DNA of 64,000 nucleotides from Neobacillus vireti (GTDB lineage Bacteria > Bacillota > Bacilli > Bacillales > Cytobacillaceae). The stretch's first letter is position 1. Every line of letters starts with the position of its first letter. Of this stretch, positions 1 through 64,000 are shown piece after piece. The stretch lies in contig NZ_LDNB01000006.1 of NCBI RefSeq assembly GCF_001026695.1, positions 1-64,000 of the forward strand. Reading direction: 5' to 3'. The translations under genes were made by a program, and so were the position numbers. Under the pieces are notes generated by a model. It saw nothing but the letters and a program-made list of their open reading frames with translations, ran no database searches and had not been told where the DNA came from.

Positions 1-69
<69 letters not shown>

Positions 70-72
70 AAC

Positions 73-105
73 AAAAAGACAACCTTAATTGGTTGTCTTT
101 TTTTA
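73..105 (+). terminator. Rho-independent terminator of the rRNA operon
   Basis: A 12-bp stem (AAAAAGACAACC against GGTTGTCTTTTT, arms 73-84 and 91-102) closes a 6-nt loop and runs into a T tract. It lies four bases after the 5S gene. The A-rich side could also serve the convergent gene that ends at 106. Confidence 0.9.
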
Positions 106-1353
106 TCAACATTCCAATCCGATGTATAAACTAAATACCTCCTCCCAATTCCACTTTGCATAATACGCACTTGCTACTGTAAGATTTGTTATCCACGCTA
201 TTTCCTTCATATTATCTGTTCGAGTAACGAATATATTGGCAGTCTGTGTATCCGTTCTTACCCAAAGAAGCTGACTATGAAAAAATTGCGGTGCAAAATC
301 ACCTTCATGTTTTGCAGGATTGGTTATTTGCTTATTCCTAAACGTCGAGATATCAATTTCATAAAGGCTTGGTAATGGTCTTTTATCCAGGTCGGCTTGC
401 TTCATTTCTTTAGAACGGGAAACGTAGATTGTACTGTCGTTTTTCCAATATAAATCACGGTCGACATACCCTTTTGGTGTGAAAATTTCATTTTGAAAGG
501 AAGGAACACTAACCAGTTTTAGTTGTTTATTTATATTAGCTTCCCTTCCAAATCCCCCGATATATCCAAGATAGCTTTTAGTCGGCGCCCATTGAAGCCA
601 TTCCGGATAATCTAACACTTCATCCACACGTTGAAAATACTTTCCATCATCTGAGACCAAACAAAGTATATTGCTATCAGCAGAAATAGATGCGGATGGG
701 TTTAATATAAAGCTAATCCACTTATGATCGTGGGACCATATAAACTGGCTGCTGCCTACAACGATTTCATTTTCTCCGACTGGAACTGTGTAAAAATGCT
801 TGAAAACTGGTTTTTGCCGATCCGATCGAAGCAAAATTTTTGATAATATAATATCAGAATTTAGTTGTCTATTTTCCTTTGCAGATGTTAAAAAGCCGCT
901 GATATCAGGGAGCCAGGAAAAATTCGTGATCTCTTTTGTTAATTGAGTTACAAGGAAATGCTTAGGTGGCTCAGTATTTAAAACGAATAATTCCTGATTA
1001 ACAAGGAAACCCATTTTATTTTGCCCAGGCGCCCATTGAAAATTGTTAGTTACCCCTTCCTTCACCATGAAGTGTTTCTCCATTTTCAAATTATATAGCC
1101 AGAGTTCCCCATTGCGAAAACTACTCTTTCTACTTTTAAGATAGGCAATCCAATTACCATCATGAGACCACTTAGGGTACCTTATATACTCTCCATTTGT
1201 AATTCTTTGTTCCCTATTGCCAGTTTTGATCCACAAATCATCGTTTCTAATAAAAGCGGCTTTCATTTTTGGTAATGGATCTGCTTGAGCTATTAATTGA
1301 ACGGGTATAAATAATATGAATAGGGAAATCGAAAGGAATATTTTTTTAAACAA
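106..1353 (-). CDS. secreted TolB-like beta-propeller protein
   Basis: This 415-residue protein has an N-terminal hydrophobic segment (about residues 5-22, ending near an AQA cleavage-like site) that suggests secretion. It then has repeated propeller blades of the WD40/TolB type: PKWSHDG, FQWAPG, FSWLPD, FIWSHDH and LQWAPT follow one another about every 40-60 residues. Such proteins usually bind other proteins or polysaccharide at the cell surface; no catalytic motif is visible. I chose a TTG start at 1353 because AGGTG lies seven bases before it. The ATG at 1398 would add a charged extension and has no clear ribosome site. The gene stands alone, convergent with the rRNA operon. The specific function is unknown. 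Confidence 0.75.
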   Translation of the reverse strand: MFKKIFLSISLFILFIPVQLIAQADPLPKMKAAFIRNDDLWIKTGNREQRITNGEYIRYPKWSHDGNWIAYLKSRKSSFRNGELWLYNLKMEKHFMVKEGVTNNFQWAPGQNKMGFLVNQELFVLNTEPPKHFLVTQLTKEITNFSWLPDISGFLTSAKENRQLNSDIILSKILLRSDRQKPVFKHFYTVPVGENEIVVGSSQFIWSHDHKWISFILNPSASISADSNILCLVSDDGKYFQRVDEVLDYPEWLQWAPTKSYLGYIGGFGREANINKQLKLVSVPSFQNEIFTPKGYVDRDLYWKNDSTIYVSRSKEMKQADLDKRPLPSLYEIDISTFRNKQITNPAKHEGDFAPQFFHSQLLWVRTDTQTANIFVTRTDNMKEIAWITNLTVASAYYAKWNWEEVFSLYIGLEC

Positions 1354-1476
1354 ATAAAAGCACCTCACTTTTTTTCGTCCTAATATTATTTTGCACAAAT
1401 AAAAATAAATCTTGTGGTTTTAAATTAATAATGTGCTAAAGTGAAGGGAGCTAAATCAAGTAGGGAGGGGCTCGTT

Positions 1477-2019
1477 ATGTTAGAAAATAGTTTTATCATG
1501 GTTGCGATTATCCTAATCATAAATATCGTCTATGTTTCTTTCTTTACGATAAGAATGATTTTGACTTTAAAGGGTCAGCGCTATCTGGCAGCTTCCCTTA
1601 GTATGATTGAAGTGGTTATTTATGTTCTTGGCCTCGGGCTTGTCTTAAATAACCTTAATCAAATTCAAAATTTAGTGGCCTATGCGGTTGGCTATGGCAT
1701 CGGGGTCATTGTCGGAATGAAAATTGAGGAAAAGCTGGCATTAGGGTATATTACGGTCAATGTAATTACATCAGAAAACGATAAGGATATGCCAAAATTA
1801 TTGAGGGAGAAAGGCTATGGTGTTACCGACTGGTCTGCACATGGGCTAGAAGGAAATCGAATGGCGATGCAAATCCTTACACCGCGAAAATTTGAGTTAA
1901 AACTATACGAGACAATTAAAACGTTTGATCCGAAGGCATTTATTATTTCGTATGAACCAAAATCGATTCACGGTGGCTTCTGGGTGAAATCAGTGAAAAG
2001 AGGGAAGCTATTTTCATGA
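1477..2019 (+). CDS. yebE: DUF2179 / UPF0316 membrane protein, YebE type
   Basis: This 180-residue protein has three hydrophobic segments in its first 90 residues, followed by a soluble C-terminal domain of the DUF2179 type (from about residue 95). It matches B. subtilis YebE in size, order and position before yebG and purE. The ATG at 1477 is preceded by GGGAGGGG. An in-frame GTG at 1441 would add 12 residues but has no ribosome site. The stop overlaps the yebG start (ATGA), indicating translational coupling. DUF2179 domains occur in proteins suspected of ligand or nucleotide binding; the role here is unknown. Confidence 0.85.
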
Positions 2020-2213
2020 GTAAAAAGAAGAAGCAATTTGAAGTGGCGGAGAATGAAAGTATTGAGGATTGCCTGAATAGAATGAAGCAAGAAGGTTATC
2101 TCCCAGTCCGCCGAACAGAAAGGCCAATTTTTCAAGAAATTAAAAAGGGCGGCGAAACCATTTACGAGCCAGTTGGCCGCCAAATTGTCTTTGAAGCAAA
2201 GTTAATTGAGTAA
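2016..2213 (+). CDS. yebG: NETI-motif protein, YebG type
   Basis: This 65-residue, highly charged protein begins with a lysine-rich stretch and continues [20 protein letters not shown], the pattern of the YebG/NETI-motif family. It overlaps yebE by four bases and is almost certainly cotranscribed with it. The gene pair immediately precedes the purine operon in B. subtilis as well. No biochemical function is known to me for the family. Confidence 0.85.
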
Positions 2214-2256
2214 AACACGAACATTTTTATTGTTTTTAAAAGTAACGTTCGATTTT
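2212..2256 (+). promoter_or_regulatory. PurR operator: two divergent PurBox-like sequences
   Basis: B. subtilis PurR binds paired AWWWCCGAACWWT boxes in opposite orientation. Here CGAAC lies at 2218-2222 within AAAACACGAACATT, and its inverse GTTCG lies at 2247-2251 within AACGTTCGATTTT. Each has one change in the CCGAAC core. The pair lies immediately upstream of the -35 box of the pur promoter, as expected for repression by PurR and relief by PRPP. Confidence 0.75.
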
Positions 2257-2260
2257 ATGG

Positions 2261-2290
2261 TTGACAGCATAATGAATTGATTGGTATGAT
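2261..2290 (+). promoter_or_regulatory. sigma-A promoter of the pur operon
   Basis: A perfect -35 TTGACA (2261-2266) is separated by 18 bases from TATGAT (2285-2290). Transcription would start near 2297, just before the riboswitch. The PurR boxes abut the -35 side. Confidence 0.85.
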
Positions 2291-2315
2291 AAGTTTAGTT
2301 GATAAAACAAATTAC

Positions 2316-2395
2316 CTTTACCCTCGTATATCCATGGGAATATGGCCCATAAGTTTCTACCCAATAACCGTAAATTATTGGACTATGAGGGAAAG
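2316..2395 (+). ncRNA. purine riboswitch aptamer, guanine type
   Basis: The aptamer shows the conserved purine-riboswitch core. P1 is CCCTC (2321-2325) with GAGGG (2387-2391), followed by GTATATCC, ATATGG, GTTTCTACC, CCGTAAA and GGACTATGAG. The base just before TATGAG that reads out the ligand is C, which specifies guanine or hypoxanthine; adenine riboswitches have T there. It lies between the pur promoter and the terminator at 2450, so guanine should favour termination. Confidence 0.95.
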
Positions 2396-2449
2396 TCAAT
2401 AGGTTCGGCAGTTATTAGGGCCCTGCGCTCTTTGTGTTACCTTATTTAT

Positions 2450-2503
2450 GCCCGGACAAATGGCTTTCTCTTTCTGAGATGCTGTTTGCGCCGGGCTTTT
2501 TAT
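2450..2503 (+). terminator. riboswitch-controlled terminator in the purE leader
   Basis: GCCCGG (2450-2455) pairs with CCGGGC (2491-2496), extended by CAAA with TTTG across a small bulge. A T run (TTTTTATT) follows. This is the expression platform of the riboswitch upstream. Confidence 0.85.
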
Positions 2504-2538
2504 TGTTGACCTAGCGGAAGTAAGAAAAGCGGAAAGTC

Positions 2539-2656
2539 ATTCGAGAGTAAAGCAAGTCTATTCGAGAGATATGGACAGCTATTCGAGAGTAAAGCAGGTC
2601 TATCCGAGAGTAAAACTAGTCTATTCGAGAGAAACGAGCTTATATCCGAGAGTAAT
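2539..2656 (+). repeat. 21-bp phased array, core ATTCGAGAGTAAA, 6 units
   Basis: Six degenerate units start at 2539, 2560, 2581, 2602, 2623 and 2644, every 21 bases without exception. The core reads ATTCGAGAGTAAA (some ATCCGAGAG), and the last bases of the spacer tend to be GTCT. The array lies in the 5' untranslated region between the riboswitch terminator and the purE start, and is open in the purE frame. No similarity to a known mobile element is evident to me. Confidence 0.9.
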
Positions 2657-2681
2657 TCAACCTGAAACAGGGGGAGAAGGT

Positions 2682-3170
2682 ATGGCGAACTTAGTTGGAG
2701 TGATCATGGGAAGTAAGTCAGATTGGGATACGATGAAGCATGCTTGTGAGATTCTTGAACAATTCGAGATTCCTTTTGAAAAAAAGGTGGTTTCTGCCCA
2801 TCGGACACCTGATTTGATGTTTACATATGCAAAAGAAGCAAGAGAACAAGGCTTGAAGGTGATTATTGCTGGAGCGGGCGGCGCAGCTCATCTTCCTGGG
2901 ATGGTAGCAGCACAAACGACTCTGCCGGTCATTGGAGTTCCCGTTCAATCACAGGCTTTAAATGGACTCGATTCCTTGTTGTCGATTGTGCAAATGCCCG
3001 GCGGTGTTCCGGTGGCGACAGTTGCGATTGGAAAAGCAGGAGCGACAAACGCAGGCCTCTTGGCGGCGCAAATTTTAGCAACAGAAGATGCTGAGTTAGC
3101 GAGAAAGCTAGAAGCAAGAAGAGAAACAACAAGAAATGAAGTGCTAGAAAGTAGTGATGAGCTTGGCTAA
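2682..3170 (+). CDS. purE: N5-carboxyaminoimidazole ribonucleotide mutase
   Basis: PurE isomerises N5-CAIR to CAIR in de novo purine synthesis. The 162-residue protein has the class I signature: GSKSDWDTM (residues 10-18), SAHRTP (38-43), and [10 protein letters not shown] (65-74) with the active-site His70. It forms octamers in characterised relatives. The ATG at 2682 is preceded by GGGGAGAAGG. The frame stays open upstream into the 21-bp array because 21 is a multiple of three, but that extension has no support as coding sequence. It is the first gene of the pur operon and overlaps purK. Confidence 0.97.
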
Positions 3171-4311
3171 CAAGACGATTTTCCTAGGAGCAACGATCGG
3201 CATTATCGGCGGCGGCCAGCTCGGGCGAATGATGGCGTTAGCAGCCAAGGCACAGGGGTTTCGGATTGCGGTGTTAGAACCAGCTACTGACTCCCCATGC
3301 GGTCAGGTAGCTGACGTTGAAGTGATCGGTGCCTATCATGATCGCGTGGCGATTAGCCGCTTAGCTGAAATATGTGATGTCATCACCTACGAATTTGAAA
3401 ATATTGATGCCGAGACATTAGGGTGGCTGTGCGAACAGGCCTATGTGCCTCAAGGGAAAGAGCTATTGACGATCACACAGGATCGGATTAAAGAAAAGAC
3501 AGCGATTCAGCAGGCAGGCATTGAGGTCGCGCCATTTGAAGTCATCACAAGTGTGGAAGAGTTATTTTTTAAAATTGACGTAATTGGTTTTCCTGCCGTG
3601 TTAAAGACATCTAAAGGCGGCTATGATGGCAAGGGGCAGCTTGTGATTAAAAATGCCGATGATTTAGGCAAAGCAGGGGAACTGCTCAACCATGGAAATT
3701 GTGTGTTGGAAAAGTGGATTCCGTTTGAAAAAGAAATATCTGTTATCGTGACGCGAGGGCTGAATGGAGAAACAGCCATTTTTCCAGTAGCCGAAAACAT
3801 TCATGAAGAAAACATTTTACATATAACGATTGTTCCGGCTCGAATTTCAGAAGAGTTACAGACAAAGGCCATCCAAAAAGCGAAGCAGCTCGCTGTTTCA
3901 CTGGGAGTAGTCGGGACGCTGGCGGTAGAGATGTTTGTGACCGGCGATGGGGCGATTTATATCAATGAAGTAGCGCCAAGACCGCATAATTCCGGGCATT
4001 TTTCAATAGAGGCCTGTGCAACGTCACAGTTTGAACAGCATATCCGCGCTGTTTGCAACTGGCCATTAGGAAGTACGGAGCTATTAAAACCGGCTGTTAT
4101 GGTCAACCTATTGGGAGAGCATCTGGAAAATGTAAATGTGGAAATACCGAAGATGAATGACTGGAAGATTCATTTGTATGGAAAAAAAGAACCGAAAACG
4201 AAGCGGAAAATGGGGCATGTCACCATTTTGCGTGATAATGTAGAAGAGGCCCTTGCTGAGATTGAAGGGTCCAGCATTTGGAAGACAGTGAAGGAAAAGA
4301 TCGGAGGATAA
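3157..4311 (+). CDS. purK: N5-carboxyaminoimidazole ribonucleotide synthase
   Basis: PurK uses ATP and bicarbonate to convert AIR to N5-CAIR, the substrate of PurE encoded next to it. The 384-residue ATP-grasp protein has a nucleotide-binding start ([12 protein letters not shown], about residues 14-25), the ATP-grasp loop [12 protein letters not shown], and the metal-binding [11 protein letters not shown]. It overlaps the end of purE by 14 bases. The start is uncertain: GTG at 3154, ATG at 3157 and TTG at 3163 are all in frame, and no strong ribosome site separates them. Confidence 0.95.
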
Positions 4312-4314
4312 ATC

Positions 4315-5613
4315 ATGATTGATCGTTATACTAGACCTGAAATGGGAGCCATTTGGACGGAGGAGAACCGCTTTAATGCCTGGCTTGAGGTGGAAATCCT
4401 TGCTTGTGAAGCATGGGCAGAGTTAGGTGAGATCCCTAAAGAGGATGTCCGCAAGCTTCGTGAAAATGCTTCTTTTAACATCGAGCGGATCAAAGAAATA
4501 GAGGAAGAAACAAGGCATGATGTCGTGGCTTTTACCCGTGCGGTTTCGGAAACGCTTGGCGAGGAGCGGAAATGGGTTCATTACGGCTTAACTTCTACAG
4601 ATGTGGTGGATACAGCACTTTCATATGTTTTGAAGCAGGCTAACGCGATTTTATTGAAAGACTTGGAAAATTTTATTGAGATTTTAAAAAATAAAGCGAT
4701 TGAACACAAATTTACGGTGATGATGGGGCGGACACACGGTGTCCATGCGGAACCGACGACTTTTGGCTTGAAGCTTGCTCTTTGGTATGAGGAAATGAAA
4801 CGTAATCTTGAGCGTTTTAAGCAAGCGGCAGTAGGTGTCGAGTTTGGGAAAATTTCCGGTGCGGTTGGAACGTACGCAAACATTGACCCGTTTGTGGAGC
4901 AGTATGTATGTGAAAAATTAGGACTTGGCCGAGCGCCAATTTCCACTCAGACATTGCAGCGCGACCGCCATGCACATTATTTGTCCGTGCTTGCGTTGAT
5001 TGCGACTTCGATTGAAAAATTTGCTGTCGAGGTTCGCGGGCTGCAAAAGAGCGAAACGCGTGAGGTCGAGGAGTTTTTTGCAAAAGGGCAAAAGGGTTCG
5101 TCGGCGATGCCGCATAAACGCAATCCGATTGGCTCGGAAAATATGACAGGGCTTGCCCGCGTGATCCGCGGCTATATGATGACCGCTTATGAAAATGTAC
5201 CGCTTTGGCATGAACGGGATATTTCCCATTCTTCAGCGGAACGAATTATTTTGCCGGATGCGACGATTGCTTTGAATTATATGCTCAACCGGTTCGGTGG
5301 AATTGTGAAAAATTTAACTGTCTATCCGGAGAATATGAAGCGCAATATGGACCGCACATTGGGGTTAATCTACTCGCAGCGTGTGCTGCTGGCTTTAATT
5401 GATAAGGGACTATCCCGTGAAGAGGCCTATGACACGGTCCAGCCGAAAGCGATGGAGGCGTGGGAGCAGCAAGTTCCATTCCGCGGGTTGATCGAGGCAG
5501 AAGGAAAAATTACCTCATTGCTCTCTGGCGAAGAGATTGACGATTGTTTTGATTACAACTATCACCTGCAGCATGTTAATACCATTTTTGATCGACTAGG
5601 GTTGAACGGGTAG
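4315..5613 (+). CDS. purB: adenylosuccinate lyase
   Basis: PurB cleaves SAICAR to AICAR plus fumarate, and adenylosuccinate to AMP plus fumarate, so it acts in both the IMP and AMP pathways. The 432-residue protein carries the fumarase/aspartase superfamily signature [11 protein letters not shown] (about 261-271), the catalytic-region motif [10 protein letters not shown], and the TSTDVVDT segment. GGAGG lies seven bases before the ATG, which is four bases after the purK stop. The downstream gap to purC is unusually long for this operon and contains strong hairpins. Confidence 0.97.
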
Positions 5614-5652
5614 GGGCATAAGTGCCCGATACTTGTATCAAGTTGTTTTTAT

Positions 5653-5766
5653 GGTCACAGAGAGAGGTTCTTTGTGACCGGAAAGAGGAAAAAGGAGCCT
5701 CCACGGTAAATAAAAAAAGCCGAACAAAGGAATCGGAGCAGCAAGGGGTGGATTTTGCCCACCTCT
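5653..5766 (+). other. structured purB-purC intercistronic RNA: two hairpins
   Basis: GGTCACAGAG pairs with CTTTGTGACC (5653-5679, one wobble pair). AGGGGTGG (5744-5751) pairs with CCACCTCT (5759-5766, one G-U). Neither is followed by a T run, so they look like processing or stability elements, not terminators. A PurBox-like AAGCCGAACAAA occurs between them near 5717-5728. Confidence 0.6.
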
Positions 5767-5811
5767 CTAGTTTGAAAATTCCCAATATTGCGAAATAAGG
5801 AGTGTCCCACG

Positions 5812-6525
5812 ATGAAGGAACTGCTATACGAAGGAAAAGCAAAGCGGATTTACAAGACAGACGATGAGCGCACTGTGTTAGTCGAATACAAGGATTCAGC
5901 GACCGCCTTCAATGGTCAAAAAAAGGAAACGATCATTGGGAAAGGCCGTCTAAATAACGAGATTACTAGTTTGTTATTTTTAAAGTTAAAAGAACACGGA
6001 ATCCCTTCACACTTTATCAAAAAAATTTCCGCCACCGAGCAGCTGGTAAAGAAAGTTACCATTATTCCGCTTGAAGTAGTCGTTCGCAATGTCGCGGCGG
6101 GAAGCCTCTCCACACGATTGGGAATCGAAGAGGGTAAACGGCTAGCAGCCCCTCTCGTTGAATTTTATTTAAAAAATGACGACCTTGGAGATCCGCTCGT
6201 AACAGTTCATCACATCCTTGAGCTCAACGTAGCAACCGTCCAAGAAACAGCAATTTTACGAGAAAAAGCACTCGAAATCAATACAGTTTTATCAAGCTTT
6301 TTCAATGAACTTGGCATTCGTCTCATCGACTTTAAGCTTGAGTTCGGCAAAGATGAAGACGGGCATATTTTATTAGCGGACGAAATTTCTCCGGACACTT
6401 GCCGTCTATGGGATCAACAGACAAATGAAAAGCTTGATAAGGATGTATTCCGCCGTGATTTAGGAAGCTTAACCGAAGCCTACGAAACGATTTTAACAAG
6501 ACTTGGAGGTCAACAGCATGTATAA
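5812..6525 (+). CDS. purC: SAICAR synthetase
   Basis: PurC joins aspartate to CAIR using ATP, giving SAICAR. The 237-residue protein starts MKELLYEGKAKRIYKT, typical of the family, and has the VVRNVAAGS segment and the LADEISPDTCRLWD signature. The ATG at 5812 follows AAGGAG by nine bases. An upstream in-frame ATG at 5788 lacks a ribosome site. The gene overlaps purS by eight bases. Confidence 0.97.
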   Translation: MKELLYEGKAKRIYKTDDERTVLVEYKDSATAFNGQKKETIIGKGRLNNEITSLLFLKLKEHGIPSHFIKKISATEQLVKKVTIIPLEVVVRNVAAGSLSTRLGIEEGKRLAAPLVEFYLKNDDLGDPLVTVHHILELNVATVQETAILREKALEINTVLSSFFNELGIRLIDFKLEFGKDEDGHILLADEISPDTCRLWDQQTNEKLDKDVFRRDLGSLTEAYETILTRLGGQQHV

Positions 6526-6772
6526 GGTAAAGGTATTTGTCACATTAAGAGAAAGTGTATTAGACCCGCAAGGTAAGGCCGTAACTCATTCACTAAATGC
6601 TTTAAACTACAAAGAAGTCACCGATGTCCGCATCGGCAAATATATGGAATTAACCGTGGAAAAATCAGAGCGCAACATCGATGAGGTCATCAATGAAATT
6701 TGCACGAGCCTCCTGGCAAATCCGGTGATTGAAGACTACCGTTACGAAGTAGAGGAGTGTGTCGCGCAGTGA
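6518..6772 (+). CDS. purS: FGAM synthetase subunit PurS
   Basis: PurS is the small 84-residue subunit of the three-part FGAM synthetase (PurS, PurQ, PurL). It bridges the glutaminase and synthetase subunits. The sequence [19 protein letters not shown] is typical of the family. GGAGG lies eight bases before the ATG. Its stop overlaps the purQ GTG start, so the three subunits are probably translated in a coupled way. Confidence 0.96.
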
Positions 6773-7452
6773 AGTTTGCGGTAATTGTCTTTCCAGGCTC
6801 AAACTGTGACGTCGATATGTTTCATGCGATTGGCGATGAACTTGGTGAAGAAGTCGAATATGTTTGGCACGATTCAGAAAGCTTAGCTGAATATGACGGA
6901 ATCCTTCTGCCCGGCGGGTTTTCCTATGGAGATTACCTTCGTACAGGCGCCATTGCCCGCTTTAGCAAAGTGATGAAAGAAGTAGTCAAAGCGGCTGAAG
7001 CAGGCAAGCCAGTTCTTGGCGTGTGCAACGGATTTCAAATCCTCTTGGAAGCAGGGCTGCTGCCGGGCGCAATGAGGCGGAATGAAAGCCTTTCATTTAT
7101 TTGCAAACCTGTCGAACTAGAGGTAGAAAACAACAGAACGATTTTTACCGCGGAATATGAACAAGGACAAACGATTACCATCCCTGTCGCCCATGGCGAA
7201 GGAAATTACTATTGTGACGAAGAAACTCTCGCCCAGTTAAAGGACAATAACCAAATCGTATTCACTTATCAGGAAAACCCGAACGGCAGCCTAGCCAATA
7301 TTGCCGGCATCACGAATGAAAAAGGCAATGTTCTTGGGATGATGCCCCATCCGGAAAGAGCTGTCGATGAGCTGCTCGGCAGCGCCGATGGACTTAAATT
7401 ATTCCAATCGATTGTGAAAACTTGGAGGGAAGCACATGTTGTTAACGCTTGA
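6769..7452 (+). CDS. purQ: FGAM synthetase glutaminase subunit PurQ
   Basis: PurQ releases ammonia from glutamine and passes it to PurL. The 227-residue class I glutamine amidotransferase has the nucleophile in GVCNGFQ (Cys about 86) and the His-Glu pair in MMPHPERA near the C terminus. The GTG start at 6769 overlaps the purS stop (GTGA) and follows AGAGGAG at suitable distance. The ATG-like start further upstream would add four residues inside purS. Confidence 0.96.
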
Positions 7453-9661
7453 ACCAAATCCGACTCAAATTAAAGCAGAAAAATTATATCAGCAAATGGG
7501 TTTGTCCGATGAAGAATTTACAATGATTGAAACCATCCTTGGACGCACGCCGAATTATACCGAAACAGGCCTTTTTTCGGTGATGTGGTCGGAGCACTGC
7601 AGTTATAAAAATTCAAAGCCAGTCCTTAAAAAATTCCCGACAACCGGTGAAAGAGTCCTGCAAGGCCCTGGTGAGGGCGCGGGGATTGTCGATATCGGCG
7701 ATGGCCAGGCGGTTGTTTTTAAAATAGAAAGCCACAACCATCCATCAGCGATTGAACCATACCAAGGAGCGGCAACCGGTGTCGGCGGCATTATCCGCGA
7801 TGTTTTTTCAATGGGAGCCCGTCCTATCGCTCTATTAAACTCGCTTCGCTTTGGCGAGCTTGATTCCGCGAGGGTGCGCTATTTATTTAAAGAAGTCGTT
7901 GCCGGAATCGCAGGGTACGGCAATTGTATTGGCATCCCAACTGTCGGCGGTGAAATTCAATTCGACCCTTGCTACGAGGGAAATCCGCTTGTGAATGCGA
8001 TGTGCGTCGGTCTTATCGATCATAACGATATTCAAAAAGGCCAAGCGCACGGCTTAGGCAATACCGTTATGTATGTAGGGGCGAAGACAGGCCGCGATGG
8101 GATTCATGGCGCTACCTTTGCCTCAGAAGAATTAACCGAGCAATCCGATGAGAAACGCCCGGCTGTTCAAGTTGGTGACCCATTTATGGAAAAATTACTC
8201 CTTGAGGCCTGCTTGGAGCTGATTCAATCCAATGCGCTTGTCGGAATCCAGGATATGGGCGCTGCCGGCCTTACAAGTTCCTCCGCGGAAATGGCAAGCA
8301 AGGCGGGAATGGGCATTGAGATGAACCTAGATCTTGTACCGCAGCGGGAAACTGGAATGACCGCCTATGAGATGATGCTGTCAGAATCACAGGAGCGGAT
8401 GCTGATTGTGGTTAAGAAAGGCCGCGAACCTGAAATCGCCCGGCTTTTTGAAAAATACGATTTAGAAGCAGTGGCCATTGGAACGGTAACCGATGATAAA
8501 AACCTGCGTTTAATTCATAACGGCGAAACGGTAGCCGATGTACCGGTGGATGCCTTAGCAGAGGATGCACCTGTGTACCAAAAGCCGTCACAAGAGCCAT
8601 CTTATTTTCAAGAATTCCAAGCAATGGAACAGGAAATCCCGCAAGTCGATGATTTGAAAGAAACGCTCGTAAAACTTTTGAGCCAGCCAACAGTTGCAAG
8701 CAAGGAATGGGTATATGAGCAGTACGACCACATGGTCCGCACCAATACCGTTGTCTCTCCAGGTTCAGATGCGGCGGTTCTCCGGATTCGCGGCACCCGG
8801 AAGGCACTCGCGATGACCACCGATTGTAACTCTCGATATGTATATTTGGATCCGGAAACCGGCGGAAAAATTGCCGTCGCTGAGGCAGCCCGCAACATTA
8901 TCTGTTCCGGTGCCGAGCCGTTAGCGATTACCGATAACCTGAACTTCGGAAATCCCGAAAAGCCAGAGGTATTCTGGCAAATTGAAAAAGCAGCCGACGG
9001 GATTAGTGAAGCATGCCGAGTACTTGAGACACCTGTCATCGGCGGTAACGTGTCATTGTATAACGAAACAAGCGGCACTGCGATCTATCCAACACCTGTC
9101 ATTGGCATGGTTGGCCTTGTAACTGACATCGACCATATTACAACACAATATTTTAAAAACAGCGGCGACCTGATTTATCTAGTTGGCGAAACAAAACCGG
9201 AATTTGGCGGCAGCGAGCTGCAAAAGCTGCTGAACGGCAGTATTTCCGGAAAAGCACCGGAATTAACGATTGAATTGGAAAAAGAAAGACAAGAACAGGT
9301 TCTAGCTGCGATTCGTTCAGGTTTAGTTCAATCTGCCCATGACCTGTCTGAAGGCGGCTTAGCAGTTGCATTGGCAGAATGTTTGTTCAGCAGCGATACA
9401 TTGGGTGCAGAAGTGTCCCTCAATGGAAATCCAGTAGCGGCATTATTCAGTGAAAGCCAATCTCGTTTTCTTTTATCCGTAAAGAAAGAACATCAAGCGG
9501 AGTTTGAAAGCTTAGTAGAAGCAGCCTTTATCGGTGAAGTGAATGATTCGGCAACACTACGAGTTCTAACAAACAGTGAATCAATACTTGAGGGTTCAAT
9601 AAATGAATTAAAAGCTGCCTGGAAAGGGGCGATCCCATGCTTGCTGAACTCAAGGGATTAA
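7436..9661 (+). CDS. purL: FGAM synthetase large subunit PurL
   Basis: PurL converts FGAR to FGAM with ATP and ammonia from PurQ. The 741-residue length is that of the small, Bacillus-type PurL that needs PurS and PurQ. Visible motifs are [12 protein letters not shown] near residue 50, [10 protein letters not shown] near 98, and two AIRS-like halves; the second half has the SDAAVLR segment. The ATG at 7436 lies within the end of purQ, preceded by GGAGGG. The 3' end overlaps purF by 25 bases. Confidence 0.97.
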
Positions 9662-11037
9662 ACGAAGAGTGCGGCATTTTTGGTGTCTTTGGACATCCGG
9701 ATGCCGCACAATTAACCTATTATGGGCTCCATAGCCTGCAGCACCGCGGCCAGGAAGGAACCGGTATCGTCGTTTCCGATGGGAAAACACTTAAAGGGGT
9801 TAAAGGCGAAGGGCTTGTGTCTGAGATTTTTACCGCTGAGGCAATGACAGAATTAACCGGCTCTGCCGCCATTGGCCATGTTCGTTATGCAACGGCAGGG
9901 GGCGGCGGCTATGAGAACGTCCAGCCACTGTTGTTCCATTCGCAAAGCGGAAGCCTGGCACTTGCTCATAATGGCAACCTTGTCAATGCGAATTCCTTAA
10001 AGCATCAGCTTGAAACACAGGGGAGTATTTTTCAAACAAGCTCTGATACAGAGGTTTTGGCCCATTTAATTAGAAGAAGCGGCTTTCCTCAGATGAACGA
10101 CCGCGTGAAAAATGCCCTTTCAATGTTAAAAGGGGCCTATGCCTATTTAATCATGACCGAAACGGAGTTAATGGTGGCACTCGATCCCCATGGACTAAGG
10201 CCGCTTTCACTTGGCTGTATTGGCGATGCATATGTGGTTGCTTCGGAAACCTGTGCCTTTGATTTAGTCGGTGCTGAATATATCCGCGATATTATGCCAG
10301 GAGAACTGTTAATTATAAACGAGGATGGGCTTACATCAGAGCAATTTGCGATGAGTACGACAAAAGCAATCTGTATGATGGAGTATGTTTATTTTTCAAG
10401 ACCTGATAGTAATATCCAAGGCATCAATGTTCATACCGCCCGGAAAAATTTGGGGAAAAGATTGGCGGTCGAAGCGCCGATTGATGCCGATGTGGTGACG
10501 GGGGTGCCGGATTCAAGTATTTCCGCAGCGATTGGCTATGCTGAAGCAGCGGGGATTCCGTATGAAATGGGGCTAATCAAAAACCGTTATGTCGGCAGAA
10601 CCTTTATTCAGCCTTCCCAGTCTTTACGTGAGCAAGGGGTAAAAATGAAGCTGTCACCTGTTCGCGGTGTTGTCGAAGGAAAACGCGTCATCATGGTCGA
10701 TGACTCAATTGTCCGCGGCACGACAAGCAGAAGAATTGTTAAAATGCTGAAAGATGCAGGAGCGACAGAGGTGCATGTCGTCATTAGTTCACCTCCGATT
10801 AAAAATCCGTGTTTTTACGGGATTGATACATCTTCGAAGGAAGAATTGATTGCTTCCGATAAGTCAGTAGAGGAGATCCGCGACCTCATTGGTGCCGATT
10901 CATTAACGTTTTTAAGCGTAGGCGGCATGGTGGAAGCGCTGGGGCAGGACAGCGGCTATTGCCTTGGCTGCTTTACAGGAAATTACCCAACAGAAATTTA
11001 TCCCGATACACTTCAATACTATTATCAAAGGGGTTGA
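9637..11037 (+). CDS. purF: amidophosphoribosyltransferase (glutamine PRPP)
   Basis: PurF makes phosphoribosylamine from PRPP and glutamine, the first committed step. The 466-residue protein has an 11-residue propeptide ([11 protein letters not shown]) before Cys12, the Ntn glutaminase nucleophile, as in the B. subtilis enzyme. The PRPP-binding motif [11 protein letters not shown] is near residue 354. The C-terminal [10 protein letters not shown] and other cysteines fit the 4Fe-4S cluster that makes the Bacillus enzyme oxygen sensitive. It overlaps purL and shares one base with purM. Confidence 0.97.
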
Positions 11038-12077
11038 TGACCGTGGCGAATGCGTATAAACAAGCAGGTGTAAACATTGAGGCGGGCTATGAAGCGGTTG
11101 AGCGAATGAAAAAGCATGTGCAGCGAACAGCGAGGACCGGCGTCTTAGGTAGCCTCGGAGGTTTCGGCGGCATGTTTGACCTATCCGCACTCGGATTAAA
11201 GGAGCCGGTTTTGGTGTCAGGCACCGATGGTGTGGGCACGAAATTGATGATTGCCTTCATGATGGATCGTCACGACACCATCGGCATTGATGCGGTCGCT
11301 ATGTGTGTCAATGATATCGTCGTTCAAGGGGCGGAGCCGCTTTACTTTTTAGATTATATTGCGTGCGGCAAGGCGGTTCCTGAAAAAATCGAGGCGATAG
11401 TCAAGGGGATTGCCGATGGCTGCGAGCAGGCTGGCTGCGCCTTAATTGGCGGAGAAACAGCTGAAATGCCGGGTCTATATCGGGAGGATGAGTACGATCT
11501 TGCTGGATTTTCAGTGGGAGCGTGTGAAAAATCCGCATTAATTACCGGCGAAACAATCGCACAAGGTGATGTGCTGATTGGCCTCGCCTCAAGCGGCATT
11601 CACAGCAACGGCTACTCGCTTGTCAGAAAAGTGTTTAACAATTGGTCGTTAATCGAGTTTGTGGATGTACTCGGCTGTACATTAGGCGAAGAATTACTCA
11701 AGCCGACGAAAATCTATGTGAAGCCGATTTTATCGGCATTGAAAAAATTCAAAATTAAAGGGATGGCCCATATTACCGGCGGTGGTTTTATTGAAAATAT
11801 TCCGCGGATGCTGCCTGCTGGCCTTGGGGCAGATCTGAATGAGAAAAACTGGCATATTCCCTCCGTGTTTAAATTAATTTCTGAGGTTGGACAAATCGAT
11901 TATCGGGAAATGTATAATATTTTTAACATGGGAGTCGGCATGGTCATTGCCGTTGACAAGAAAGATGCGCCCGAGCTGTTGGAGCATTTTCACGCTGAGG
12001 GTGAAACGGCGTATGAACTTGGCATCGTGACAAATCAAGCGGGGTTGAATATCAAAGGCTTTGGTGGGCGGCGATGA
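11037..12077 (+). CDS. purM: AIR synthetase
   Basis: PurM closes the imidazole ring (FGAM to AIR) with ATP. The 346-residue length equals that of the B. subtilis enzyme if the ATG at 11037 is used. A GTG at 11043 is an alternative that aligns with the family start. The glycine-rich GTDGVGTKL (about residue 62) and GGETAEMPG motifs are intact. The ATG overlaps the last base of purF, with AAAGGGG before it. Confidence 0.97.
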
Positions 12078-12676
12078 AAAATATTGCTGTGTTTGCATCG
12101 GGAAGCGGAAGTAATTTTCAAGCCATCCTCGACGCGGTTCAACGGGGAGAGCTTGAGGCGAATATTTCGTTGCTTGTTTGCGACAAACCAGGCGCATACG
12201 TTACTGAAAGAGCCAATGAGGCAGGCATTCCCGCTTTTGTTTATTGCGTAAAGGACTATCCAAGTAAAGCAGACTACGAAGTGGAAATAACTTCACTGCT
12301 AAAAAGTAATAAGGTTGATTTAATTGTGCTGGCCGGGTATATGCGTTTGATTGGTCCGACACTACTAAAAGAATACGAGGGGCGGATCGTCAATATTCAT
12401 CCTTCGTTACTTCCTGCTTTTCCAGGCAAAGATGCCATTGGCCAGGCATTAGCGGCAAAGGCCAATTGGAGCGGTGTGACGATTCATTTTGTTGATGAAG
12501 GAATGGACACGGGACCAATTATTGTCCAGGAGCGGGTACGGATTGCCACAGAGGATACGAAAGAAAGCCTGCAACGAAAAATACAGGTCAGTGAACACAA
12601 GTTGTATCCCGAGATACTACAAATGCTTTTGACAAGAGGAGAGGTTGAGCAAGATGAAAAAACGCGTGCTTATTAG
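12074..12676 (+). CDS. purN: phosphoribosylglycinamide formyltransferase
   Basis: PurN transfers a formyl group from 10-formyl-THF to GAR. The 200-residue protein has the substrate loop [12 protein letters not shown] at the start, the catalytic [12 protein letters not shown] (Asn and His near 106 and 108), and the DEGMDTGP segment with the catalytic aspartate. It overlaps purM by four bases and the purH start by 23, so the order purM-purN-purH is tightly packed. Confidence 0.97.
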
Positions 12677-14189
12677 TGTTTATGATAAAAGTGGAGTGAG
12701 CGAGTTTGCGAAAGAGCTAGTCAGCCTTGGCTTTGAAATCATCTCTACCGGCGGCACGAAAAAAATGCTGCAGGAGCAGGGAATCCCTGTTTTGGGCGTT
12801 AGTGATGTTACCGGCTTCCCGGAAATTCTCGAGGGACGAGTTAAAACGTTAAACCCGTATATTCATGGCGGTTTATTAGCAAAACAGAACGATGCGGAAC
12901 ATCAAAAGCAGCTTGCGGAACATGGAATCGAGCCGATTCAGCTTGTTTGTGTCAATCTGTATCCATTTCAGCAAACCATTGAAAACCCGGATGTAACAGT
13001 TGCTGATGCGATTGAGAATATTGATATTGGCGGTCCAACGATGCTCCGTGCTTCTGCGAAAAATCACCAATATGTCACCGTCGTGGTCGATCCGTCCGAT
13101 TATGAAACGGTAATTGCGGAGTTAAAAGCTGAAGGTGAAACGAAACTTGAAACAAGGGTAAAGCTTGCAGCTAAAGTGTTCCGCCATACCGCTGCTTATG
13201 ATGCGCTCATTGCCGATTACATGACAAACCTTGCCGCGGAAGCAACTCCGGAAAAATTAACGGTTACATATGAGTTAAAGCAGACACTCCGTTACGGGGA
13301 AAATCCGCATCAGCAGGCAGTTTTTTATCAAAAGCCGTTGGGCTCATCGTTCTCGATTGCCTATGCTGAGCAGCTTCACGGTAAAGAACTTTCTTACAAT
13401 AATATTAATGATGCCGATGCCGCCCTGCAGATCGTCAAGGAGTTTACAGAACCTGCTGCAGTTGCAGTGAAACATATGAACCCATGCGGTGTCGGTATCG
13501 GTAAAACAGGCTATGAAGCGTTCACCAAAGCGTTTGCGGCCGATCCTATTTCCATTTTTGGCGGTATCATTGCCTTTAACCGTGAAGTGGATGCAGAAAC
13601 GGCAAGCAAGCTTCATGAAATATTCCTTGAGATTATTATTGCACCGTCGTACTCCGATGAAGCGTTAGAGATTTTAGCAGCGAAAAAGAATCTGCGCCTG
13701 TTAACTATTCCGTTTTCCGATGCGAAAAAATCTGAGCGGAAATTGACCTCGATTGAGGGCGGATTGCTTGTTCAGGAGCAAGATCTGTTCACATTGGATG
13801 ATGCTGAAATCAAAGTTGCGACAAAACGCCAGCCGACTGCCGCTGAGTGGGAAGCATTAAAGCTGGGCTGGAAGGTTGTCAAACATGTGAAGTCGAATGC
13901 CATCGTTGTGGCTAATGAAGACATGACAATTGGTATTGGCGCCGGGCAAATGAACCGCGTTGGCTCAGCAGAAATTGCCTTGAAGCAGGCTGGTAAAAAA
14001 GCTGAAGGAGCTGCACTTGCCTCTGATGCGTTTTTTCCAATGGACGATACCGTCGAAGCGGCGGCTAAAGCGGGAATTACTGCAATTATTCAACCGGGCG
14101 GCTCAATTCGTGACGAAGATTCAATTAAAAAGGCAGATGAATATGGAATCGCGATGGTGTTTACGGGAGTTAGACATTTTAAACATTAG
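12654..14189 (+). CDS. purH: bifunctional AICAR transformylase / IMP cyclohydrolase
   Basis: PurH formylates AICAR and closes the ring to IMP, the last two steps. The 511-residue protein has the N-terminal cyclohydrolase domain ([26 protein letters not shown]) and the C-terminal transformylase domain with KHMNPCGVG near residue 272 and the closing [10 protein letters not shown]. The start at 12654 lies inside purN and is preceded by AGAGGAGAGG. A 389-base gap with two repeat arrays separates it from purD, which is unusual in this operon. Confidence 0.97.
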
Positions 14190-14212
14190 GCTGTTTTAGG
14201 AAAGCCGGCTCC

Positions 14213-14330
14213 AACTGTCGTGAAGTTGTTTTCAACAGTCGTAAAACGGGTTTCAACTGTCATAAACCAGTGCTTAGCGGTCGTAAAGCTGTCTTCAACT
14301 GTCGTAAACCGTGGTCTAACTGTCGAAAAA
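14213..14330 (+). repeat. 21-bp phased array, core CAACTGTCGTAAA, 6 units
   Basis: Six units carry the core TCAACTGTCGTAAA with variations. The GTCG positions fall at 14217, 14238, 14259 (GTCA), 14280, 14301 and 14322, an exact 21-base period. The array begins 23 bases after the purH stop. The frame read from 14220 stays open as heptads such as STVVKRV, but without a ribosome site or family match. Confidence 0.9.
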
Positions 14331-14370
14331 GGTAGTTTTCACCTTAACTTACCCCTTAAAAAGTCAATAT

Positions 14371-14390
14371 GGTGTAAAATTACACCTTTT
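14371..14390 (+). terminator. small terminator-like hairpin between purH and purD
   Basis: GGTGTA (14371-14376) pairs with TACACC (14381-14386) around an AAAT loop and is followed by TTTT. The stem is only six pairs, so it may cause partial termination or pausing ahead of purD. It lies between the two repeat arrays. Confidence 0.4.
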
Positions 14391-14430
14391 CATTGGATTT
14401 TTTGATGCATTTAGCGAGATCAAATCATAT

Positions 14431-14524
14431 ATCGGCGATTTTTATAGGTTTATCAGCGATTCTGACCTATTTATCAGCGAATTTTTAGGTATATCAGCGA
14501 ATCTGGGCTATTTATCAGCGAATC
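14431..14524 (+). repeat. 21-bp phased array, core TTTATCAGCGAATC, 5 units
   Basis: ATCAGCGA (or ATCGGCGA) occurs at 14431, 14452, 14473, 14493 and 14514. Spacings are 21, 21, 20 and 21. The last unit ends about 40 bases before the purD ribosome site. The same core occurs at 43291-43381, and inverted at 58329-58421. Confidence 0.9.
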
Positions 14525-14545
14525 AAAAAAGTATCAATCTTTTAG

Positions 14546-15871
<1,326 letters not shown>

Positions 15872-15892
15872 TCATCAAAACCTCTACCTTCA

Positions 15893-15937
15893 GGGTGGTG
15901 GTTGTCAAAGTAATTTATTTATGAGAACCACCCTTTT
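15893..15937 (+). terminator. putative terminator after purD
   Basis: GGGTGGT (15893-15899) pairs with ACCACCC (15927-15933) over a 27-base loop, then TTTT. The loop is long, so strength is uncertain. A third copy of GGGTGGTT follows at 15953. No other candidate terminator is present before the sigma factor gene. Confidence 0.5.
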
Positions 15938-16110
15938 GCTTGTGACGGCGTAGGGTGGTTTCCTTGTGTTCTAGAACGTTTTTCCGAAAAAAATAGGCAC
16001 TAACTTCGCACAAAATCCCCTTCAGAATTTCTCGTAGGATCTCGAAAAATTATCCAATGTTATCACATTCTTTACGGAGATATATTTCTCCTGAATTATT
16101 TTTTTCAAAA

Positions 16111-16136
16111 GGAACCTAATTGAATTACGAATCGTC
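16111..16136 (+). promoter_or_regulatory. ECF-sigma-type promoter
   Basis: GGAACC (16111-16116) and CGTC (16133-16136) are separated by 16 bases. This is the general pattern of promoters read by Bacillus ECF sigma factors of the W/X/M kind. It lies 32 bases before the start of an ECF sigma gene, which suggests autoregulation. The rest of 15940-16110 shows no gene. Confidence 0.75.
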
Positions 16137-16168
16137 AAAATACTAAAAACAAATAATGGGGGAGAAGA

Positions 16169-16711
16169 ATGATAGAAGAGATAAATAGCTCCAAGGTAGA
16201 ACCGCCAAATTATTTAGATCGTGAAGATAAACTAAAATGGCTTATGAGCACATATGGTAATGACGTAATCAGGGTGGCTTACACTTATCTAAAACAAAGG
16301 CAATTAGCAGAAGATGTGGCACAAGATGTATTTATTAAATGTTATGAAAAAATGGATGACTTTCGAAACGAATCCTCGTATAAGACCTGGATCTTAAAAA
16401 TTACGGTTAATAAATGTAAAGATGTTTTAAAGAGTTGGGCATTTAAAAATTTATTATTTACAGACTATTTCGGGAATAAACAGGAAGATCGAACAATTGA
16501 ATCTAAACTGTTGAAAAAAGAAGAAAGCCAATTAATATCTCAGCAAGTAATGGAACTACCATTAAAATTAAGAGAGGTCATTATTTTATTTTATTATCAA
16601 GAGTTTTCCATTGAAGAAATTTCTGTGCTATTAAAGGTCAATTCGAACACGATTAAAACTAGATTACATAGAGGTCGCCTTAAATTAAAACAATCATTTG
16701 AGGGAGAGTGA
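16169..16711 (+). CDS. ECF-family RNA polymerase sigma factor
   Basis: This 180-residue protein has only sigma regions 2 and 4, the ECF layout. Region 2 includes AEDVAQDVFIKCYEKMDDFR and SSYKTWILKITVNKC. Region 4 ends in a helix-turn-helix (FSIEEISVLLKVNSNTIKTR, then LHRGRLKLK). The ATG at 16169 follows GGGGGAGAAG. It is followed by a membrane protein gene that is probably its anti-sigma factor. I cannot assign it to a named B. subtilis sigma factor. The coding sequence is AT-richer than the adjacent pur genes, which may indicate acquisition by transfer. Confidence 0.9.
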   Translation: MIEEINSSKVEPPNYLDREDKLKWLMSTYGNDVIRVAYTYLKQRQLAEDVAQDVFIKCYEKMDDFRNESSYKTWILKITVNKCKDVLKSWAFKNLLFTDYFGNKQEDRTIESKLLKKEESQLISQQVMELPLKLREVIILFYYQEFSIEEISVLLKVNSNTIKTRLHRGRLKLKQSFEGE

Positions 16712-16718
16712 ACATTCA

Positions 16719-17513
16719 GTGGAAAATAAATTAATCAATTTAAAAGATAAAATGAATGAAACTGTATTACGAGATATTAATTTTAATGCCGAGTTAGAGC
16801 AAAAAGTTTTAAGTTCCATTAAAAATAAAAAGAGTCGACCTTTTCCATTTAGGAATAAATTTAATTCTTTTTTGAGTTTGGCAGTAACTACTGTATTCTT
16901 CTTAGGAATGGTTTATTTCGTAGGAACGAAACTTCATTTATTTGAAGATCCACAAGGTAACAATGCAAGCATCCCAAAAGAAAAAATAATAGAGCCAACA
17001 AAAAATGGAACAGCAAATACCTCATTTGAAGAACCCAATTATATAAACAAAAATGACATTTCAAAGGAAACCGTTTTTTCAGAGTTGAAAAAGTACTTAC
17101 CCAAAGATGTTCTTGCTAATATGCCGAATTTCAAACAAGAAGATATGGATGAATCAACGCTATACCTTTGGAGTAAAAACGAACCTAACAGTGATAACTT
17201 TATTCATAAAATTGAAGTAATTTTCAACGAGAATGGATTTAAACAGTATCATTACAAGAACTACTCTTTCGATTTAAAAGAGAATAAGATTTCAAAAGAT
17301 GTGGCTAACAAAATGGTTGGAAATTTTGCAAACTCTTTTATTAGTGATGGAAACCAATTATCTTTTGTAAATAAACCTGCTTGGGATAGTCTTTATGAGA
17401 AAGATGTTATTGAAAGCTGGGTAGCTGAAAAAGACAACAAGGAGTACATTGTAATGGTGAACTTGACCTATGGTTATGTTGAGTTTTTTACAATACAAGA
17501 TAAATTAAATTGA
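16719..17513 (+). CDS. putative membrane anti-sigma factor
   Basis: This 264-residue protein has a charged N-terminal cytosolic part of about 45 residues, one transmembrane helix (SLAVTTVFFLGMVYFVGT), and a roughly 190-residue extracellular domain. Position directly after an ECF sigma gene and this topology suggest an anti-sigma factor. It lacks the HxxxCxxC motif of zinc anti-sigma proteins, and I do not recognise the outer domain. The start is uncertain: GTG at 16719 has GAGGGAGAG about ten bases upstream, and a TTG at 16698 overlaps the sigma gene. Confidence 0.65.
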   Translation: MENKLINLKDKMNETVLRDINFNAELEQKVLSSIKNKKSRPFPFRNKFNSFLSLAVTTVFFLGMVYFVGTKLHLFEDPQGNNASIPKEKIIEPTKNGTANTSFEEPNYINKNDISKETVFSELKKYLPKDVLANMPNFKQEDMDESTLYLWSKNEPNSDNFIHKIEVIFNENGFKQYHYKNYSFDLKENKISKDVANKMVGNFANSFISDGNQLSFVNKPAWDSLYEKDVIESWVAEKDNKEYIVMVNLTYGYVEFFTIQDKLN

Positions 17514-17537
17514 ATGCTAAAAATAAGTAAAAGATTT

Positions 17538-17567
17538 AGACCTAATCCGAATTTTTGGATTAGGTCT
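17538..17567 (+). terminator. hairpin after the sigma/anti-sigma pair
   Basis: AGACCTAATCC (17538-17548) and GGATTAGGTCT (17557-17567) form a perfect 11-bp stem with an 8-nt loop. No T run follows on either side, so it may be an atypical terminator or an mRNA end-protecting structure. Confidence 0.5.
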
Positions 17568-17660
17568 GCCGTTCTGTGTTAATGATCATCCAGAAGTAAA
17601 CTGGGAGAGCCGGTCAAAAGGTAAAAATAACCTTTCACCCTACTCTCCTTGCGTTGTTAT

Positions 17661-17966
17661 TCAAGTCGGATTATAAGGAACACCCTGATCCCCATCCAAA
17701 TTCGTCAATCCCTCCATACCATCCATCGAATCGACAACCGCCGATTTTTCCGGCATCATTTCCTGGCATCTTTCATATAATGCCGTTATTGGGCAATAGC
17801 GGACGATACCCTCGGCTACCTTCATCGCGCCGCATAGGGCAACAAACAAATACGAATCCCGCCAAGGGTGTTTGACAAGCTTGGAAGTGCTCCAAGCAAG
17901 AATTGTTAATCCTAAGGTAATCCGGATTAAGGCGTTCAACAGGCCAATATTTGGTTTGATATTCAA
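17661..17966 (-). CDS. DUF2892 (YgaP-type) small membrane protein
   Basis: The roughly 100-residue protein starts NIKPNIGLLNALIRITLGL, and has CGAMKVAEGIVRYCPITALY, the pattern of the DUF2892 inner membrane family related to the C terminus of YgaP. Two short hydrophobic stretches fit membrane insertion. A TTG at 17966 has AAGGAG eight bases upstream. A GTG at 17975 would overlap that ribosome site. It stands alone, divergent from yerA. The function of the family is not established. Confidence 0.75.
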   Translation of the reverse strand: MNIKPNIGLLNALIRITLGLTILAWSTSKLVKHPWRDSYLFVALCGAMKVAEGIVRYCPITALYERCQEMMPEKSAVVDSMDGMEGLTNLDGDQGVPYNPT

Positions 17967-18132
17967 TTTGCTCACTCCTTCACAAAATCTTTACAATTTT
18001 TATCAATTCTTTACTGCTTTAAACGATAAAATATGATAGTATAATAACAACAGAGGTTTTGTAAGGGCTTTCTTTGTTATTAAATCAAGATTTTATTATA
18101 TAGATAGTATAAATAAAGGGAGGGGATATCAT

Positions 18133-19878
18133 ATGCTGGAACAACGTTACCGTTGGAAAAACAAACACTTGCGTATGCACGTATCCGTATTGGATGGGAA
18201 AACGTCTCCCACCATATTATTGAAAAACGCCTTATATTTAAATCAGACTTTTCGCCGCTGGATGAGGGCAAATATTTGGATTTATGAAGATCGGATTGTT
18301 TATGTTGGCGAGAATCTGCCATCACATATCGAAAACTGTGAAGTCATTGACTGTACAAATGAAATCCTTGTTCCAGGATACATCGAACCGCATGCACATC
18401 CCTTCCAATTATATAATCCCCAAACGCTTGCAGCCTATGCATCCCAGTTTGGAACGACAACATTAATAAATGACAATATGGCATTAATGTTAAATTTGAA
18501 AAAAAGCGAAGCCTTTTCATTATTAAATGACCTTCGTTCGATTCCGATAACGATGTATTGGTGGAGCCGCTTTGACTCACAAACGGAAATTCTGCATGAA
18601 GAAGAAATATTTTCGCACAGTAATATTAAGTCATGGCTTGAGCATGATGCAGTCCTTCAGGGCGGGGAGCTGACAGGCTGGCCAAGGCTGCTAAATGGCG
18701 ATGATTTAATGCTTCACTGGATTCAAGAGGCAAAACGGATGCGTAAGAAAATTGAGGGTCATTTTCCCGGAGCATCTGAAAAAACCTTGGCAAAAATGAT
18801 GCTCCTCGGGACGGACTGTGACCACGAGGCGATGACAGGTGAAGAGGTTTATAACCGTTTAATGCAGGGGTATATGGTGTCGTTAAGATATTCTTCCATC
18901 CGGCCCGATTTGCCGCAAATTTTGGATGATATGAAGCGACTTGGAATTGATGCGTATGATCGATTAATCTTTAATACCGACGGCTCATCCTCCGCCTTTT
19001 ATGAACAGGGGATGAACGACCAGATGATCCGAATCGCCATTGAAAAAGGGGTTCCGATTATTGATGCCTATAATATGGCCACCGTCAATATTGCCAGATA
19101 CTACAATATCGACCATTTACATGGACAAATTGCTACTGGTCGTATAGCAAATATTAACTTCCTATCCAGCATTGAAAACCCTACACCTGTTTCGGTCCTG
19201 GCGAAAGGAAAGTGGGTAAAACGGGACGGAGTGAAAACGGAAGATACGAATCCGCCAATGAACTGGAAGGACTATGGCCTAAAGGAGATGAATCTTGATT
19301 GGGAATTAACGATGGATGATTTACAATTTTCCATGCCTTTTGGGATCAAAATGGAAAACTCCGTCATCACCAAGCCCTACTCCATTGCGATTGATGTATC
19401 AGGGGATGAATTGTCGCACGATCATGATGAATGTTATTTTACCTTAATTGACCGTAATGGGAAATGGCGGATTAATACGCTGTTAAAAGGCTTCGCAACA
19501 AAGCTTTCGGCGTTAGCCAGCTCGTTTTCCAATACCGGTGATATTATTTTAATCGGGAAAAATAAACAAGATTTAATCCTAGCTTTTAATAGAATGAAAG
19601 AATTAGGCGGCGGGATTGTCATGGTCGAGGATGATCAGGTGGTTTGTGAACTGCCGCTTCATTTAAGCGGAATTATGTCAGACCTTCCTATGGAAGACTT
19701 AATGGTTCAAGAAAAAAGGTTGTCTGAAGGGCTGCAAGCTAGGGGCTATTCTTTCTCAGACGCGATTTATAGTCTGCTGTTCTTTTCATCAACCCATTTA
19801 CCTTATATTCGTATAACCCAACAGGGGATGTATGATGTGATGAATAAAACAGTACTCTTTCCGTCAATAATGCGTTAA
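18133..19878 (+). CDS. yerA: adenine deaminase-like amidohydrolase, YerA type
   Basis: This 581-residue protein has the amidohydrolase metal motif in GYIEPHAHPF and a downstream GHFPGASEKTLAKMM segment, followed by a C-terminal domain shared with adenine deaminases. B. subtilis YerA lies at the same place after purD. Adenine deaminase activity would recycle adenine to hypoxanthine, which fits the purine neighbourhood, but the actual substrate is inferred. The ATG at 18133 follows AAGGGAGGGG. A TATAAT at 18040-18045 may be the -10 box. Confidence 0.8.
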   Translation: MLEQRYRWKNKHLRMHVSVLDGKTSPTILLKNALYLNQTFRRWMRANIWIYEDRIVYVGENLPSHIENCEVIDCTNEILVPGYIEPHAHPFQLYNPQTLAAYASQFGTTTLINDNMALMLNLKKSEAFSLLNDLRSIPITMYWWSRFDSQTEILHEEEIFSHSNIKSWLEHDAVLQGGELTGWPRLLNGDDLMLHWIQEAKRMRKKIEGHFPGASEKTLAKMMLLGTDCDHEAMTGEEVYNRLMQGYMVSLRYSSIRPDLPQILDDMKRLGIDAYDRLIFNTDGSSSAFYEQGMNDQMIRIAIEKGVPIIDAYNMATVNIARYYNIDHLHGQIATGRIANINFLSSIENPTPVSVLAKGKWVKRDGVKTEDTNPPMNWKDYGLKEMNLDWELTMDDLQFSMPFGIKMENSVITKPYSIAIDVSGDELSHDHDECYFTLIDRNGKWRINTLLKGFATKLSALASSFSNTGDIILIGKNKQDLILAFNRMKELGGGIVMVEDDQVVCELPLHLSGIMSDLPMEDLMVQEKRLSEGLQARGYSFSDAIYSLLFFSSTHLPYIRITQQGMYDVMNKTVLFPSIMR

Positions 19879-19950
19879 ACTGTAAATAACTAATGAGTTA
19901 AAGCGTGAAAGTGATTTTTGAGCCTTGGAGGAAATAGGGGTGTTCGTTGA

Positions 19951-21000
19951 ATGAAAAAATGGGCTGCCGCCTTTGCAGCAATCTTGTTATTACTTTCTGG
20001 ATGTAGTCATAAGGAGAAAGTAAAAGTACCAGTAAAGAAGGAAAAAACAGTCAATAAGGCTGAGGAGAAAGCGGAAGAGAAACAGGGTGCCCCGTACATT
20101 TATCCGTTAACAGGCATAGGCTCAGAAACGCAAACCGAGGGCAGGGCTGTTGCCGTTATGATTAATAATCATCCAAAGGCAAGGCCGCAATCGGGCTTGA
20201 ACAAGGCAGATATTGTTTATGAGGTATTGGCAGAGGCGGATATTACGCGCTTTCTTGCTGTGTTTCAAAGTGAAAAACCGGCGAATATCGGTCCCGTCCG
20301 TAGTGCACGCGATTATTATATCGACCTGGCTAAAGGACTAAATGCGCTTTATATTGCTCATGGCTGGAGTGAGGAAGCTAGGAAAATGCTCGAGGGCAAT
20401 TATATCGACAATCTTAATGGCATGGTTTATGATGGGACACTTTTTAAACGGTCCAGCACCCGAAAGGCACCACACAATTCCTATATTACGTATGAAAATA
20501 TTTTAAAGGGTGTCGAACAAAAGAAGTATTCACTGGAACAAAGCCCGCCGGCCTTCAAGTTTTTATCAGAGGAAGAAAGTAAAAACGTGATCGGTGACGA
20601 TGCAGAGTCAGTGAAAATCACCTATTCATCTGGTGGAATCTCTGATTCCAGCTTCGAATTTGATGTCGCCCTTGGTAAATATAAACGGTTTTCTGGCGGC
20701 GAGCAATCGGTCGATTTAGATACAAATGAACCTGTTTTACTTAATAATATTTTTATTATTGAAACAAACCATCGAGTAATCGATTCGGTTGGCCGACGCG
20801 ATATTGATTTCAAGTCCGGCGGCAAAGCTTATTTGCTCCAAATGGGCAAGGTTAACGAAGTGGAATGGGCTAACAAGGATGGCCAGATTATCGCTGTTAA
20901 GGATGGTAAAGAAGTACCGTTTGTTCCAGGAAAAACATGGGTGAATGTGGTGCCGACTAATCCTGGACTGCAAAAAAGCGTTTCTTTTAACGCAAAATAA
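19951..21000 (+). CDS. yerB: DUF3048 lipoprotein, YerB type
   Basis: This 349-residue protein begins with a lipoprotein signal peptide (lipobox LLSGC, Cys18), a lysine- and glutamate-rich linker, then the DUF3048 domain (INNHPKARPQSGLNKADIVYE onward) and a C-terminal part with NVVPTNPG. It should be anchored to the outer face of the membrane. Order and length match B. subtilis YerB. I know no assigned function. Confidence 0.85.
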   Translation: MKKWAAAFAAILLLLSGCSHKEKVKVPVKKEKTVNKAEEKAEEKQGAPYIYPLTGIGSETQTEGRAVAVMINNHPKARPQSGLNKADIVYEVLAEADITRFLAVFQSEKPANIGPVRSARDYYIDLAKGLNALYIAHGWSEEARKMLEGNYIDNLNGMVYDGTLFKRSSTRKAPHNSYITYENILKGVEQKKYSLEQSPPAFKFLSEEESKNVIGDDAESVKITYSSGGISDSSFEFDVALGKYKRFSGGEQSVDLDTNEPVLLNNIFIIETNHRVIDSVGRRDIDFKSGGKAYLLQMGKVNEVEWANKDGQIIAVKDGKEVPFVPGKTWVNVVPTNPGLQKSVSFNAK

Positions 21001-21028
21001 ACATTTTTTCAATTAAGGGGTAAAAAAA

Positions 21029-21343
21029 ATGCAAATTAATAAATTACGCGGCAAAGAATTAGATCAATTATTTCAAGCAGTTCTCTCACTAAAGGATCTA
21101 GAAGAATGTTATCGCTTTTTTGACGATTTGTGTACGATTAATGAAATCCAATCATTATCACAGCGGCTTGATGTAGCAAGAATGCTCCGGGACGGAAATA
21201 CGTACCATAAAATTGAAACAGAAACAGGGGCCAGTACAGCAACGATTTCCCGTGTAAAACGCTGTTTAAACTTTGGCAATGATACGTATGAAATGGTTCT
21301 TGAACGAATTAAAGATGAAAACAGCAAGCCTGAAGAAGAATAA
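21029..21343 (+). CDS. yerC: TrpR-like DNA-binding protein, YerC/YecD type
   Basis: The 104-residue protein has a TrpR-superfamily helix-turn-helix (EIQSLSQRLDVARML, then TYHKIETETGASTATISRVKR). It lies between yerB and pcrB as in B. subtilis. The ATG follows AAGGGG by about nine bases. It is a probable transcription regulator with unknown targets. Confidence 0.85.
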   Translation: MQINKLRGKELDQLFQAVLSLKDLEECYRFFDDLCTINEIQSLSQRLDVARMLRDGNTYHKIETETGASTATISRVKRCLNFGNDTYEMVLERIKDENSKPEEE

Positions 21344-21379
21344 CACAAAAGCGCCAAGGTGCTGCAGATAGACTATAAC

Positions 21380-21418
21380 CAAGCCGGAGAGAGGGTTCTT
21401 CGGTTTTTTTTCTTTGGT
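21380..21418 (+). terminator. weak terminator after yerC
   Basis: AAGCCG (near 21382) can pair with CGGTT (near 21404) with a bulge, followed by an eight-T run. The stem is short, so this is tentative. The pcrB -10 box TATAAT lies further on at 21474-21479. Confidence 0.4.
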
Positions 21419-21512
21419 TAACATTTCTATAAATAGAATCAGTCTTTTATTTTTTTATCGTTTCCCCAAATGCTATAATGGTGTAATGGAATGATGAATG
21501 GGGGATCTTTGG

Positions 21513-22196
21513 ATGTATGACTTTCGCGAGTGGCGGCATGTGTTTAAACTCGACCCAAATAAAGAAATATCCGATGATAAATTAGAAAAAATCTGCGAAT
21601 CAGGTACAAATGCAGTAATCGTTGGCGGAACAGACGGGGTGACACTTGAAAATGTCCTTGACTTAATGGCGCGAGTTCGCCGCTATACGGTTCCTTGTGT
21701 TCTTGAAGTTTCAAGTATTGAGACCGTTACACCGGGCTTTGACTTGTACTTTATTCCGACCATTTTAAATAGCAGGGATCCGAAATGGATTACCGGGCTG
21801 CATCATCAAGCGGTTAAGGAATTTGGAGAAATCATCAATTGGGAAGAGTTCGCCATGGAAGGCTACTGTATTTTGAATGAGGATTGCAAGGCGGCGAAAC
21901 TGACAAACGCAAATTCCAACATCACCATTGATGATGTGAAGGCCTATGCGATGATGGCTGAAAAGATGTTTCAGCTCCCAATCTTCTACTTGGAATATAG
22001 CGGAAAATACGGGGACTCCACAGTGGTAGCCGAAGTGAAAAAGGTGCTTGAAAACACAACTCTCTTTTATGGCGGCGGGATTTCTACCCTTGAACAAGCC
22101 GCAGAAATGGCCAAGCATGCTGATGTCATTGTTGTCGGAAACGCTATCTATGATGATTTTGATCAAGCATTAGAAACGGTAAAAAGTGTCAACTAG
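21513..22196 (+). CDS. pcrB: heptaprenylglyceryl phosphate synthase
   Basis: PcrB joins sn-glycerol-1-phosphate to heptaprenyl diphosphate, giving an archaeal-type ether lipid precursor in Bacillus. The 227-residue TIM-barrel protein has [35 protein letters not shown] and FYGGGI, all typical. The ATG at 21513 follows GGGGGA. An ATG at 21498 would add five residues and overlap that site. It precedes pcrA as in B. subtilis. Confidence 0.95.
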
Positions 22197-22266
22197 AATT
22201 TGCTTTCAAGTGGTAATCACGTTAAAATAAAAATAAGAACAAATGTTTGTAATGGTGGTGGAAGAA

Positions 22267-24549
22267 GTGCAATATTTAACAGATAAGCTTTTAAACGGAC
22301 TGAATCCAGAGCAGCAAAGTGCCGTTAAAGCGACTGACGGCCCACTTCTCTTGATGGCGGGTGCCGGAAGTGGAAAAACAAGAGTCTTAACACACCGAAT
22401 TGGTTATTTAATTGTAGAAAAACGAGTGAATCCCTATAATATTTTAGCGATTACGTTTACAAATAAAGCGGCCCGGGAGATGCGGGAACGGATTGGAAAA
22501 ATGATGGGCGGGGTTGCTGAAGAAATTTGGATTTCTACCTTTCACTCGATGTGTGTCCGGATTTTGCGCCGCGATATCGACCGAATGGGCTTTAACCGCA
22601 ATTTTACGATTCTGGACACAACCGACCAGCAATCCGTCGTTAAAGGAATCCTCAAAGACAAAAATCTCGATCCGAAGAAGTTTGACCCGCGCGCTATCCT
22701 AGGTTCCATCAGCTCAGCTAAAAACGAACTGATTGACCCGGAAGAGTATGCAAAAACCGCCGGCGGTTATTTTGAACAAACTGTAAGTGATGTTTACACG
22801 GAATACCAGAAGCGATTACGGAAAAATCAGGCACTCGACTTCGATGACCTGATAATGATGACGATTCAATTATTTCAGCGCGTACCGGATGTACTTGAGT
22901 ATTATCAGCGTAAATTTCAATACATTCATGTCGATGAGTATCAGGATACGAACAGAGCGCAGTATATGTTAGTCAAAATGCTGGCGAATCGCTTCCAAAA
23001 CCTTTGTGTTGTCGGGGATTCCGATCAGTCGATCTACCGCTGGCGCGGCGCCGACATCGCTAATATTCTATCGTTCGAGAAAGACTATCCGAACGCAACA
23101 GTTATTCTGCTTGAGCAAAACTATCGCTCGACAAAGCGGATATTGCTTGCGGCAAATAAGGTTATCGAAAACAACTTGAACCGGAAGGCAAAAAATCTAT
23201 GGACGGAAAATCCTGAAGGAAATAAGCTTGTTTACTACCGTGCCGATAGTGAGCAGGGTGAAGCCCAATTCGTTGCGGGAAAAATTAAAGAATTAACCCG
23301 AAACGGGAAAAAACTTTCCGACATTGCGATTCTTTATCGAACCAATGCACAGTCACGGGTCATGGAGGAAGTTTTACTTAAATCGAATATCGAATATGCC
23401 ATCGTCGGTGGCATTAAGTTCTATGACAGGAAAGAAATCAAAGATACGCTTGCTTACTTGCGTTTGATTTCTAATCCGGACGATGATATCAGCTTGCAGC
23501 GGGTGATTAATGTTCCAAAGCGCGGAATTGGTTCGACCTCAGTTGATAAAATCGCTAATTTTGCGGCAATGCATGATATTTCCTTATATCAGGCATTGGA
23601 CTCGATTGAATTAATCGGCCTAAGCCCGAAAATTACAAAAGCTGCACGTGAATTGCGTGATTTAATCCGTAATTATACAAATATGCAAGAGTTCCTGTCG
23701 GTAACTGAACTAGTAGAGGAAGTTTTGGAAAAAACGGGTTACCGGGAAATGCTCAAAGCGGAAAAATCAATTGAAGCCCAAAGTCGCTTAGAAAACCTTG
23801 AGGAATTATTATCGGTAACAAAAAACTTTGAAGACTCCAGTGAAGATAGAAGCCTTGTTGCGTTTTTAACAGATCTAGCACTTGTTGCTGATATTGATTC
23901 ATTAGATGATGATGGGGAAAAGGTTGATTCGATCACGCTGATGACGTTACACTCAGCAAAAGGCTTGGAATTCCCGGTTGTTTTCTTGATTGGCCTGGAA
24001 GAAGGCGTCTTCCCGCATAGCCGTTCGCTTATGGAAGAAGTCGAGATGGAAGAAGAGCGCCGCCTTGCATATGTCGGCATTACCAGGGCAGAGCAAAGTT
24101 TATTTATCACCAATGCCCAAATGAGAACCTTGTTTGGTAGAACCAATATGAACCCGGCATCAAGATTTATCAGTGAGATACCGGAAGATTTGATTGAAGG
24201 TGTTGAACCGGAGAAACGGATGAATACGCCATTTGGGTCAAGTGGAAGAACGTTTGGCTCGTCAGGAAGTTCTTATGGCTCATCTGGAAATTCCTCATTT
24301 GGCGCATCTAGATCATTCGCTACACCGGCGGCGAAAAGAAAACCGGTGACAAGGCCTGTTTCCGCTGCAACCAGTGGCGATGAAGTCGGCTGGAAGGTTG
24401 GCGATAAGGCGGAGCATGGTAAATGGGGAACCGGAACAGTTGTCAGTGTAAAAGGTCAAGGCGAAGGAACCGAGCTTGACATTGCCTTCCCGAGCCCAGT
24501 TGGGATTAAACGCCTTTTAGCCAAGTTTGCACCAATTAAAAAAGCGTAA
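22267..24549 (+). CDS. pcrA: ATP-dependent DNA helicase PcrA
   Basis: PcrA is the essential UvrD-family 3'-5' helicase for repair and plasmid rolling-circle replication. The protein is about 760 residues, with Walker A GAGSGKT near residue 31, [12 protein letters not shown] (motif II), QNYRST, and [14 protein letters not shown] near 565. The C-terminal 65 residues form the small RNA-polymerase-binding Tudor-like domain ([13 protein letters not shown]). It is linked by a Ser/Gly repeat ([19 protein letters not shown]). The GTG at 22267 aligns with the family start; an ATG at 22243 is also in frame. Confidence 0.95.
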
Positions 24550-24578
24550 CAAGCACTTATGTCCCCGAAAGGGTATAA

Positions 24579-26606
<2,028 letters not shown>

Positions 26607-26619
26607 GAGGTGTTTCGAA

Positions 26620-27783
26620 ATGAGAAAGGTCTCATTGCTCGCCCTCTCCCTTGTCTTTTTGCTGAGTGCCTGTGCACCCAACTTTCAGAAGCAAAATGAA
26701 GTTGTCCAAACAAAGGAGAAGGAAAAAGGGAAGGCGATTATTCCGAAATATAATATTTCAGATAAGTATTATCGGACGATTTTACCGTTTGAGCCTGGGG
26801 AAGCACGCGGGCTGGTCGTCAGTAATATCAACACAAGATATGATTTGAATGAATTTGAAATGGGCCTAATGAGAATCGCCCAAAATAGCTTTGATACGGA
26901 CAAATATTATTTCCGTGAAGGGAAAGAAATTGACGGGAAGACCATAAGGAAATGGTTGAACCGTCAATACACGGATGCGCAGCTGAAAGAAAATAAAATG
27001 AAGGCAGAAGAGAATATCGGCTTAAATCCGGTTAATTCCGGAACGGTCGAAGAGCCTAGCAGTCCAATTTATTTAGCCCATATTTTAGAGCACGATTATT
27101 TAACAAAAGACGATAAAGGAACTGTAGCGCTCGGTGGTGTGACAATTGGACTGGCGTTAAATTCGTACTACTATTATAAAGTGCCGCAGGGCACTGGGAC
27201 GATTGAAAAAGAAATGAAAGTGCCCGCTGCAGAAATGGAAAGGGAAGGCAAGAAAATCGCCGAAGAAGTAGTCAAACGACTGCGTGCGATGAAGGATGTC
27301 TCCGATGTGCCAATTACAATCGCACTATTTGAACAACAAACTAAATCTTCGGTTATACCTGGAAGGTTCATTAGTTATGCAACGGTGGATAAGGGCAAAT
27401 CGAGTTTAAATAGCTGGGAAAATGTAGATGAAAAACACTATTTATTCCCTTCAGCTGCTGCTCAAAACGATCATCGTGATGATCAAATTGCCTTTCTAAA
27501 CTTTAAGCAGGATGTAGAAGAGTATTTTCCAAACTTTAATGGTGTCATCGGCAGAGGCTTTTATGTTGGCGACCAGATGCAGGAATTGAATATCACCATT
27601 CCAATCCAATTTTATGGAAAAACAGAAGGGATCGGATTTGCCCAATACGTGACAGGCTTAGTAATGGAGCATTTTCCAAAGTATCTTTCTGTTTCGGTAA
27701 GTGTTACCTCGGTAGACGGCCCTGAAGCTCTTATCGTCAAAAAAGCAGATGCGACTGAACCATTCGTTTATATTTACCAATAA
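26620..27783 (+). CDS. camS: CamS-family lipoprotein
   Basis: The 387-residue protein begins with a lipoprotein signal peptide (LLSAC, Cys18) and contains the CamS domain, including PFEPGEARGL, YLAHILEHDYL and NGVIGRGFYVGDQMQ. In enterococci and staphylococci the CamS signal peptide gives rise to a sex-pheromone peptide. In Bacillus (YerH) the role is unknown. It follows ligA by 13 bases with AAGAGGTG as ribosome site and is probably cotranscribed with pcrB-pcrA-ligA. Confidence 0.9.
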   Translation: MRKVSLLALSLVFLLSACAPNFQKQNEVVQTKEKEKGKAIIPKYNISDKYYRTILPFEPGEARGLVVSNINTRYDLNEFEMGLMRIAQNSFDTDKYYFREGKEIDGKTIRKWLNRQYTDAQLKENKMKAEENIGLNPVNSGTVEEPSSPIYLAHILEHDYLTKDDKGTVALGGVTIGLALNSYYYYKVPQGTGTIEKEMKVPAAEMEREGKKIAEEVVKRLRAMKDVSDVPITIALFEQQTKSSVIPGRFISYATVDKGKSSLNSWENVDEKHYLFPSAAAQNDHRDDQIAFLNFKQDVEEYFPNFNGVIGRGFYVGDQMQELNITIPIQFYGKTEGIGFAQYVTGLVMEHFPKYLSVSVSVTSVDGPEALIVKKADATEPFVYIYQ

Positions 27784-27812
27784 GACCCGGCCCTAGTGCC
27801 AGGTCTTTTTTC
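27783..27812 (+). terminator. Rho-independent terminator after camS
   Basis: AGACCCGGC pairs with GCCAGGTCT (one mismatch) around a CCTAGT loop, followed by six Ts. The stem begins right at the camS stop codon. Confidence 0.85.
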
Positions 27813-27825
27813 AATTCTCAAATTA

Positions 27826-27879
27826 TTGCCGCTCAGAAAAGAATCATGATAGAATGGACAGTGGATGTAAACGTTTTAT
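27826..27879 (+). promoter_or_regulatory. pruA promoter with a cre-like site
   Basis: TTGCCG (27826-27831) and TAGAAT (27850-27855) with an 18-base spacer form a likely sigma-A promoter. TGTAAACGTTTTAT (27866-27879) resembles the CcpA target TGWAANCGNTNWCA except for its last two bases. It sits just downstream of the predicted transcription start, where it could act as a roadblock. Confidence 0.6.
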
Positions 27880-27898
27880 TACATAGGAGGTTTTAAGA

Positions 27899-29446
27899 AT
27901 GGTACAACCTTACAAGCACGAACCATTTACAGATTTTTCGAAGGAAGAAAACCGCCAAGCCTATCTCAAGGCGTTAGAAACCGTTGAAGGTTATCTAGGA
28001 CAGGACTACGACCTTGTCATCGGCGGTGAAAAGATTACAACAGAAGATAAAATTGTTTCCTACAATCCAGCTAATACAGCACAGGTTATCGGCCGTGTTT
28101 CTAAAGCGAGCAAAGACCTCGCTGAAAAAGCAATGCAGGCAGCCGTTGAAGCATTTAAAACATGGAAAAAGACAAAGCCTGAAGTTCGCGCGGATGTGCT
28201 TTTTAAAGCAGCAACAATGATTCGTCGCCGTAAAGCTGAGTTTTCTGCCCTTTTAACAAAAGAAGCAGGTAAATCATGGAGAGAAGCAGATGTTGAGGTG
28301 GCAGAAGGAATCGACTTCCTTGAATATTATGGACGCCAAATGTTGTCTTTGAAAAATGGCGTTCCCGTTAATAGCCGCCCAGACGAATATAACCGTTATG
28401 ACTATATTCCACTGGGAGTGGGGATTATCATTTCACCATGGAACTTCCCGTTCGCTATCATGGCAGGTACAACGGTAGCAGCCATTGTTTCTGGTAATAC
28501 TGTTCTACTCAAGCCAGCTTCAACCACACCGATTGTTGCTGCTAAATTTGTTGAAGTAATGGAAGCGGCAGGTCTTCCAAAAGGCGTATTAAACTTCGTT
28601 CCAGGAAACGGCTCTGAAGTGGGCGACTATTTAGTTGACCACAAAGATACCCGTTTTGTTAGCTTCACAGGTTCACGAGAAGTCGGACTTCGCATTTTCG
28701 AACGTTCTTCTAAATTGAACGAAGGTCAAATTTGGATGAAGCGTTTAATTGCGGAAATGGGCGGTAAAGATACCATCGTTGTTGATAGTGAAGCCGATCT
28801 TGAGCTGGCAGCACAATCCATCATGGCATCAGCTTTCGGATTCTCCGGACAAAAATGTTCTGCATGTTCTCGTGCAGTAATTGTTGAAGATGTTTATGAT
28901 CAAGTATTGAACCGTGTTGTTGAATTAACAAACCAATTAACAATTGGTGATCCTGTAGACAATTCAAATTACACGGGGCCAGTTATTGATAACAACGCCT
29001 ACAAGAAAATCATGGAATACATTGAAATTGGCAAGCAAGAAGGTAAGCTATTGGCTGGTGGTGAAGGCGATAACTCTAAAGGTTATTTCATAAAACCAAC
29101 AATCATTGCCGATCTTGCTCCAAAAGCGCGCATCATGCAGGAAGAAATTTTTGGACCAGTGGTTGGGTTTACAAAGGCGAAAAATTTCGATGAAGCGATC
29201 GAAATTGCCAACAATACTGAGTATGGTTTGACTGGCGCAGTTATCACAACAAATCGTGCTCACATGGAACAAGCTCGTGAAGACTTCCATGTTGGTAACC
29301 TTTACTTCAACCGTGGCTGTACTGGAGCAATCGTTGGCTATCAGCCATTCGGCGGCTTCAACATGTCCGGAACTGACTCCAAAGCGGGCGGTCCAGACTA
29401 CTTACTGCTTCACATGCAGGCGAAAACAACTTCCGAAATGTATTAA
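27899..29446 (+). CDS. pruA: 1-pyrroline-5-carboxylate dehydrogenase
   Basis: The enzyme oxidises glutamate semialdehyde to glutamate with NAD in proline and arginine breakdown (RocA/PutC type in Bacillus). The 515-residue length is characteristic. The catalytic Cys is in GQKCSAC (about 320) and the general-base Glu in AEMGGKD (about 287). The NAD-binding stretch SPWNFPFAI is present. AGGAGG precedes the ATG. No proline dehydrogenase is visible nearby; a proline symporter lies at 59337-60830. Confidence 0.95.
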
Positions 29447-29487
29447 TTCAAACAAATACTATTCTTAGTATTAATATGAATAACTGT

Positions 29488-29528
29488 AAAAAGCCTTCAT
29501 TCTTTAAATAGGGATGAAGGCTTTTTTT
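29488..29528 (+). terminator. Rho-independent terminator after pruA
   Basis: AAAAAGCCTTCAT and ATGAAGGCTTTTT form a 13-bp stem with a TCTTTAAATAGGG loop, ending in a seven-T run. Confidence 0.93.
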
Positions 29529-29604
29529 CCATTGTGTAAGCCTTTATCTTTCTTCATCAGTTCCCTGAAATTGTTGAAAGGATAGTATTTTGTTGTAAAA
29601 ATAT

Positions 29605-29634
29605 ATATTAAGTATTAATATACTTAATATAAGT
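29605..29634 (+). promoter_or_regulatory. putative operator of the GntR/LacI-type regulator gene
   Basis: ATATTAAGTAT (29605-29615) and ATACTTAATAT (29620-29630) form a perfect 11-bp inverted repeat around TAAT, followed by AAGT. The half-site AGTAT/ATACT recurs in the GH2 promoter at 30911-30938. It lies about 35 bases upstream of the regulator start, so autoregulation is likely. Confidence 0.65.
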
Positions 29635-29664
29635 TGTATTATTTAAGGGTAAGGGTGAGCTAAG

Positions 29665-30753
29665 ATTAAGAATGAACCTCTGTATCAACAAATAAAAAAT
29701 AAAATTAAAGAGCAAATACAATCTGGTAAGTTACGAGTAGGTGACCGTGTTCCCTCAGAAAAGGAGTTAACTGAAAAATTCCATGTAAGTCAAATTACCA
29801 CTAAAAATGCACTTGCAGGTCTTGCGGAAGAAGGAATAGTAGAAAGAATTAAAGGGAAAGGAACGTTTGTCTGTGAGAGCAGTCTAACGACTTCAATCAG
29901 ACAACCGAATAAACCGAAAGGATTAATTGGCCTTATTCTCCCTAGTATGAAAACAAGGATTGAACAAGAGTTTGTCAATAATATTGAAAAATATGTTTCC
30001 CAGACAGGTCATAATCTAATTATAAAGATAACAAGAGAGTCCCAATTTGAAGAAGCAGATGCGATCGAGATGTTTAGAGAAATGGACGTTAAGGGAATGA
30101 TTATTTTTCCTACAGAAAAAGAAACCTATAATGATGCTGTGCTAAGGCTAACGCTGGATAAATTCCCCTTTGTATTAATAGACAGGTATATGGAGAATAT
30201 TTTAACTTATAGTGTGACCTCTGAAAATGAAGCGGGAACTTACGAGGCTATCTCCTACTTAATAAACAAAGGACATAAAAATATTGGCCTTATATCCCCA
30301 ATTATCACTAATACAGTGACTCACGAGAGAGCTAGAGGATTCGAAAATGCCTTTTTAAAAAGGAAAACTACCATTAATAAAAATCTATGGCTGACTTTGA
30401 GCTTCAATGAAATAGCTCAGAGTAAAACCCCAAAGTTAATTAGAGACTTTTTATTGAATAAACCGGAAATGACAGCTGTGTTTACAATGAATGCTGAGTT
30501 AGCGTTGTATACCCATTTAGCAATAAGTTCACTAAAGAAAGAAATAGGTCGGAAAATTGAATTGCTAACTTTTGATCCACTAGGTATATCTGGAATTTCG
30601 TTTATAAAGCAGGATATTGCTGAATGTAGTAAAAAAACAGTTGAACTACTTTTAGAACAAATTGAAGGTACTTATAAACCCAAAAGAATTTATGTACCTG
30701 TTGAACTTAAAATAAGTGAAAGTGTAGAAATATTGGAAACGATAATAACATGA
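29665..30753 (+). CDS. GntR/LacI-type (AraR-like) transcription regulator, apparent ATT start
   Basis: The frame upstream of the first ATG (29947) clearly encodes a GntR winged helix: NEPLYQQIKNKIKEQIQSGK, PSEKELTEKFHVSQITTK, and VERIKGKGTFV. A LacI-type sugar-binding domain follows (GLIGLILP onward, with FVLIDRY and the ERARGFENAF region), the AraR arrangement. The total is about 362 residues. No ATG, GTG or TTG precedes the winged helix: the frame upstream reads TAA, TAA, TGA. The best initiator is ATT at 29665, six bases after GGTGA; CTG at 29680 is an alternative. It probably controls the following sugar operon. Confidence 0.8.
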   Translation: MKNEPLYQQIKNKIKEQIQSGKLRVGDRVPSEKELTEKFHVSQITTKNALAGLAEEGIVERIKGKGTFVCESSLTTSIRQPNKPKGLIGLILPSMKTRIEQEFVNNIEKYVSQTGHNLIIKITRESQFEEADAIEMFREMDVKGMIIFPTEKETYNDAVLRLTLDKFPFVLIDRYMENILTYSVTSENEAGTYEAISYLINKGHKNIGLISPIITNTVTHERARGFENAFLKRKTTINKNLWLTLSFNEIAQSKTPKLIRDFLLNKPEMTAVFTMNAELALYTHLAISSLKKEIGRKIELLTFDPLGISGISFIKQDIAECSKKTVELLLEQIEGTYKPKRIYVPVELKISESVEILETIIT

Positions 30754-30816
30754 CATATGGGTACTCTATATGAAAATTAACCTTTCAATATAGATATCAT
30801 GTTTAAAAGAAGGTAC

Positions 30817-30860
30817 AACCCAAACGTAGGCATTATCCTTTGTCGGCGTTTGGGTTTTTT
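30817..30860 (+). terminator. Rho-independent terminator after the regulator gene
   Basis: AACCCAAACG (30817-30826) pairs perfectly with CGTTTGGGTT (30847-30856), followed by a T run. It separates the regulator from the sugar operon. Confidence 0.92.
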
Positions 30861-30910
30861 GTTGTGATTTATTTTATGAATAAGATTTAGTAAACTAGCC
30901 TTTTACCAAA

Positions 30911-30938
30911 AGTATATTATATACTAAATTTAGTATAT
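30911..30938 (+). promoter_or_regulatory. putative operator in the GH2 promoter region
   Basis: ATATACTAAATTTAGTATAT (30919-30938) is a perfect 20-bp palindrome. AGTATA at 30911-30916 adds a third half-site facing TATACT at 30920-30925. The same AGTAT/ATACT half-sites occur before the regulator gene at 29605-29634. Confidence 0.65.
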
Positions 30939-30970
30939 TAATGAGGATATCTCTTAATATAAAATTACAG

Positions 30971-30984
30971 TGTAAGCACTTTCA
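30971..30984 (+). promoter_or_regulatory. cre-like catabolite control site
   Basis: TGTAAGCACTTTCA matches the CcpA-binding consensus TGWAANCGNTNWCA except that the central CG is CA. It lies 55 bases before the GH2 start codon and would place the sugar operon under glucose repression. Confidence 0.6.
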
Positions 30985-31038
30985 ATAACCAGATAACTCA
31001 GATTTTTGATAAGAAATTATTTAAAGGAGCTATATAAA

Positions 31039-32796
31039 ATGACAGAAATGAATATTCCGAGAAAAGAATATCCACGACCCCAATTTGAAAGGGCAGACTG
31101 GATGAATTTAAATGGCGAATGGAATTTTAAGTTTGATAGAGAGAACCAAGGTGAAAAGGAAAAGTGGTTCAAAGAATCAAATTTTGATAAAAAAATTATT
31201 GTTCCTTTTACATATGAAACAAAAGCCAGCGGCATTGGTGAGGAAGTATTTTGTCCTAATGTCTGGTATCAAAAAAGCGTAACCATTCCTAGTGAATATG
31301 AAAAAAAGAAGTTAATACTTCATTTCCAAGCGGCTGATTATATAACAAAGCTATGGGTGAACGGTACTTTTGTTGGTGAAAGAAAAGGTGGACAGATCGC
31401 TTTCTCTTTTAAAATAACTGATTATTTAGATGAGAAAAATGAATTAAATATTGTGGTGAAAATTGAAGATAGTCAAAGTTGTTTCCAGCCAAGAGGAAAA
31501 CAGCGTTGGTTAGATGATAGTTATGAATGCTGGTATGTTCAAACAACGGGAATTTGGCAAACAGTCTGGCTTGAGTTTTTGAATGAAGCCCATGTTCAAG
31601 CAGTTAAGATTACTCCTGATATAGATACAGAATCAGTGGAGTTTGCCTATGAAGTTTCAGGAAACATTGATCCATCTTTAGTCTTGAAAACAACAATTAC
31701 ATTTAAAGGTGAATTAATTAAAGCATTTGAGCTAACGGTTAATCGCTCAAATCAAACAATCAAGACGAATATTGCAAGTGAGTTTCACCATTGGAGAGTG
31801 GTCCATTGGAGTCCACAAGCTCCCAATTTATATGATGTAGAATTTACTTTATACCAAAACGATGAAGTTATAGATTCTGTAAAGTCATATTTTGGAATGC
31901 GAAAGGTTTCAATCGAGAATGGGAATGTTTTATTGAATAATATTCCACTTTATCAAAAACTTATTTTAGATCAGGGGTATTGGGAAGAGTCCCATTTAAC
32001 ACCGCCTTCAGAAGCAGCAATCATTGAGGATATTGATCGGACAATGGAGATGGGCTTTAACGGAGTAAGGAAGCATATGAAAGTGGAAGACCAGCGCTTC
32101 CTTTATTGGGCAGATAAAAAAGGTCTACTTGTTTGGTCCGAAATGGCTGCAACCTATGAGTTTTCAGATGAGGCTGTTCAGAATTTTACAGAGGAATGGA
32201 TAGAAGTTGTGAAACAACATTATAATCATCCAAGCATTATTACCTGGACTCCGTTTAATGAATCTTGGGGTGTGAAAAATATTTATACAAACTTAAAGCA
32301 GCAGAAGTTTACTGAAGGAATCTATCATCTTACAAAAGCTATTGATAGTATGAGACCTGTTATTGTAAATGACGGCTGGGAGCACACCGTTTCAGACATT
32401 ATCTCGCTGCATGATTATGTAGAGCTTGGTGATGAATTTTTAGAGCGATATACAGACAAAGAAAAAGTAGTTCATAACGATTTAGCATTTAATAATTTTA
32501 AACATGCGATGGCACAAGGTTACAAATATAACGGTCAGCCAATCATTATAAGTGAATATGGCGGCATTGCATTCAATTCCGAAAAAGGCTGGGGCTACGG
32601 TAATCAAGTAAAGAGTGAAGAAGAGTTCTTACATCGTTATGAATCTATTACTCAAGCAATTAAAAGTACTCCATATATTAGTGGATTTTGTTATACACAA
32701 ATTACTGATGTGCAGCAAGAGGTTAACGGCTTATTAAAGGAAAATCGAGTAGCCAAAGTAGACTTAAACAAAATCAGGGCAATTAACGATAAATAA
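31039..32796 (+). CDS. glycoside hydrolase family 2 protein
   Basis: The 585-residue protein has the GH2 order: a sugar-binding beta domain (residues about 15-190, with WMNLNGEWNFKFD and LHFQAADYITKLWVNG), an Ig-like domain, and a TIM barrel. The acid/base is Glu408 in FNESWG and the nucleophile Glu506 in SEYGG. The family includes beta-galactosidases, beta-glucuronidases and related enzymes. It has no signal peptide, so it should act on imported oligosaccharides. The ATG at 31039 follows AAAGGAG; an in-frame start at 31006 lacks one. The substrate is unknown; pairing with a GH43 enzyme suggests a plant cell wall oligosaccharide. Confidence 0.85.
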   Translation: MTEMNIPRKEYPRPQFERADWMNLNGEWNFKFDRENQGEKEKWFKESNFDKKIIVPFTYETKASGIGEEVFCPNVWYQKSVTIPSEYEKKKLILHFQAADYITKLWVNGTFVGERKGGQIAFSFKITDYLDEKNELNIVVKIEDSQSCFQPRGKQRWLDDSYECWYVQTTGIWQTVWLEFLNEAHVQAVKITPDIDTESVEFAYEVSGNIDPSLVLKTTITFKGELIKAFELTVNRSNQTIKTNIASEFHHWRVVHWSPQAPNLYDVEFTLYQNDEVIDSVKSYFGMRKVSIENGNVLLNNIPLYQKLILDQGYWEESHLTPPSEAAIIEDIDRTMEMGFNGVRKHMKVEDQRFLYWADKKGLLVWSEMAATYEFSDEAVQNFTEEWIEVVKQHYNHPSIITWTPFNESWGVKNIYTNLKQQKFTEGIYHLTKAIDSMRPVIVNDGWEHTVSDIISLHDYVELGDEFLERYTDKEKVVHNDLAFNNFKHAMAQGYKYNGQPIIISEYGGIAFNSEKGWGYGNQVKSEEEFLHRYESITQAIKSTPYISGFCYTQITDVQQEVNGLLKENRVAKVDLNKIRAINDK

Positions 32797-32990
32797 TTCC
32801 TAGATTCATAATTAAGTATAATCTCCTCTGTCTGAAAATTATAAAGGTTCAGGCGAAGGTAATTATATATAGTAAAATATTTATTTATAAGTGGACTTGC
32901 TATTAATTATTCTGTATTTAATTGGGAGGAGGACAATTTACAAGCTGTTAGGGTATCATTTTTATTATAAAAAAATCAGGGGGAAAACCA

Positions 32991-34256
32991 ATGAGGAAAA
33001 TATCAGTATTAATGTTCTCCATACTTTTTGTGGTTATGATGGCTTTGTCAGGCTGTAGTTCAACTAGTTCAGGCTCCGGGGGTTCTTCTTCAGCTAATGA
33101 AATTGTCTATTGGAACCCGTTTACAGGGCCTGATGGTAAGAATATGGAACAAATCGTTAATGAATATAACAAGACAAATCCAAAATTCAAGGTAAAAAAT
33201 GTATCCATTAAAGCTGATGATATGTATAAAAAGATCCCAACGGTCGTTAACTCTGGAAAAGGGATTCCTGATCTTACAATTGTCCATGCTGAGAGAATTA
33301 AACAATTTGTTGATAATGACTTATTAACCAAGTATGACGACAAATTGGCTGACCATCCTGAAATTAAAGCTGAAAACTATGTACCGGCAGGATGGAATAT
33401 TGGTGATCTTAATGGAAGCAGATATAGTGTTCCATTAGATGTACACAGTTTTGTCATGTATTACAATAAAGATTTACTAGAAAAATATGCACCACATGCA
33501 CTCGATGATAACGTGATAACCTTTGATGAAATAAAAGCCGCTGGAGAATTGGCTAAAAAAGATAAAATCATTGGTATTGGGATAACTTGGACCCGACCGA
33601 TCTTTTTATCGATTTACAATCAACTTGGTGGAGATATAACTAGTGACGGTGAAACACCAACTCTTAATACTCCAGAAGCTAAGAAAGCATTAGAACTATT
33701 AAAAGGATTAGTTGATGACAAAATTACTAACAAGGATGGAGAAGACCCAGGTCAGTTATTCAAATCCGGTAAGGCAATCTTTTTTCCAGAAGGAATCTGG
33801 ATGCAAAATAGTGTAAATGAAGCGAAAAATTTGAAGTGGGGTTTAACAAGCTTCCCTCAGATTTCGCCTGATAAAATTGTCAACTGGACGTCCTCACATC
33901 AATTCGTAATGTTTAAGGACAAAAATCGATCTGAAGAGAAGACGAAGGGTATAATGGATTTCCTTGATTATGTCAGAGAAAATTCACTTCCATGGGCTAA
34001 AGCTGGCCAAAATCCTGCAGCATTAGCGACATTAGAAAATCCTGAATATCAAAACTTACCACAATCATTTTTAGTGAAAAATCCTGAAATGCAAAATACG
34101 CTTAAAATCTTTGATTATAAATACAATGGATTTGTAGCAGAAGAAGTTGATAAATTAGTCGGTGATGCGATCTATGGAAAATTAAATATTGATAAAGGAT
34201 TAAAATCAGCTCAAAAGGCAGTCGAGGATAAAATTGCAACAAACAATAAAAAATAA
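32991..34256 (+). CDS. sugar ABC transporter substrate-binding lipoprotein
   Basis: The 421-residue protein has a lipoprotein signal (LSGC, Cys22), a Ser/Gly linker, and the extracellular solute-binding family 1 fold (EIVYWNPFTGPDGKNM, IPDLTIVHAERI, YSVPLDVHSFVMYYNKDL). It should capture an oligosaccharide outside the cell and deliver it to the two permeases encoded next. It is 194 bases after the GH2 gene. A perfect stem-loop follows and may raise its transcript level relative to the permeases. Confidence 0.92.
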   Translation: MRKISVLMFSILFVVMMALSGCSSTSSGSGGSSSANEIVYWNPFTGPDGKNMEQIVNEYNKTNPKFKVKNVSIKADDMYKKIPTVVNSGKGIPDLTIVHAERIKQFVDNDLLTKYDDKLADHPEIKAENYVPAGWNIGDLNGSRYSVPLDVHSFVMYYNKDLLEKYAPHALDDNVITFDEIKAAGELAKKDKIIGIGITWTRPIFLSIYNQLGGDITSDGETPTLNTPEAKKALELLKGLVDDKITNKDGEDPGQLFKSGKAIFFPEGIWMQNSVNEAKNLKWGLTSFPQISPDKIVNWTSSHQFVMFKDKNRSEEKTKGIMDFLDYVRENSLPWAKAGQNPAALATLENPEYQNLPQSFLVKNPEMQNTLKIFDYKYNGFVAEEVDKLVGDAIYGKLNIDKGLKSAQKAVEDKIATNNKK

Positions 34257-34303
34257 AATTGCTAGAAATTAGTTTATTAATATTGGGTGGTTAGCAGAAT
34301 TAT

Positions 34304-34337
34304 AGAGAAATCCTTATAAGAGCATAAGGATTTCTCT
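34304..34337 (+). other. intercistronic stem-loop between binding protein and permease genes
   Basis: AGAGAAATCCTTAT (34304-34317) and ATAAGGATTTCTCT (34324-34337) form a perfect 14-bp stem with a 6-nt loop (AAGAGC). It is followed by CTCTATTC, a poor T run. It could be a partial terminator or a 3' stabiliser of the binding-protein mRNA segment. Confidence 0.75.
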
Positions 34338-34373
34338 CTCTATTCGATAACTTAAGAATAGGAGTTTAAATTT

Positions 34374-35306
34374 ATGATAAATGCTGGAGTGAACAAGGAA
34401 TTAAAAATGTCTTCAGGTATAGAAAAACATTCGGGTAAAAACCGTATTAATTTTTCTCCGTATCTTTACATCGGACCACATCTAATATTATTTGCAATTT
34501 TTTTTCTTTTCCCCACTTTATATGGTATTTATATTTCTTTTACCAACTGGGATCTAATAGGAGATCCCGAATTTGTAGGATTCGCTAATTATAAAGAAAT
34601 ATTGTTTAATCAAGACTCAACATTTTACGATCAATTACGTACTGGTTTGGGGAATACTTTTAAGTTTGTTCTTTTTACGGTTCCTGCTTGTATTATTGTT
34701 CCTTTACTATTAGCTGCAGGTCTTAACACTAAACCAAAGGGGATGAAGTTTTTTCAGGCATTATTCTACATGCCCACTTTGTTCTCCGTTTCTGCCGTAA
34801 TGATTATTTTTTCCATGCTTTATAGTGTTTCTTTTGGACCACTTAATCATTATCTTAATGTAGAAACGAACTGGCTCGCTACCCAGCCATACGCTTGGAT
34901 TACATTAGTGACTGTAACTGTTTGGTGGACGATCGGTGCGAATATGATTATTTATCAGGCCGCTCTTAACGGTATTTCAAAGGATTTATATGAAGCTGCC
35001 TCTATGGATGGGGCAAATAGTATCCAAAGATTCTTTAGAATCACTTTACCTAGCATAAGAGCTCAAATATTATATACTGTTGTCATTACAACAATCGCAC
35101 AATTTAATGTATATGGACAACCCCTTATGTTAACAAAAGGAGGACCAACAAGCTCAACTACAGTTTTGTTAATGTACATTCAAGAGAACGCATTTGGTTC
35201 TGGAATTTCCATTGCTGGTATTGGGGCTGCACTGGCTGTAATCCTGGGTTTATGTATTATGGTTGTTTCTGCGATCCAATTCTTCTTTTTAAGACAACGT
35301 GATTAG
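34374..35306 (+). CDS. sugar ABC transporter permease 1
   Basis: The 310-residue protein has six predicted membrane helices and the MalF-type EAA loop (YEAASMDGANSIQRFFRITLP) that contacts the ATPase. It belongs to the carbohydrate CUT1 group together with the next gene. AGGAG lies ten bases before the ATG. The long N-terminal tail before the first helix is hydrophilic. Confidence 0.93.
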   Translation: MINAGVNKELKMSSGIEKHSGKNRINFSPYLYIGPHLILFAIFFLFPTLYGIYISFTNWDLIGDPEFVGFANYKEILFNQDSTFYDQLRTGLGNTFKFVLFTVPACIIVPLLLAAGLNTKPKGMKFFQALFYMPTLFSVSAVMIIFSMLYSVSFGPLNHYLNVETNWLATQPYAWITLVTVTVWWTIGANMIIYQAALNGISKDLYEAASMDGANSIQRFFRITLPSIRAQILYTVVITTIAQFNVYGQPLMLTKGGPTSSTTVLLMYIQENAFGSGISIAGIGAALAVILGLCIMVVSAIQFFFLRQRD

Positions 35307-35318
35307 GAGGTGCTTACC

Positions 35319-36155
35319 TTGGAGAAAAAAAGAATTTCAAAAATTGTTGCTGTAATCTTTTTACTATTAATGGTGTTTATTTGGATTGTCCCTGTCTTGT
35401 ATACAATGATCAGTTCCTTCAAAAGTGAGGCCGATATTCAAACAAATGCTTTTACGATTTTACCTATTAATTGGGTTATTGGTAATTACCAGGATGTCCT
35501 TTTTGGTAATACAAGTGCTCCAGTTGCCAAATGGTTTATGAACTCGCTTATTATATCGGTATCACAAACAGTATTAGTATTAGTAATCGTTTCATTAGCT
35601 GGTTATGGATATTCAAGAATGAAATTTAAGGGAAGAGATGCTATCTTTGTCTTTTTAATGGCGACGATGATGTTCCCAGCAGTCGTAAATCTTATTCCAC
35701 TCTATAAAATTATTGATACATTGGGCTGGGTAAATAATTATTTAGCGGCGATTGTTCCAGGGGCAGCTGGAGTATTTAATATTTTTCTCATCAGACAGTT
35801 TATGCAGGGGATTCCTAAGGAATTTGATGAATCTGCGAGAGTGGATGGTGCCTCTGATTTCCAAATATTCTTTAAGTTGATCTTGCCATTGATAAGACCT
35901 GTATTGACAGTTGTAGCATTGTTTACATTTACAGCCTCTTGGAATGACTTCTTATGGCCATCTATTGTGTTTAATGATGTTGAAAAAATGCCAATTACAC
36001 CAGGATTACAATTACTCCAGGGGATGTATGCACTAGATGTAGCTCATGCTTTAACTGGAGCACTGGTAGCAATTGTTCCAACATTTATCCTATATTTATT
36101 TACACAAAAGTACTTTATGGAATCACTCTCCTTGTCATCCGGTGTTAAAGGATAA
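35319..36155 (+). CDS. sugar ABC transporter permease 2
   Basis: The 278-residue protein has six membrane helices and the MalG-type EAA loop (FDESARVDGASDFQIFFKLILP). It pairs with the permease encoded upstream. TTG at 35319 lies eight bases after AGGAGG; a GTG at 35310 overlaps that site. No ATP-binding subunit is encoded in this operon, so a shared MsmX-type ATPase from elsewhere is probably used, as for several B. subtilis sugar importers. Confidence 0.92.
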   Translation: MEKKRISKIVAVIFLLLMVFIWIVPVLYTMISSFKSEADIQTNAFTILPINWVIGNYQDVLFGNTSAPVAKWFMNSLIISVSQTVLVLVIVSLAGYGYSRMKFKGRDAIFVFLMATMMFPAVVNLIPLYKIIDTLGWVNNYLAAIVPGAAGVFNIFLIRQFMQGIPKEFDESARVDGASDFQIFFKLILPLIRPVLTVVALFTFTASWNDFLWPSIVFNDVEKMPITPGLQLLQGMYALDVAHALTGALVAIVPTFILYLFTQKYFMESLSLSSGVKG

Positions 36156-36187
36156 TAAAAACAAATTCTGCCTGTTAAGGAGGCTTA

Positions 36188-36607
36188 ATGGTGAATAGAA
36201 AGCTCGAGAGAAGATTACTTATGGTCGGTTCTACATGGCAAATACTATCAGGACTCCTTACCATTTTTGTTTATGCATCATATATAAAAAATAAAGGATT
36301 GAACTCCTCATATAACACTCTAGCAAAACTTGAGGCTGCCCAATCGATTTTTGGCAGTTTGTATATGTTTTCTGTTAGCTTTGGAATGCTATTTGTTATA
36401 CTGGGAATCTTAAACTTTGTTTTAGCGAAAACATTGAAGGACGATAAAGCAGAAGTAAAGAAACCTATCTGGTTTATTCTATTAGGGGTTGCTTCCTATT
36501 TAGTGATGGACCTTTTAGGGGCTTTAATGTTTCTATCGGCAGGAATTTTAGCATTAGCAAAAAATAAATCAATATCAAAGTTAGTAAACTGTCATTTACA
36601 AAATTAA
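36188..36607 (+). CDS. small membrane protein of the sugar operon, function unknown
   Basis: The 139-residue protein has four hydrophobic segments (near residues 10-30, 50-80, 92-110 and 110-125) and basic termini. I do not recognise a family. It lies between the permease and GH43 genes, on the same strand, with AAGGAGG ending four bases before ATG 36188 and seven before GTG 36191; the GTG may be the real start. It could assist transport or be a membrane-stress protein; the context alone supports a link to the operon. Confidence 0.7.
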   Translation: MVNRKLERRLLMVGSTWQILSGLLTIFVYASYIKNKGLNSSYNTLAKLEAAQSIFGSLYMFSVSFGMLFVILGILNFVLAKTLKDDKAEVKKPIWFILLGVASYLVMDLLGALMFLSAGILALAKNKSISKLVNCHLQN

Positions 36608-36610
36608 TAG

Positions 36611-36657
36611 TCTATAACCAAAGGAAAGTTAAACTTCCCTCATTTCTTTTGGTTATA
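36611..36657 (+). other. stem-loop between the small membrane protein and GH43 genes
   Basis: CTATAACCAAAGGAAA (36611-36626) pairs with TTTCTTTTGGTTATAG (36642-36657) over 16 positions with one G-U. No T run follows. The GH43 ribosome site begins 11 bases later, so it may affect transcript processing or GH43 expression. Confidence 0.7.
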
Positions 36658-36680
36658 GGTTGGATTTGGAGGAACTAATA

Positions 36681-37682
36681 ATGGAAACACAAACCCACAA
36701 CATTATTTCAAGTCAAAAAAATAAAATGTTTATGAATCCCCTGCTTGAAAGTGGTCCAGATCCATATATTTATAAACATACAGACGGTTACTATTATTTA
36801 ACCATTACTTTATCTGATCATATTGCAATTTGGAAGAGTCCGACCATAACAGGAATTTCGACAGCAGAGAAAAAAATAATATGGTCTCCCCCAGCAGAAG
36901 GTCCATATAGCCACAATATTTGGGCACCTGAAATACATTATATTAACGGAAAATGGTTCATTTATTTTACTGCCAATGATGGGGGTGGAGATGACACGCG
37001 GCAAATCTTTGTACTTGAAAATTCTTCTTCAGATCCATTGCTTGGCAAGTGGCATTTCAGGGGTGCGGTGAATACCGACCATCCTGGTTTAGATGGAACC
37101 GTTCTTCAGCATAATGATGAATTATATTTTATTTACTCAGGTTATGGATATTTTCCTGATTATGGATCAGCACTATACATAGCAAAAATGGAAAACCCAT
37201 GGACACTAATAGGTGAAAACATATTAATATCGGCTCCCGCTGAAGCATGGGAGAAACAAGGTGGAATGGCAATAAATGAAGGTCCTATATTTCTAAAACG
37301 GAATGGTAAAGTTTTTCTGGTTTTTTCTGCAAGTGCAACATGGTCTGATGACTATTGCTTAGGGATGCTTACAGCATGTGAAACGGCAAATCTTCTTGAT
37401 CCTGATTCTTGGGCAAAGTATCCAGGACCAGTTTTCTCGAAAAGTGTAAAAAAACGAGTATTTTCCCCTGGGCATAATAGCTTTACTCAATCCCCAGACG
37501 GATCTGAGGACTGGATCGTCTACCACGCGTTTTCGTTTTCGGAGGATGAAGGAGACCATGGTCTGGGAAGGCTTCGGAATCCAAGGGTTCAAAAAATCAA
37601 TTGGAAACCAGATGGTACCCCTAATTTTGGTACTCCACTACCAGCCTATACCCCGATGGTCATACCTTCTGGAGAAGTGTAG
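36681..37682 (+). CDS. glycoside hydrolase family 43 protein
   Basis: The 333-residue five-bladed propeller enzyme has the GH43 triad: Asp27 in SGPDPYIY (base), Asp138 in LDGTV (pKa modulator), and Glu200 in NEGPIF (acid). The family comprises alpha-L-arabinofuranosidases, beta-xylosidases and arabinanases. No signal peptide is visible, so it should act inside the cell on imported oligosaccharides. GGAGG precedes the ATG at 36681. It ends the sugar operon and is followed by a strong terminator. Confidence 0.9.
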   Translation: METQTHNIISSQKNKMFMNPLLESGPDPYIYKHTDGYYYLTITLSDHIAIWKSPTITGISTAEKKIIWSPPAEGPYSHNIWAPEIHYINGKWFIYFTANDGGGDDTRQIFVLENSSSDPLLGKWHFRGAVNTDHPGLDGTVLQHNDELYFIYSGYGYFPDYGSALYIAKMENPWTLIGENILISAPAEAWEKQGGMAINEGPIFLKRNGKVFLVFSASATWSDDYCLGMLTACETANLLDPDSWAKYPGPVFSKSVKKRVFSPGHNSFTQSPDGSEDWIVYHAFSFSEDEGDHGLGRLRNPRVQKINWKPDGTPNFGTPLPAYTPMVIPSGEV

Positions 37683-37785
37683 ACTTTATGTTTAAAAGCA
37701 GGAGGGAGTTCTCCTCCTAACCGTCTACCTCACACGGGAGGGGTGTTAGGCACCAATTTCCAATAAATGTATTGAATATGCATTC

Positions 37786-37818
37786 AAAAACCCCTATTCG
37801 ACTGTAGTAGGGGTTTTT
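37786..37818 (+). terminator. terminator after the sugar operon, symmetrical
   Basis: AAAAACCCCT (37786-37795) and AGGGGTTTTT (37809-37818) are perfect complements around a 13-base loop. A T run on one side and an A run on the other allow action in both directions. Upstream, 37683-37785 holds only weak hairpins and no gene. Confidence 0.9.
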
Positions 37819-37854
37819 GTAGTATCAGAATTTATATCATTGAACTTTGAGAAT

Positions 37855-38004
37855 TGTCCAGCTCCAGCGCCCTAGCGGCTAATGTCCTTCGCTCTCCGCC
37901 CTACGATAAGTCAACATCGAATCGCCTCCGGCTCTTCGTGTTTCCTTTATCTCAGTTGGAGCGCTCCAGGCCATACGCCGCTGACCAGGGCGCTTGCGCT
38001 TTTC
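37855..38004. repeat. Bacillaceae-type structured intergenic repeat
   Basis: This roughly 150-bp GC-rich segment starts TTGTCCAGCTCCAGCGCCC and ends GGGCGCTTGCGCTTTTC. AGCGCCCT (37866-37873) and AGGGCGCT (37987-37994) form its outer inverted arms. I recognise the ends from a dispersed intergenic repeat common in Bacillus genomes. It abuts the stop of the convergent lipoprotein gene. It is not protein coding. Only one copy is seen in this window. Confidence 0.6.
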
Positions 38005-38009
38005 TTGGT

Positions 38010-38825
38010 TTATTTTTTTGGCACATCTATAACAAATGGTACTGTGAAGACTTTACCATTGTGTTTAAATTGTCCCCAAACTTTATAAACGCCAGCTTCC
38101 GGGAAAATCGTCATAAAGATTACACTTGGTCCATTTCCTGAAGTGGTCATTGGATGAATGTGCAAGTATTTTTCGGCATCCGCACTGATGGCCACCGTAT
38201 GACCCATCGCCCCTAAATAGGGCTGCAGATTTTTTATCGGTTTGTTGGTTTTTGCATCCGTGATGGTAAACGTCATATGCAGCGTCTTTCCGGCCGCAAG
38301 TTGGCTAAATGTGAGTGACACTTTTTTGCCATCAACCACTTTGGTAAACGCCTCATCCGGAATTAGCGGTTCTTCCTTTGCAGGCTCTCCTTCGATATGA
38401 ACCCAGTGAGTTTCCAGACTGCTATCGCCACCGCCTTTTGGGGTTGACTCAGAAATAATTTTGTAGTCTCCTCCAGCAGGGAAGCTAGTTGTAATATTAA
38501 ATTTTCCATTCCCTTCATATTTAGGATGGATATGGGAAAAATAAGCTAAATCTTTACTAACGATAAATAAATGCATCTTTTTCTCGTGAACCGTCTCAAA
38601 TGTTTTTATCGGTTTACCATTCTTATCCATTATTAAAATGGAAATTGGAATTTCCACATTAGCTTGCGGTTGGTCTGTCAATGTCCATTCGGATTTAGTT
38701 GGAACCACATCGGTAGGGGTGGCACTCATTTTATGATCCATTGTCGACTTAGGGACTTTTATTGAATTGCATGCAGTTAGAAATACAACAGATAATAGTA
38801 AAATGCTAATAACAATTTGCTTCAT
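38010..38825 (-). CDS. lipoprotein with two HIHP-motif domains, possibly metal binding
   Basis: The 271-residue protein has a lipoprotein signal (LTAC, Cys19). Its two halves share a pattern: HIHP at 98-101 followed by FPAGGDYK, and HIHP at 222-225 followed by FPEAGVYK. This indicates an internal duplication of about 125 residues. The clustered histidines and methionines suggest metal, perhaps copper, binding at the cell surface, similar in style to YtkA-like domains; this is inference. GGAGAGGAG precedes the ATG at 38825. It is divergent from two membrane protein genes that may act with it. Confidence 0.7.
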   Translation of the reverse strand: MKQIVISILLLSVVFLTACNSIKVPKSTMDHKMSATPTDVVPTKSEWTLTDQPQANVEIPISILIMDKNGKPIKTFETVHEKKMHLFIVSKDLAYFSHIHPKYEGNGKFNITTSFPAGGDYKIISESTPKGGGDSSLETHWVHIEGEPAKEEPLIPDEAFTKVVDGKKVSLTFSQLAAGKTLHMTFTITDAKTNKPIKNLQPYLGAMGHTVAISADAEKYLHIHPMTTSGNGPSVIFMTIFPEAGVYKVWGQFKHNGKVFTVPFVIDVPKK

Positions 38826-39052
38826 GGAACATTCTCCTCTCCAATCATCGTCCATTACTCTAATGTACATTACCGGATTCAGCCAGTGCAAGAATTTACT
38901 GTAAATAAATAGCCAATTGCGCTAAAATTAATGATAGAATAAGGAATGAAGTTAGAAAAATGAAACATTTTATCTAGGAAATTCGTCTTCTAAAAGAAAG
39001 GCTGGCAGCTAAAGATTTCGTTTATTAAAATGCTGGTTTTGGAGGTAAGCAA

Positions 39053-39280
39053 TTGATACCGTTATATTTATTGCATGTTACAGCCGTCCCGCATAGTGAA
39101 AGTATGCTTTGGACATTTTTGGCCTGTAACGTCTTTGTCGTCACAGCAGGAATTGTATTTATGTATAAATTATTCACCCAAAAAAAAGTCCGAAATGTTG
39201 GAATCGTGTTCGGTATCGCCATAGCGATTAATTATATCCTAATCGCCATTTTGGGGGATCCATTTGACTTATTGGGATAA
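39053..39280 (+). CDS. small two-helix membrane protein, unknown
   Basis: This 75-residue protein starts at TTG 39053, with TTTGGAGG upstream. It has two hydrophobic helices (about 18-38 and 48-68) separated by a short basic loop (KLFTQKKVRNVG). It precedes a larger membrane protein by 17 bases, so the two are probably cotranscribed. I recognise no family. Confidence 0.65.
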   Translation: MIPLYLLHVTAVPHSESMLWTFLACNVFVVTAGIVFMYKLFTQKKVRNVGIVFGIAIAINYILIAILGDPFDLLG

Positions 39281-39297
39281 GGTCAGGAGAGGGGATA

Positions 39298-40290
39298 ATG
39301 AACTTGAAATATTATCGATTATGGGTAATCGCCTTTTTATTAAAATTTATTGGTTCTGCCTGGGATGCATCGTATCACTTTAAGTATTTGTTTGAGGAAT
39401 ATTCCATTCCCCATATTGTTAATACACTTGGATTTGCCCTCGGAGCGTATTTGTTATTTCAAGAGTGGCGGCGCTCCCATTTTATGGACCGATTTTCACG
39501 AAATCTGATTACGATTGGCTATGTATTATTCCTAATTGGTATTCCGTTAGACTTTACCTATCATATTGCCTATGGTATTGATTTAACAACGTGGAGCCCG
39601 ACCCACTTTATTTATTACATTGCCACAGATATTATGATTTTTGGGGTTTGGCGCGGTTACTACATGTTCACTAGAGATGTAAAGCCAACTTGGAAATCAA
39701 TGCATACTTGGTTCGCGATGTTTTTACTTGAATGTTTGATGTTCCCGAATATGCAGCAGGAAAATGGAGCGATTTCCTATGATCAATACATGCAGGGAAA
39801 ATCGATCGCCTCCGAAGAAATTCTTGCACTCATCTCCGACCCGGCTTCACAAATTTTTGGCGGTATTCCGGAGTGGGTTTACCCAATTTATTCAGTGCTA
39901 ATGGTTGCACTGCTGACGGTCATTATGATTCGAATTTTTCGCGACTATAACATACCTGTCATGGCCGCGGGGCTATATATTTTATTAAGATTTGTCGGTA
40001 AAGGGATTTTTGCTGCCGTTAATTACCCTACCTCCTATGTACCGATTACACTACTATTGATTCCCCTGTGCTATTTATTGTTTAGAAAAATAAACTGGCT
40101 GGCCGGGCTTATCGGCAGTCTAGGCTATTTCCTGGTTTTGTATGGTATCCATCAATCAGGCTGGCTGATTACACCGCCGCTTGTATTGTGGGAGCTTGTT
40201 CCGGTTGTGCTAGCGGGTGTCTTTGTTCCGGTTATCAGTGCGCTTGTAAAACCGATGCCGCTAGTGAAAAAGAATCGGCAGCCGGCATAA
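39298..40290 (+). CDS. multi-helix membrane protein with conserved-looking histidines, unknown
   Basis: The 330-residue protein has eight or nine hydrophobic helices. Histidines sit at or near helix ends (ASYHFKYLF, SIPHIVN, DFTYHIAYG, SPTHFIYY), a layout seen in haem- or metal-handling membrane proteins. I do not recognise the family. GGAGAGGGG precedes the ATG. Its divergent neighbour is the HIHP lipoprotein, so a shared role in metal or redox handling is possible but unproven. Confidence 0.7.
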   Translation: MNLKYYRLWVIAFLLKFIGSAWDASYHFKYLFEEYSIPHIVNTLGFALGAYLLFQEWRRSHFMDRFSRNLITIGYVLFLIGIPLDFTYHIAYGIDLTTWSPTHFIYYIATDIMIFGVWRGYYMFTRDVKPTWKSMHTWFAMFLLECLMFPNMQQENGAISYDQYMQGKSIASEEILALISDPASQIFGGIPEWVYPIYSVLMVALLTVIMIRIFRDYNIPVMAAGLYILLRFVGKGIFAAVNYPTSYVPITLLLIPLCYLLFRKINWLAGLIGSLGYFLVLYGIHQSGWLITPPLVLWELVPVVLAGVFVPVISALVKPMPLVKKNRQPA

Positions 40291-40294
40291 TAAC

Positions 40295-40327
40295 AAGAAG
40301 GTGTCTCCAATGGAGGCACCTTCTTTT
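40295..40327 (+). terminator. Rho-independent terminator
   Basis: AAGAAGGTGTCTCC and GGAGGCACCTTCTT form a 14-bp stem (one mismatch) around AAT, followed by a short T run (TTTTCATTTT). It separates the membrane gene pair from nirB. Confidence 0.9.
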
Positions 40328-40355
40328 CATTTTCGTAAAGCCTTTATGACAATAA

Positions 40356-40427
40356 TGTGAAATCATTCACATACAGTGGTTAAATGTGACGTACCTCACA
40401 ATTTTTTCAAGCTGCAGGGTTTACAAT
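40356..40427 (+). promoter_or_regulatory. nirB promoter with two FNR/CRP-type boxes
   Basis: TGTGAAATCATTCACA (40356-40371) and TGTGACGTACCTCACA (40385-40400) both fit TGTGA-N6-TCACA exactly. The -10 TACAAT is at 40422-40427. If transcription starts at 40434, the second box is centred at -41.5 and the first at -70.5. These are the classical positions for activation by an FNR-like protein. Confidence 0.8.
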
Positions 40428-40479
40428 TTAACTATAAAGAAAACATTAATTAACTTAAATATATAGGGAGCGATCCAAC

Positions 40480-42894
40480 ATGAGAAAATTAGTGATGATC
40501 GGAAACGGAATGGCCGGTGTTAGAACGATTGAAGAAATCCTTAAACAGTCACCAGAACAATTTGAGATAACTATTTTTGGACAAGAGCCATACCCAAACT
40601 ATAATCGTATTAAGCTATCGAATATTCTTCAAGGCGATACAAATTTTGATGAAATCATTATCAATCCACTAGATTGGTATAAGGAAAATAATATTCAATT
40701 ATTTACAGGAGAAACAGTTGCAAACATTGATGTAGAGGCAAAGCGGGTCATCAGCAATCAAGGACGAGAAGTCGACTATGATGAATTGATTATTGCGACT
40801 GGATCCAATTCATTCATCCTGCCAATTCCAGGTGCAGATAAAAAAGGCGTAACAGGATTTCGCGATATCCAAGATTGTGAAATGATAATCAAGTCGGCTG
40901 AGCAGTATAAAAAGGCTGTGGTTATCGGCGGCGGGCTGCTCGGTCTTGAAGCTGCTAGAGGGCTACTAAATCTCGGAATGAAAGTTGATGTTGTCCATTT
41001 AATGCCGCACCTAATGGAACGCCAGCTCGATCCGATTGCATCGTCGCTGCTAAGAGCAGAGCTTGAATCCCAAGGCATGAACTTCTTAATGGAAAAAGAA
41101 ACTGTCGAAATCCTTGGAGACGAACGCGTAACAGGTTTGCGTTTTAAAGACGGCTCTGAAGTAGAAGCGGATCTTGTGGTGATGGCGATTGGGATTAAAT
41201 CCAATACAGCAGTCGCGAAAAACAGCGGCATTTACGTCAATCGCGGCATTGTCGTCAATGACTTCATGGAAACCAGCGTACCGAATGTTTACGCAGTTGG
41301 GGAATGTGCAGAGCACAGAGAAATTGTTTATGGCTTGGTTGCGCCATTATATGAACAGGGAAAAGTACTGGCAGAACGGATTTGCGGGGGTGAAGCGAAG
41401 CCGTATGCAGGATCTGTTACCGGAACGCAATTAAAGGTGGCAGGTGTTGACCTTTTCTCTGCAGGAGAAATTTTTGAAGATGGATCAACGAAATCAATCA
41501 TGATTTACAACGAATATGAAGGTATCTATAAACGAGTATTAACTAGAAATAATTTGATCGTCGGAATCGTCCTTTATGGCGATACAAAGGATAGTACAAA
41601 GTTGTTCCGGATGTTGACGAAAAAAGAAGATATTAGCGGGGTTTCCATCTTTCAAACAGAATGTTCGGGAAGCGGAGCAAGCGATGATATTGCTTCCATG
41701 CCAAATGATGAACTCGTTTGCGGCTGTAATGGAGTGACAAAAGGGGCAATTGTTGAAGCGATTCAAACACAAGGCCTCACGACACTTGACCAGGTTAGTC
41801 ATTGCACAAACGCTGGACGTTCTTGCGGACGCTGCAAACCAATGGTCAGCAGCATTCTTGCCCATACGCTTGGTGATCAATTCGATTCCGCTGCGGCACA
41901 GAAAACAAGCATTTGCAGCTGTACAACAATAAGCCGTGAGGAATTGGTGGCAGAAATCAAGGCAAAGGGCTTAACAAGTGTAAAGGAAGTCATGAACGTA
42001 CTAGAGTGGAACAATGAGGAAGGCTGCACGAAATGCCGTCCGGCCATCAACTATTATCTTGGTATGATTCACATGGATGAATACAAGGATGATCGTGATT
42101 CCCGCCTCGTCAATGAAAAAATGCACGCCAATATTCAGAAGGACGGAACCTACTCCGTTGTCCCACGAATGTACGGCGGGGTTACAACAGCAGCTGATTT
42201 GAAAAAAATCGCTGAGGTCGCGGAAAAGTACAACGTACCATTAGTAAAATTAACCGGCGGGCAGCGGATTGGCTTGTTCGGTGTGAAAAAAGAAGACCTA
42301 CCGGCGATGTGGGAAGAGCTTGATATGCCATCCGGCTATGCTTACGGAAAAACGCTTCGCACCGTAAAAACCTGCGTCGGCGCTCAATTCTGCCGCTACG
42401 GTACCCAGGATTCAATGGCACTGGGAATTGAGCTTGAGAAAAAGTTTGAACGTCTGGATACCCCGCATAAAGTAAAAATGGGCGTATCAGCGTGCCCACG
42501 TAACTGTTCTGAAGCAGGAATTAAAGACATCGGCTTCGTTGGTATTGATGGAGGCTGGGAGATTTACGTCGCAGGTAACGGCGGTGTTGACCTTCGCCCT
42601 GGCGACTTGCTATGCACAGTGAAAACGCAGGCAGAGGTTATGAAAATGACTGGCGCCTACCTCCAATATTACCGGGAAACAGCGAATTATTTAGAGCGTA
42701 CTTCAAAGTGGGTGGAACGCGTAGGCTTAGACCATGTGAAGGAAGTCTTGGCAGATGAGGAAACACGTAAAGCGTTAAACGAGCGGATGAATCAAACACT
42801 GAAAAAGTACATCGAGCCTTGGAACGAAGCCATTCAAAATGAAGAAATACAAGATAAATATTATGCACAGCATACTATCAAGGTTGGGGAGTGA
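40480..42894 (+). CDS. nirB: nitrite reductase (NADH) large subunit
   Basis: NirB reduces nitrite to ammonia with NADH in the cytosol. The 804-residue protein has an FAD/NAD domain (LVMIGNGMAGVRTIEE; second Rossmann motif VVIGGGLLGLEAARGL). A BFD-type 2Fe-2S segment (CGCNG from Cys414, then GRSCGRC) and a second CSC...CTKC segment follow. The sulfite/nitrite reductase core has Cys632, Cys638, Cys672 and Cys676 (CVGAQFC and CPRNC) as ligands for siroheme and 4Fe-4S. It leads an operon with nirD and siroheme genes. Confidence 0.96.
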   Translation: MRKLVMIGNGMAGVRTIEEILKQSPEQFEITIFGQEPYPNYNRIKLSNILQGDTNFDEIIINPLDWYKENNIQLFTGETVANIDVEAKRVISNQGREVDYDELIIATGSNSFILPIPGADKKGVTGFRDIQDCEMIIKSAEQYKKAVVIGGGLLGLEAARGLLNLGMKVDVVHLMPHLMERQLDPIASSLLRAELESQGMNFLMEKETVEILGDERVTGLRFKDGSEVEADLVVMAIGIKSNTAVAKNSGIYVNRGIVVNDFMETSVPNVYAVGECAEHREIVYGLVAPLYEQGKVLAERICGGEAKPYAGSVTGTQLKVAGVDLFSAGEIFEDGSTKSIMIYNEYEGIYKRVLTRNNLIVGIVLYGDTKDSTKLFRMLTKKEDISGVSIFQTECSGSGASDDIASMPNDELVCGCNGVTKGAIVEAIQTQGLTTLDQVSHCTNAGRSCGRCKPMVSSILAHTLGDQFDSAAAQKTSICSCTTISREELVAEIKAKGLTSVKEVMNVLEWNNEEGCTKCRPAINYYLGMIHMDEYKDDRDSRLVNEKMHANIQKDGTYSVVPRMYGGVTTAADLKKIAEVAEKYNVPLVKLTGGQRIGLFGVKKEDLPAMWEELDMPSGYAYGKTLRTVKTCVGAQFCRYGTQDSMALGIELEKKFERLDTPHKVKMGVSACPRNCSEAGIKDIGFVGIDGGWEIYVAGNGGVDLRPGDLLCTVKTQAEVMKMTGAYLQYYRETANYLERTSKWVERVGLDHVKEVLADEETRKALNERMNQTLKKYIEPWNEAIQNEEIQDKYYAQHTIKVGE

Positions 42895-42900
42895 GTCCAA

Positions 42901-43221
42901 ATGATTACAACATTAACAAGAATTCCGGTGGCAAACTATTCTAATCTAAAAGCTAGGGCAGGTTATTCTCTTAAAATTAATCAGACAGAAATTGCGCTAT
43001 TTAAGGTCACAAACGGCAAGGTTTACGCATTAGAAAATCACAGTCCCCATCCGAAGGGCGGTGTCCTTTCGGAAGGTCTTGTCAGCGGTGAATATGTTTA
43101 CTGCCCCGTCTATGATTGGAAGATTTCATTAGTAGATGGCAGGGTCCAGGGACCGGACGAGGGTCAAGTAAGGACATTTAAGGTAGAAAGAGAAGAAGAT
43201 ATTGTTTTTATCGTATTATAA
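42901..43221 (+). CDS. nirD: nitrite reductase small subunit, Rieske-like fold with lost ligands
   Basis: The 106-residue protein has the Rieske-like fold of NirD/NasE (IALFKVTNGKVYALENHS, then GEYVYCPVYDWKISLVDGRV). The CxH...CxxH cluster pattern of Rieske proteins is incomplete: Ser48 and Tyr71 replace Cys and His, while His50 and Cys68 remain. Enterobacterial NirD also lacks the cluster, so the protein may be structural. It starts six bases after nirB. Confidence 0.92.
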   Translation: MITTLTRIPVANYSNLKARAGYSLKINQTEIALFKVTNGKVYALENHSPHPKGGVLSEGLVSGEYVYCPVYDWKISLVDGRVQGPDEGQVRTFKVEREEDIVFIVL

Positions 43222-43290
43222 GGGCTGTTTTTCGTAAAATTTGAAAAAAACAATACCGAAAACAGTGTTTAACACCCGAAGAAAATTTTT

Positions 43291-43384
43291 ATCAGCGATT
43301 TTACAAGGTTTATCGGCGAATTTAAGTAATATATCAGCGAATATTTCGTTTTATCAGCGAATCTAGCATGTTTATCAGCGAATC
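43291..43384 (+). repeat. 21-bp phased array, core TTTATCAGCGAATC, 5 units
   Basis: ATCAGCGA (or ATCGGCGA) starts at 43291, 43312, 43333, 43353 and 43374, spaced 21, 21, 20 and 21. It has the same core and nearly the same spacing pattern as 14431-14521. It lies between nirD and cobA-hemD within what is otherwise one operon. Confidence 0.9.
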
Positions 43385-43428
43385 TCAAAAAAGCACTTAG
43401 CATGGCAACACGGAAGGAAGGCTGCAGG

Positions 43429-44886
43429 ATGAAAACAGGAAAAGTATTTTTAGTAGGCGCGGGGCCAGGGGACGTAGGACTTATCACTGTTAAAGGGATG
43501 GAAGCAATCAAGCGGGCTGAAGTCATTTTATATGACCGACTTGCCAATCCAAAACTATTAGAATTTGCCACCAGCAATTGTGAGCTCATTTACTGCGGCA
43601 AATTGCCTGACCGCCATATTTTACGCCAGGAGAACATTAATGATCTTTTGGTGGAAAAGGCGTTAGCAGGAAAATTGGTCGTCCGTTTAAAAGGCGGCGA
43701 CCCCGGCGTTTTCGGCCGCGTGGGCGAAGAAGCAGCCGCCCTTGCCCAATACGAAATTCCTTTTGAAATCGTGCCTGGCATTTCATCGGGGATTGCAGCC
43801 CCCCTTTATGCCGGAATTCCTGTCACCCATCGTGAGCATGCCGAATCCTTTGCCGTCGTCACCGCCCATGACAAATCTAAGGACGGCAAGCCACTGCTTG
43901 ACTGGGAAGGCCTTGCCCGCGGTGTCGATACGATTGCTTTTTACATGGGTGTCGGGAATTTACCGTTTATCTGTGAGAATCTTGTTACACACGGCAAACC
44001 TGCTACCACACCAGTCATTTTGATCCAATGGGGTACATTTGGCCGCCAGAAAACATTGCAAGGGACGCTTGCCAATATTTCAGCGAAGGTCCTAGAAGCA
44101 AAGTTCACCAATCCCGCCATCATTCTTGTCGGTGAAGTCATCTCACTTCGGGAAAAAATTAGCTGGTTTGAGCGTAAGCCATTGTATGGACGGCAAATAA
44201 TGCTTGCGCGAACCGGTGAGGGTGTCAGTGGATTGGCGAAGGAATTAATGGAGTCTGGCGCAGATGTGATTGAATTCCCAAAATGGAAAAGGATATCCTT
44301 ACCAATTCATTCGGATATACTAGCTAACATTTCGAGCTATAAAGGAATTTTGTTCACATCTCCTGAAAGTGTCGGCGACTTTTTCAAAACATTGATGGAC
44401 AATCGAGTGGATATTAGAAAAGTAACGGCGGATGTTTTTGGTGTTTCTATTAAAACAATAAATGCCTTACGGGAACGCGGTTTGACTCCCCATTTAATCG
44501 ATGAGATGTCAGAGGCAGGTAAACTACTTATTGTCGGTGATAATAGAATTTTAAAACATAATCACCCTAATGCCGACAACTGGATAACAAGTAGAAAGGA
44601 GCTCGACCTCCAATTCCTGCCTATTTTTAAAAGAATGCTAGAGGAAGCAGATGTGAACACCATGGTTTTCCCTTGCCGGGCATCTGTAGAGCCTTTTATT
44701 GAAGGGTTAAAGGAATGTGGAATAGATGTACTAGAGTTTATGAAGGATTTGCAGGTAGTCAGTATGGGCAATCAAACGATGGGATCTGTGGAAATGGCTG
44801 GACTTCGATCACATGGGATGCCAAGAAGAGCAACTAAAGAAGCCTTGGTGGAATACTTGGCAGGACAACCGCTTAAGGGGGTATAA
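43429..44886 (+). CDS. cobA: fused uroporphyrinogen-III methyltransferase / uroporphyrinogen-III synthase
   Basis: The N-terminal part (about 1-245) is SUMT, with VGAGPGDVGL at residues 9-18, RLKGGDPGVFGR, and PGISSGIAAP; it methylates uroporphyrinogen III to precorrin-2 using SAM. The rest (to 485) resembles a HemD-type uroporphyrinogen-III synthase. B. subtilis NasF has this fused layout. It supplies siroheme for NirB. The ATG at 43429 follows GGAAGG; an in-frame ATG upstream at 43402 has no site. Confidence 0.93.
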   Translation: MKTGKVFLVGAGPGDVGLITVKGMEAIKRAEVILYDRLANPKLLEFATSNCELIYCGKLPDRHILRQENINDLLVEKALAGKLVVRLKGGDPGVFGRVGEEAAALAQYEIPFEIVPGISSGIAAPLYAGIPVTHREHAESFAVVTAHDKSKDGKPLLDWEGLARGVDTIAFYMGVGNLPFICENLVTHGKPATTPVILIQWGTFGRQKTLQGTLANISAKVLEAKFTNPAIILVGEVISLREKISWFERKPLYGRQIMLARTGEGVSGLAKELMESGADVIEFPKWKRISLPIHSDILANISSYKGILFTSPESVGDFFKTLMDNRVDIRKVTADVFGVSIKTINALRERGLTPHLIDEMSEAGKLLIVGDNRILKHNHPNADNWITSRKELDLQFLPIFKRMLEEADVNTMVFPCRASVEPFIEGLKECGIDVLEFMKDLQVVSMGNQTMGSVEMAGLRSHGMPRRATKEALVEYLAGQPLKGV

Positions 44887-44890
44887 GATC

Positions 44891-45616
44891 ATGGAGGCTG
44901 TCATTTATCTTGCCCATGGCAGCAGGCGGGCAGCGGCAAACGAGAAGTTTATTTCTTTTATTAAAAAAGTGATGCACCAGTCTGCGGCAGCCATTCAGTC
45001 CTATGGATTTCTTGAGCATAAGGAACCATCGATTACTCAGGCGATTGACATCTGCATCGAACAAGGGGCAAGCGAAATCACGGTTGTCCCTGTTTTCCTA
45101 TTGCCTGGGGTTCATGCGGCGGTGGATATTCCAGCAGAACTGGACCGCTATCCGGACATTGTTTTCCACTATGGAAGGCCGCTAGGTGTTGATGACAGTA
45201 TAGTGGAAATTCTTGCGGACAGGCTGGCTGCTGCTGGTTTTGAAGGCAAAATGGATGAAGCGGTGCTGATGGTGAGCCACGGGAGCCGAGCCCCTGAAGC
45301 GGCGATTGAATTTGAAAAACTAGCATTGGGTTTGGCAGAGAAAATTGGTAGTAAAGTTCACACGGCCTTCGTCACTACGCCAGTTTTCTATCATGATGTG
45401 GCGGCAAAACTAGCAGATAAGAAGATTTATATACTTCCTCACTTCTTGTTTTCTGGAGGCTATACCGTCAAAATGAAGAGAGAGCTGGATCAGTCGGGCG
45501 GAGATATTATTTTTTGTGAGCCAGTTGGATTTGCTGAAAAATTAATTCCGCTGATTGAAAAAAGAGTTGCGGAGGTTACGCATGAGTTCAAATTATCCGA
45601 TTATGTTACGGCTTGA
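44891..45616 (+). CDS. sirB: sirohydrochlorin ferrochelatase
   Basis: SirB inserts iron into sirohydrochlorin. The 241-residue protein has two CbiX-like halves, each opening with a similar His motif: YLAHGSRR (His9) and MVSHGSRAPE (near residue 130). Such duplication is typical of the family. AAGGGGG precedes the ATG at 44891, just after cobA-hemD. Its end overlaps sirC by 35 bases. Confidence 0.9.
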   Translation: MEAVIYLAHGSRRAAANEKFISFIKKVMHQSAAAIQSYGFLEHKEPSITQAIDICIEQGASEITVVPVFLLPGVHAAVDIPAELDRYPDIVFHYGRPLGVDDSIVEILADRLAAAGFEGKMDEAVLMVSHGSRAPEAAIEFEKLALGLAEKIGSKVHTAFVTTPVFYHDVAAKLADKKIYILPHFLFSGGYTVKMKRELDQSGGDIIFCEPVGFAEKLIPLIEKRVAEVTHEFKLSDYVTA

Positions 45617-46202
45617 AGGAAAAAGAGTAGTGGTCGTTGGCGGCGGTAAGGTGGCCGAGCGGAAGGTAAGCGGCTTACTTGGCACTGGGGCTCGTGTTAC
45701 GGTGGTCAGCCCGGAAGCAACGGAAGATATACAAAGGCTCTTTCATGCTGGAAAAATTGAATGGGTGCAGCGGCATTTTTCTGGAGGGGATTTGCAGGGG
45801 GCGTTTATGGTCTTTGCAGCAACAAACGATAAGATTCTTAACTTGTCGATAAAAGATTCAGCAGAGCCTCACCAGCTCGTTATGGTAGTCGATGATCTAG
45901 AGAAATCTGATTTTCATCTTCCATCGACATTTCACCGCGGTCGTTTGTCGATTTCTGTTTCAACCGGTGGTGCGAGCCCAACTTTTGCCAGGAAAATTCG
46001 TGAGCAGCTGGAGCAGGAGTTTGATGAAAGGTACGAAGAATATCTCAATTTTCTTTTTGAGAAGAGAAAGTGGATTATTAAAGAAGTGGCAGAAACCACT
46101 TTAAAAAGCAAACTGTTAACAGCAATTGCAAGCGATGAGTTTTTAAACAGCAACGACCGTGAGGGAGACTTCCGGCGGTTATATCAAGAATTAACTTTTT
46201 GA
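45582..46202 (+). CDS. sirC: precorrin-2 dehydrogenase
   Basis: SirC oxidises precorrin-2 to sirohydrochlorin with NAD. The 206-residue protein has a Rossmann motif (VVVVGGGKVAERK, about 16-28), the SVSTGGASPTFARKIR segment, and a C-terminal helical part. With cobA and sirB it completes siroheme synthesis from uroporphyrinogen III. GGAGG precedes the ATG at 45582, which lies within sirB. Confidence 0.92.
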   Translation: MSSNYPIMLRLEGKRVVVVGGGKVAERKVSGLLGTGARVTVVSPEATEDIQRLFHAGKIEWVQRHFSGGDLQGAFMVFAATNDKILNLSIKDSAEPHQLVMVVDDLEKSDFHLPSTFHRGRLSISVSTGGASPTFARKIREQLEQEFDERYEEYLNFLFEKRKWIIKEVAETTLKSKLLTAIASDEFLNSNDREGDFRRLYQELTF

Positions 46203-46242
46203 AATTAGTGATAGGACTTAAAAACATTTGGGGTGCAGTCAA

Positions 46243-46273
46243 ATGGTTAAAGGAACTAGGCTCCTTTAACCAT
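46243..46273. terminator. hairpin shared by convergent sirC and GNAT genes
   Basis: ATGGTTAAAGGA (46243-46254) and TCCTTTAACCAT (46262-46273) are perfect 12-bp arms around ACTAGGC. One arm lies within the last codons of the GNAT gene. There is no T run on either side; it is a possible bidirectional transcript end. Confidence 0.5.
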
Positions 46274-46729
46274 CGTCAAAAATTCAATATCCCTATGACA
46301 GAACTCTTTTTCCTTCACAAACCCAAGTTTTTCATAAAGACGGATCGCCCGGGTATTAAACGTTGCCACGGTAAGTCGAACTGGAACAACACCGTGCACC
46401 TCGTAAATTTGCTGAAGAATAAATGTAAAAAATGAAAACCCCTTTCCCCGACCAGTAAACTCTGGGTTCATCCCAATGCCAACATCAATATAACCTTGAG
46501 GATATGCCCCAAAATCAGCACCAATCGGAACTTGAGCCGAATCACCAATGCAGAAAAATCCAAATACCTCATCATGATCATCCAAGATTGCTGAATAAGA
46601 GTGATTCAACATTTCCTGCACAGCTTCCACACTATACTCATTATCATAAAAATCATAAGGTGTCTCGTAGCTCCAACTTAATATCTTCTCTGCAAAAATT
46701 TCATCCATTTCCTTCAGATAAAGCAACAC
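46256..46729 (-). CDS. GNAT-family N-acetyltransferase
   Basis: The 157-residue protein fits the GNAT fold: a central strand (YIDVGIGMNPEF), the acetyl-CoA loop TGRGKGFSFFTFIL (near residue 92), and the closing NTRAIRLYEKLGFVKE. It should transfer acetyl from acetyl-CoA to an unknown amine. The GTG start at 46729 follows GGGAGG by about seven bases. It stands alone, convergent with the siroheme genes. Confidence 0.85.
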   Translation of the reverse strand: MLLYLKEMDEIFAEKILSWSYETPYDFYDNEYSVEAVQEMLNHSYSAILDDHDEVFGFFCIGDSAQVPIGADFGAYPQGYIDVGIGMNPEFTGRGKGFSFFTFILQQIYEVHGVVPVRLTVATFNTRAIRLYEKLGFVKEKEFCHRDIEFLTMVKGA

Positions 46730-46885
46730 TCAAGTCCCTCCCAACAACAAATAGGTAATCATATCCAATCGATACAAGACCAGATATATCAAGTATTTTA
46801 TTAGTTTAATAAAATAGCAACAGGGTATTTTTACCTATTTCTTTAAATTTTCAGAAAAGTAGTTCCATTTTTAAATATTGTGTTA

Positions 46886-46923
46886 TATAATACAAAACGT
46901 AGGTTGTTACTGTATTATAACAA
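46886..46923 (+). promoter_or_regulatory. aceB promoter -10 box and adjoining inverted repeat
   Basis: TATAAT (46886-46891) lies 17 bases after a weak -35 TTCCAT (46863-46868). Downstream, TTGTTA (46904-46909) and TAACAA (46918-46923) form a palindrome at the predicted transcript start, a possible operator. No regulator for it is identifiable here. Confidence 0.5.
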
Positions 46924-46939
46924 AGAGGTGATTAAGTTC

Positions 46940-48532
46940 ATGGCGACACAAACGACTGGTATTGAAGTGGTAGGGGCAATAAAAGCCCAGTATGATGAGA
47001 TTTTAACTCCGGAGGCTTTGAATTTTATTGAGGAGCTAGAGCAAAAGTTCGGTGCAAGAAGATTGGAACTGTTACAGTACAGACAAAAACGCCAACAGGA
47101 AATTGATAACGGCAAACTGCCGGATTTCCTTCCTGAAACAAAACATATTCGCAATGGGGAATGGACGATTGCACCGCTGCCAAAAGACCTTCAAGACCGC
47201 CGTGTAGAAATTACCGGACCGACAGACCGTAAAATGGTCATTAATGCCTTGAATTCTGGGGCGAAATTGTTTATGGCTGATTTTGAGGATGCCACTTCAC
47301 CAACATGGGAAAATGCTGTCGAAGGCCAAATCAACTTACGAGATGCAGTGAAACGGACGATTCGTTTTGAAAACCCGAATGGGAAGAAATATGCGTTAAA
47401 GGAAGAAACAGCGGTGCTAATTCCAAGACCACGCGGGCTACATCTGGAAGAAAAACATGTGCTTTTAGACGGCAAATCTATCTCAGGAAGCTTTTTCGAC
47501 TTCGGCATGTATTTTTTTCACAATGTAAAGGCGCTGCTTGCTAAAGGTTCAGGCCCATATTTCTACCTGCCAAAGCTTGAAAGCCATTTAGAAGCACGGC
47601 TTTGGAATGATGTATTTGTTTTTGCACAGGAAAAGCTTGGGGTTGCTCAAGGAACCATCAAAGCAACGGTATTAATCGAAACCATCATGGCTGCATTTGA
47701 AATGGATGAAATTCTTTATGAATTAAAGGAGCATTCCGCCGGCTTAAACTGCGGCAGATGGGATTATATTTTCAGCTTTATAAAAAAACTGCGTAACCAA
47801 AAGGATGTCATTTTGCCGGATCGCGCTCAAGTCACGATGACTTCACCGTTTATGCGCTCCTATTCGCTGCTGACGATTCAAACATGCCATCGCCGCAAGG
47901 CACCTGCAATGGGCGGAATGGCGGCACAAATTCCGGTGAAAAATAACCCGCAGGCTAATGAAGAGGCCTTCGCAAAAGTCCTTGCCGATAAAGAGCGGGA
48001 AGCACGCGACGGACATGACGGTACATGGGTAGCGCACCCAGGACTTGTCCCAGTAGCAATGGAAGCATTCAATCGTGAAATGCCAACGCCAAACCAAATC
48101 CATACGGCCAAACAGCAGAAAATAACGATTACAGCTCAAGATTTACTTGAGATACCTGGTGGAACGATCACGGAAGCAGGTGTCCGTACGAATATCAATG
48201 TTGGCATTCAATATGTCGCTTCCTGGCTTTCCGGCAGAGGAGCAGCGCCTATCTATAACTTAATGGAGGATGCGGCAACGGCTGAAATTTCACGGGCGCA
48301 GCTTTGGCAGTGGATTCGCCATCCAAGAGGGGTTCTAGATGACGGCAGGAAAATAACGATCGAAATGTATGAACAATTTAAAGGCGAGGAACTGGAGAGA
48401 ATCAAGCAGGAAATCGGAATCCAATACTTTGAGAATGGCCGGTTTGATGAAGCTATTCGCCTATTTGACCGCTTAATTTTAAATGATGAGTTTGTTGATT
48501 TCTTAACATTGCCTGGATATGAGCAGTTATAA
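46940..48532 (+). CDS. aceB: malate synthase A
   Basis: AceB condenses glyoxylate with acetyl-CoA to malate, the second glyoxylate shunt step. The 530-residue protein has the family segments TGPTDRKMVINALNSGAKLF, MADFEDATSPTW, and GLNCGRWDYIFS. The ATG at 46940 follows AAAGAGGTG. An upstream in-frame ATG at 46880 would include the promoter -10 region. aceA follows 55 bases later without a terminator, so the pair is an operon. Confidence 0.96.
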   Translation: MATQTTGIEVVGAIKAQYDEILTPEALNFIEELEQKFGARRLELLQYRQKRQQEIDNGKLPDFLPETKHIRNGEWTIAPLPKDLQDRRVEITGPTDRKMVINALNSGAKLFMADFEDATSPTWENAVEGQINLRDAVKRTIRFENPNGKKYALKEETAVLIPRPRGLHLEEKHVLLDGKSISGSFFDFGMYFFHNVKALLAKGSGPYFYLPKLESHLEARLWNDVFVFAQEKLGVAQGTIKATVLIETIMAAFEMDEILYELKEHSAGLNCGRWDYIFSFIKKLRNQKDVILPDRAQVTMTSPFMRSYSLLTIQTCHRRKAPAMGGMAAQIPVKNNPQANEEAFAKVLADKEREARDGHDGTWVAHPGLVPVAMEAFNREMPTPNQIHTAKQQKITITAQDLLEIPGGTITEAGVRTNINVGIQYVASWLSGRGAAPIYNLMEDAATAEISRAQLWQWIRHPRGVLDDGRKITIEMYEQFKGEELERIKQEIGIQYFENGRFDEAIRLFDRLILNDEFVDFLTLPGYEQL

Positions 48533-48587
48533 AAGGCGTTAATTTTTTGAAAAATAATCTAATAGATTGATAGGAGGAGTTTTTAAA

Positions 48588-49877
48588 ATGACTGATTCAA
48601 GAGTAGCTGTGTTGCAGGAAAGCTGGGAATTAGATTCGCGTTGGCAAGGGATTACAAGACCGTACACGGCCGAGGATGTTATTAAGCTGCGCGGTTCGAT
48701 TGATATCGAACATACTTTGGCTCTTAAAGGTGCTGAAAAGTTATGGAAGCTGCTAAATGAAGAAGACTATATTAATGCCCTTGGTGCCTTAACAGGAAAT
48801 CAGGCAGTGCAGCAGGTTAAAGCTGGGCTAAAAGCCATATACTTAAGCGGCTGGCAGGTAGCAGCCGATGCCAACCTTTCCGGACATATGTATCCAGACC
48901 AAAGCTTGTACCCGGCAAACAGTGTGCCAAGCGTGGTCAAACGAATTAACCAGGCACTTCAGCGCGCGGACCAAATCACCCATTCCGAAGGTGACGATTC
49001 GATTGATTGGTTCGCTCCAATTGTTGCCGATGCCGAGGCAGGCTTTGGCGGACAGTTAAACTGTTTCGAATTGATGAAGGGCATGATCGAAGCAGGAGCG
49101 TCAGGCGTCCACTTTGAAGACCAGCTTTCTTCCGAGAAAAAATGCGGCCATTTAGGCGGTAAAGTATTGTTGCCAACACAAACGGCGGTTCGCAACTTGA
49201 TTGCTGCCCGCTTGGCCGCGGATGTAATGGACGTTCCAACCGTATTAGTTGCCCGTACCGACGCCAATGCTGCTGATTTAATTACAAGTGACATCGATAT
49301 GAATGATGCTCCGTTCATTACCGGCGAGCGGACTGGCGAAGGATTTTTCCGTGTTAGGGCAGGGATTGAACAGGCGATTGCCCGCGGTTTGGCTTACGCC
49401 CCATATGCGGATCTCATTTGGTGTGAAACTTCAGAGCCGAATATTGACGAAGCAAGACAATTTGCTGAAGCCATTCATGAGCAGTTCCCTGGCAAATTGT
49501 TGGCTTACAACTGTTCGCCATCATTTAACTGGAAAAAGAAACTCGATGAAGAAACAATTGCGAAATTCCAAGAGGAACTTGGAAAAATGGGCTACAAGTT
49601 CCAATTCGTGACCCTTGCCGGCTTCCACGCCTTAAACCACAGCATGTTCGAGCTTGCCCGCGGCTACAAGGAACGCGGCATGGCAGCCTACTCCGAATTG
49701 CAGCAAGCAGAGTTTGACAGCGAGCAATACGGCTACACCGCTACACGCCACCAGCGCGAGGTTGGAACAGGTTACTTTGATCAAGTATCAATGGTAATTA
49801 CCGGTGGAACCTCATCAACAACCGCGTTGAAGGGGTCAACTGAAGAGGCGCAATTCACCGGTTCTACTCAAAAATAA
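48588..49877 (+). CDS. aceA: isocitrate lyase
   Basis: AceA splits isocitrate into glyoxylate and succinate, allowing growth on acetate or fatty acids. The 429-residue protein has the catalytic KKCGHLGGK (near residue 184), GWQVAADAN, and the [11 protein letters not shown] metal-site region. AGGAGGAG precedes the ATG at 48588. A terminator hairpin follows at 49888. Confidence 0.97.
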
Positions 49878-49887
49878 TGATGTGTGG

Positions 49888-49919
49888 TCCTTCTCTCCAA
49901 TTGGAGGGGAGGATTTCTT
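49888..49919 (+). terminator. terminator after aceA
   Basis: TCCTTCTCTCC (49888-49898) pairs with GGAGGGGAGGA (49903-49913) over 11 positions with two G-U pairs and an AATT loop, followed by TTTCTT. Confidence 0.75.
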
Positions 49920-49971
49920 GGGTTTGGGCGATATTAATTATGGATCATGGTGGGGGATTGATTGATAAATT

Positions 49972-50119
49972 GAGTTTACTGGCGGAAGGGGTGAGTTTAC
50001 TGGCGGAAGGGGTGAGCTTACTGGCGGAAGGGGTGAGCTTACTGGCGGAAGGGGTGAGTTTACTGGCGGAAGAGGTGAGCTTACTGGCGGAAGAGGTGAG
50101 TTTACTGGCGGAAAAGGTA
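49972..50119 (+). repeat. 21-bp phased array, core TTACTGGCGGAAG, 7 units
   Basis: GGCGGA starts at 49981, 50002, 50023, 50044, 50065, 50086 and 50107, an exact 21-base period. Units are nearly identical (GAGTTTACTGGCGGAAGGGGT), so this is the youngest-looking array. It would read as SLLAEGV heptads, but no ribosome site or domain supports translation. Confidence 0.95.
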
Positions 50120-50120
50120 T

Positions 50121-50178
50121 GTTAACTGTTGCAAAGTTTGGTTCAACTGTCGGGAAAGGTGTGTCAACTGTCGCAAAG
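50121..50178 (+). repeat. 21-bp phased array, core TCAACTGTCGNAAA, 3 units, in phase with the preceding array
   Basis: AACTGTTG, AACTGTCG and AACTGTCG start at 50124, 50145 and 50166. The step from the last TTACTGG unit is also 21 bases when ACTG is aligned. The core matches the array at 14213-14330. The rest of 50179-50310 shows no gene or clear structure. Confidence 0.9.
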
Positions 50179-50326
50179 CCGTATTTTTTCTCGTATACGT
50201 AATTTTTTCTTAGCAATTAAGCATTTCCCCGTGCTAAAATGCTTCCTTAATAGCTTAACTTTGGAAAGGAACACATTTTGAGGTATTATCATACATAATA
50301 ATAGTCATTATATGGAGTTGATTTGT

Positions 50327-50758
50327 TTGAAAAAGCCAACCGTTGACGAGGTCTTGCAGCAAGGGATATACGGCCCTTTGGAAACAAAACCGGATGAGCG
50401 GCGTAAATATTTAGGAACGATAAGAGAACGGATCATTGTTGCCCTCTACAAAAGACAGGTGGCAGAGACCGAAGTTTATCCGCAAATTAAGCAGTCAATG
50501 AATAAGTACCCTGGGGCACAGCTTCTTCTCAATGGAAACATGAACTATGAAGCGTTATCGAAATATATTAAATTGGCTACTAAAAATAAGGTTGTGCATA
50601 AGATTGTCACAAACAAAGAGCACGACACGGAAATTGGGTTAGTTTTAGCTATGAGTCATGCGATTGATAAAGAAGAAATCTTTATCTCAAAAACCCAACC
50701 ACTCCCTGAAAAATCTCAATACAAAAAAGGATTTTTTTCAAAAATTTTCAAACGGTAA
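50327..50758 (+). CDS. YueI-family protein
   Basis: The protein of about 143 residues has the DUF1694/YueI pattern (LQQGIYGPLETKPDERRKYLGTIRERI is split by QQGIYGPLETKPDER and YLGTIRERI) and ends in a basic tail. The likely start is TTG at 50327, nine bases after GGAG; an ATG at 50312 overlaps that site. The function is unknown; related proteins resemble ribosomal-protein L7Ae-like folds only loosely. Confidence 0.75.
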   Translation: MKKPTVDEVLQQGIYGPLETKPDERRKYLGTIRERIIVALYKRQVAETEVYPQIKQSMNKYPGAQLLLNGNMNYEALSKYIKLATKNKVVHKIVTNKEHDTEIGLVLAMSHAIDKEEIFISKTQPLPEKSQYKKGFFSKIFKR

Positions 50759-50764
50759 CTCGGT

Positions 50765-50801
50765 AAAAAGGGTGTAATTCATTTAGAATTATACCCTTTT
50801 T
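50765..50801 (+). terminator. Rho-independent terminator after the yueI-like gene
   Basis: AAAAGGGTGTAATTC and GAATTATACCCTTTT form a 15-position stem with one G-T mismatch and an ATTTA loop, followed by Ts. Confidence 0.9.
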
Positions 50802-50885
50802 ACTTTTTCAAGAAAAATTAAATACAAATATTGTTTGATTTATCATAATATTAAGAGAGCTATAGAAAAGAGAGCGGGGATTGAC

Positions 50886-51704
50886 ATGATGCCAATCAAG
50901 CAGCCGATCAAACGTAATCAACTGAGGATTTATTTGGGAACAAAATATTATCGTCTGAAACGATATTGGGAATGGTACACGGACGGAAAAAGGTATGCAA
51001 AACAAAAAGAAACTGCAAAATTAAAACACGTCATTTTTACCCACAAAACCGTGTTGCTTCGACAATTAAAGGATGTCGATATGTGGCTGCAGCATAATAA
51101 AGTCAAGAACTTAACAATTGCTGCTAAATCGTTAAATGGAATCCTCCTCAAACCGGGTGAAACTTTTTCCTATTGGAAGCTACTTGGAAATACGAGTAAA
51201 AGCAAAGGTTATGTGGACGGGATGATCCTCCACTATGGCAAGGTAACCACGGGAACTGGCGGGGGCCTATGCCAACTTTCGAATCTGATATATTGGATGA
51301 CGTTACATACCCCGCTGCTGGTAACAGAAAGGTACCGCCACAGCTTTGATGTTTTCCCAGATTCAAAACGGAGCCAGCCGTTCGGAAGCGGGGCAACCTG
51401 TGCCTACAATTACCTTGATTTGCAAATTAAAAATGACACAAATGCTACCTATCAACTAGTTATCTATTTAACTGACACCCATCTCGTCGGGGAATGGCGT
51501 GCCGATGTGCCACCGACAAGAACCTACGAGGTTTATGAAAAAGAACATTCGATGACGCAGGAGTATTGGGGCGGTTATGCAAGGCATAACAAGATTCATC
51601 GGAAGGTATATAACTTAAATCAGGAATTGATCGATGATGAATATATTACTGAAAACAATGCCATTATGATGTACGAGCCATTTTTGCCTGACGGAAATTC
51701 TTGA
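50886..51704 (+). CDS. VanW-family protein
   Basis: The 272-residue protein has the VanW domain, including LNGILLKPGETFSYW and the TGTGGGLCQLSNLIYW motif (near residue 120), and a histidine-rich RYRHSFD. VanW domains occur with glycopeptide-resistance genes and in many surface proteins, but their activity is not settled. No van resistance genes are nearby, so resistance should not be inferred. The ATG at 50886 follows AGCGGGGA. Confidence 0.85.
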   Translation: MMPIKQPIKRNQLRIYLGTKYYRLKRYWEWYTDGKRYAKQKETAKLKHVIFTHKTVLLRQLKDVDMWLQHNKVKNLTIAAKSLNGILLKPGETFSYWKLLGNTSKSKGYVDGMILHYGKVTTGTGGGLCQLSNLIYWMTLHTPLLVTERYRHSFDVFPDSKRSQPFGSGATCAYNYLDLQIKNDTNATYQLVIYLTDTHLVGEWRADVPPTRTYEVYEKEHSMTQEYWGGYARHNKIHRKVYNLNQELIDDEYITENNAIMMYEPFLPDGNS

Positions 51705-51730
51705 AAAAAATTTTCAATTGGAGGATGAAA

Positions 51731-52087
51731 TTGTTGAATCATAAACTTTGGGTCCCATCGTTAATTATCTCTTTAGGAATTATTATCGGCTGTTATCTTA
51801 TCGCCTCAAAGCCTCTATCCGCCTCTTTAGCCGAGCCAAAAAGTAAAAACGCAGCAGAAAGCGGTGTTATAGTAGATATAGACGATGCTTCTAAATTCCT
51901 TGGGTTAACAACAGAAGAAATCAACATGATTATTTCTAGTGAAAAAAAGGCTTTGGAAACTTCCGGTATTTACGAGGGTATGATGCTGCCATATATTACA
52001 GTGGATAAAAATATATATTTTGAAAAAACAAAGCTGTTACTTTGGGCTCAACAGAATGCCGAGCAGCATACAGAATACAGTAGGTGA
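51731..52087 (+). CDS. membrane-anchored or secreted small protein, unknown
   Basis: The protein of about 118 residues has one N-terminal hydrophobic segment ([18 protein letters not shown]). Its C-terminal half ([19 protein letters not shown]...[21 protein letters not shown]) resembles an excisionase-like helix-turn-helix, which would lie outside the cell by this topology. TTG at 51731 (GGAGG six bases before) is the likely start. It follows the VanW gene by 26 bases and overlaps nothing else. I do not recognise a family. Confidence 0.6.
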
Positions 52088-52109
52088 TGAAGGGAAAGGT
52101 GATCGTAAG

Positions 52110-52529
52110 TTGATAAAAGGAATAAACCATTTGCTATTTTCGGTTTCCAATCTGGATAAATCTATAGAATTTTATCAACAAGTTTTTGAGGCGAAACTGC
52201 TGGTGAAGGGCAAGAGTACGGCCTATTTTGATTTAAATGGACTGTGGCTTGCACTTAATTTGGAAAAGGACATCCCCCGTAATGAAATAAACCAGTCCTA
52301 TACCCATATTGCTTTTTCAATCGAAGAAGCAGATTTCTCAACAGTGTATGAGAAACTTAAGCGATTAAACGTCAATATTCTACCTGGCCGGTCCAGGGAC
52401 GAACGGGATAAAAGGTCGATTTATTTCACCGACCCGGATGGTCATAAATTTGAGTTTCATACAGGTACATTAAAGGATAGATTGGATTATTACAAGCAGG
52501 AAAAAAGCCATATGGATTTTTACATCTAA
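52110..52529 (+). CDS. fosB: FosB-type metallothiol transferase (fosfomycin-modifying)
   Basis: FosB adds a thiol, bacillithiol in Bacillaceae, to fosfomycin. The 139-residue VOC-fold protein matches FosB in length and in its metal ligands His7 (GINHLLF), His66 (YTHIAF) and Glu115 (GHKFEF). The closing LKDRLDYY is also typical. Residue 9 is Leu where some FosB proteins have Cys. A TTG at 52110 follows AAGGTGATC by five bases. Actual substrate use is inferred from family membership. Confidence 0.88.
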
Positions 52530-52569
52530 AAATAGAGCTTGATTTGGGTTATATCAATCAAAGCATGCG

Positions 52570-52608
52570 TTCATGAGGACAAAAAGTAAACCAAATTGTC
52601 CTCATGAA
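52570..52608. terminator. long perfect hairpin between convergent fosB and OsmC genes
   Basis: TTCATGAGGACAA (52570-52582) and TTGTCCTCATGAA (52596-52608) are exact 13-base complements around a 13-base loop. No clear T run follows; its place between convergent genes suggests a bidirectional transcript end. Confidence 0.6.
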
Positions 52609-52629
52609 GCTCCTTATGACCCTATGCTT

Positions 52630-53082
52630 TCATCCAGTTGCCACTTGTACCTTCGCCTCTAGCTCAATCTCCACATTCCCTTGAACAGCACGGCTGATCA
52701 TACAGGATGTTTCCGCTTTTTTAGCAAGCCGCACAGCTAATTCAACGTCTTTTTCAGATGCTCCTGGCTTTAAGACTATACGAAGGCGGTGGATAATCCT
52801 TTTATAAGTAATTACTCCCTTAGTGACATCAACAATGCCTTCCGATTCCATTGTTAAGTCCACTTTCTCCAGCCTGCTGCGTTCCATCATCGCTGCAAGA
52901 GTGATGATGTAGCAGGTTGCGGCCGCCCCAAGCAGCATCTCATCGGGATTGGTGCCAACACCCGGACCATCCATTTCCAGCGGGATGGAGACCTTTGTTT
53001 TCAAATTCCCAGCCTCAATCTCTCCGACGTCATTCCGTAATCCCGGCCAGTTAGCTCTTAAGTGAAAAACATGTTCTGCCAT
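52630..53082 (-). CDS. OsmC-family peroxiredoxin-like protein
   Basis: The 150-residue protein has the OsmC fold with its two reactive cysteines, Cys57 in AAATCYII and Cys127 in ETSCMIS, which reduce organic hydroperoxides in characterised members. The start segment (FHLRANWPG) and DEMLLGAAATC are typical. AGGAGGT precedes the ATG at 53082. It stands alone in a head-to-tail position after the lysozyme-like gene, 41 bases away, and may share a transcript with it. Confidence 0.9.
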   Translation of the reverse strand: MAEHVFHLRANWPGLRNDVGEIEAGNLKTKVSIPLEMDGPGVGTNPDEMLLGAAATCYIITLAAMMERSRLEKVDLTMESEGIVDVTKGVITYKRIIHRLRIVLKPGASEKDVELAVRLAKKAETSCMISRAVQGNVEIELEAKVQVATG

Positions 53083-53123
53083 TTTAGATTACCTCCTGTA
53101 TAAATTGAAAAATATGGTTATTT

Positions 53124-53780
53124 CTAAAAAGATCCACCGGGTGTTTTTTCGCTGATATTCACTGGAAAACTATCTACTAATAATTGAAGGTTGTTCGCTA
53201 CTTTTGTGCTGTAGGTAAAATCACCATAACAATAGGGATAGCGGAAATTATTTTTATCGCCGCCACATGTGTAAATGGTTGGCTTTTCTTTTACGCGGAG
53301 AAGCGAAAATTCCTTCGCCAACTCCTCACTATGTTTTCCGCCGTGCTGCGCGATATAGTCAATATAGCCCCTGCCCATGTTATATGCCTGTATAATGGTG
53401 GGGAAATCGACCTTTTTTTGATTTCCATAAGTAAGTACGCTCTGAAAATGTTTGACCCCAGCTTGAATACTTTGTTTCGGATCGTTAATCGTGTTTGGTG
53501 CTAAACCAGCCGATTCAGAAGCCTGCATCGGATCTCCTCCTTTGCCGTGGCTTTCCTGCTGCATAAGGGCAATAAGGGTATCTGTGTGACTTTCAAGCTG
53601 ATATTTCGCTAATTCATCATGTATTAAAATTGTATATTTTTTTACGTCAGTAAATGGATCGTTTTCTATTATATGAGGGGAATCTTGTTTTTGGAAATGA
53701 TTTTGAAACATCGCCAAAGCGCAAAAAATGATAAACAGCACGAAAAAGGTTTTGACTTTACTCCGTCTGCGTTTTTTCAT
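53124..53780 (-). CDS. lysozyme-like cell wall hydrolase
   Basis: The 218-residue protein has a basic N terminus and one membrane-spanning or signal segment (residues 11-25), then a lysozyme-like domain. The likely catalytic Glu76 is in ALMQQESHGKGGDPMQASES, and the substrate cleft segment IIQAYNMGRGYIDYIAQHG follows. It resembles the N-terminal muramidase of CwlT-type proteins. It should act on peptidoglycan outside the membrane. AGGAGAG precedes the ATG. Confidence 0.85.
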   Translation of the reverse strand: MKKRRRSKVKTFFVLFIIFCALAMFQNHFQKQDSPHIIENDPFTDVKKYTILIHDELAKYQLESHTDTLIALMQQESHGKGGDPMQASESAGLAPNTINDPKQSIQAGVKHFQSVLTYGNQKKVDFPTIIQAYNMGRGYIDYIAQHGGKHSEELAKEFSLLRVKEKPTIYTCGGDKNNFRYPYCYGDFTYSTKVANNLQLLVDSFPVNISEKTPGGSF

Positions 53781-53952
53781 TCATTTTCTCTCCTAAATCA
53801 ATTCTTCTTTGACTATTATAAGGGAAGTTATCGTGAATGTCTGCGATGAGCTTATTGGAAATATTTTAAAAAATGTATGAAAACAATTTCGTGATCTTTT
53901 GCTATTCATGATATGATCATGGTATTAAAAATTAATTATGGTGGTGATGGGA

Positions 53953-54219
53953 ATGAGTACTGTTCGTTCTCCCGAGGAACTTATGAGATTCATTTCAGAA
54001 ATGGACAATGAAAATTCAGTTTGCCAGTTCGTTATTCCTGGTAAAGGGAAATTCACGCTTGTTCTTCAAGAAGATCATCAACAATCAATCAATGCTGATA
54101 TTGAGGCTAGTCCTGAACTTAAAAGGATGATTAATGAAAGTCAAGAACAGTATAAACAAGGTCTTGGAATGTCAACTTCAGAGCTTATGAAATCGCTCTC
54201 TTCAAAGGACTTTGAGTAA
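53953..54219 (+). CDS. small protein of unknown function
   Basis: The 88-residue protein is soluble and acidic in its middle (VLQEDHQQSINADIEASPELKRM split as QEDHQQS and IEASPELKRM). No signal peptide or known motif is visible. The ATG at 53953 follows GGTGGTGATGGG. A good terminator follows. It lies alone upstream of gatC. Confidence 0.7.
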   Translation: MSTVRSPEELMRFISEMDNENSVCQFVIPGKGKFTLVLQEDHQQSINADIEASPELKRMINESQEQYKQGLGMSTSELMKSLSSKDFE

Positions 54220-54228
54220 TAGTAGTAT

Positions 54229-54258
54229 AAAAAAAGGGAGCAGCGTGCTCCTTTTTTT
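54229..54258 (+). terminator. Rho-independent terminator
   Basis: GGAGCA and TGCTCC flank a GCG loop, extended by A runs and T runs to a long stem ending in seven Ts. The A/T symmetry allows function in both directions. Confidence 0.9.
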
Positions 54259-54376
54259 CATGCTATTAATCTAAAAATACATTCTAATGTTAATACTGAA
54301 GAAGGAATCATTGCGGTAAAGCGGAAAAGTTTGATATTATCAGTATTAAAATAACGTTGGGATCGGAGGTCAAATA

Positions 54377-54676
54377 ATGTCACGAATTTCAAATGACCAA
54401 GTGAAACATGTTGCCAACTTAGCACGCTTGGCGATTACAGAAGAAGAAGCGGAAAAGTTCACAAAGCAGCTCGATTCGATTATAACCTTTGCAGAGCAGT
54501 TAAATGAACTGGATACAGAAAATGTGGAACCTACATACCATGTGCTTGATATGAAAAATGTATTACGTGAGGACATTCCGCAAAAAGGATTGCCTCAGGA
54601 AGAGGTACTGAAAAATGCACCGGAGCATCAAGACGGACAAATTAAAGTACCGAATATAATGGGGAAGGAGGATTAA
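54377..54676 (+). CDS. gatC: Asp/Glu-tRNA amidotransferase subunit C
   Basis: GatC is the small subunit of GatCAB, which converts Glu-tRNA(Gln) to Gln-tRNA(Gln) in bacteria lacking glutaminyl-tRNA synthetase. The 99-residue protein has the family pattern [20 protein letters not shown] and [15 protein letters not shown] precedes the ATG. Four bases separate it from gatA. Confidence 0.96.
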
Positions 54677-54680
54677 AAAA

Positions 54681-56138
54681 GTGAGTTTATTTGATTATAA
54701 AGTTTCAGATCTTCATGAGCTTTTACATAAGAAAGAACTAAAAGTGACTGACCTAGTGGAGGAATCGTATAAACGGATTGGCCAAGTCGAGGATAAGGTC
54801 CAGGCGTTTTTAACGTTGGATGAAGAACAGGCACGGCAATCAGCAAAATTACTTGATGAAAAACTCGCAACTGACTCTCAAAAAGGATTGCTATTTGGTA
54901 TGCCGATTGGTGTGAAGGATAACATCGTGACAAAGGGCTTACGAACAACTTGTGCGAGTAAAATCCTCGAAAACTTCGATCCAATTTACGACGCAACCGT
55001 TGTCCAAAAACTGCAACAGGCAGAAACTGTGACCATTGGAAAGCTAAACATGGACGAGTTTGCCATGGGTTCATCGAACGAAAACTCGGCTTTCCAAAAG
55101 ACACGGAATCCGTGGGCGCTTGACAGGGTACCAGGAGGATCATCTGGTGGTTCGGCAGCATCGGTAGCCGCTGGAGAAGTTCTATTTTCATTAGGCTCTG
55201 ATACGGGTGGTTCCATCCGCCAGCCTGCATCTTTCTGTGGTGTCGTCGGTATGAAGCCAACCTATGGTCGTGTGTCCCGCTTCGGTCTAGTGGCGTTTGC
55301 CTCATCCCTTGACCAAATTGGACCGATTACAAGAACGGTTGAAGATAATGCCTATCTTCTACAAGCAATCTCTGGACTTGACCCGATGGACTCAACTTCT
55401 GCAAATGTGGATGTTCCAAACTTTGCGGCTGCCTTAACAGGTGACGTGAAAGGTCTGAAAATTGCTGTACCTAAGGAGTATCTTGGCGAAGGAGTTGGCG
55501 AAGCAGCGCGTAAATCCGTGTTAGCTGCTTTAAAAGTCCTTGAAGGTCTAGGAGCAGTTTGGGAAGAGGTTTCACTGCCACACTCCAAATACGCTCTAGC
55601 AGCCTACTACTTACTTTCTTCATCTGAAGCATCAGCGAACCTTGCCCGTTTTGACGGGGTACGCTATGGGTACCGGACACCAGATGCTGAAAGCTTAATT
55701 GATTTATATAAAAAGACACGTGCAGAAGGCTTTGGCGATGAAGTGAAACGCCGAATCATGCTCGGTACCTTTGCGTTAAGTTCGGGCTACTATGATGCTT
55801 ATTATAAAAAAGCACAACAGGTTCGTACATTGATTAAGAAGGATTTTGAAGATGTGCTTGCCAAATTTGATGTGATTGTCGGACCAACAGCACCAACACC
55901 AGCTTTTAAAATTGGCGAAAATATTGAAGATCCACTAACAATGTACGCGAATGATATTTTAACGATACCTTTGAACCTAGCGGGCTTACCGGGAATTTCG
56001 GTTCCTTGCGGCTTTGATGATGGTTTGCCGTTAGGTCTGCAAATCATCGGCAAGTATTTTGATGAAGCTACCATTTATCGAGCAGCACATGCTTTCGAAC
56101 AAGCAACAGACTTTCATAAACAAAAGCCGGAATTGTAG
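54681..56138 (+). CDS. gatA: Asp/Glu-tRNA amidotransferase subunit A
   Basis: GatA is the glutaminase subunit. The 485-residue protein has the amidase signature [14 protein letters not shown] (about 152-165) and the catalytic lysine in GVKDNI (about 78), with [10 protein letters not shown] completing the Lys-Ser-Ser triad. It starts at GTG 54681 after GGAGGA and lies 12 bases before gatB. Confidence 0.97.
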
Positions 56139-56150
56139 GGGGTGACAAGA

Positions 56151-57578
56151 ATGGAATTTGAAACAGTGATCGGACTTGAAGTCCATGTCGAGTTAAAAAC
56201 AGACTCTAAAATTTTCTCAGCGAGCCCAAACCAGTTTGGGGATGAGCCGAACACGAATACGAGTGTAATCGACCTAGGATATCCAGGGGTTTTACCTGTC
56301 CTTAATAAAAAGGCAGTTGAGTTCGGAATGAAGGCGGCGATGGCGTTAAACTGTGAAGTTGCGTCACATACGAAATTTGACCGCAAGAACTATTTTTACC
56401 CGGACAATCCAAAGGCATATCAAATTTCGCAATTTGACAAGCCGATTGGCGAGCACGGCTGGATTGAAATTGAGGTTAACGGTTATACGAAACGGATTGG
56501 AATCACAAGAATTCATCTGGAAGAGGATGCCGGGAAACTGAACCATGGAAAAGGGTACTCATTATGCGACTACAATCGTCAGGGCACCCCGCTCGTTGAG
56601 ATTGTTTCTGAGCCAGATATCCGTACTCCAGACGAGGCCTATGCATATCTTGAAAAATTAAAGTCAATTATTCAATACACTGGCGTTTCCGATTGTAAAA
56701 TGGAAGAAGGTTCGCTTCGTTGTGACGCCAATATTTCCATTCGTCCGGTGGGACAAGAGGAATTCGGTACGAAAACGGAATTGAAGAACTTGAACTCGTT
56801 CAACTTTGTCCGTAAGGGTCTTGAATATGAAGAAAAGCGACAACGTGAAGTGGTTTCGGCAGGCGGGGTCATTGAACAGGAAACTCGTCGATTTGATGAG
56901 GCGACTGGTGCCACTTTGCTGATGAGGGTCAAAGAAGGTTCCGATGATTATCGCTACTTCCCGGAACCAGACTTGTTGGATATATTCATTGATGAGGATT
57001 GGAAAGCGCGGATTCGCGCGGAAATCCCTGAGCTTCCAGACGAGCGGCAAAAGCGTTATGTTGAAGAACTCGGATTACCTGTTTATGATGCCAAGGTACT
57101 TACAATGACAAAAGAAATGGCCGATTTCTTTGAGGCAACTGTGGGTGGCGGTGCCGATGCGAAACTGGCTTCGAACTGGATCATGGGCGATGTTTCCGCC
57201 TATTTAAACGCCGAGTCGAAGGAGCTTGGTCAGGTGGCGTTGACACCAGAAGGCCTCGCCAGCATGATTAAGTTGCTTGAAAACGGAACGATCTCATCGA
57301 AAATCGCAAAAACCGTTTTTAAAGAATTAATCGAAAACGGCGGCGATGCCGAGCAAATCGTGAAAGAAAAAGGTCTCGTGCAAATTTCGGATGAAGGAAC
57401 ACTTTTGAAGATCATTGCGGAAGTCCTTGATGCTAATCCGAAATCAATTGAAGATTTTAAAGCTGGGAAAAATAAAGCGGTTGGTTTCCTTGTTGGTCAG
57501 CTCATGAAAGCTACCAAGGGGCAAGCAAATCCGCAAATGGTTAATCAATTATTGCAGCAAGAACTACAAAAACGATAA
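56151..57578 (+). CDS. gatB: Asp/Glu-tRNA amidotransferase subunit B
   Basis: GatB activates the tRNA-bound Glu with ATP and transfers ammonia from GatA. The 475-residue protein begins [16 protein letters not shown] and has the signature [17 protein letters not shown], metal-binding [17 protein letters not shown], and a C-terminal YqeY-like helical tail. The ATG at 56151 follows GGGGGTGA. The operon ends with a terminator. Confidence 0.97.
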
Positions 57579-57585
57579 ATCAGAA

Positions 57586-57616
57586 GCTGGCAGATTTTTT
57601 CTGTCGGCTTTTTGTG
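57586..57616 (+). terminator. terminator after gatB
   Basis: AGCTGGCAGA and TCTGTCGGCT pair over ten positions with two G-U pairs around a TTTTT loop, followed by a five-T run. Confidence 0.8.
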
Positions 57617-57735
57617 TGGGGGAAAAGTCGAGCGTGATTCGACATATTTAGCAAAATATTTGTAAAGCACTTGGATTTTACACTGACAAATATGTTAATA
57701 TTCAAAATAAACTAGTTACCAAGAGGGGGAGAATT

Positions 57736-58281
57736 ATGTTTATCCATAAGATTGACGAAGAGGTTTCTCTGAAGTTAATAGAATTAAATGATGCTGAAAG
57801 AATATTTGAACTGACGGACCATAATAGAGAACATTTGCGGGTGTGGCTCCCGTGGCTTGATATGACGACTAAAATTGAGGATACAAAAGGTTTTATTCAA
57901 ATGTGTTTAAAGGGGTATGCCGAGAATAATAGTATGAATACAGTAATTTTATTCAAAGGGGAAATCGTCGGAGCTGCGAGCTTTAACACGATTGATTGGT
58001 CGAATAAAAAAGCTTCCATTGGTTATTGGCTTGCTGCGGAATACCAAGGAAATGGGATCATGACTAAAACAGCTAGAGCACTGACCGATTATGCCATAAG
58101 CGAATTAAAGTTAAACCGAGTTGAAATTAGGGCAGCAGTGGAGAATAAGAAAAGCCGAGGTATTCCTGAAAGATTAGGTTTTGTAAACGAAGGCTGCATC
58201 AGACAAGCCGAATGGTTGTATGACCATTACGTTGACCATATAGTATACGGGATGTTGGCTGAGGATTGGAATAAAGAATAA
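57736..58281 (+). CDS. RimJ/RimL-type GNAT acetyltransferase, YdaF-like
   Basis: The 181-residue protein has the RimJ/RimL arrangement: ADR-like region with HNREHLRVWLPWLD, the strand ASIGYWLAAEYQGNGIMTK containing the acetyl-CoA loop, and NRVEIRAAVENKKSRGIPERLGF (split by function). Such enzymes acetylate protein N termini or other amines; the target is unknown. GAGGGGGAG precedes the ATG. No operon partner is seen. Confidence 0.88.
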   Translation: MFIHKIDEEVSLKLIELNDAERIFELTDHNREHLRVWLPWLDMTTKIEDTKGFIQMCLKGYAENNSMNTVILFKGEIVGAASFNTIDWSNKKASIGYWLAAEYQGNGIMTKTARALTDYAISELKLNRVEIRAAVENKKSRGIPERLGFVNEGCIRQAEWLYDHYVDHIVYGMLAEDWNKE

Positions 58282-58328
58282 TAGATTTCTAGCTAACAGT
58301 GTAGGGATCTTTAGTTGAACATTTATCG

Positions 58329-58426
58329 ATTCGCTGATAAAATCTCATATTCGCTGATAAAGTGCGTTAATTCGCTGATAAACAGACGGAAATCGCTGAT
58401 AAATTCCAGAAAACCGCTGATAAAAA
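58329..58426 (+). repeat. 21-bp phased array, core ATTCGCTGATAAA, 5 units
   Basis: TCGCTGAT starts at 58331, 58351, 58372, 58393 and 58414 (last unit CCGCTGAT), spaced 20, 21, 21 and 21. The core is the reverse complement of the TTTATCAGCGAAT arrays at 14431 and 43291. It lies between a GNAT gene and a convergent VOC gene. Confidence 0.9.
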
Positions 58427-58490
58427 ATATCTGGCATTAGTTTTTTTATTAATTAGGAAACTAATGGCTGCTTTGAAGCTCTGAAATTCA

Positions 58491-58567
58491 ATTCGCAAAT
58501 AAAACCGGGAGATTCGCAAATAAAACGTGCAATTTCGCAAATAAAACGTAGATTTTCGCAAATAAGA
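58491..58567 (+). repeat. 21-bp phased array, core ATTCGCAAATAAAA, 4 units
   Basis: TTCGCAAATAA starts at 58492, 58513, 58534 and 58555, exactly 21 apart. The core differs from the neighbouring array only in the middle (ATTCG-CAAA-TAAA against ATTCG-CTGA-TAAA). The stretch 58570-58690 beyond it shows nothing I can assign. Confidence 0.9.
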
Positions 58568-58692
58568 ATCCAATACCTCTGATTAATAAGCGAAAAGAAG
58601 GTAACAATGTATATTTTTAAAGCTTATTTTGAGAAATCACCGTCTTTTTAGAAGTTGAATATCAATAAAACTGCAAATTTACTTAAAAAATA

Positions 58693-58729
58693 AAAAAAGG
58701 TATCTAAAATACTTCATAGATACCTTTTT
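58693..58729 (-). terminator. terminator of the VOC gene
   Basis: AAAAAAGGTATCTA and TAGATACCTTTTT form a 13-bp stem with an AAATACTTCA loop. It lies directly beyond the stop codon of the minus-strand VOC gene; the A run becomes the T run on that strand. It may also serve the other direction. Confidence 0.85.
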
Positions 58730-58733
58730 AACA

Positions 58734-59165
58734 TTAAAACGAGATCATCGCCCCGCGTTCATCAAAGACGGAGCTTGGATTCCAAGCCAATTCCCAGAGA
58801 TTGTTTTCAGGGTCGGCAAAATAGGCGGTGCGGCCGCCCCAAAAGGCATCACTTGGTTCTCGTAATATTTTCCCGCCGGCTTCACGGATTTCTTCAATGG
58901 TTGAGTCAACCTGTTCACGATTCTCAACATTAATCGCAAAAGTCACTGCGTGAAAAGTTTCGGTTGATTGTGAAATTTCGATGCCGGCATCTTTGGCAAG
59001 CTCCGCTATCGGAAATAAGGATAGCAATGTGCCTGCTGTTTTAAAGACGGCGTATTGGTCCGAGCTAAATTCCGTTTCTTCCCAGCCTAGCGATTGATAA
59101 AAAGCACGGAGTGAAGGTAAATTTCTTGCACCTAATGTTAATAAACTTACTCTTTGTGGGACCAT
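58734..59165 (-). CDS. VOC-fold (glyoxalase/bleomycin-resistance-like) protein
   Basis: The 143-residue protein has the VOC layout, with LGARNLPSLRAFYQSLGW at the start and AYFADPENNLWELAWNP at the end; the Glu in WELAW is a usual metal ligand position. The enzyme class ranges from glyoxalases to dioxygenases, so the substrate cannot be told. The ATG at 59165 lies eight bases after GGAGG; an ATG at 59180 overlaps that site. Confidence 0.85.
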   Translation of the reverse strand: MVPQRVSLLTLGARNLPSLRAFYQSLGWEETEFSSDQYAVFKTAGTLLSLFPIAELAKDAGIEISQSTETFHAVTFAINVENREQVDSTIEEIREAGGKILREPSDAFWGGRTAYFADPENNLWELAWNPSSVFDERGAMISF

Positions 59166-59298
59166 TCTCAATTCCTCCATTACACAGTATTGTTTCTTTA
59201 CATTTCTTTAAATAATGAAAATTCTCCTCCTTGATAGATGAAAAATCTCAATTTGGGTAAAAACTGACTAACAGCAATGGCAAAAGATATGCCGCATT

Positions 59299-59329
59299 TA
59301 AAAAACGCTCAGTAATGAACCGAGCGCTT
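59299..59329 (-). terminator. terminator of the proline symporter gene
   Basis: On the minus strand GCGCTC and GAGCGT pair around GGTTCATTACT, followed by TTTTTT. It lies just beyond the stop of the symporter gene. Confidence 0.8.
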
Positions 59330-59336
59330 CAAAACA

Positions 59337-60830
59337 CTATTCCTGTTTCAATAAACGGACACTCTCATCAAATTCCTTCTCAATCGCTTCATTTTTCTTA
59401 TAAGTGATTAAGCTAACAATGACAGCAACAAGCAGGTTGAGAACAAAGCCTGGCACGATTTCAAAGAGTGATTCGCCGAAAAAGACTTTGCCGAGGTCGC
59501 CATTTTTCCAGACGATGACGGTAACGGCACCGACAACCATCCCGGACAAGGCACCCCAATTCGTAATCTTTTTCCAAAATAAACTTAATAAAATACTCGG
59601 ACCAAAGGAGGCGCCAAAGCCTGCCCACGCATAGGCAACGAGGTCTAAAATGGTGTTATCTTGTTTGAACGCTAGAGCAGCAGCTGCGACAGCGACAATT
59701 AGGACAGACATTCTGCCTAAAAAGACAAGCTGTTGATCCTTCGCATTTTTGTTCACGACTATTTTGTATAAGTCTTCGACAAGTGCGCTGGAAGTCACGA
59801 TTAGCTGCGAAGAGATGGTGCTCATAATCGCCGCTAGGATTGCCGCCAAGACAAAGCCGGCGAAGATTGGATGAAATAAAATTTGCCCCAATTGAATGAA
59901 TACTGCTTCAGGATCATCCAACGTAAATTGCGGGTTTTGTTTAAAAAAAGCAATACCGACAAGGGCAGTGAAAACAGTTCCTATAAGCGAGAAAATCATC
60001 CAGACCATGCCAATCCGGCGGGCGCTCTTTGTCTCTTTGATCGTTTTGATGGCCATAAAGCGGACGATGATATGCGGCTGCCCAAAATAGCCTAGCCCCC
60101 ATGCCATCGCCGACACAATTCCGATAAAGGATGTTCCCTTTAAAAGATCAAGTTTAGTAGCATCGATGGCGCGAATCGTATCAATTGTTTCGGCAGGTCC
60201 GCCTGTGTAAAAAATTCCAAGTGCTGGAACCAGCAGCAGGGCAATCAGCATCATTAACCCTTGAATAAAATCTGTATAGCTAACCGCGAGGAACCCGCCA
60301 AATAAAGTGTAGGTAACGACAACACCGCCAACAATATAAAGGCCTGTTTGGTAGCTTGTTCCGAATGAACTTTTAAAGAATACTGCTCCCGAAACCATCC
60401 CTGAAGAAACATAGAAGGTAAAGAAAAGAAGAATAACAATACCTGAAACAATCCGGAGCAGTTTTGTATTGTCTTTAAAGCGGTTTTCAAGATAGCTGGG
60501 AATCGTGATTGAATCATTGGCAACCTGAGTATATGAGCGCAGGCGCGGTGCGACTAAGAGCCAGTTTAAATATGCTCCGATTGTCAGACCGATGGCAATC
60601 CACGCGTCTGCTAAACCGGTTACATAGATTCCCCCGGGCAAGCCCATTAACAGCCAGCCGCTCATGTCAGCTGCGCCGGCACTTAAGGCGGTGACGGCAG
60701 GCCCTAACGACCTTCCCCCAAGCATGTAATCCGTAAGATTGCTTGTTTTTCGATAGGAATACCAGCCGATGTACAACATCATCGCAAGATAGACTCCAAT
60801 TGAGACCAATTGGAGTGCAACATTGGACAT
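59337..60830 (-). CDS. putP: sodium/proline symporter, PutP/OpuE type
   Basis: The 497-residue protein is a sodium:solute symporter with about 13 membrane helices. Family motifs include YMLGGRSLGP, LSAGAADMSGWLLMGLPG and GYFGQPHIIVRFMA. In B. subtilis the osmotically induced proline transporter OpuE lies beside gatCAB, which this location mirrors, so uptake of proline as an osmoprotectant is possible; use as a nutrient with pruA is the alternative. AAGGGGGAG precedes the ATG. A possible promoter on this strand has TTGATA (60895-60900) and TAGTAT (60871-60876) 18 bases apart. Confidence 0.93.
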   Translation of the reverse strand: MSNVALQLVSIGVYLAMMLYIGWYSYRKTSNLTDYMLGGRSLGPAVTALSAGAADMSGWLLMGLPGGIYVTGLADAWIAIGLTIGAYLNWLLVAPRLRSYTQVANDSITIPSYLENRFKDNTKLLRIVSGIVILLFFTFYVSSGMVSGAVFFKSSFGTSYQTGLYIVGGVVVTYTLFGGFLAVSYTDFIQGLMMLIALLLVPALGIFYTGGPAETIDTIRAIDATKLDLLKGTSFIGIVSAMAWGLGYFGQPHIIVRFMAIKTIKETKSARRIGMVWMIFSLIGTVFTALVGIAFFKQNPQFTLDDPEAVFIQLGQILFHPIFAGFVLAAILAAIMSTISSQLIVTSSALVEDLYKIVVNKNAKDQQLVFLGRMSVLIVAVAAAALAFKQDNTILDLVAYAWAGFGASFGPSILLSLFWKKITNWGALSGMVVGAVTVIVWKNGDLGKVFFGESLFEIVPGFVLNLLVAVIVSLITYKKNEAIEKEFDESVRLLKQE

Positions 60831-60870
60831 ACACTCTCCCCCTTTATTATAGATAAAAAATAATTTAGGA

Positions 60871-60900
60871 ATACTATGGTTATACGGAATATTCTATCAA
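60871..60900 (-). promoter_or_regulatory. possible sigma-A promoter of the symporter gene
   Basis: Read on the minus strand, TTGATA and TAGTAT are separated by 18 bases, and the start codon lies about 40 bases beyond. No sigma-B type sequence was recognised. Confidence 0.4.
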
Positions 60901-61053
60901 TTGGAAATGCTTAATTCTAGTGTAAAATTATTACTTTTGCGAAATAGTAAAAAATACATATGACATAATGATTAGAAAAAAATAAAAGCGGTTCTTTTGT
61001 ATGATTTGGTTGAAACGATTATGATAAAAGAAGATGAAAGGGGTGCAAGGAAG

Positions 61054-61605
61054 ATGGATTTAAATGCGTGGTTTCAAAAAGGAATGACTATGGACGAGTA
61101 CATAAACGCGATGACGCGTAATCGAGATGAAATGATTAGCATTTATGAGCATTTTGCATTGACAGCCGAGGATAAAAGTCAGCTGGAGACTTTAAGAACA
61201 CAAAATCTGCGTGCCATTGTGCTATCTGAGGATTGGTGCGGCGATGCGCTGCTGAATAACCCGATTTTGATGCGGATAGCCGAGGCAGCGGGTATGGAAC
61301 TTCGTGTTGTCCTCCGCGACCAAAATCTCGAGTTAATGGACCAATACTTAACGAACGGCACGTCACGAGCGATTCCCATTTATATTTTTCTAAATGAAGA
61401 AGGCAGTGAAGTGGGAGTTTGGGGGCCAAGGGCGCCTGAAGTGCAGGCGCTTGTGATGGAGCGGCGGGCAGCTTTGCCGGATAAGGATGCGGAGGATTTC
61501 CAGGAGAAGCAAATGGCGCTCTATAAAGACCTGGCAGCTTCTTACCAAACGGATGCAGCTATTTGGCAGACTGTTGCTAATAGTATTAAGCAGACATTAT
61601 TATAA
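61054..61605 (+). CDS. thioredoxin-fold protein with a single active-site cysteine
   Basis: The 183-residue protein belongs to the thioredoxin-like family with the segment VLSEDWCGDALLNNP, where the usual CxxC is reduced to one cysteine (Cys62). The following LRVVLRDQNLELMDQYLTNGTSRAIPIYIF (a cis-Pro at AIPIY) fits the fold. It cannot perform a normal dithiol cycle alone; monothiol or bacillithiol-linked chemistry is possible. The ATG at 61054 follows AAGGAAG. A terminator follows at 61613. Confidence 0.82.
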   Translation: MDLNAWFQKGMTMDEYINAMTRNRDEMISIYEHFALTAEDKSQLETLRTQNLRAIVLSEDWCGDALLNNPILMRIAEAAGMELRVVLRDQNLELMDQYLTNGTSRAIPIYIFLNEEGSEVGVWGPRAPEVQALVMERRAALPDKDAEDFQEKQMALYKDLAASYQTDAAIWQTVANSIKQTLL

Positions 61606-61612
61606 TTAAATT

Positions 61613-61643
61613 GCCCCCTGGTGGATGTCATCAGGGGTCTTTT
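61613..61643 (+). terminator. terminator after the thioredoxin-fold gene
   Basis: CCCCTG and CAGGGG pair around a loop of about 11 bases (GTGGATGTCAT), followed by TCTTTT. Confidence 0.8.
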
Positions 61644-61809
61644 AATGTGCTAGGGGAATCGATGACGCAAAGTGAGTTATCTTAAGAATAATTTCCCGCA
61701 GCTATCGCTAAATAGTATGAAAAATAGTACAATTTGTGTAAGCGATGATTTTTTTTTGATGAAAAAGAGTGAAAATTCCAACTGTTAATTCAGAAAAAGG
61801 AGCTGGAAC

Positions 61810-63036
61810 ATGAATGTGAAAAAGCCAATAAATGCTTTAAATATTACTCAGTTTTTATCGGCTTTTGCCGACAGTGCCATCATCATTATTATTGCTTTTA
61901 TGATGAAGGAATCGCTTGGAACCAATGATGATCATAATCCATACATTTTTTTAGTAGAAACGTTCTTCCTGTTTGCCTATGTATTATTCGCCCCATTTGT
62001 TGGCACGTTTGCGGATCGAAATGCGAAGTCGAGGGTGCTTTTTACAGGGAATACGGTCAAGGTAATTGGAATTTTATTATTAATTATCGGTTTTAGTCCA
62101 GCGTTAAGCTATGGGGTCATCGGTCTCGGGGCAGCGATTTATGGTCCGGCCAAATATGGTATTTTAAAAGAATTGACAACAGGCAATAAAGAACTGCTTG
62201 ATGCGAATGGAAAGTTAGAAGGGTTCACCATTTTAGCGATTATCTTAGGTACGGTTGTTGGGGGGATTTTAGCTTCTCATTCTTTCTTTGGAAAAATCCT
62301 TTGTTTAGGCATTTATTGTTTGTCCGTTTTGTTGGCAATAAGAATACCTGTAAATGAAGGAAACAAGAACTTACATTATAAAAAGGAAGCATTACAATTT
62401 TTCCAGGATGTAAAGTTTTCGTTTCAAAACCCGCGACTCAATTTCACTCTTGTTGGCAGCGGTGCGTTTTGGATGATCTCAGTTGTTATTAAAAATGCAT
62501 TATTTCTCTGGATTCCCCTGCACTTGGGGATTAAAAGCGGTTTTCCGTTATCATTAATTATTGGAATGACGGCTATTGGGATTGTCATTGGCTCGTTATT
62601 AGCAAAAAAATATACATCGGTTGAAAAGTTTTACCGAGCCAATCTTTATGGTTTAATTGTTGCGGGACTTGCGATTATTTTCCCGCTGCTTTACGGACAT
62701 AATCTGTTTGCGCAAATAGTTGTCTGTCTAGTGTTGCTAGCTCTTGGAGTATTCGCCGGTTTATTCATTATTCCTTTAAATGCAACGCTGCAAGAGGAAG
62801 GGAGTGGAACGCTCGGAGTCGGTAAAACCATTGCCGTCCAAAATTTTGTTGATAATTTGACGATGTTATTTGGAACTTACTCTGTGTATCTTTTAAATTC
62901 GCGATACGGGTTTTCCGTCACCACTTCGCTTGTTCTTTTTGCATGTATCTATTTACTGTTTATTTTGTATTTAAGTTATAAATCAAAAAAGTGGAGTCAG
63001 TCCTCACTCGGTGTAAATTCAGGAGTATCAAAGTAA
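61810..63036 (+). CDS. lplT: lysophospholipid transporter LplT-like MFS protein
   Basis: The 408-residue protein is a major facilitator with 12 membrane helices. It resembles LplT, which flips lysophospholipids across the membrane in enterobacteria for re-acylation. The signature FVGTFADRNAKSRVLFTGN and the GPAKYGILKELT segment are typical. AAAAGGAG precedes the ATG. It is convergent with plsY, an acyltransferase of phospholipid synthesis. No Aas-type acyltransferase fusion is seen here. Confidence 0.85.
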   Translation: MNVKKPINALNITQFLSAFADSAIIIIIAFMMKESLGTNDDHNPYIFLVETFFLFAYVLFAPFVGTFADRNAKSRVLFTGNTVKVIGILLLIIGFSPALSYGVIGLGAAIYGPAKYGILKELTTGNKELLDANGKLEGFTILAIILGTVVGGILASHSFFGKILCLGIYCLSVLLAIRIPVNEGNKNLHYKKEALQFFQDVKFSFQNPRLNFTLVGSGAFWMISVVIKNALFLWIPLHLGIKSGFPLSLIIGMTAIGIVIGSLLAKKYTSVEKFYRANLYGLIVAGLAIIFPLLYGHNLFAQIVVCLVLLALGVFAGLFIIPLNATLQEEGSGTLGVGKTIAVQNFVDNLTMLFGTYSVYLLNSRYGFSVTTSLVLFACIYLLFILYLSYKSKKWSQSSLGVNSGVSK

Positions 63037-63043
63037 AAAATAG

Positions 63044-63070
63044 AGCCCCAGTTCATTTACCGGGGCACTA
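63044..63070. terminator. hairpin between convergent lplT and plsY
   Basis: GCCCC and GGGGC pair around AGTTCATTTACC in the 36-base gap. Flanking A and T tracts are short, so strength is uncertain; it probably ends both transcripts. Confidence 0.55.
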
Positions 63071-63072
63071 TA

Positions 63073-63693
63073 TTAAATTCCGCTGTTTTTCGGCGGGATG
63101 CGGTCGTTAATCAAGGTTTTATCATTAATTTTCGGCTCGATGCCAAGGATGAAATTACGTATGTTTGAGCGGTGCAGATAAATTAATAATAACGAGAAAA
63201 ATAAAAAGATAAGTTCTAATTCTAGTTTTGGTGAGATAAAAGCAAAGGCGAGCATGCTCAGGCCAACTGAGATGGAACCCAAAAATACATACTTTGTTAA
63301 AAAAATGACCCAAAAGAAGGTGAGATAAGAAACTATGAATAACGGAAGGTTAGCAACCAACAGTGCCCCTGCTGTGGTCGCAATCGCTTTTCCGCCACGA
63401 AAGCCTGCAAAGATTGGAAAGCAATGACCGACAACTGCGATTAGTCCGAAGTAGAGCGGCTCAATAGTTAAGTTAAAGTAGATGGGCAGGTATGCTGCTA
63501 AGGCGCCTTTTGCAAGATCGATGAGGAGCACGAAGATGGCAGATTTTTTCCCGAGAACCCTCAAGGTGTTGGTTGCACCGGGATTTTTGCTGCCATGCTC
63601 GCGGATGTCCACACCAAAGAGCAGCTTGCCCATAATCAAGGCAGTGGGAACACTTCCAATTAAATAGGAAGCAATTAGCAACAGCCACAACAT
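63073..63693 (-). CDS. plsY: glycerol-3-phosphate acyltransferase PlsY
   Basis: PlsY transfers acyl from acyl-phosphate to glycerol-3-phosphate, the first step of phospholipid synthesis. The protein of about 206 residues has the motif SKNPGATN (35-42), GHCFPIFAGFRGGKAIAT (second motif) and five or so membrane helices. Several ATG codons are stacked at the start (63702, 63699, 63693). I chose 63693 because GAGGG lies ten bases before it and the protein then matches the family start. Confidence 0.93.
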   Translation of the reverse strand: MLWLLLIASYLIGSVPTALIMGKLLFGVDIREHGSKNPGATNTLRVLGKKSAIFVLLIDLAKGALAAYLPIYFNLTIEPLYFGLIAVVGHCFPIFAGFRGGKAIATTAGALLVANLPLFIVSYLTFFWVIFLTKYVFLGSISVGLSMLAFAFISPKLELELIFLFFSLLLIYLHRSNIRNFILGIEPKINDKTLINDRIPPKNSGI

Positions 63694-63804
63694 AAGCATC
63701 ATTCCCTCATTAAATAAATTTCTTATTCTAATAGCATTCTATCACAATTAAATGGTATTATTTTGTTGAATTATCACTATTCGGTAATAAAGGGAGCGCC
63801 CAAC

Positions 63805-64000
63805 ATGAAACAGATTGATTTTGGCCAGGTTGCTAATAGCTATGCCCGTTCAAGAGAAGATATTCCGGTCACGTTAATGGACAGCCTGCAGCTGCGCAAT
63901 ATTTTTTTTGATGGAAAAAAGGTTGCTGATATCGGCTCCGGAACCGGTGCGTTAACGCGGAAAATCGCGATGAGAAAAGCGGATATTGTTGGCATTGAGC
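63805..64000 (+). CDS. SAM-dependent methyltransferase, N-terminal part (cut by the window end)
   Basis: The visible 65 residues start MKQIDFGQVANSYARSREDIP and include the SAM-binding motif VADIGSGTGALTRK (near residue 40-53), typical of class I methyltransferases. AAAGGGAGCG precedes the ATG. The substrate cannot be guessed from this part. Confidence 0.85.
   Translation, partial: MKQIDFGQVANSYARSREDIPVTLMDSLQLRNIFFDGKKVADIGSGTGALTRKIAMRKADIVGIE

Follow-up and report, generated by a model that had tools for sequence, protein, structure and literature searches.

The short-repeat arrays of the Neobacillus vireti DNA analysed here (a stretch of 64 kb, hereafter the window) are, on the reading of all the data that we favour, probably multi-site DNA-binding modules spread in part by MITEs of Neobacillus, a function predicted from sequence features. 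Each module would hold a 10-12 bp site repeated about five times at intervals of two turns, on one face of the helix, and would probably act as a cooperative platform for a sequence-specific DNA-binding protein. In Neobacillus, such modules are moved partly by non-autonomous MITEs with inverted ends GGCTSTTTTCTAAAAGATTGTTG; a palindrome, GTGTAATTTTACAC, often lies one step past the last unit.

A chain finder identified 41 repeat units in the window, organized in seven arrays of 4 to 10 units each, with steps of 20 or 21 bp (Table 1). The same total had been reached independently in a first-pass annotation, which listed eight arrays. Repeats are indeed present at all eight of its coordinates; those at 49981 and 50124 belong to one array in a single phase. 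The three 20-bp steps that it had assigned to one family were recovered as well, every one in the ATCAGCGA/TTCGCTGAT family. In a lag scan (63-base windows, at least 36 matches, lags 10-40), lag 21 was the sole lag with hits in the window, which confirmed the shared period; these hits formed six clusters covering six of the seven arrays, and the array at 14428 appeared at lag 41, not at lag 21. The output of TRF was consistent with these calls. A weak four-unit chain at 24234, within an ORF, was left out of the count.

Table 1. Repeat arrays of the window and parts of the purH-purD element
Feature	Coordinates	Strand	Remarks
Array, 6 units, core ATTCGAGAGTAAA	2539..2664	+	Between purine riboswitch and purE (ATG at 2682)
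Left target-site duplication AAACATTA	14181..14188	+	Overlaps purH end
MITE-like element, 366 bp, two arrays inside	14189..14554	+	Between purH and purD
Array, 6 units, core AACTGTCGTAAA	14213..14338	+	Shared with G023, one unit fewer there
Palindrome GGTGTAAAATTACACC belonging to second array	14371..14386	+	Read from sequence
Array, 5 units, core TTCGCTGATAAA on - strand	14428..14531	-	Steps 21, 21, 20, 21
Element end CGCTCTTTTCTAAAAGATTGATA read on - strand	14532..14554	-	3/23 mismatches
Right target-site duplication AAACATTA	14555..14562	+	8-bp flanks identical
Array, 5 units, core TTCGCTGATAAA on - strand	43288..43391	-	Chain finder
Array, 10 units, one phase	49978..50187	+	7 near-identical GGCGGAAGGGGTGAGTTTACT units, then 3 with AACTGTYG cores
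Array, 5 units, core TTCGCTGATAAA	58331..58434	+	Between convergent genes; nearly unchanged in G023
Array, 4 units, core TTCGCAAATAAA	58492..58575	+	Absent in G023; ends not found

It had also been proposed that the arrays share their period and not their sequence. The first half of this statement stood; the second holds only in part, since several core types sit within elements having the same ends, and the window cores TTTATCAGCGAAT, TTTACTCTCGAAT, TTTATTTGCGAAT and TTTACTGGCGGAA are, by eye, variants of one motif. The arrays are mostly non-coding, and the claim that all are intergenic needs correction at 49978, where the array overlaps an 82-aa ORF whose DNA alignment with the sister genome breaks off at 49932. 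Coding repeats were rejected as an explanation on account of the 20-bp steps and the mostly intergenic location. CRISPR arrays are made of identical repeats of about 24-40 bp and unique spacers of similar length; this identity was rejected as well, the cores being 10-12 bp long and the 8-9 bp spacers being common to copies.

The arrays at 2539, 14428 and 49978 are absent in the sister genome G023, which by eye has two TTTACTCTCG units 21 bp apart at the last of these loci. The 43288 array, flanked by genes for a Rieske-domain protein and a tetrapyrrole methylase, has fewer units in G023 and could have originated there independently, since the spacers do not align. In this orthologue one core letter is apparently changed in all three remaining units. 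By eye, a possible degenerate end near 43222, which failed the end test, and a palindrome GTGTTTAACAC at 43265-43275 accompany the 43288 array. The consensus end test detected no end within 6/23 mismatches on either side of the arrays at 2539, 43288, 49978, 58331 and 58492; no transposon ends were found for the 2539 array.

Sampling of the same genome (464 kb, with 7 of the 20 extra stretches picked at or near known arrays) yielded 22 lag-21 hits, whereas three second-order Markov replicates gave 0 at that lag. Among 33 stretches of 20 kb picked irrespective of arrays, six arrays of at least four units were called, one of which (L178) mostly overlaps an ORF. The own-genome sample contains at least six core types, mostly non-coding and with the same period. 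Copy number centers on five: 47 Neobacillus arrays of one core comprised 36 with five units, 7 with four, 2 with three and 2 with seven; five units were present in 26 and six in 12 of the 47 arrays of the lag-scan set, and, for another core, in 5 of 7 arrays from Cytobacillus. The suggestion that the cores keep helical phase was upheld by the steps, which measured 20 or 21 bp in 178 of 181 cases in the 47 one-core arrays and, by coordinates, in all 90 core pairs from separate pattern searches that permitted steps of 17-23. Spacers and flanks are common to the copies. Within one array the cores are alike across diverged spacers, a constancy bounded by the finder (at most two mismatches per unit). 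Slot by slot, the resemblance of spacers across core types is weak (0.43 vs 0.41 in 55 arrays; 0.56 vs 0.48 in 16 selected arrays).

Part of the arrays are cargo of Neobacillus MITEs, elements of about 190-370 bp that carry terminal inverted repeats GGCTSTTTTCTAAAAGATTGTTG and are flanked by A+T-rich target duplications of 8 bp. Ends within three mismatches were present in 51 of 61 genomes; the reversed control gave 6 matches in 5 genomes. In genome G015, 15 of the 35 end matches were read: the 8-bp flanks agreed exactly in 11, differed by one base in three and by two in one. An array-blind set was assembled by choosing 20 elements by end GGCTSTTTTCTAAAAGATTGTTG alone. Ten carried a 21-bp array of at least three units (exactly five units in eight of the ten), one had 52-type palindromes and seven had neither array nor palindromes; the 8-bp duplication was exact in seven, right-end scoring having given a bonus for matching flanks. 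The arrays begin about 10 bases inward of one element end, and elements sharing the same ends harbor several core types. Since same-ended elements with exact 8-bp duplications may also carry other palindromic repeats in place of the array (L340; copies in G015) or no array at all (L344 and L345), the array is cargo and not needed for transposition. Only 4 of 23 own-sample arrays, and 5 of 36 others that have the same core, showed recognisable ends, against a placement null of 0.6%; the consensus end test recognised none at 24 arrays of other genera. De novo inverted-repeat alignment of the flanks of 47 arrays, a procedure of little power, gave scores within the null and no excess.

Within the window, the purH-purD element is the sole convincing MITE among the arrays. 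Like the sampled Neobacillus elements, it is short and non-coding and has terminal inverted repeats and a constant 8-bp TSD; its ends differ from the consensus at 7/23 and 3/23 positions. It seems to be composed of two elements. The purH-purD gap measures only 8-15 bp in 9 of the 11 Neobacillus loci listed. The following transposase searches revealed no autonomous transposon for the MITEs and pointed to no binding protein or effect on expression. Searches for ISL3 and DUF772 in the own genome gave 0 hits, and none of 30 ISL3 loci read had a GGCTSTTTTCTAAAAG end. In genome G039, an ISL3 transposase lies between ends that resemble those of the MITEs (GGCTCTGTTAAA), with a TSD of 8 bp; a search of 11 genomes found this 387-aa transposase in G039 alone.

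The palindrome GTGTAATTTTACAC was present downstream from 16 of 47 arrays, at 20-22 nt in 13 of the 16, and upstream (control) from 0 of 47. In seven copies, including two orthologous pairs, identity was 0.96 for cores, 0.92 for spacers, 0.98 for the palindrome, as against 0.77 at one end and 0.71 at the other. Core divergence was 7.9% in the forty arrays lacking recognisable ends and 9.1% in the seven with ends. After insertion, the ends would thus decay and the array and palindrome would be kept; because the latter persist, they are presumably of use to the host or to the element.

Could the arrays be binding sites for the MITE transposase or a helper, serving movement only, like subterminal repeats elsewhere? 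Their start just inside one element end and the core variants, which track element subfamilies, fit this explanation. We consider it unlikely nonetheless, as same-ended elements hold palindromes in the array's stead or lack the 21-bp array, arrays outlive the ends, and arrays of other genera lack such ends. The exact TSDs of array-less elements led us to reject the arrays as obligatory transposase sites. That they are plain, functionless slippage minisatellites, whose 21-bp period reflects a mutation bias, appears very unlikely. The seven near-identical units of the 49978 array, missing from the sister, are what slippage would produce; moreover, equally long spacers resemble each other more when two apart (0.56) than when neighbours (0.41; null 0.40), a pattern that duplication of units two at a time would leave. 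The peak at five copies, cores that remain alike despite diverged spacers, and the lack of hits at other lags from 10 to 40 in the window argue against this explanation. Slippage may still account for growth of arrays in place, for example at 49978-50187.

An action at the RNA level (small RNAs, 3'-UTR elements), which Subirana and Messeguer put forward for the repeats, is quite unlikely in our estimation. Most arrays lie between co-directional or convergent genes (of 43 arrays with scored neighbours, 17 were in convergent and 3 in divergent gaps, the latter being avoided), and many directly follow a stop codon, including in the pur operon; given this location, they are probably transcribed. 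Two Cytobacillus arrays (L030 and L033) end in a hairpin formed with an inverted core. Yet orientation shows no preference (11 cores with, 12 against tandem flanking genes), the 20/21 steps match the DNA helix, and no Rfam families were found at the arrays. Complementarity between neighbouring spacers showed no excess (3.43 vs a null of 3.27), and RNA hairpins between them were rejected. Absence of strand bias likewise led to rejection of a sense-RNA function and agrees with the first-pass view of a non-coding role, exerted as DNA.

Extending the binding-module reading, one might tentatively envisage a DNA-reading system of the chromosome that has escaped notice until now, in which proteins with a recognition sequence that drifts within a lineage occupy about five phased sites distributed by MITEs; we hold this joint reading to be possible, not probable. 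A sister version would use palindromes spaced by five or six turns, and sites would be kept near gene 3' ends once the transposon ends had rotted away. Core variants would match at all sites within an array, the sites having adapted to a changed reader. In one genus, the constant-size repeats can now be assigned a carrier that has defined ends, makes target duplications and includes young-looking copies; their birth, age and fate therefore become readable from sequence. The copy number of about five and the conserved array-palindrome unit provide concrete DNA baits for finding any reader. If there is one, it becomes possible to test for a multi-site binding system that spans the genome in many Bacillaceae.

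Plasmid iterons are a few direct repeats about two turns apart, on one helix face, bound by the replication initiator at the origin. The arrays may work in a similar manner, being a handful of direct repeats on one face. Unlike iterons, they are spread in many sets over the chromosome and are not known to be bound by a replication initiator. Among repeats described elsewhere, the BrickBuilt MITE of Porphyromonas gingivalis (PMC4596501) is likewise intergenic, has short inverted ends and holds tandem repeats (23-nt), and a sister MITE holds 41-nt repeats; it differs in its spacer-free repeats, IS5-like ends, irregular or missing TSD and restriction to one species and a relative. SIRC of Arabidopsis (PMC10342631) share short direct repeats with diverse spacers and are proposed MITE interiors whose ends were lost, but they reside in plant nuclear DNA and the abstract states no fixed period. 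The TAACTGA repeats of Beggiatoaceae (PMC4679880) form many intergenic sets per genome, each of 2-6 direct repeats, with function unknown; in contrast to our arrays, they are heptamers, mostly no more than several nucleotides upstream of start codons, with a proposed role in translation. Searches of the literature gave no match to the core and end sequences, and no MITE link of these repeats was found in print (mostly open-access literature, without supplements).

The closest relatives are the 20-21 and 52 nt repeats of Bacillus, of constant size, variable sequence and unknown function (Subirana & Messeguer 2021, PMC8161180). Contrary to the supposition that such repeats might have gone unremarked, the class was thus already published. 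As in the described class, the window arrays have 20-21 nt repeats in at least four copies, several families and a mostly non-coding location; common features further include short sequences shared by families and species specificity. That report makes no mention of transposition; its accessible portion names no carrier and gives no five-unit peak. What is new relative to that portion is the mobile-element context, a copy number of about five and a palindrome next to the array.

The purine operon occupies the first 16 kb of the window, which is part of a 5.31-Mb draft genome (contig C24:1-64000) and whose PurL has its best relatives in named Neobacillus species (86-89% identity). The purE, purF, purH and purD genes were confirmed with Pfam; the names of the genes between them are presumed. 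Inspection of the sequence found repeats at all eight places where the first-pass annotation had put intergenic arrays, and its counts, 41 units in all and three steps of 20 bp, were correct; the entries at 49981 and 50124 form a single array. A lag scan of the window (lags 10-40) returned lag 21 alone, in six clusters, and array 14428 was detected at lag 41. Unit counts from a chain finder are listed in the table; a weak chain at 24234, within an ORF, was excluded.

Features of the window and of related loci (L, loci read; G023, sister genome)
Feature	Position	Units	Remarks
Purine riboswitch	window 2304-2405		
Array 2539	window, from 2539	6	absent from G023
Stretch holding both purH-purD arrays	window 14189-14554		AAACATTA flanking each side
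Array 14213	window, from 14213	6	common to G023, fewer units there
Array 14428	window, from 14428	5	absent from G023
Array 43288	window, from 43288	5	common to G023, fewer units there
Array 49978	window, from 49978	10	absent from G023
Array 58331	window, from 58331	5	nearly unchanged in G023
Array 58492	window, from 58492	4	absent from G023
Two adjoining arrays with different cores	window 58331-58575; L117:14323-14593		same order at both genome places; 68% alike across 252 bp
Arrays of another core family, AAAATAGMCAAAAC	L100:652-777; L117:17896-18000; L119:2096-2221		own adjacent palindrome TGTCTAATTAGACA, exact in L100 and L117, where a TTCGC-type array adjoins
Related MITE	L170:6921-7092		no 21-bp array; ends GGCTGTGTTAAAGAACATTGTTG and GGCTCTGTTAAAAGTGAATGTTG; TTATTTTT on each side
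Two CRISPR-like arrays	L104 (G000:C24:144001-164000), 7681-9554 and 18413-19954		a 24-base repeat piece (GTCGCAC...GTGCGTGG) matches 29 and 23 times, at spacings of mostly 65-67 bp

The same lag scan gave this period in related Bacillaceae too. Across 80 named loci around purL (1.58 Mb), with lags extended to 10-60, lag 21 was the most frequent (24 matches), followed by 42 (23), 52 (17), 20 (10), 12 (8), and 40 and 60 (7 each). Cores in these arrays differ from those of the window (e.g. TTGGCCGATAAA, AGTCGGAATAAA, TTTCGCACATT).

The arrays are helically phased and have a copy number near five. With units allowed up to two mismatches, 47 distinct arrays of core TTCGCTGATAAA were collected from five Neobacillus genomes, at loci located via two neighbouring exact cores (all matches in the own genome, 30/43 in G052, 30/47 in G028, G030 and G051 together). 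Five units were present in 36 arrays, four in 7 (one of which, L222, starts 94 bases from a contig end), three in 2 (one being window array 58492, with a variant core) and seven in 2. The 181 steps measured 21 bp in 129 cases, 20 in 49, 18 in two and 22 in one. Among 47 arrays of at least four units obtained by lag scanning, 26 had five, 12 had six, 3 had four and six had 7-30; an unrelated Cytobacillus core gave five units in 5/7 arrays, two of them orthologous. With genes called from ORFs, and three locus-edge arrays and one overlapping an ORF call set aside, 17 of 43 TTCGCTGATAAA arrays lay between convergent genes (p = 0.0009 against the 18% of intergenic bases in such gaps in the own-genome sample), 23 between tandem genes (core orientation 11 with, 12 against) and 3 between divergent genes (p = 0.006 against 23%); several samples were picked at known arrays. 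Neighbouring spacers showed no complementarity beyond chance. At purF-purM in three loci (L030, L033, L040), 21-bp arrays lie immediately 3' of the purF stop, and in the first two an inverted core past the last unit forms a terminator-like hairpin within the operon.

Part of the Neobacillus arrays are carried by MITEs. Array flanks align across copies: the left end, GGCTCTTTTCTAAAAGATTGTTG, is followed by a short T-rich linker and unit 1; a palindrome, GTGTAATTTTACAC, lies past the last unit, mostly at 20-22 nt; and the right end, resembling CAACATTCTTTACGAAAACAGCC, is approximately the inverse of the left. Since copies at different places (L100, L179) have spacers in common, it was copying that spread them. 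Left ends with up to three mismatches occur in 51/61 Neobacillus genomes; a reversed control matched 6 times, in 5 genomes. Of these left ends, 35 belong to a single genome, G015. Fifteen copies read there (L311-L327) are 346-359 bp long, with 8-bp flanks identical in 11, one base off in 3 and two off in 1 (at L318, two right ends were candidates and the second was used). These elements are MITEs and, with so many exact duplications, the family looks recently active; its transposase was not found in our searches. Instead of a 21-bp array they contain palindromic repeats at intervals of 51, 62 and 51 bp (by eye, L317), which resemble the 52-nt class known from the literature; Cytobacillus massiliigabonensis (L029) has palindromes of a similar kind at purF-purM.

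Twenty further copies were chosen via the left end alone (at most two mismatches) in genomes other than G015. Ten contained a 21-bp array of at least three units, with five units in 8 of those; the chance of at least ten such 300-bp stretches, at the array density of the sample, is ~3e-8 if the copies are independent, which L348/L353 (orthologous) and L344/L345 (one family) are not. Two had two units (by eye), L340 carried palindromes and seven had no array (L334, L335, L338, L343, L344, L345, L350). Exact 8-bp flanks were seen in L340, L342, L344, L345, L346, L352 and L353, a count weaker than that of G015 because the choice of right end gave a bonus to matching flanks. Cores vary between elements (TTCGCCGATAAA, TTCGCTAATAAA, TTCGCAAATAAA, TTCGCCCATTGA) and are nearly uniform within one.

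Recognisable ends were found at 4/23 arrays of the own-genome sample and 5/36 further same-core arrays (against 0.6% of 332 random placements), at 0/24 arrays of other genera, and at no window array other than those of purH-purD; a separate inverted-repeat alignment of array flanks gave no support for ends. The class may include arrays never moved by MITEs. The purH-purD gap measures 8-15 bp in 9/11 Neobacillus loci and 383 bp in the window, where the ends of the inserted stretch have 7/23 and 3/23 mismatches to the consensus. The sister genome G023, 87-94% identical over the main aligned segments, has only the first array in this gap, flanked by AGCTGTTTTGCTTACACGTTGTTG and CAACAAACTTTTAGTAAACAGCC; hence the window element appears to be composite, made up of two MITEs. 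In locus L070 the same gap is filled by another insert, MITE-like but unrelated, which lies between two AAACATTA, with target letters as in the window.

Array and palindrome persist. In seven copies of one subfamily, including two orthologous pairs, cores had a mean pairwise identity of 0.96, spacers 0.92 and the palindrome 0.98, as against 0.77 and 0.71 for the ends and 0.82 for the stretch from palindrome to right end. Forty of the 47 arrays lack a recognisable end; core divergence in units beyond the two best was 7.9% in these and 9.1% in the seven with ends, within a limit of 16.7% set by the finder. The core variants of a given array are alike (0.89 vs 0.45 pooled, 55 arrays), for which duplication alone could suffice. 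For 16 elements whose steps run 20,21,20,21, spacers compared across core types were slightly more alike in the same slot (0.56) than in another slot of equal length (0.48), falling to 0.43 vs 0.41 over all 55 arrays; this weak signal is what a change in a shared reader would produce. A putative protein probably binds cooperatively to sites on one helix face, and the arrays may have a role near gene ends. The analysis turned up neither such a protein nor any influence of the arrays on expression.

No autonomous transposon was found in ISL3/DUF772 searches of the own genome, at ISL3 loci or in a search for the transposase of genome G039. The latter (L262, L253, L271) has four copies of an ISL3-family insertion sequence with ends GGCTSTGTTAAA and two overlapping coding frames (162 and 387 aa). 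The ends and 8-bp target duplications of the array MITEs resemble those of this element (ends GGCTCTGTTAAA, with TTAAAGAA on each side), making them candidate members only. The annotation had supposed that such repeats might be unremarked in other Bacillaceae; the 21-bp phenomenon is already published. As far as the available parts of the paper go, Subirana and Messeguer (PMC8161180) described, for 176 Bacillus genomes, tandem repeats that are constant in size but variable in sequence, 781/4029 of 20-21 nt and 1886/4029 of 51-53 nt, remarked on two helix turns, called the function unknown and proposed a nucleoid protein that polymerises, or small RNAs. A term check of its text found no mention of transposition. 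Among the literature searched, and from the portions available, the nearest case in print is the BrickBuilt MITE, which has 23-nt repeats of its own.
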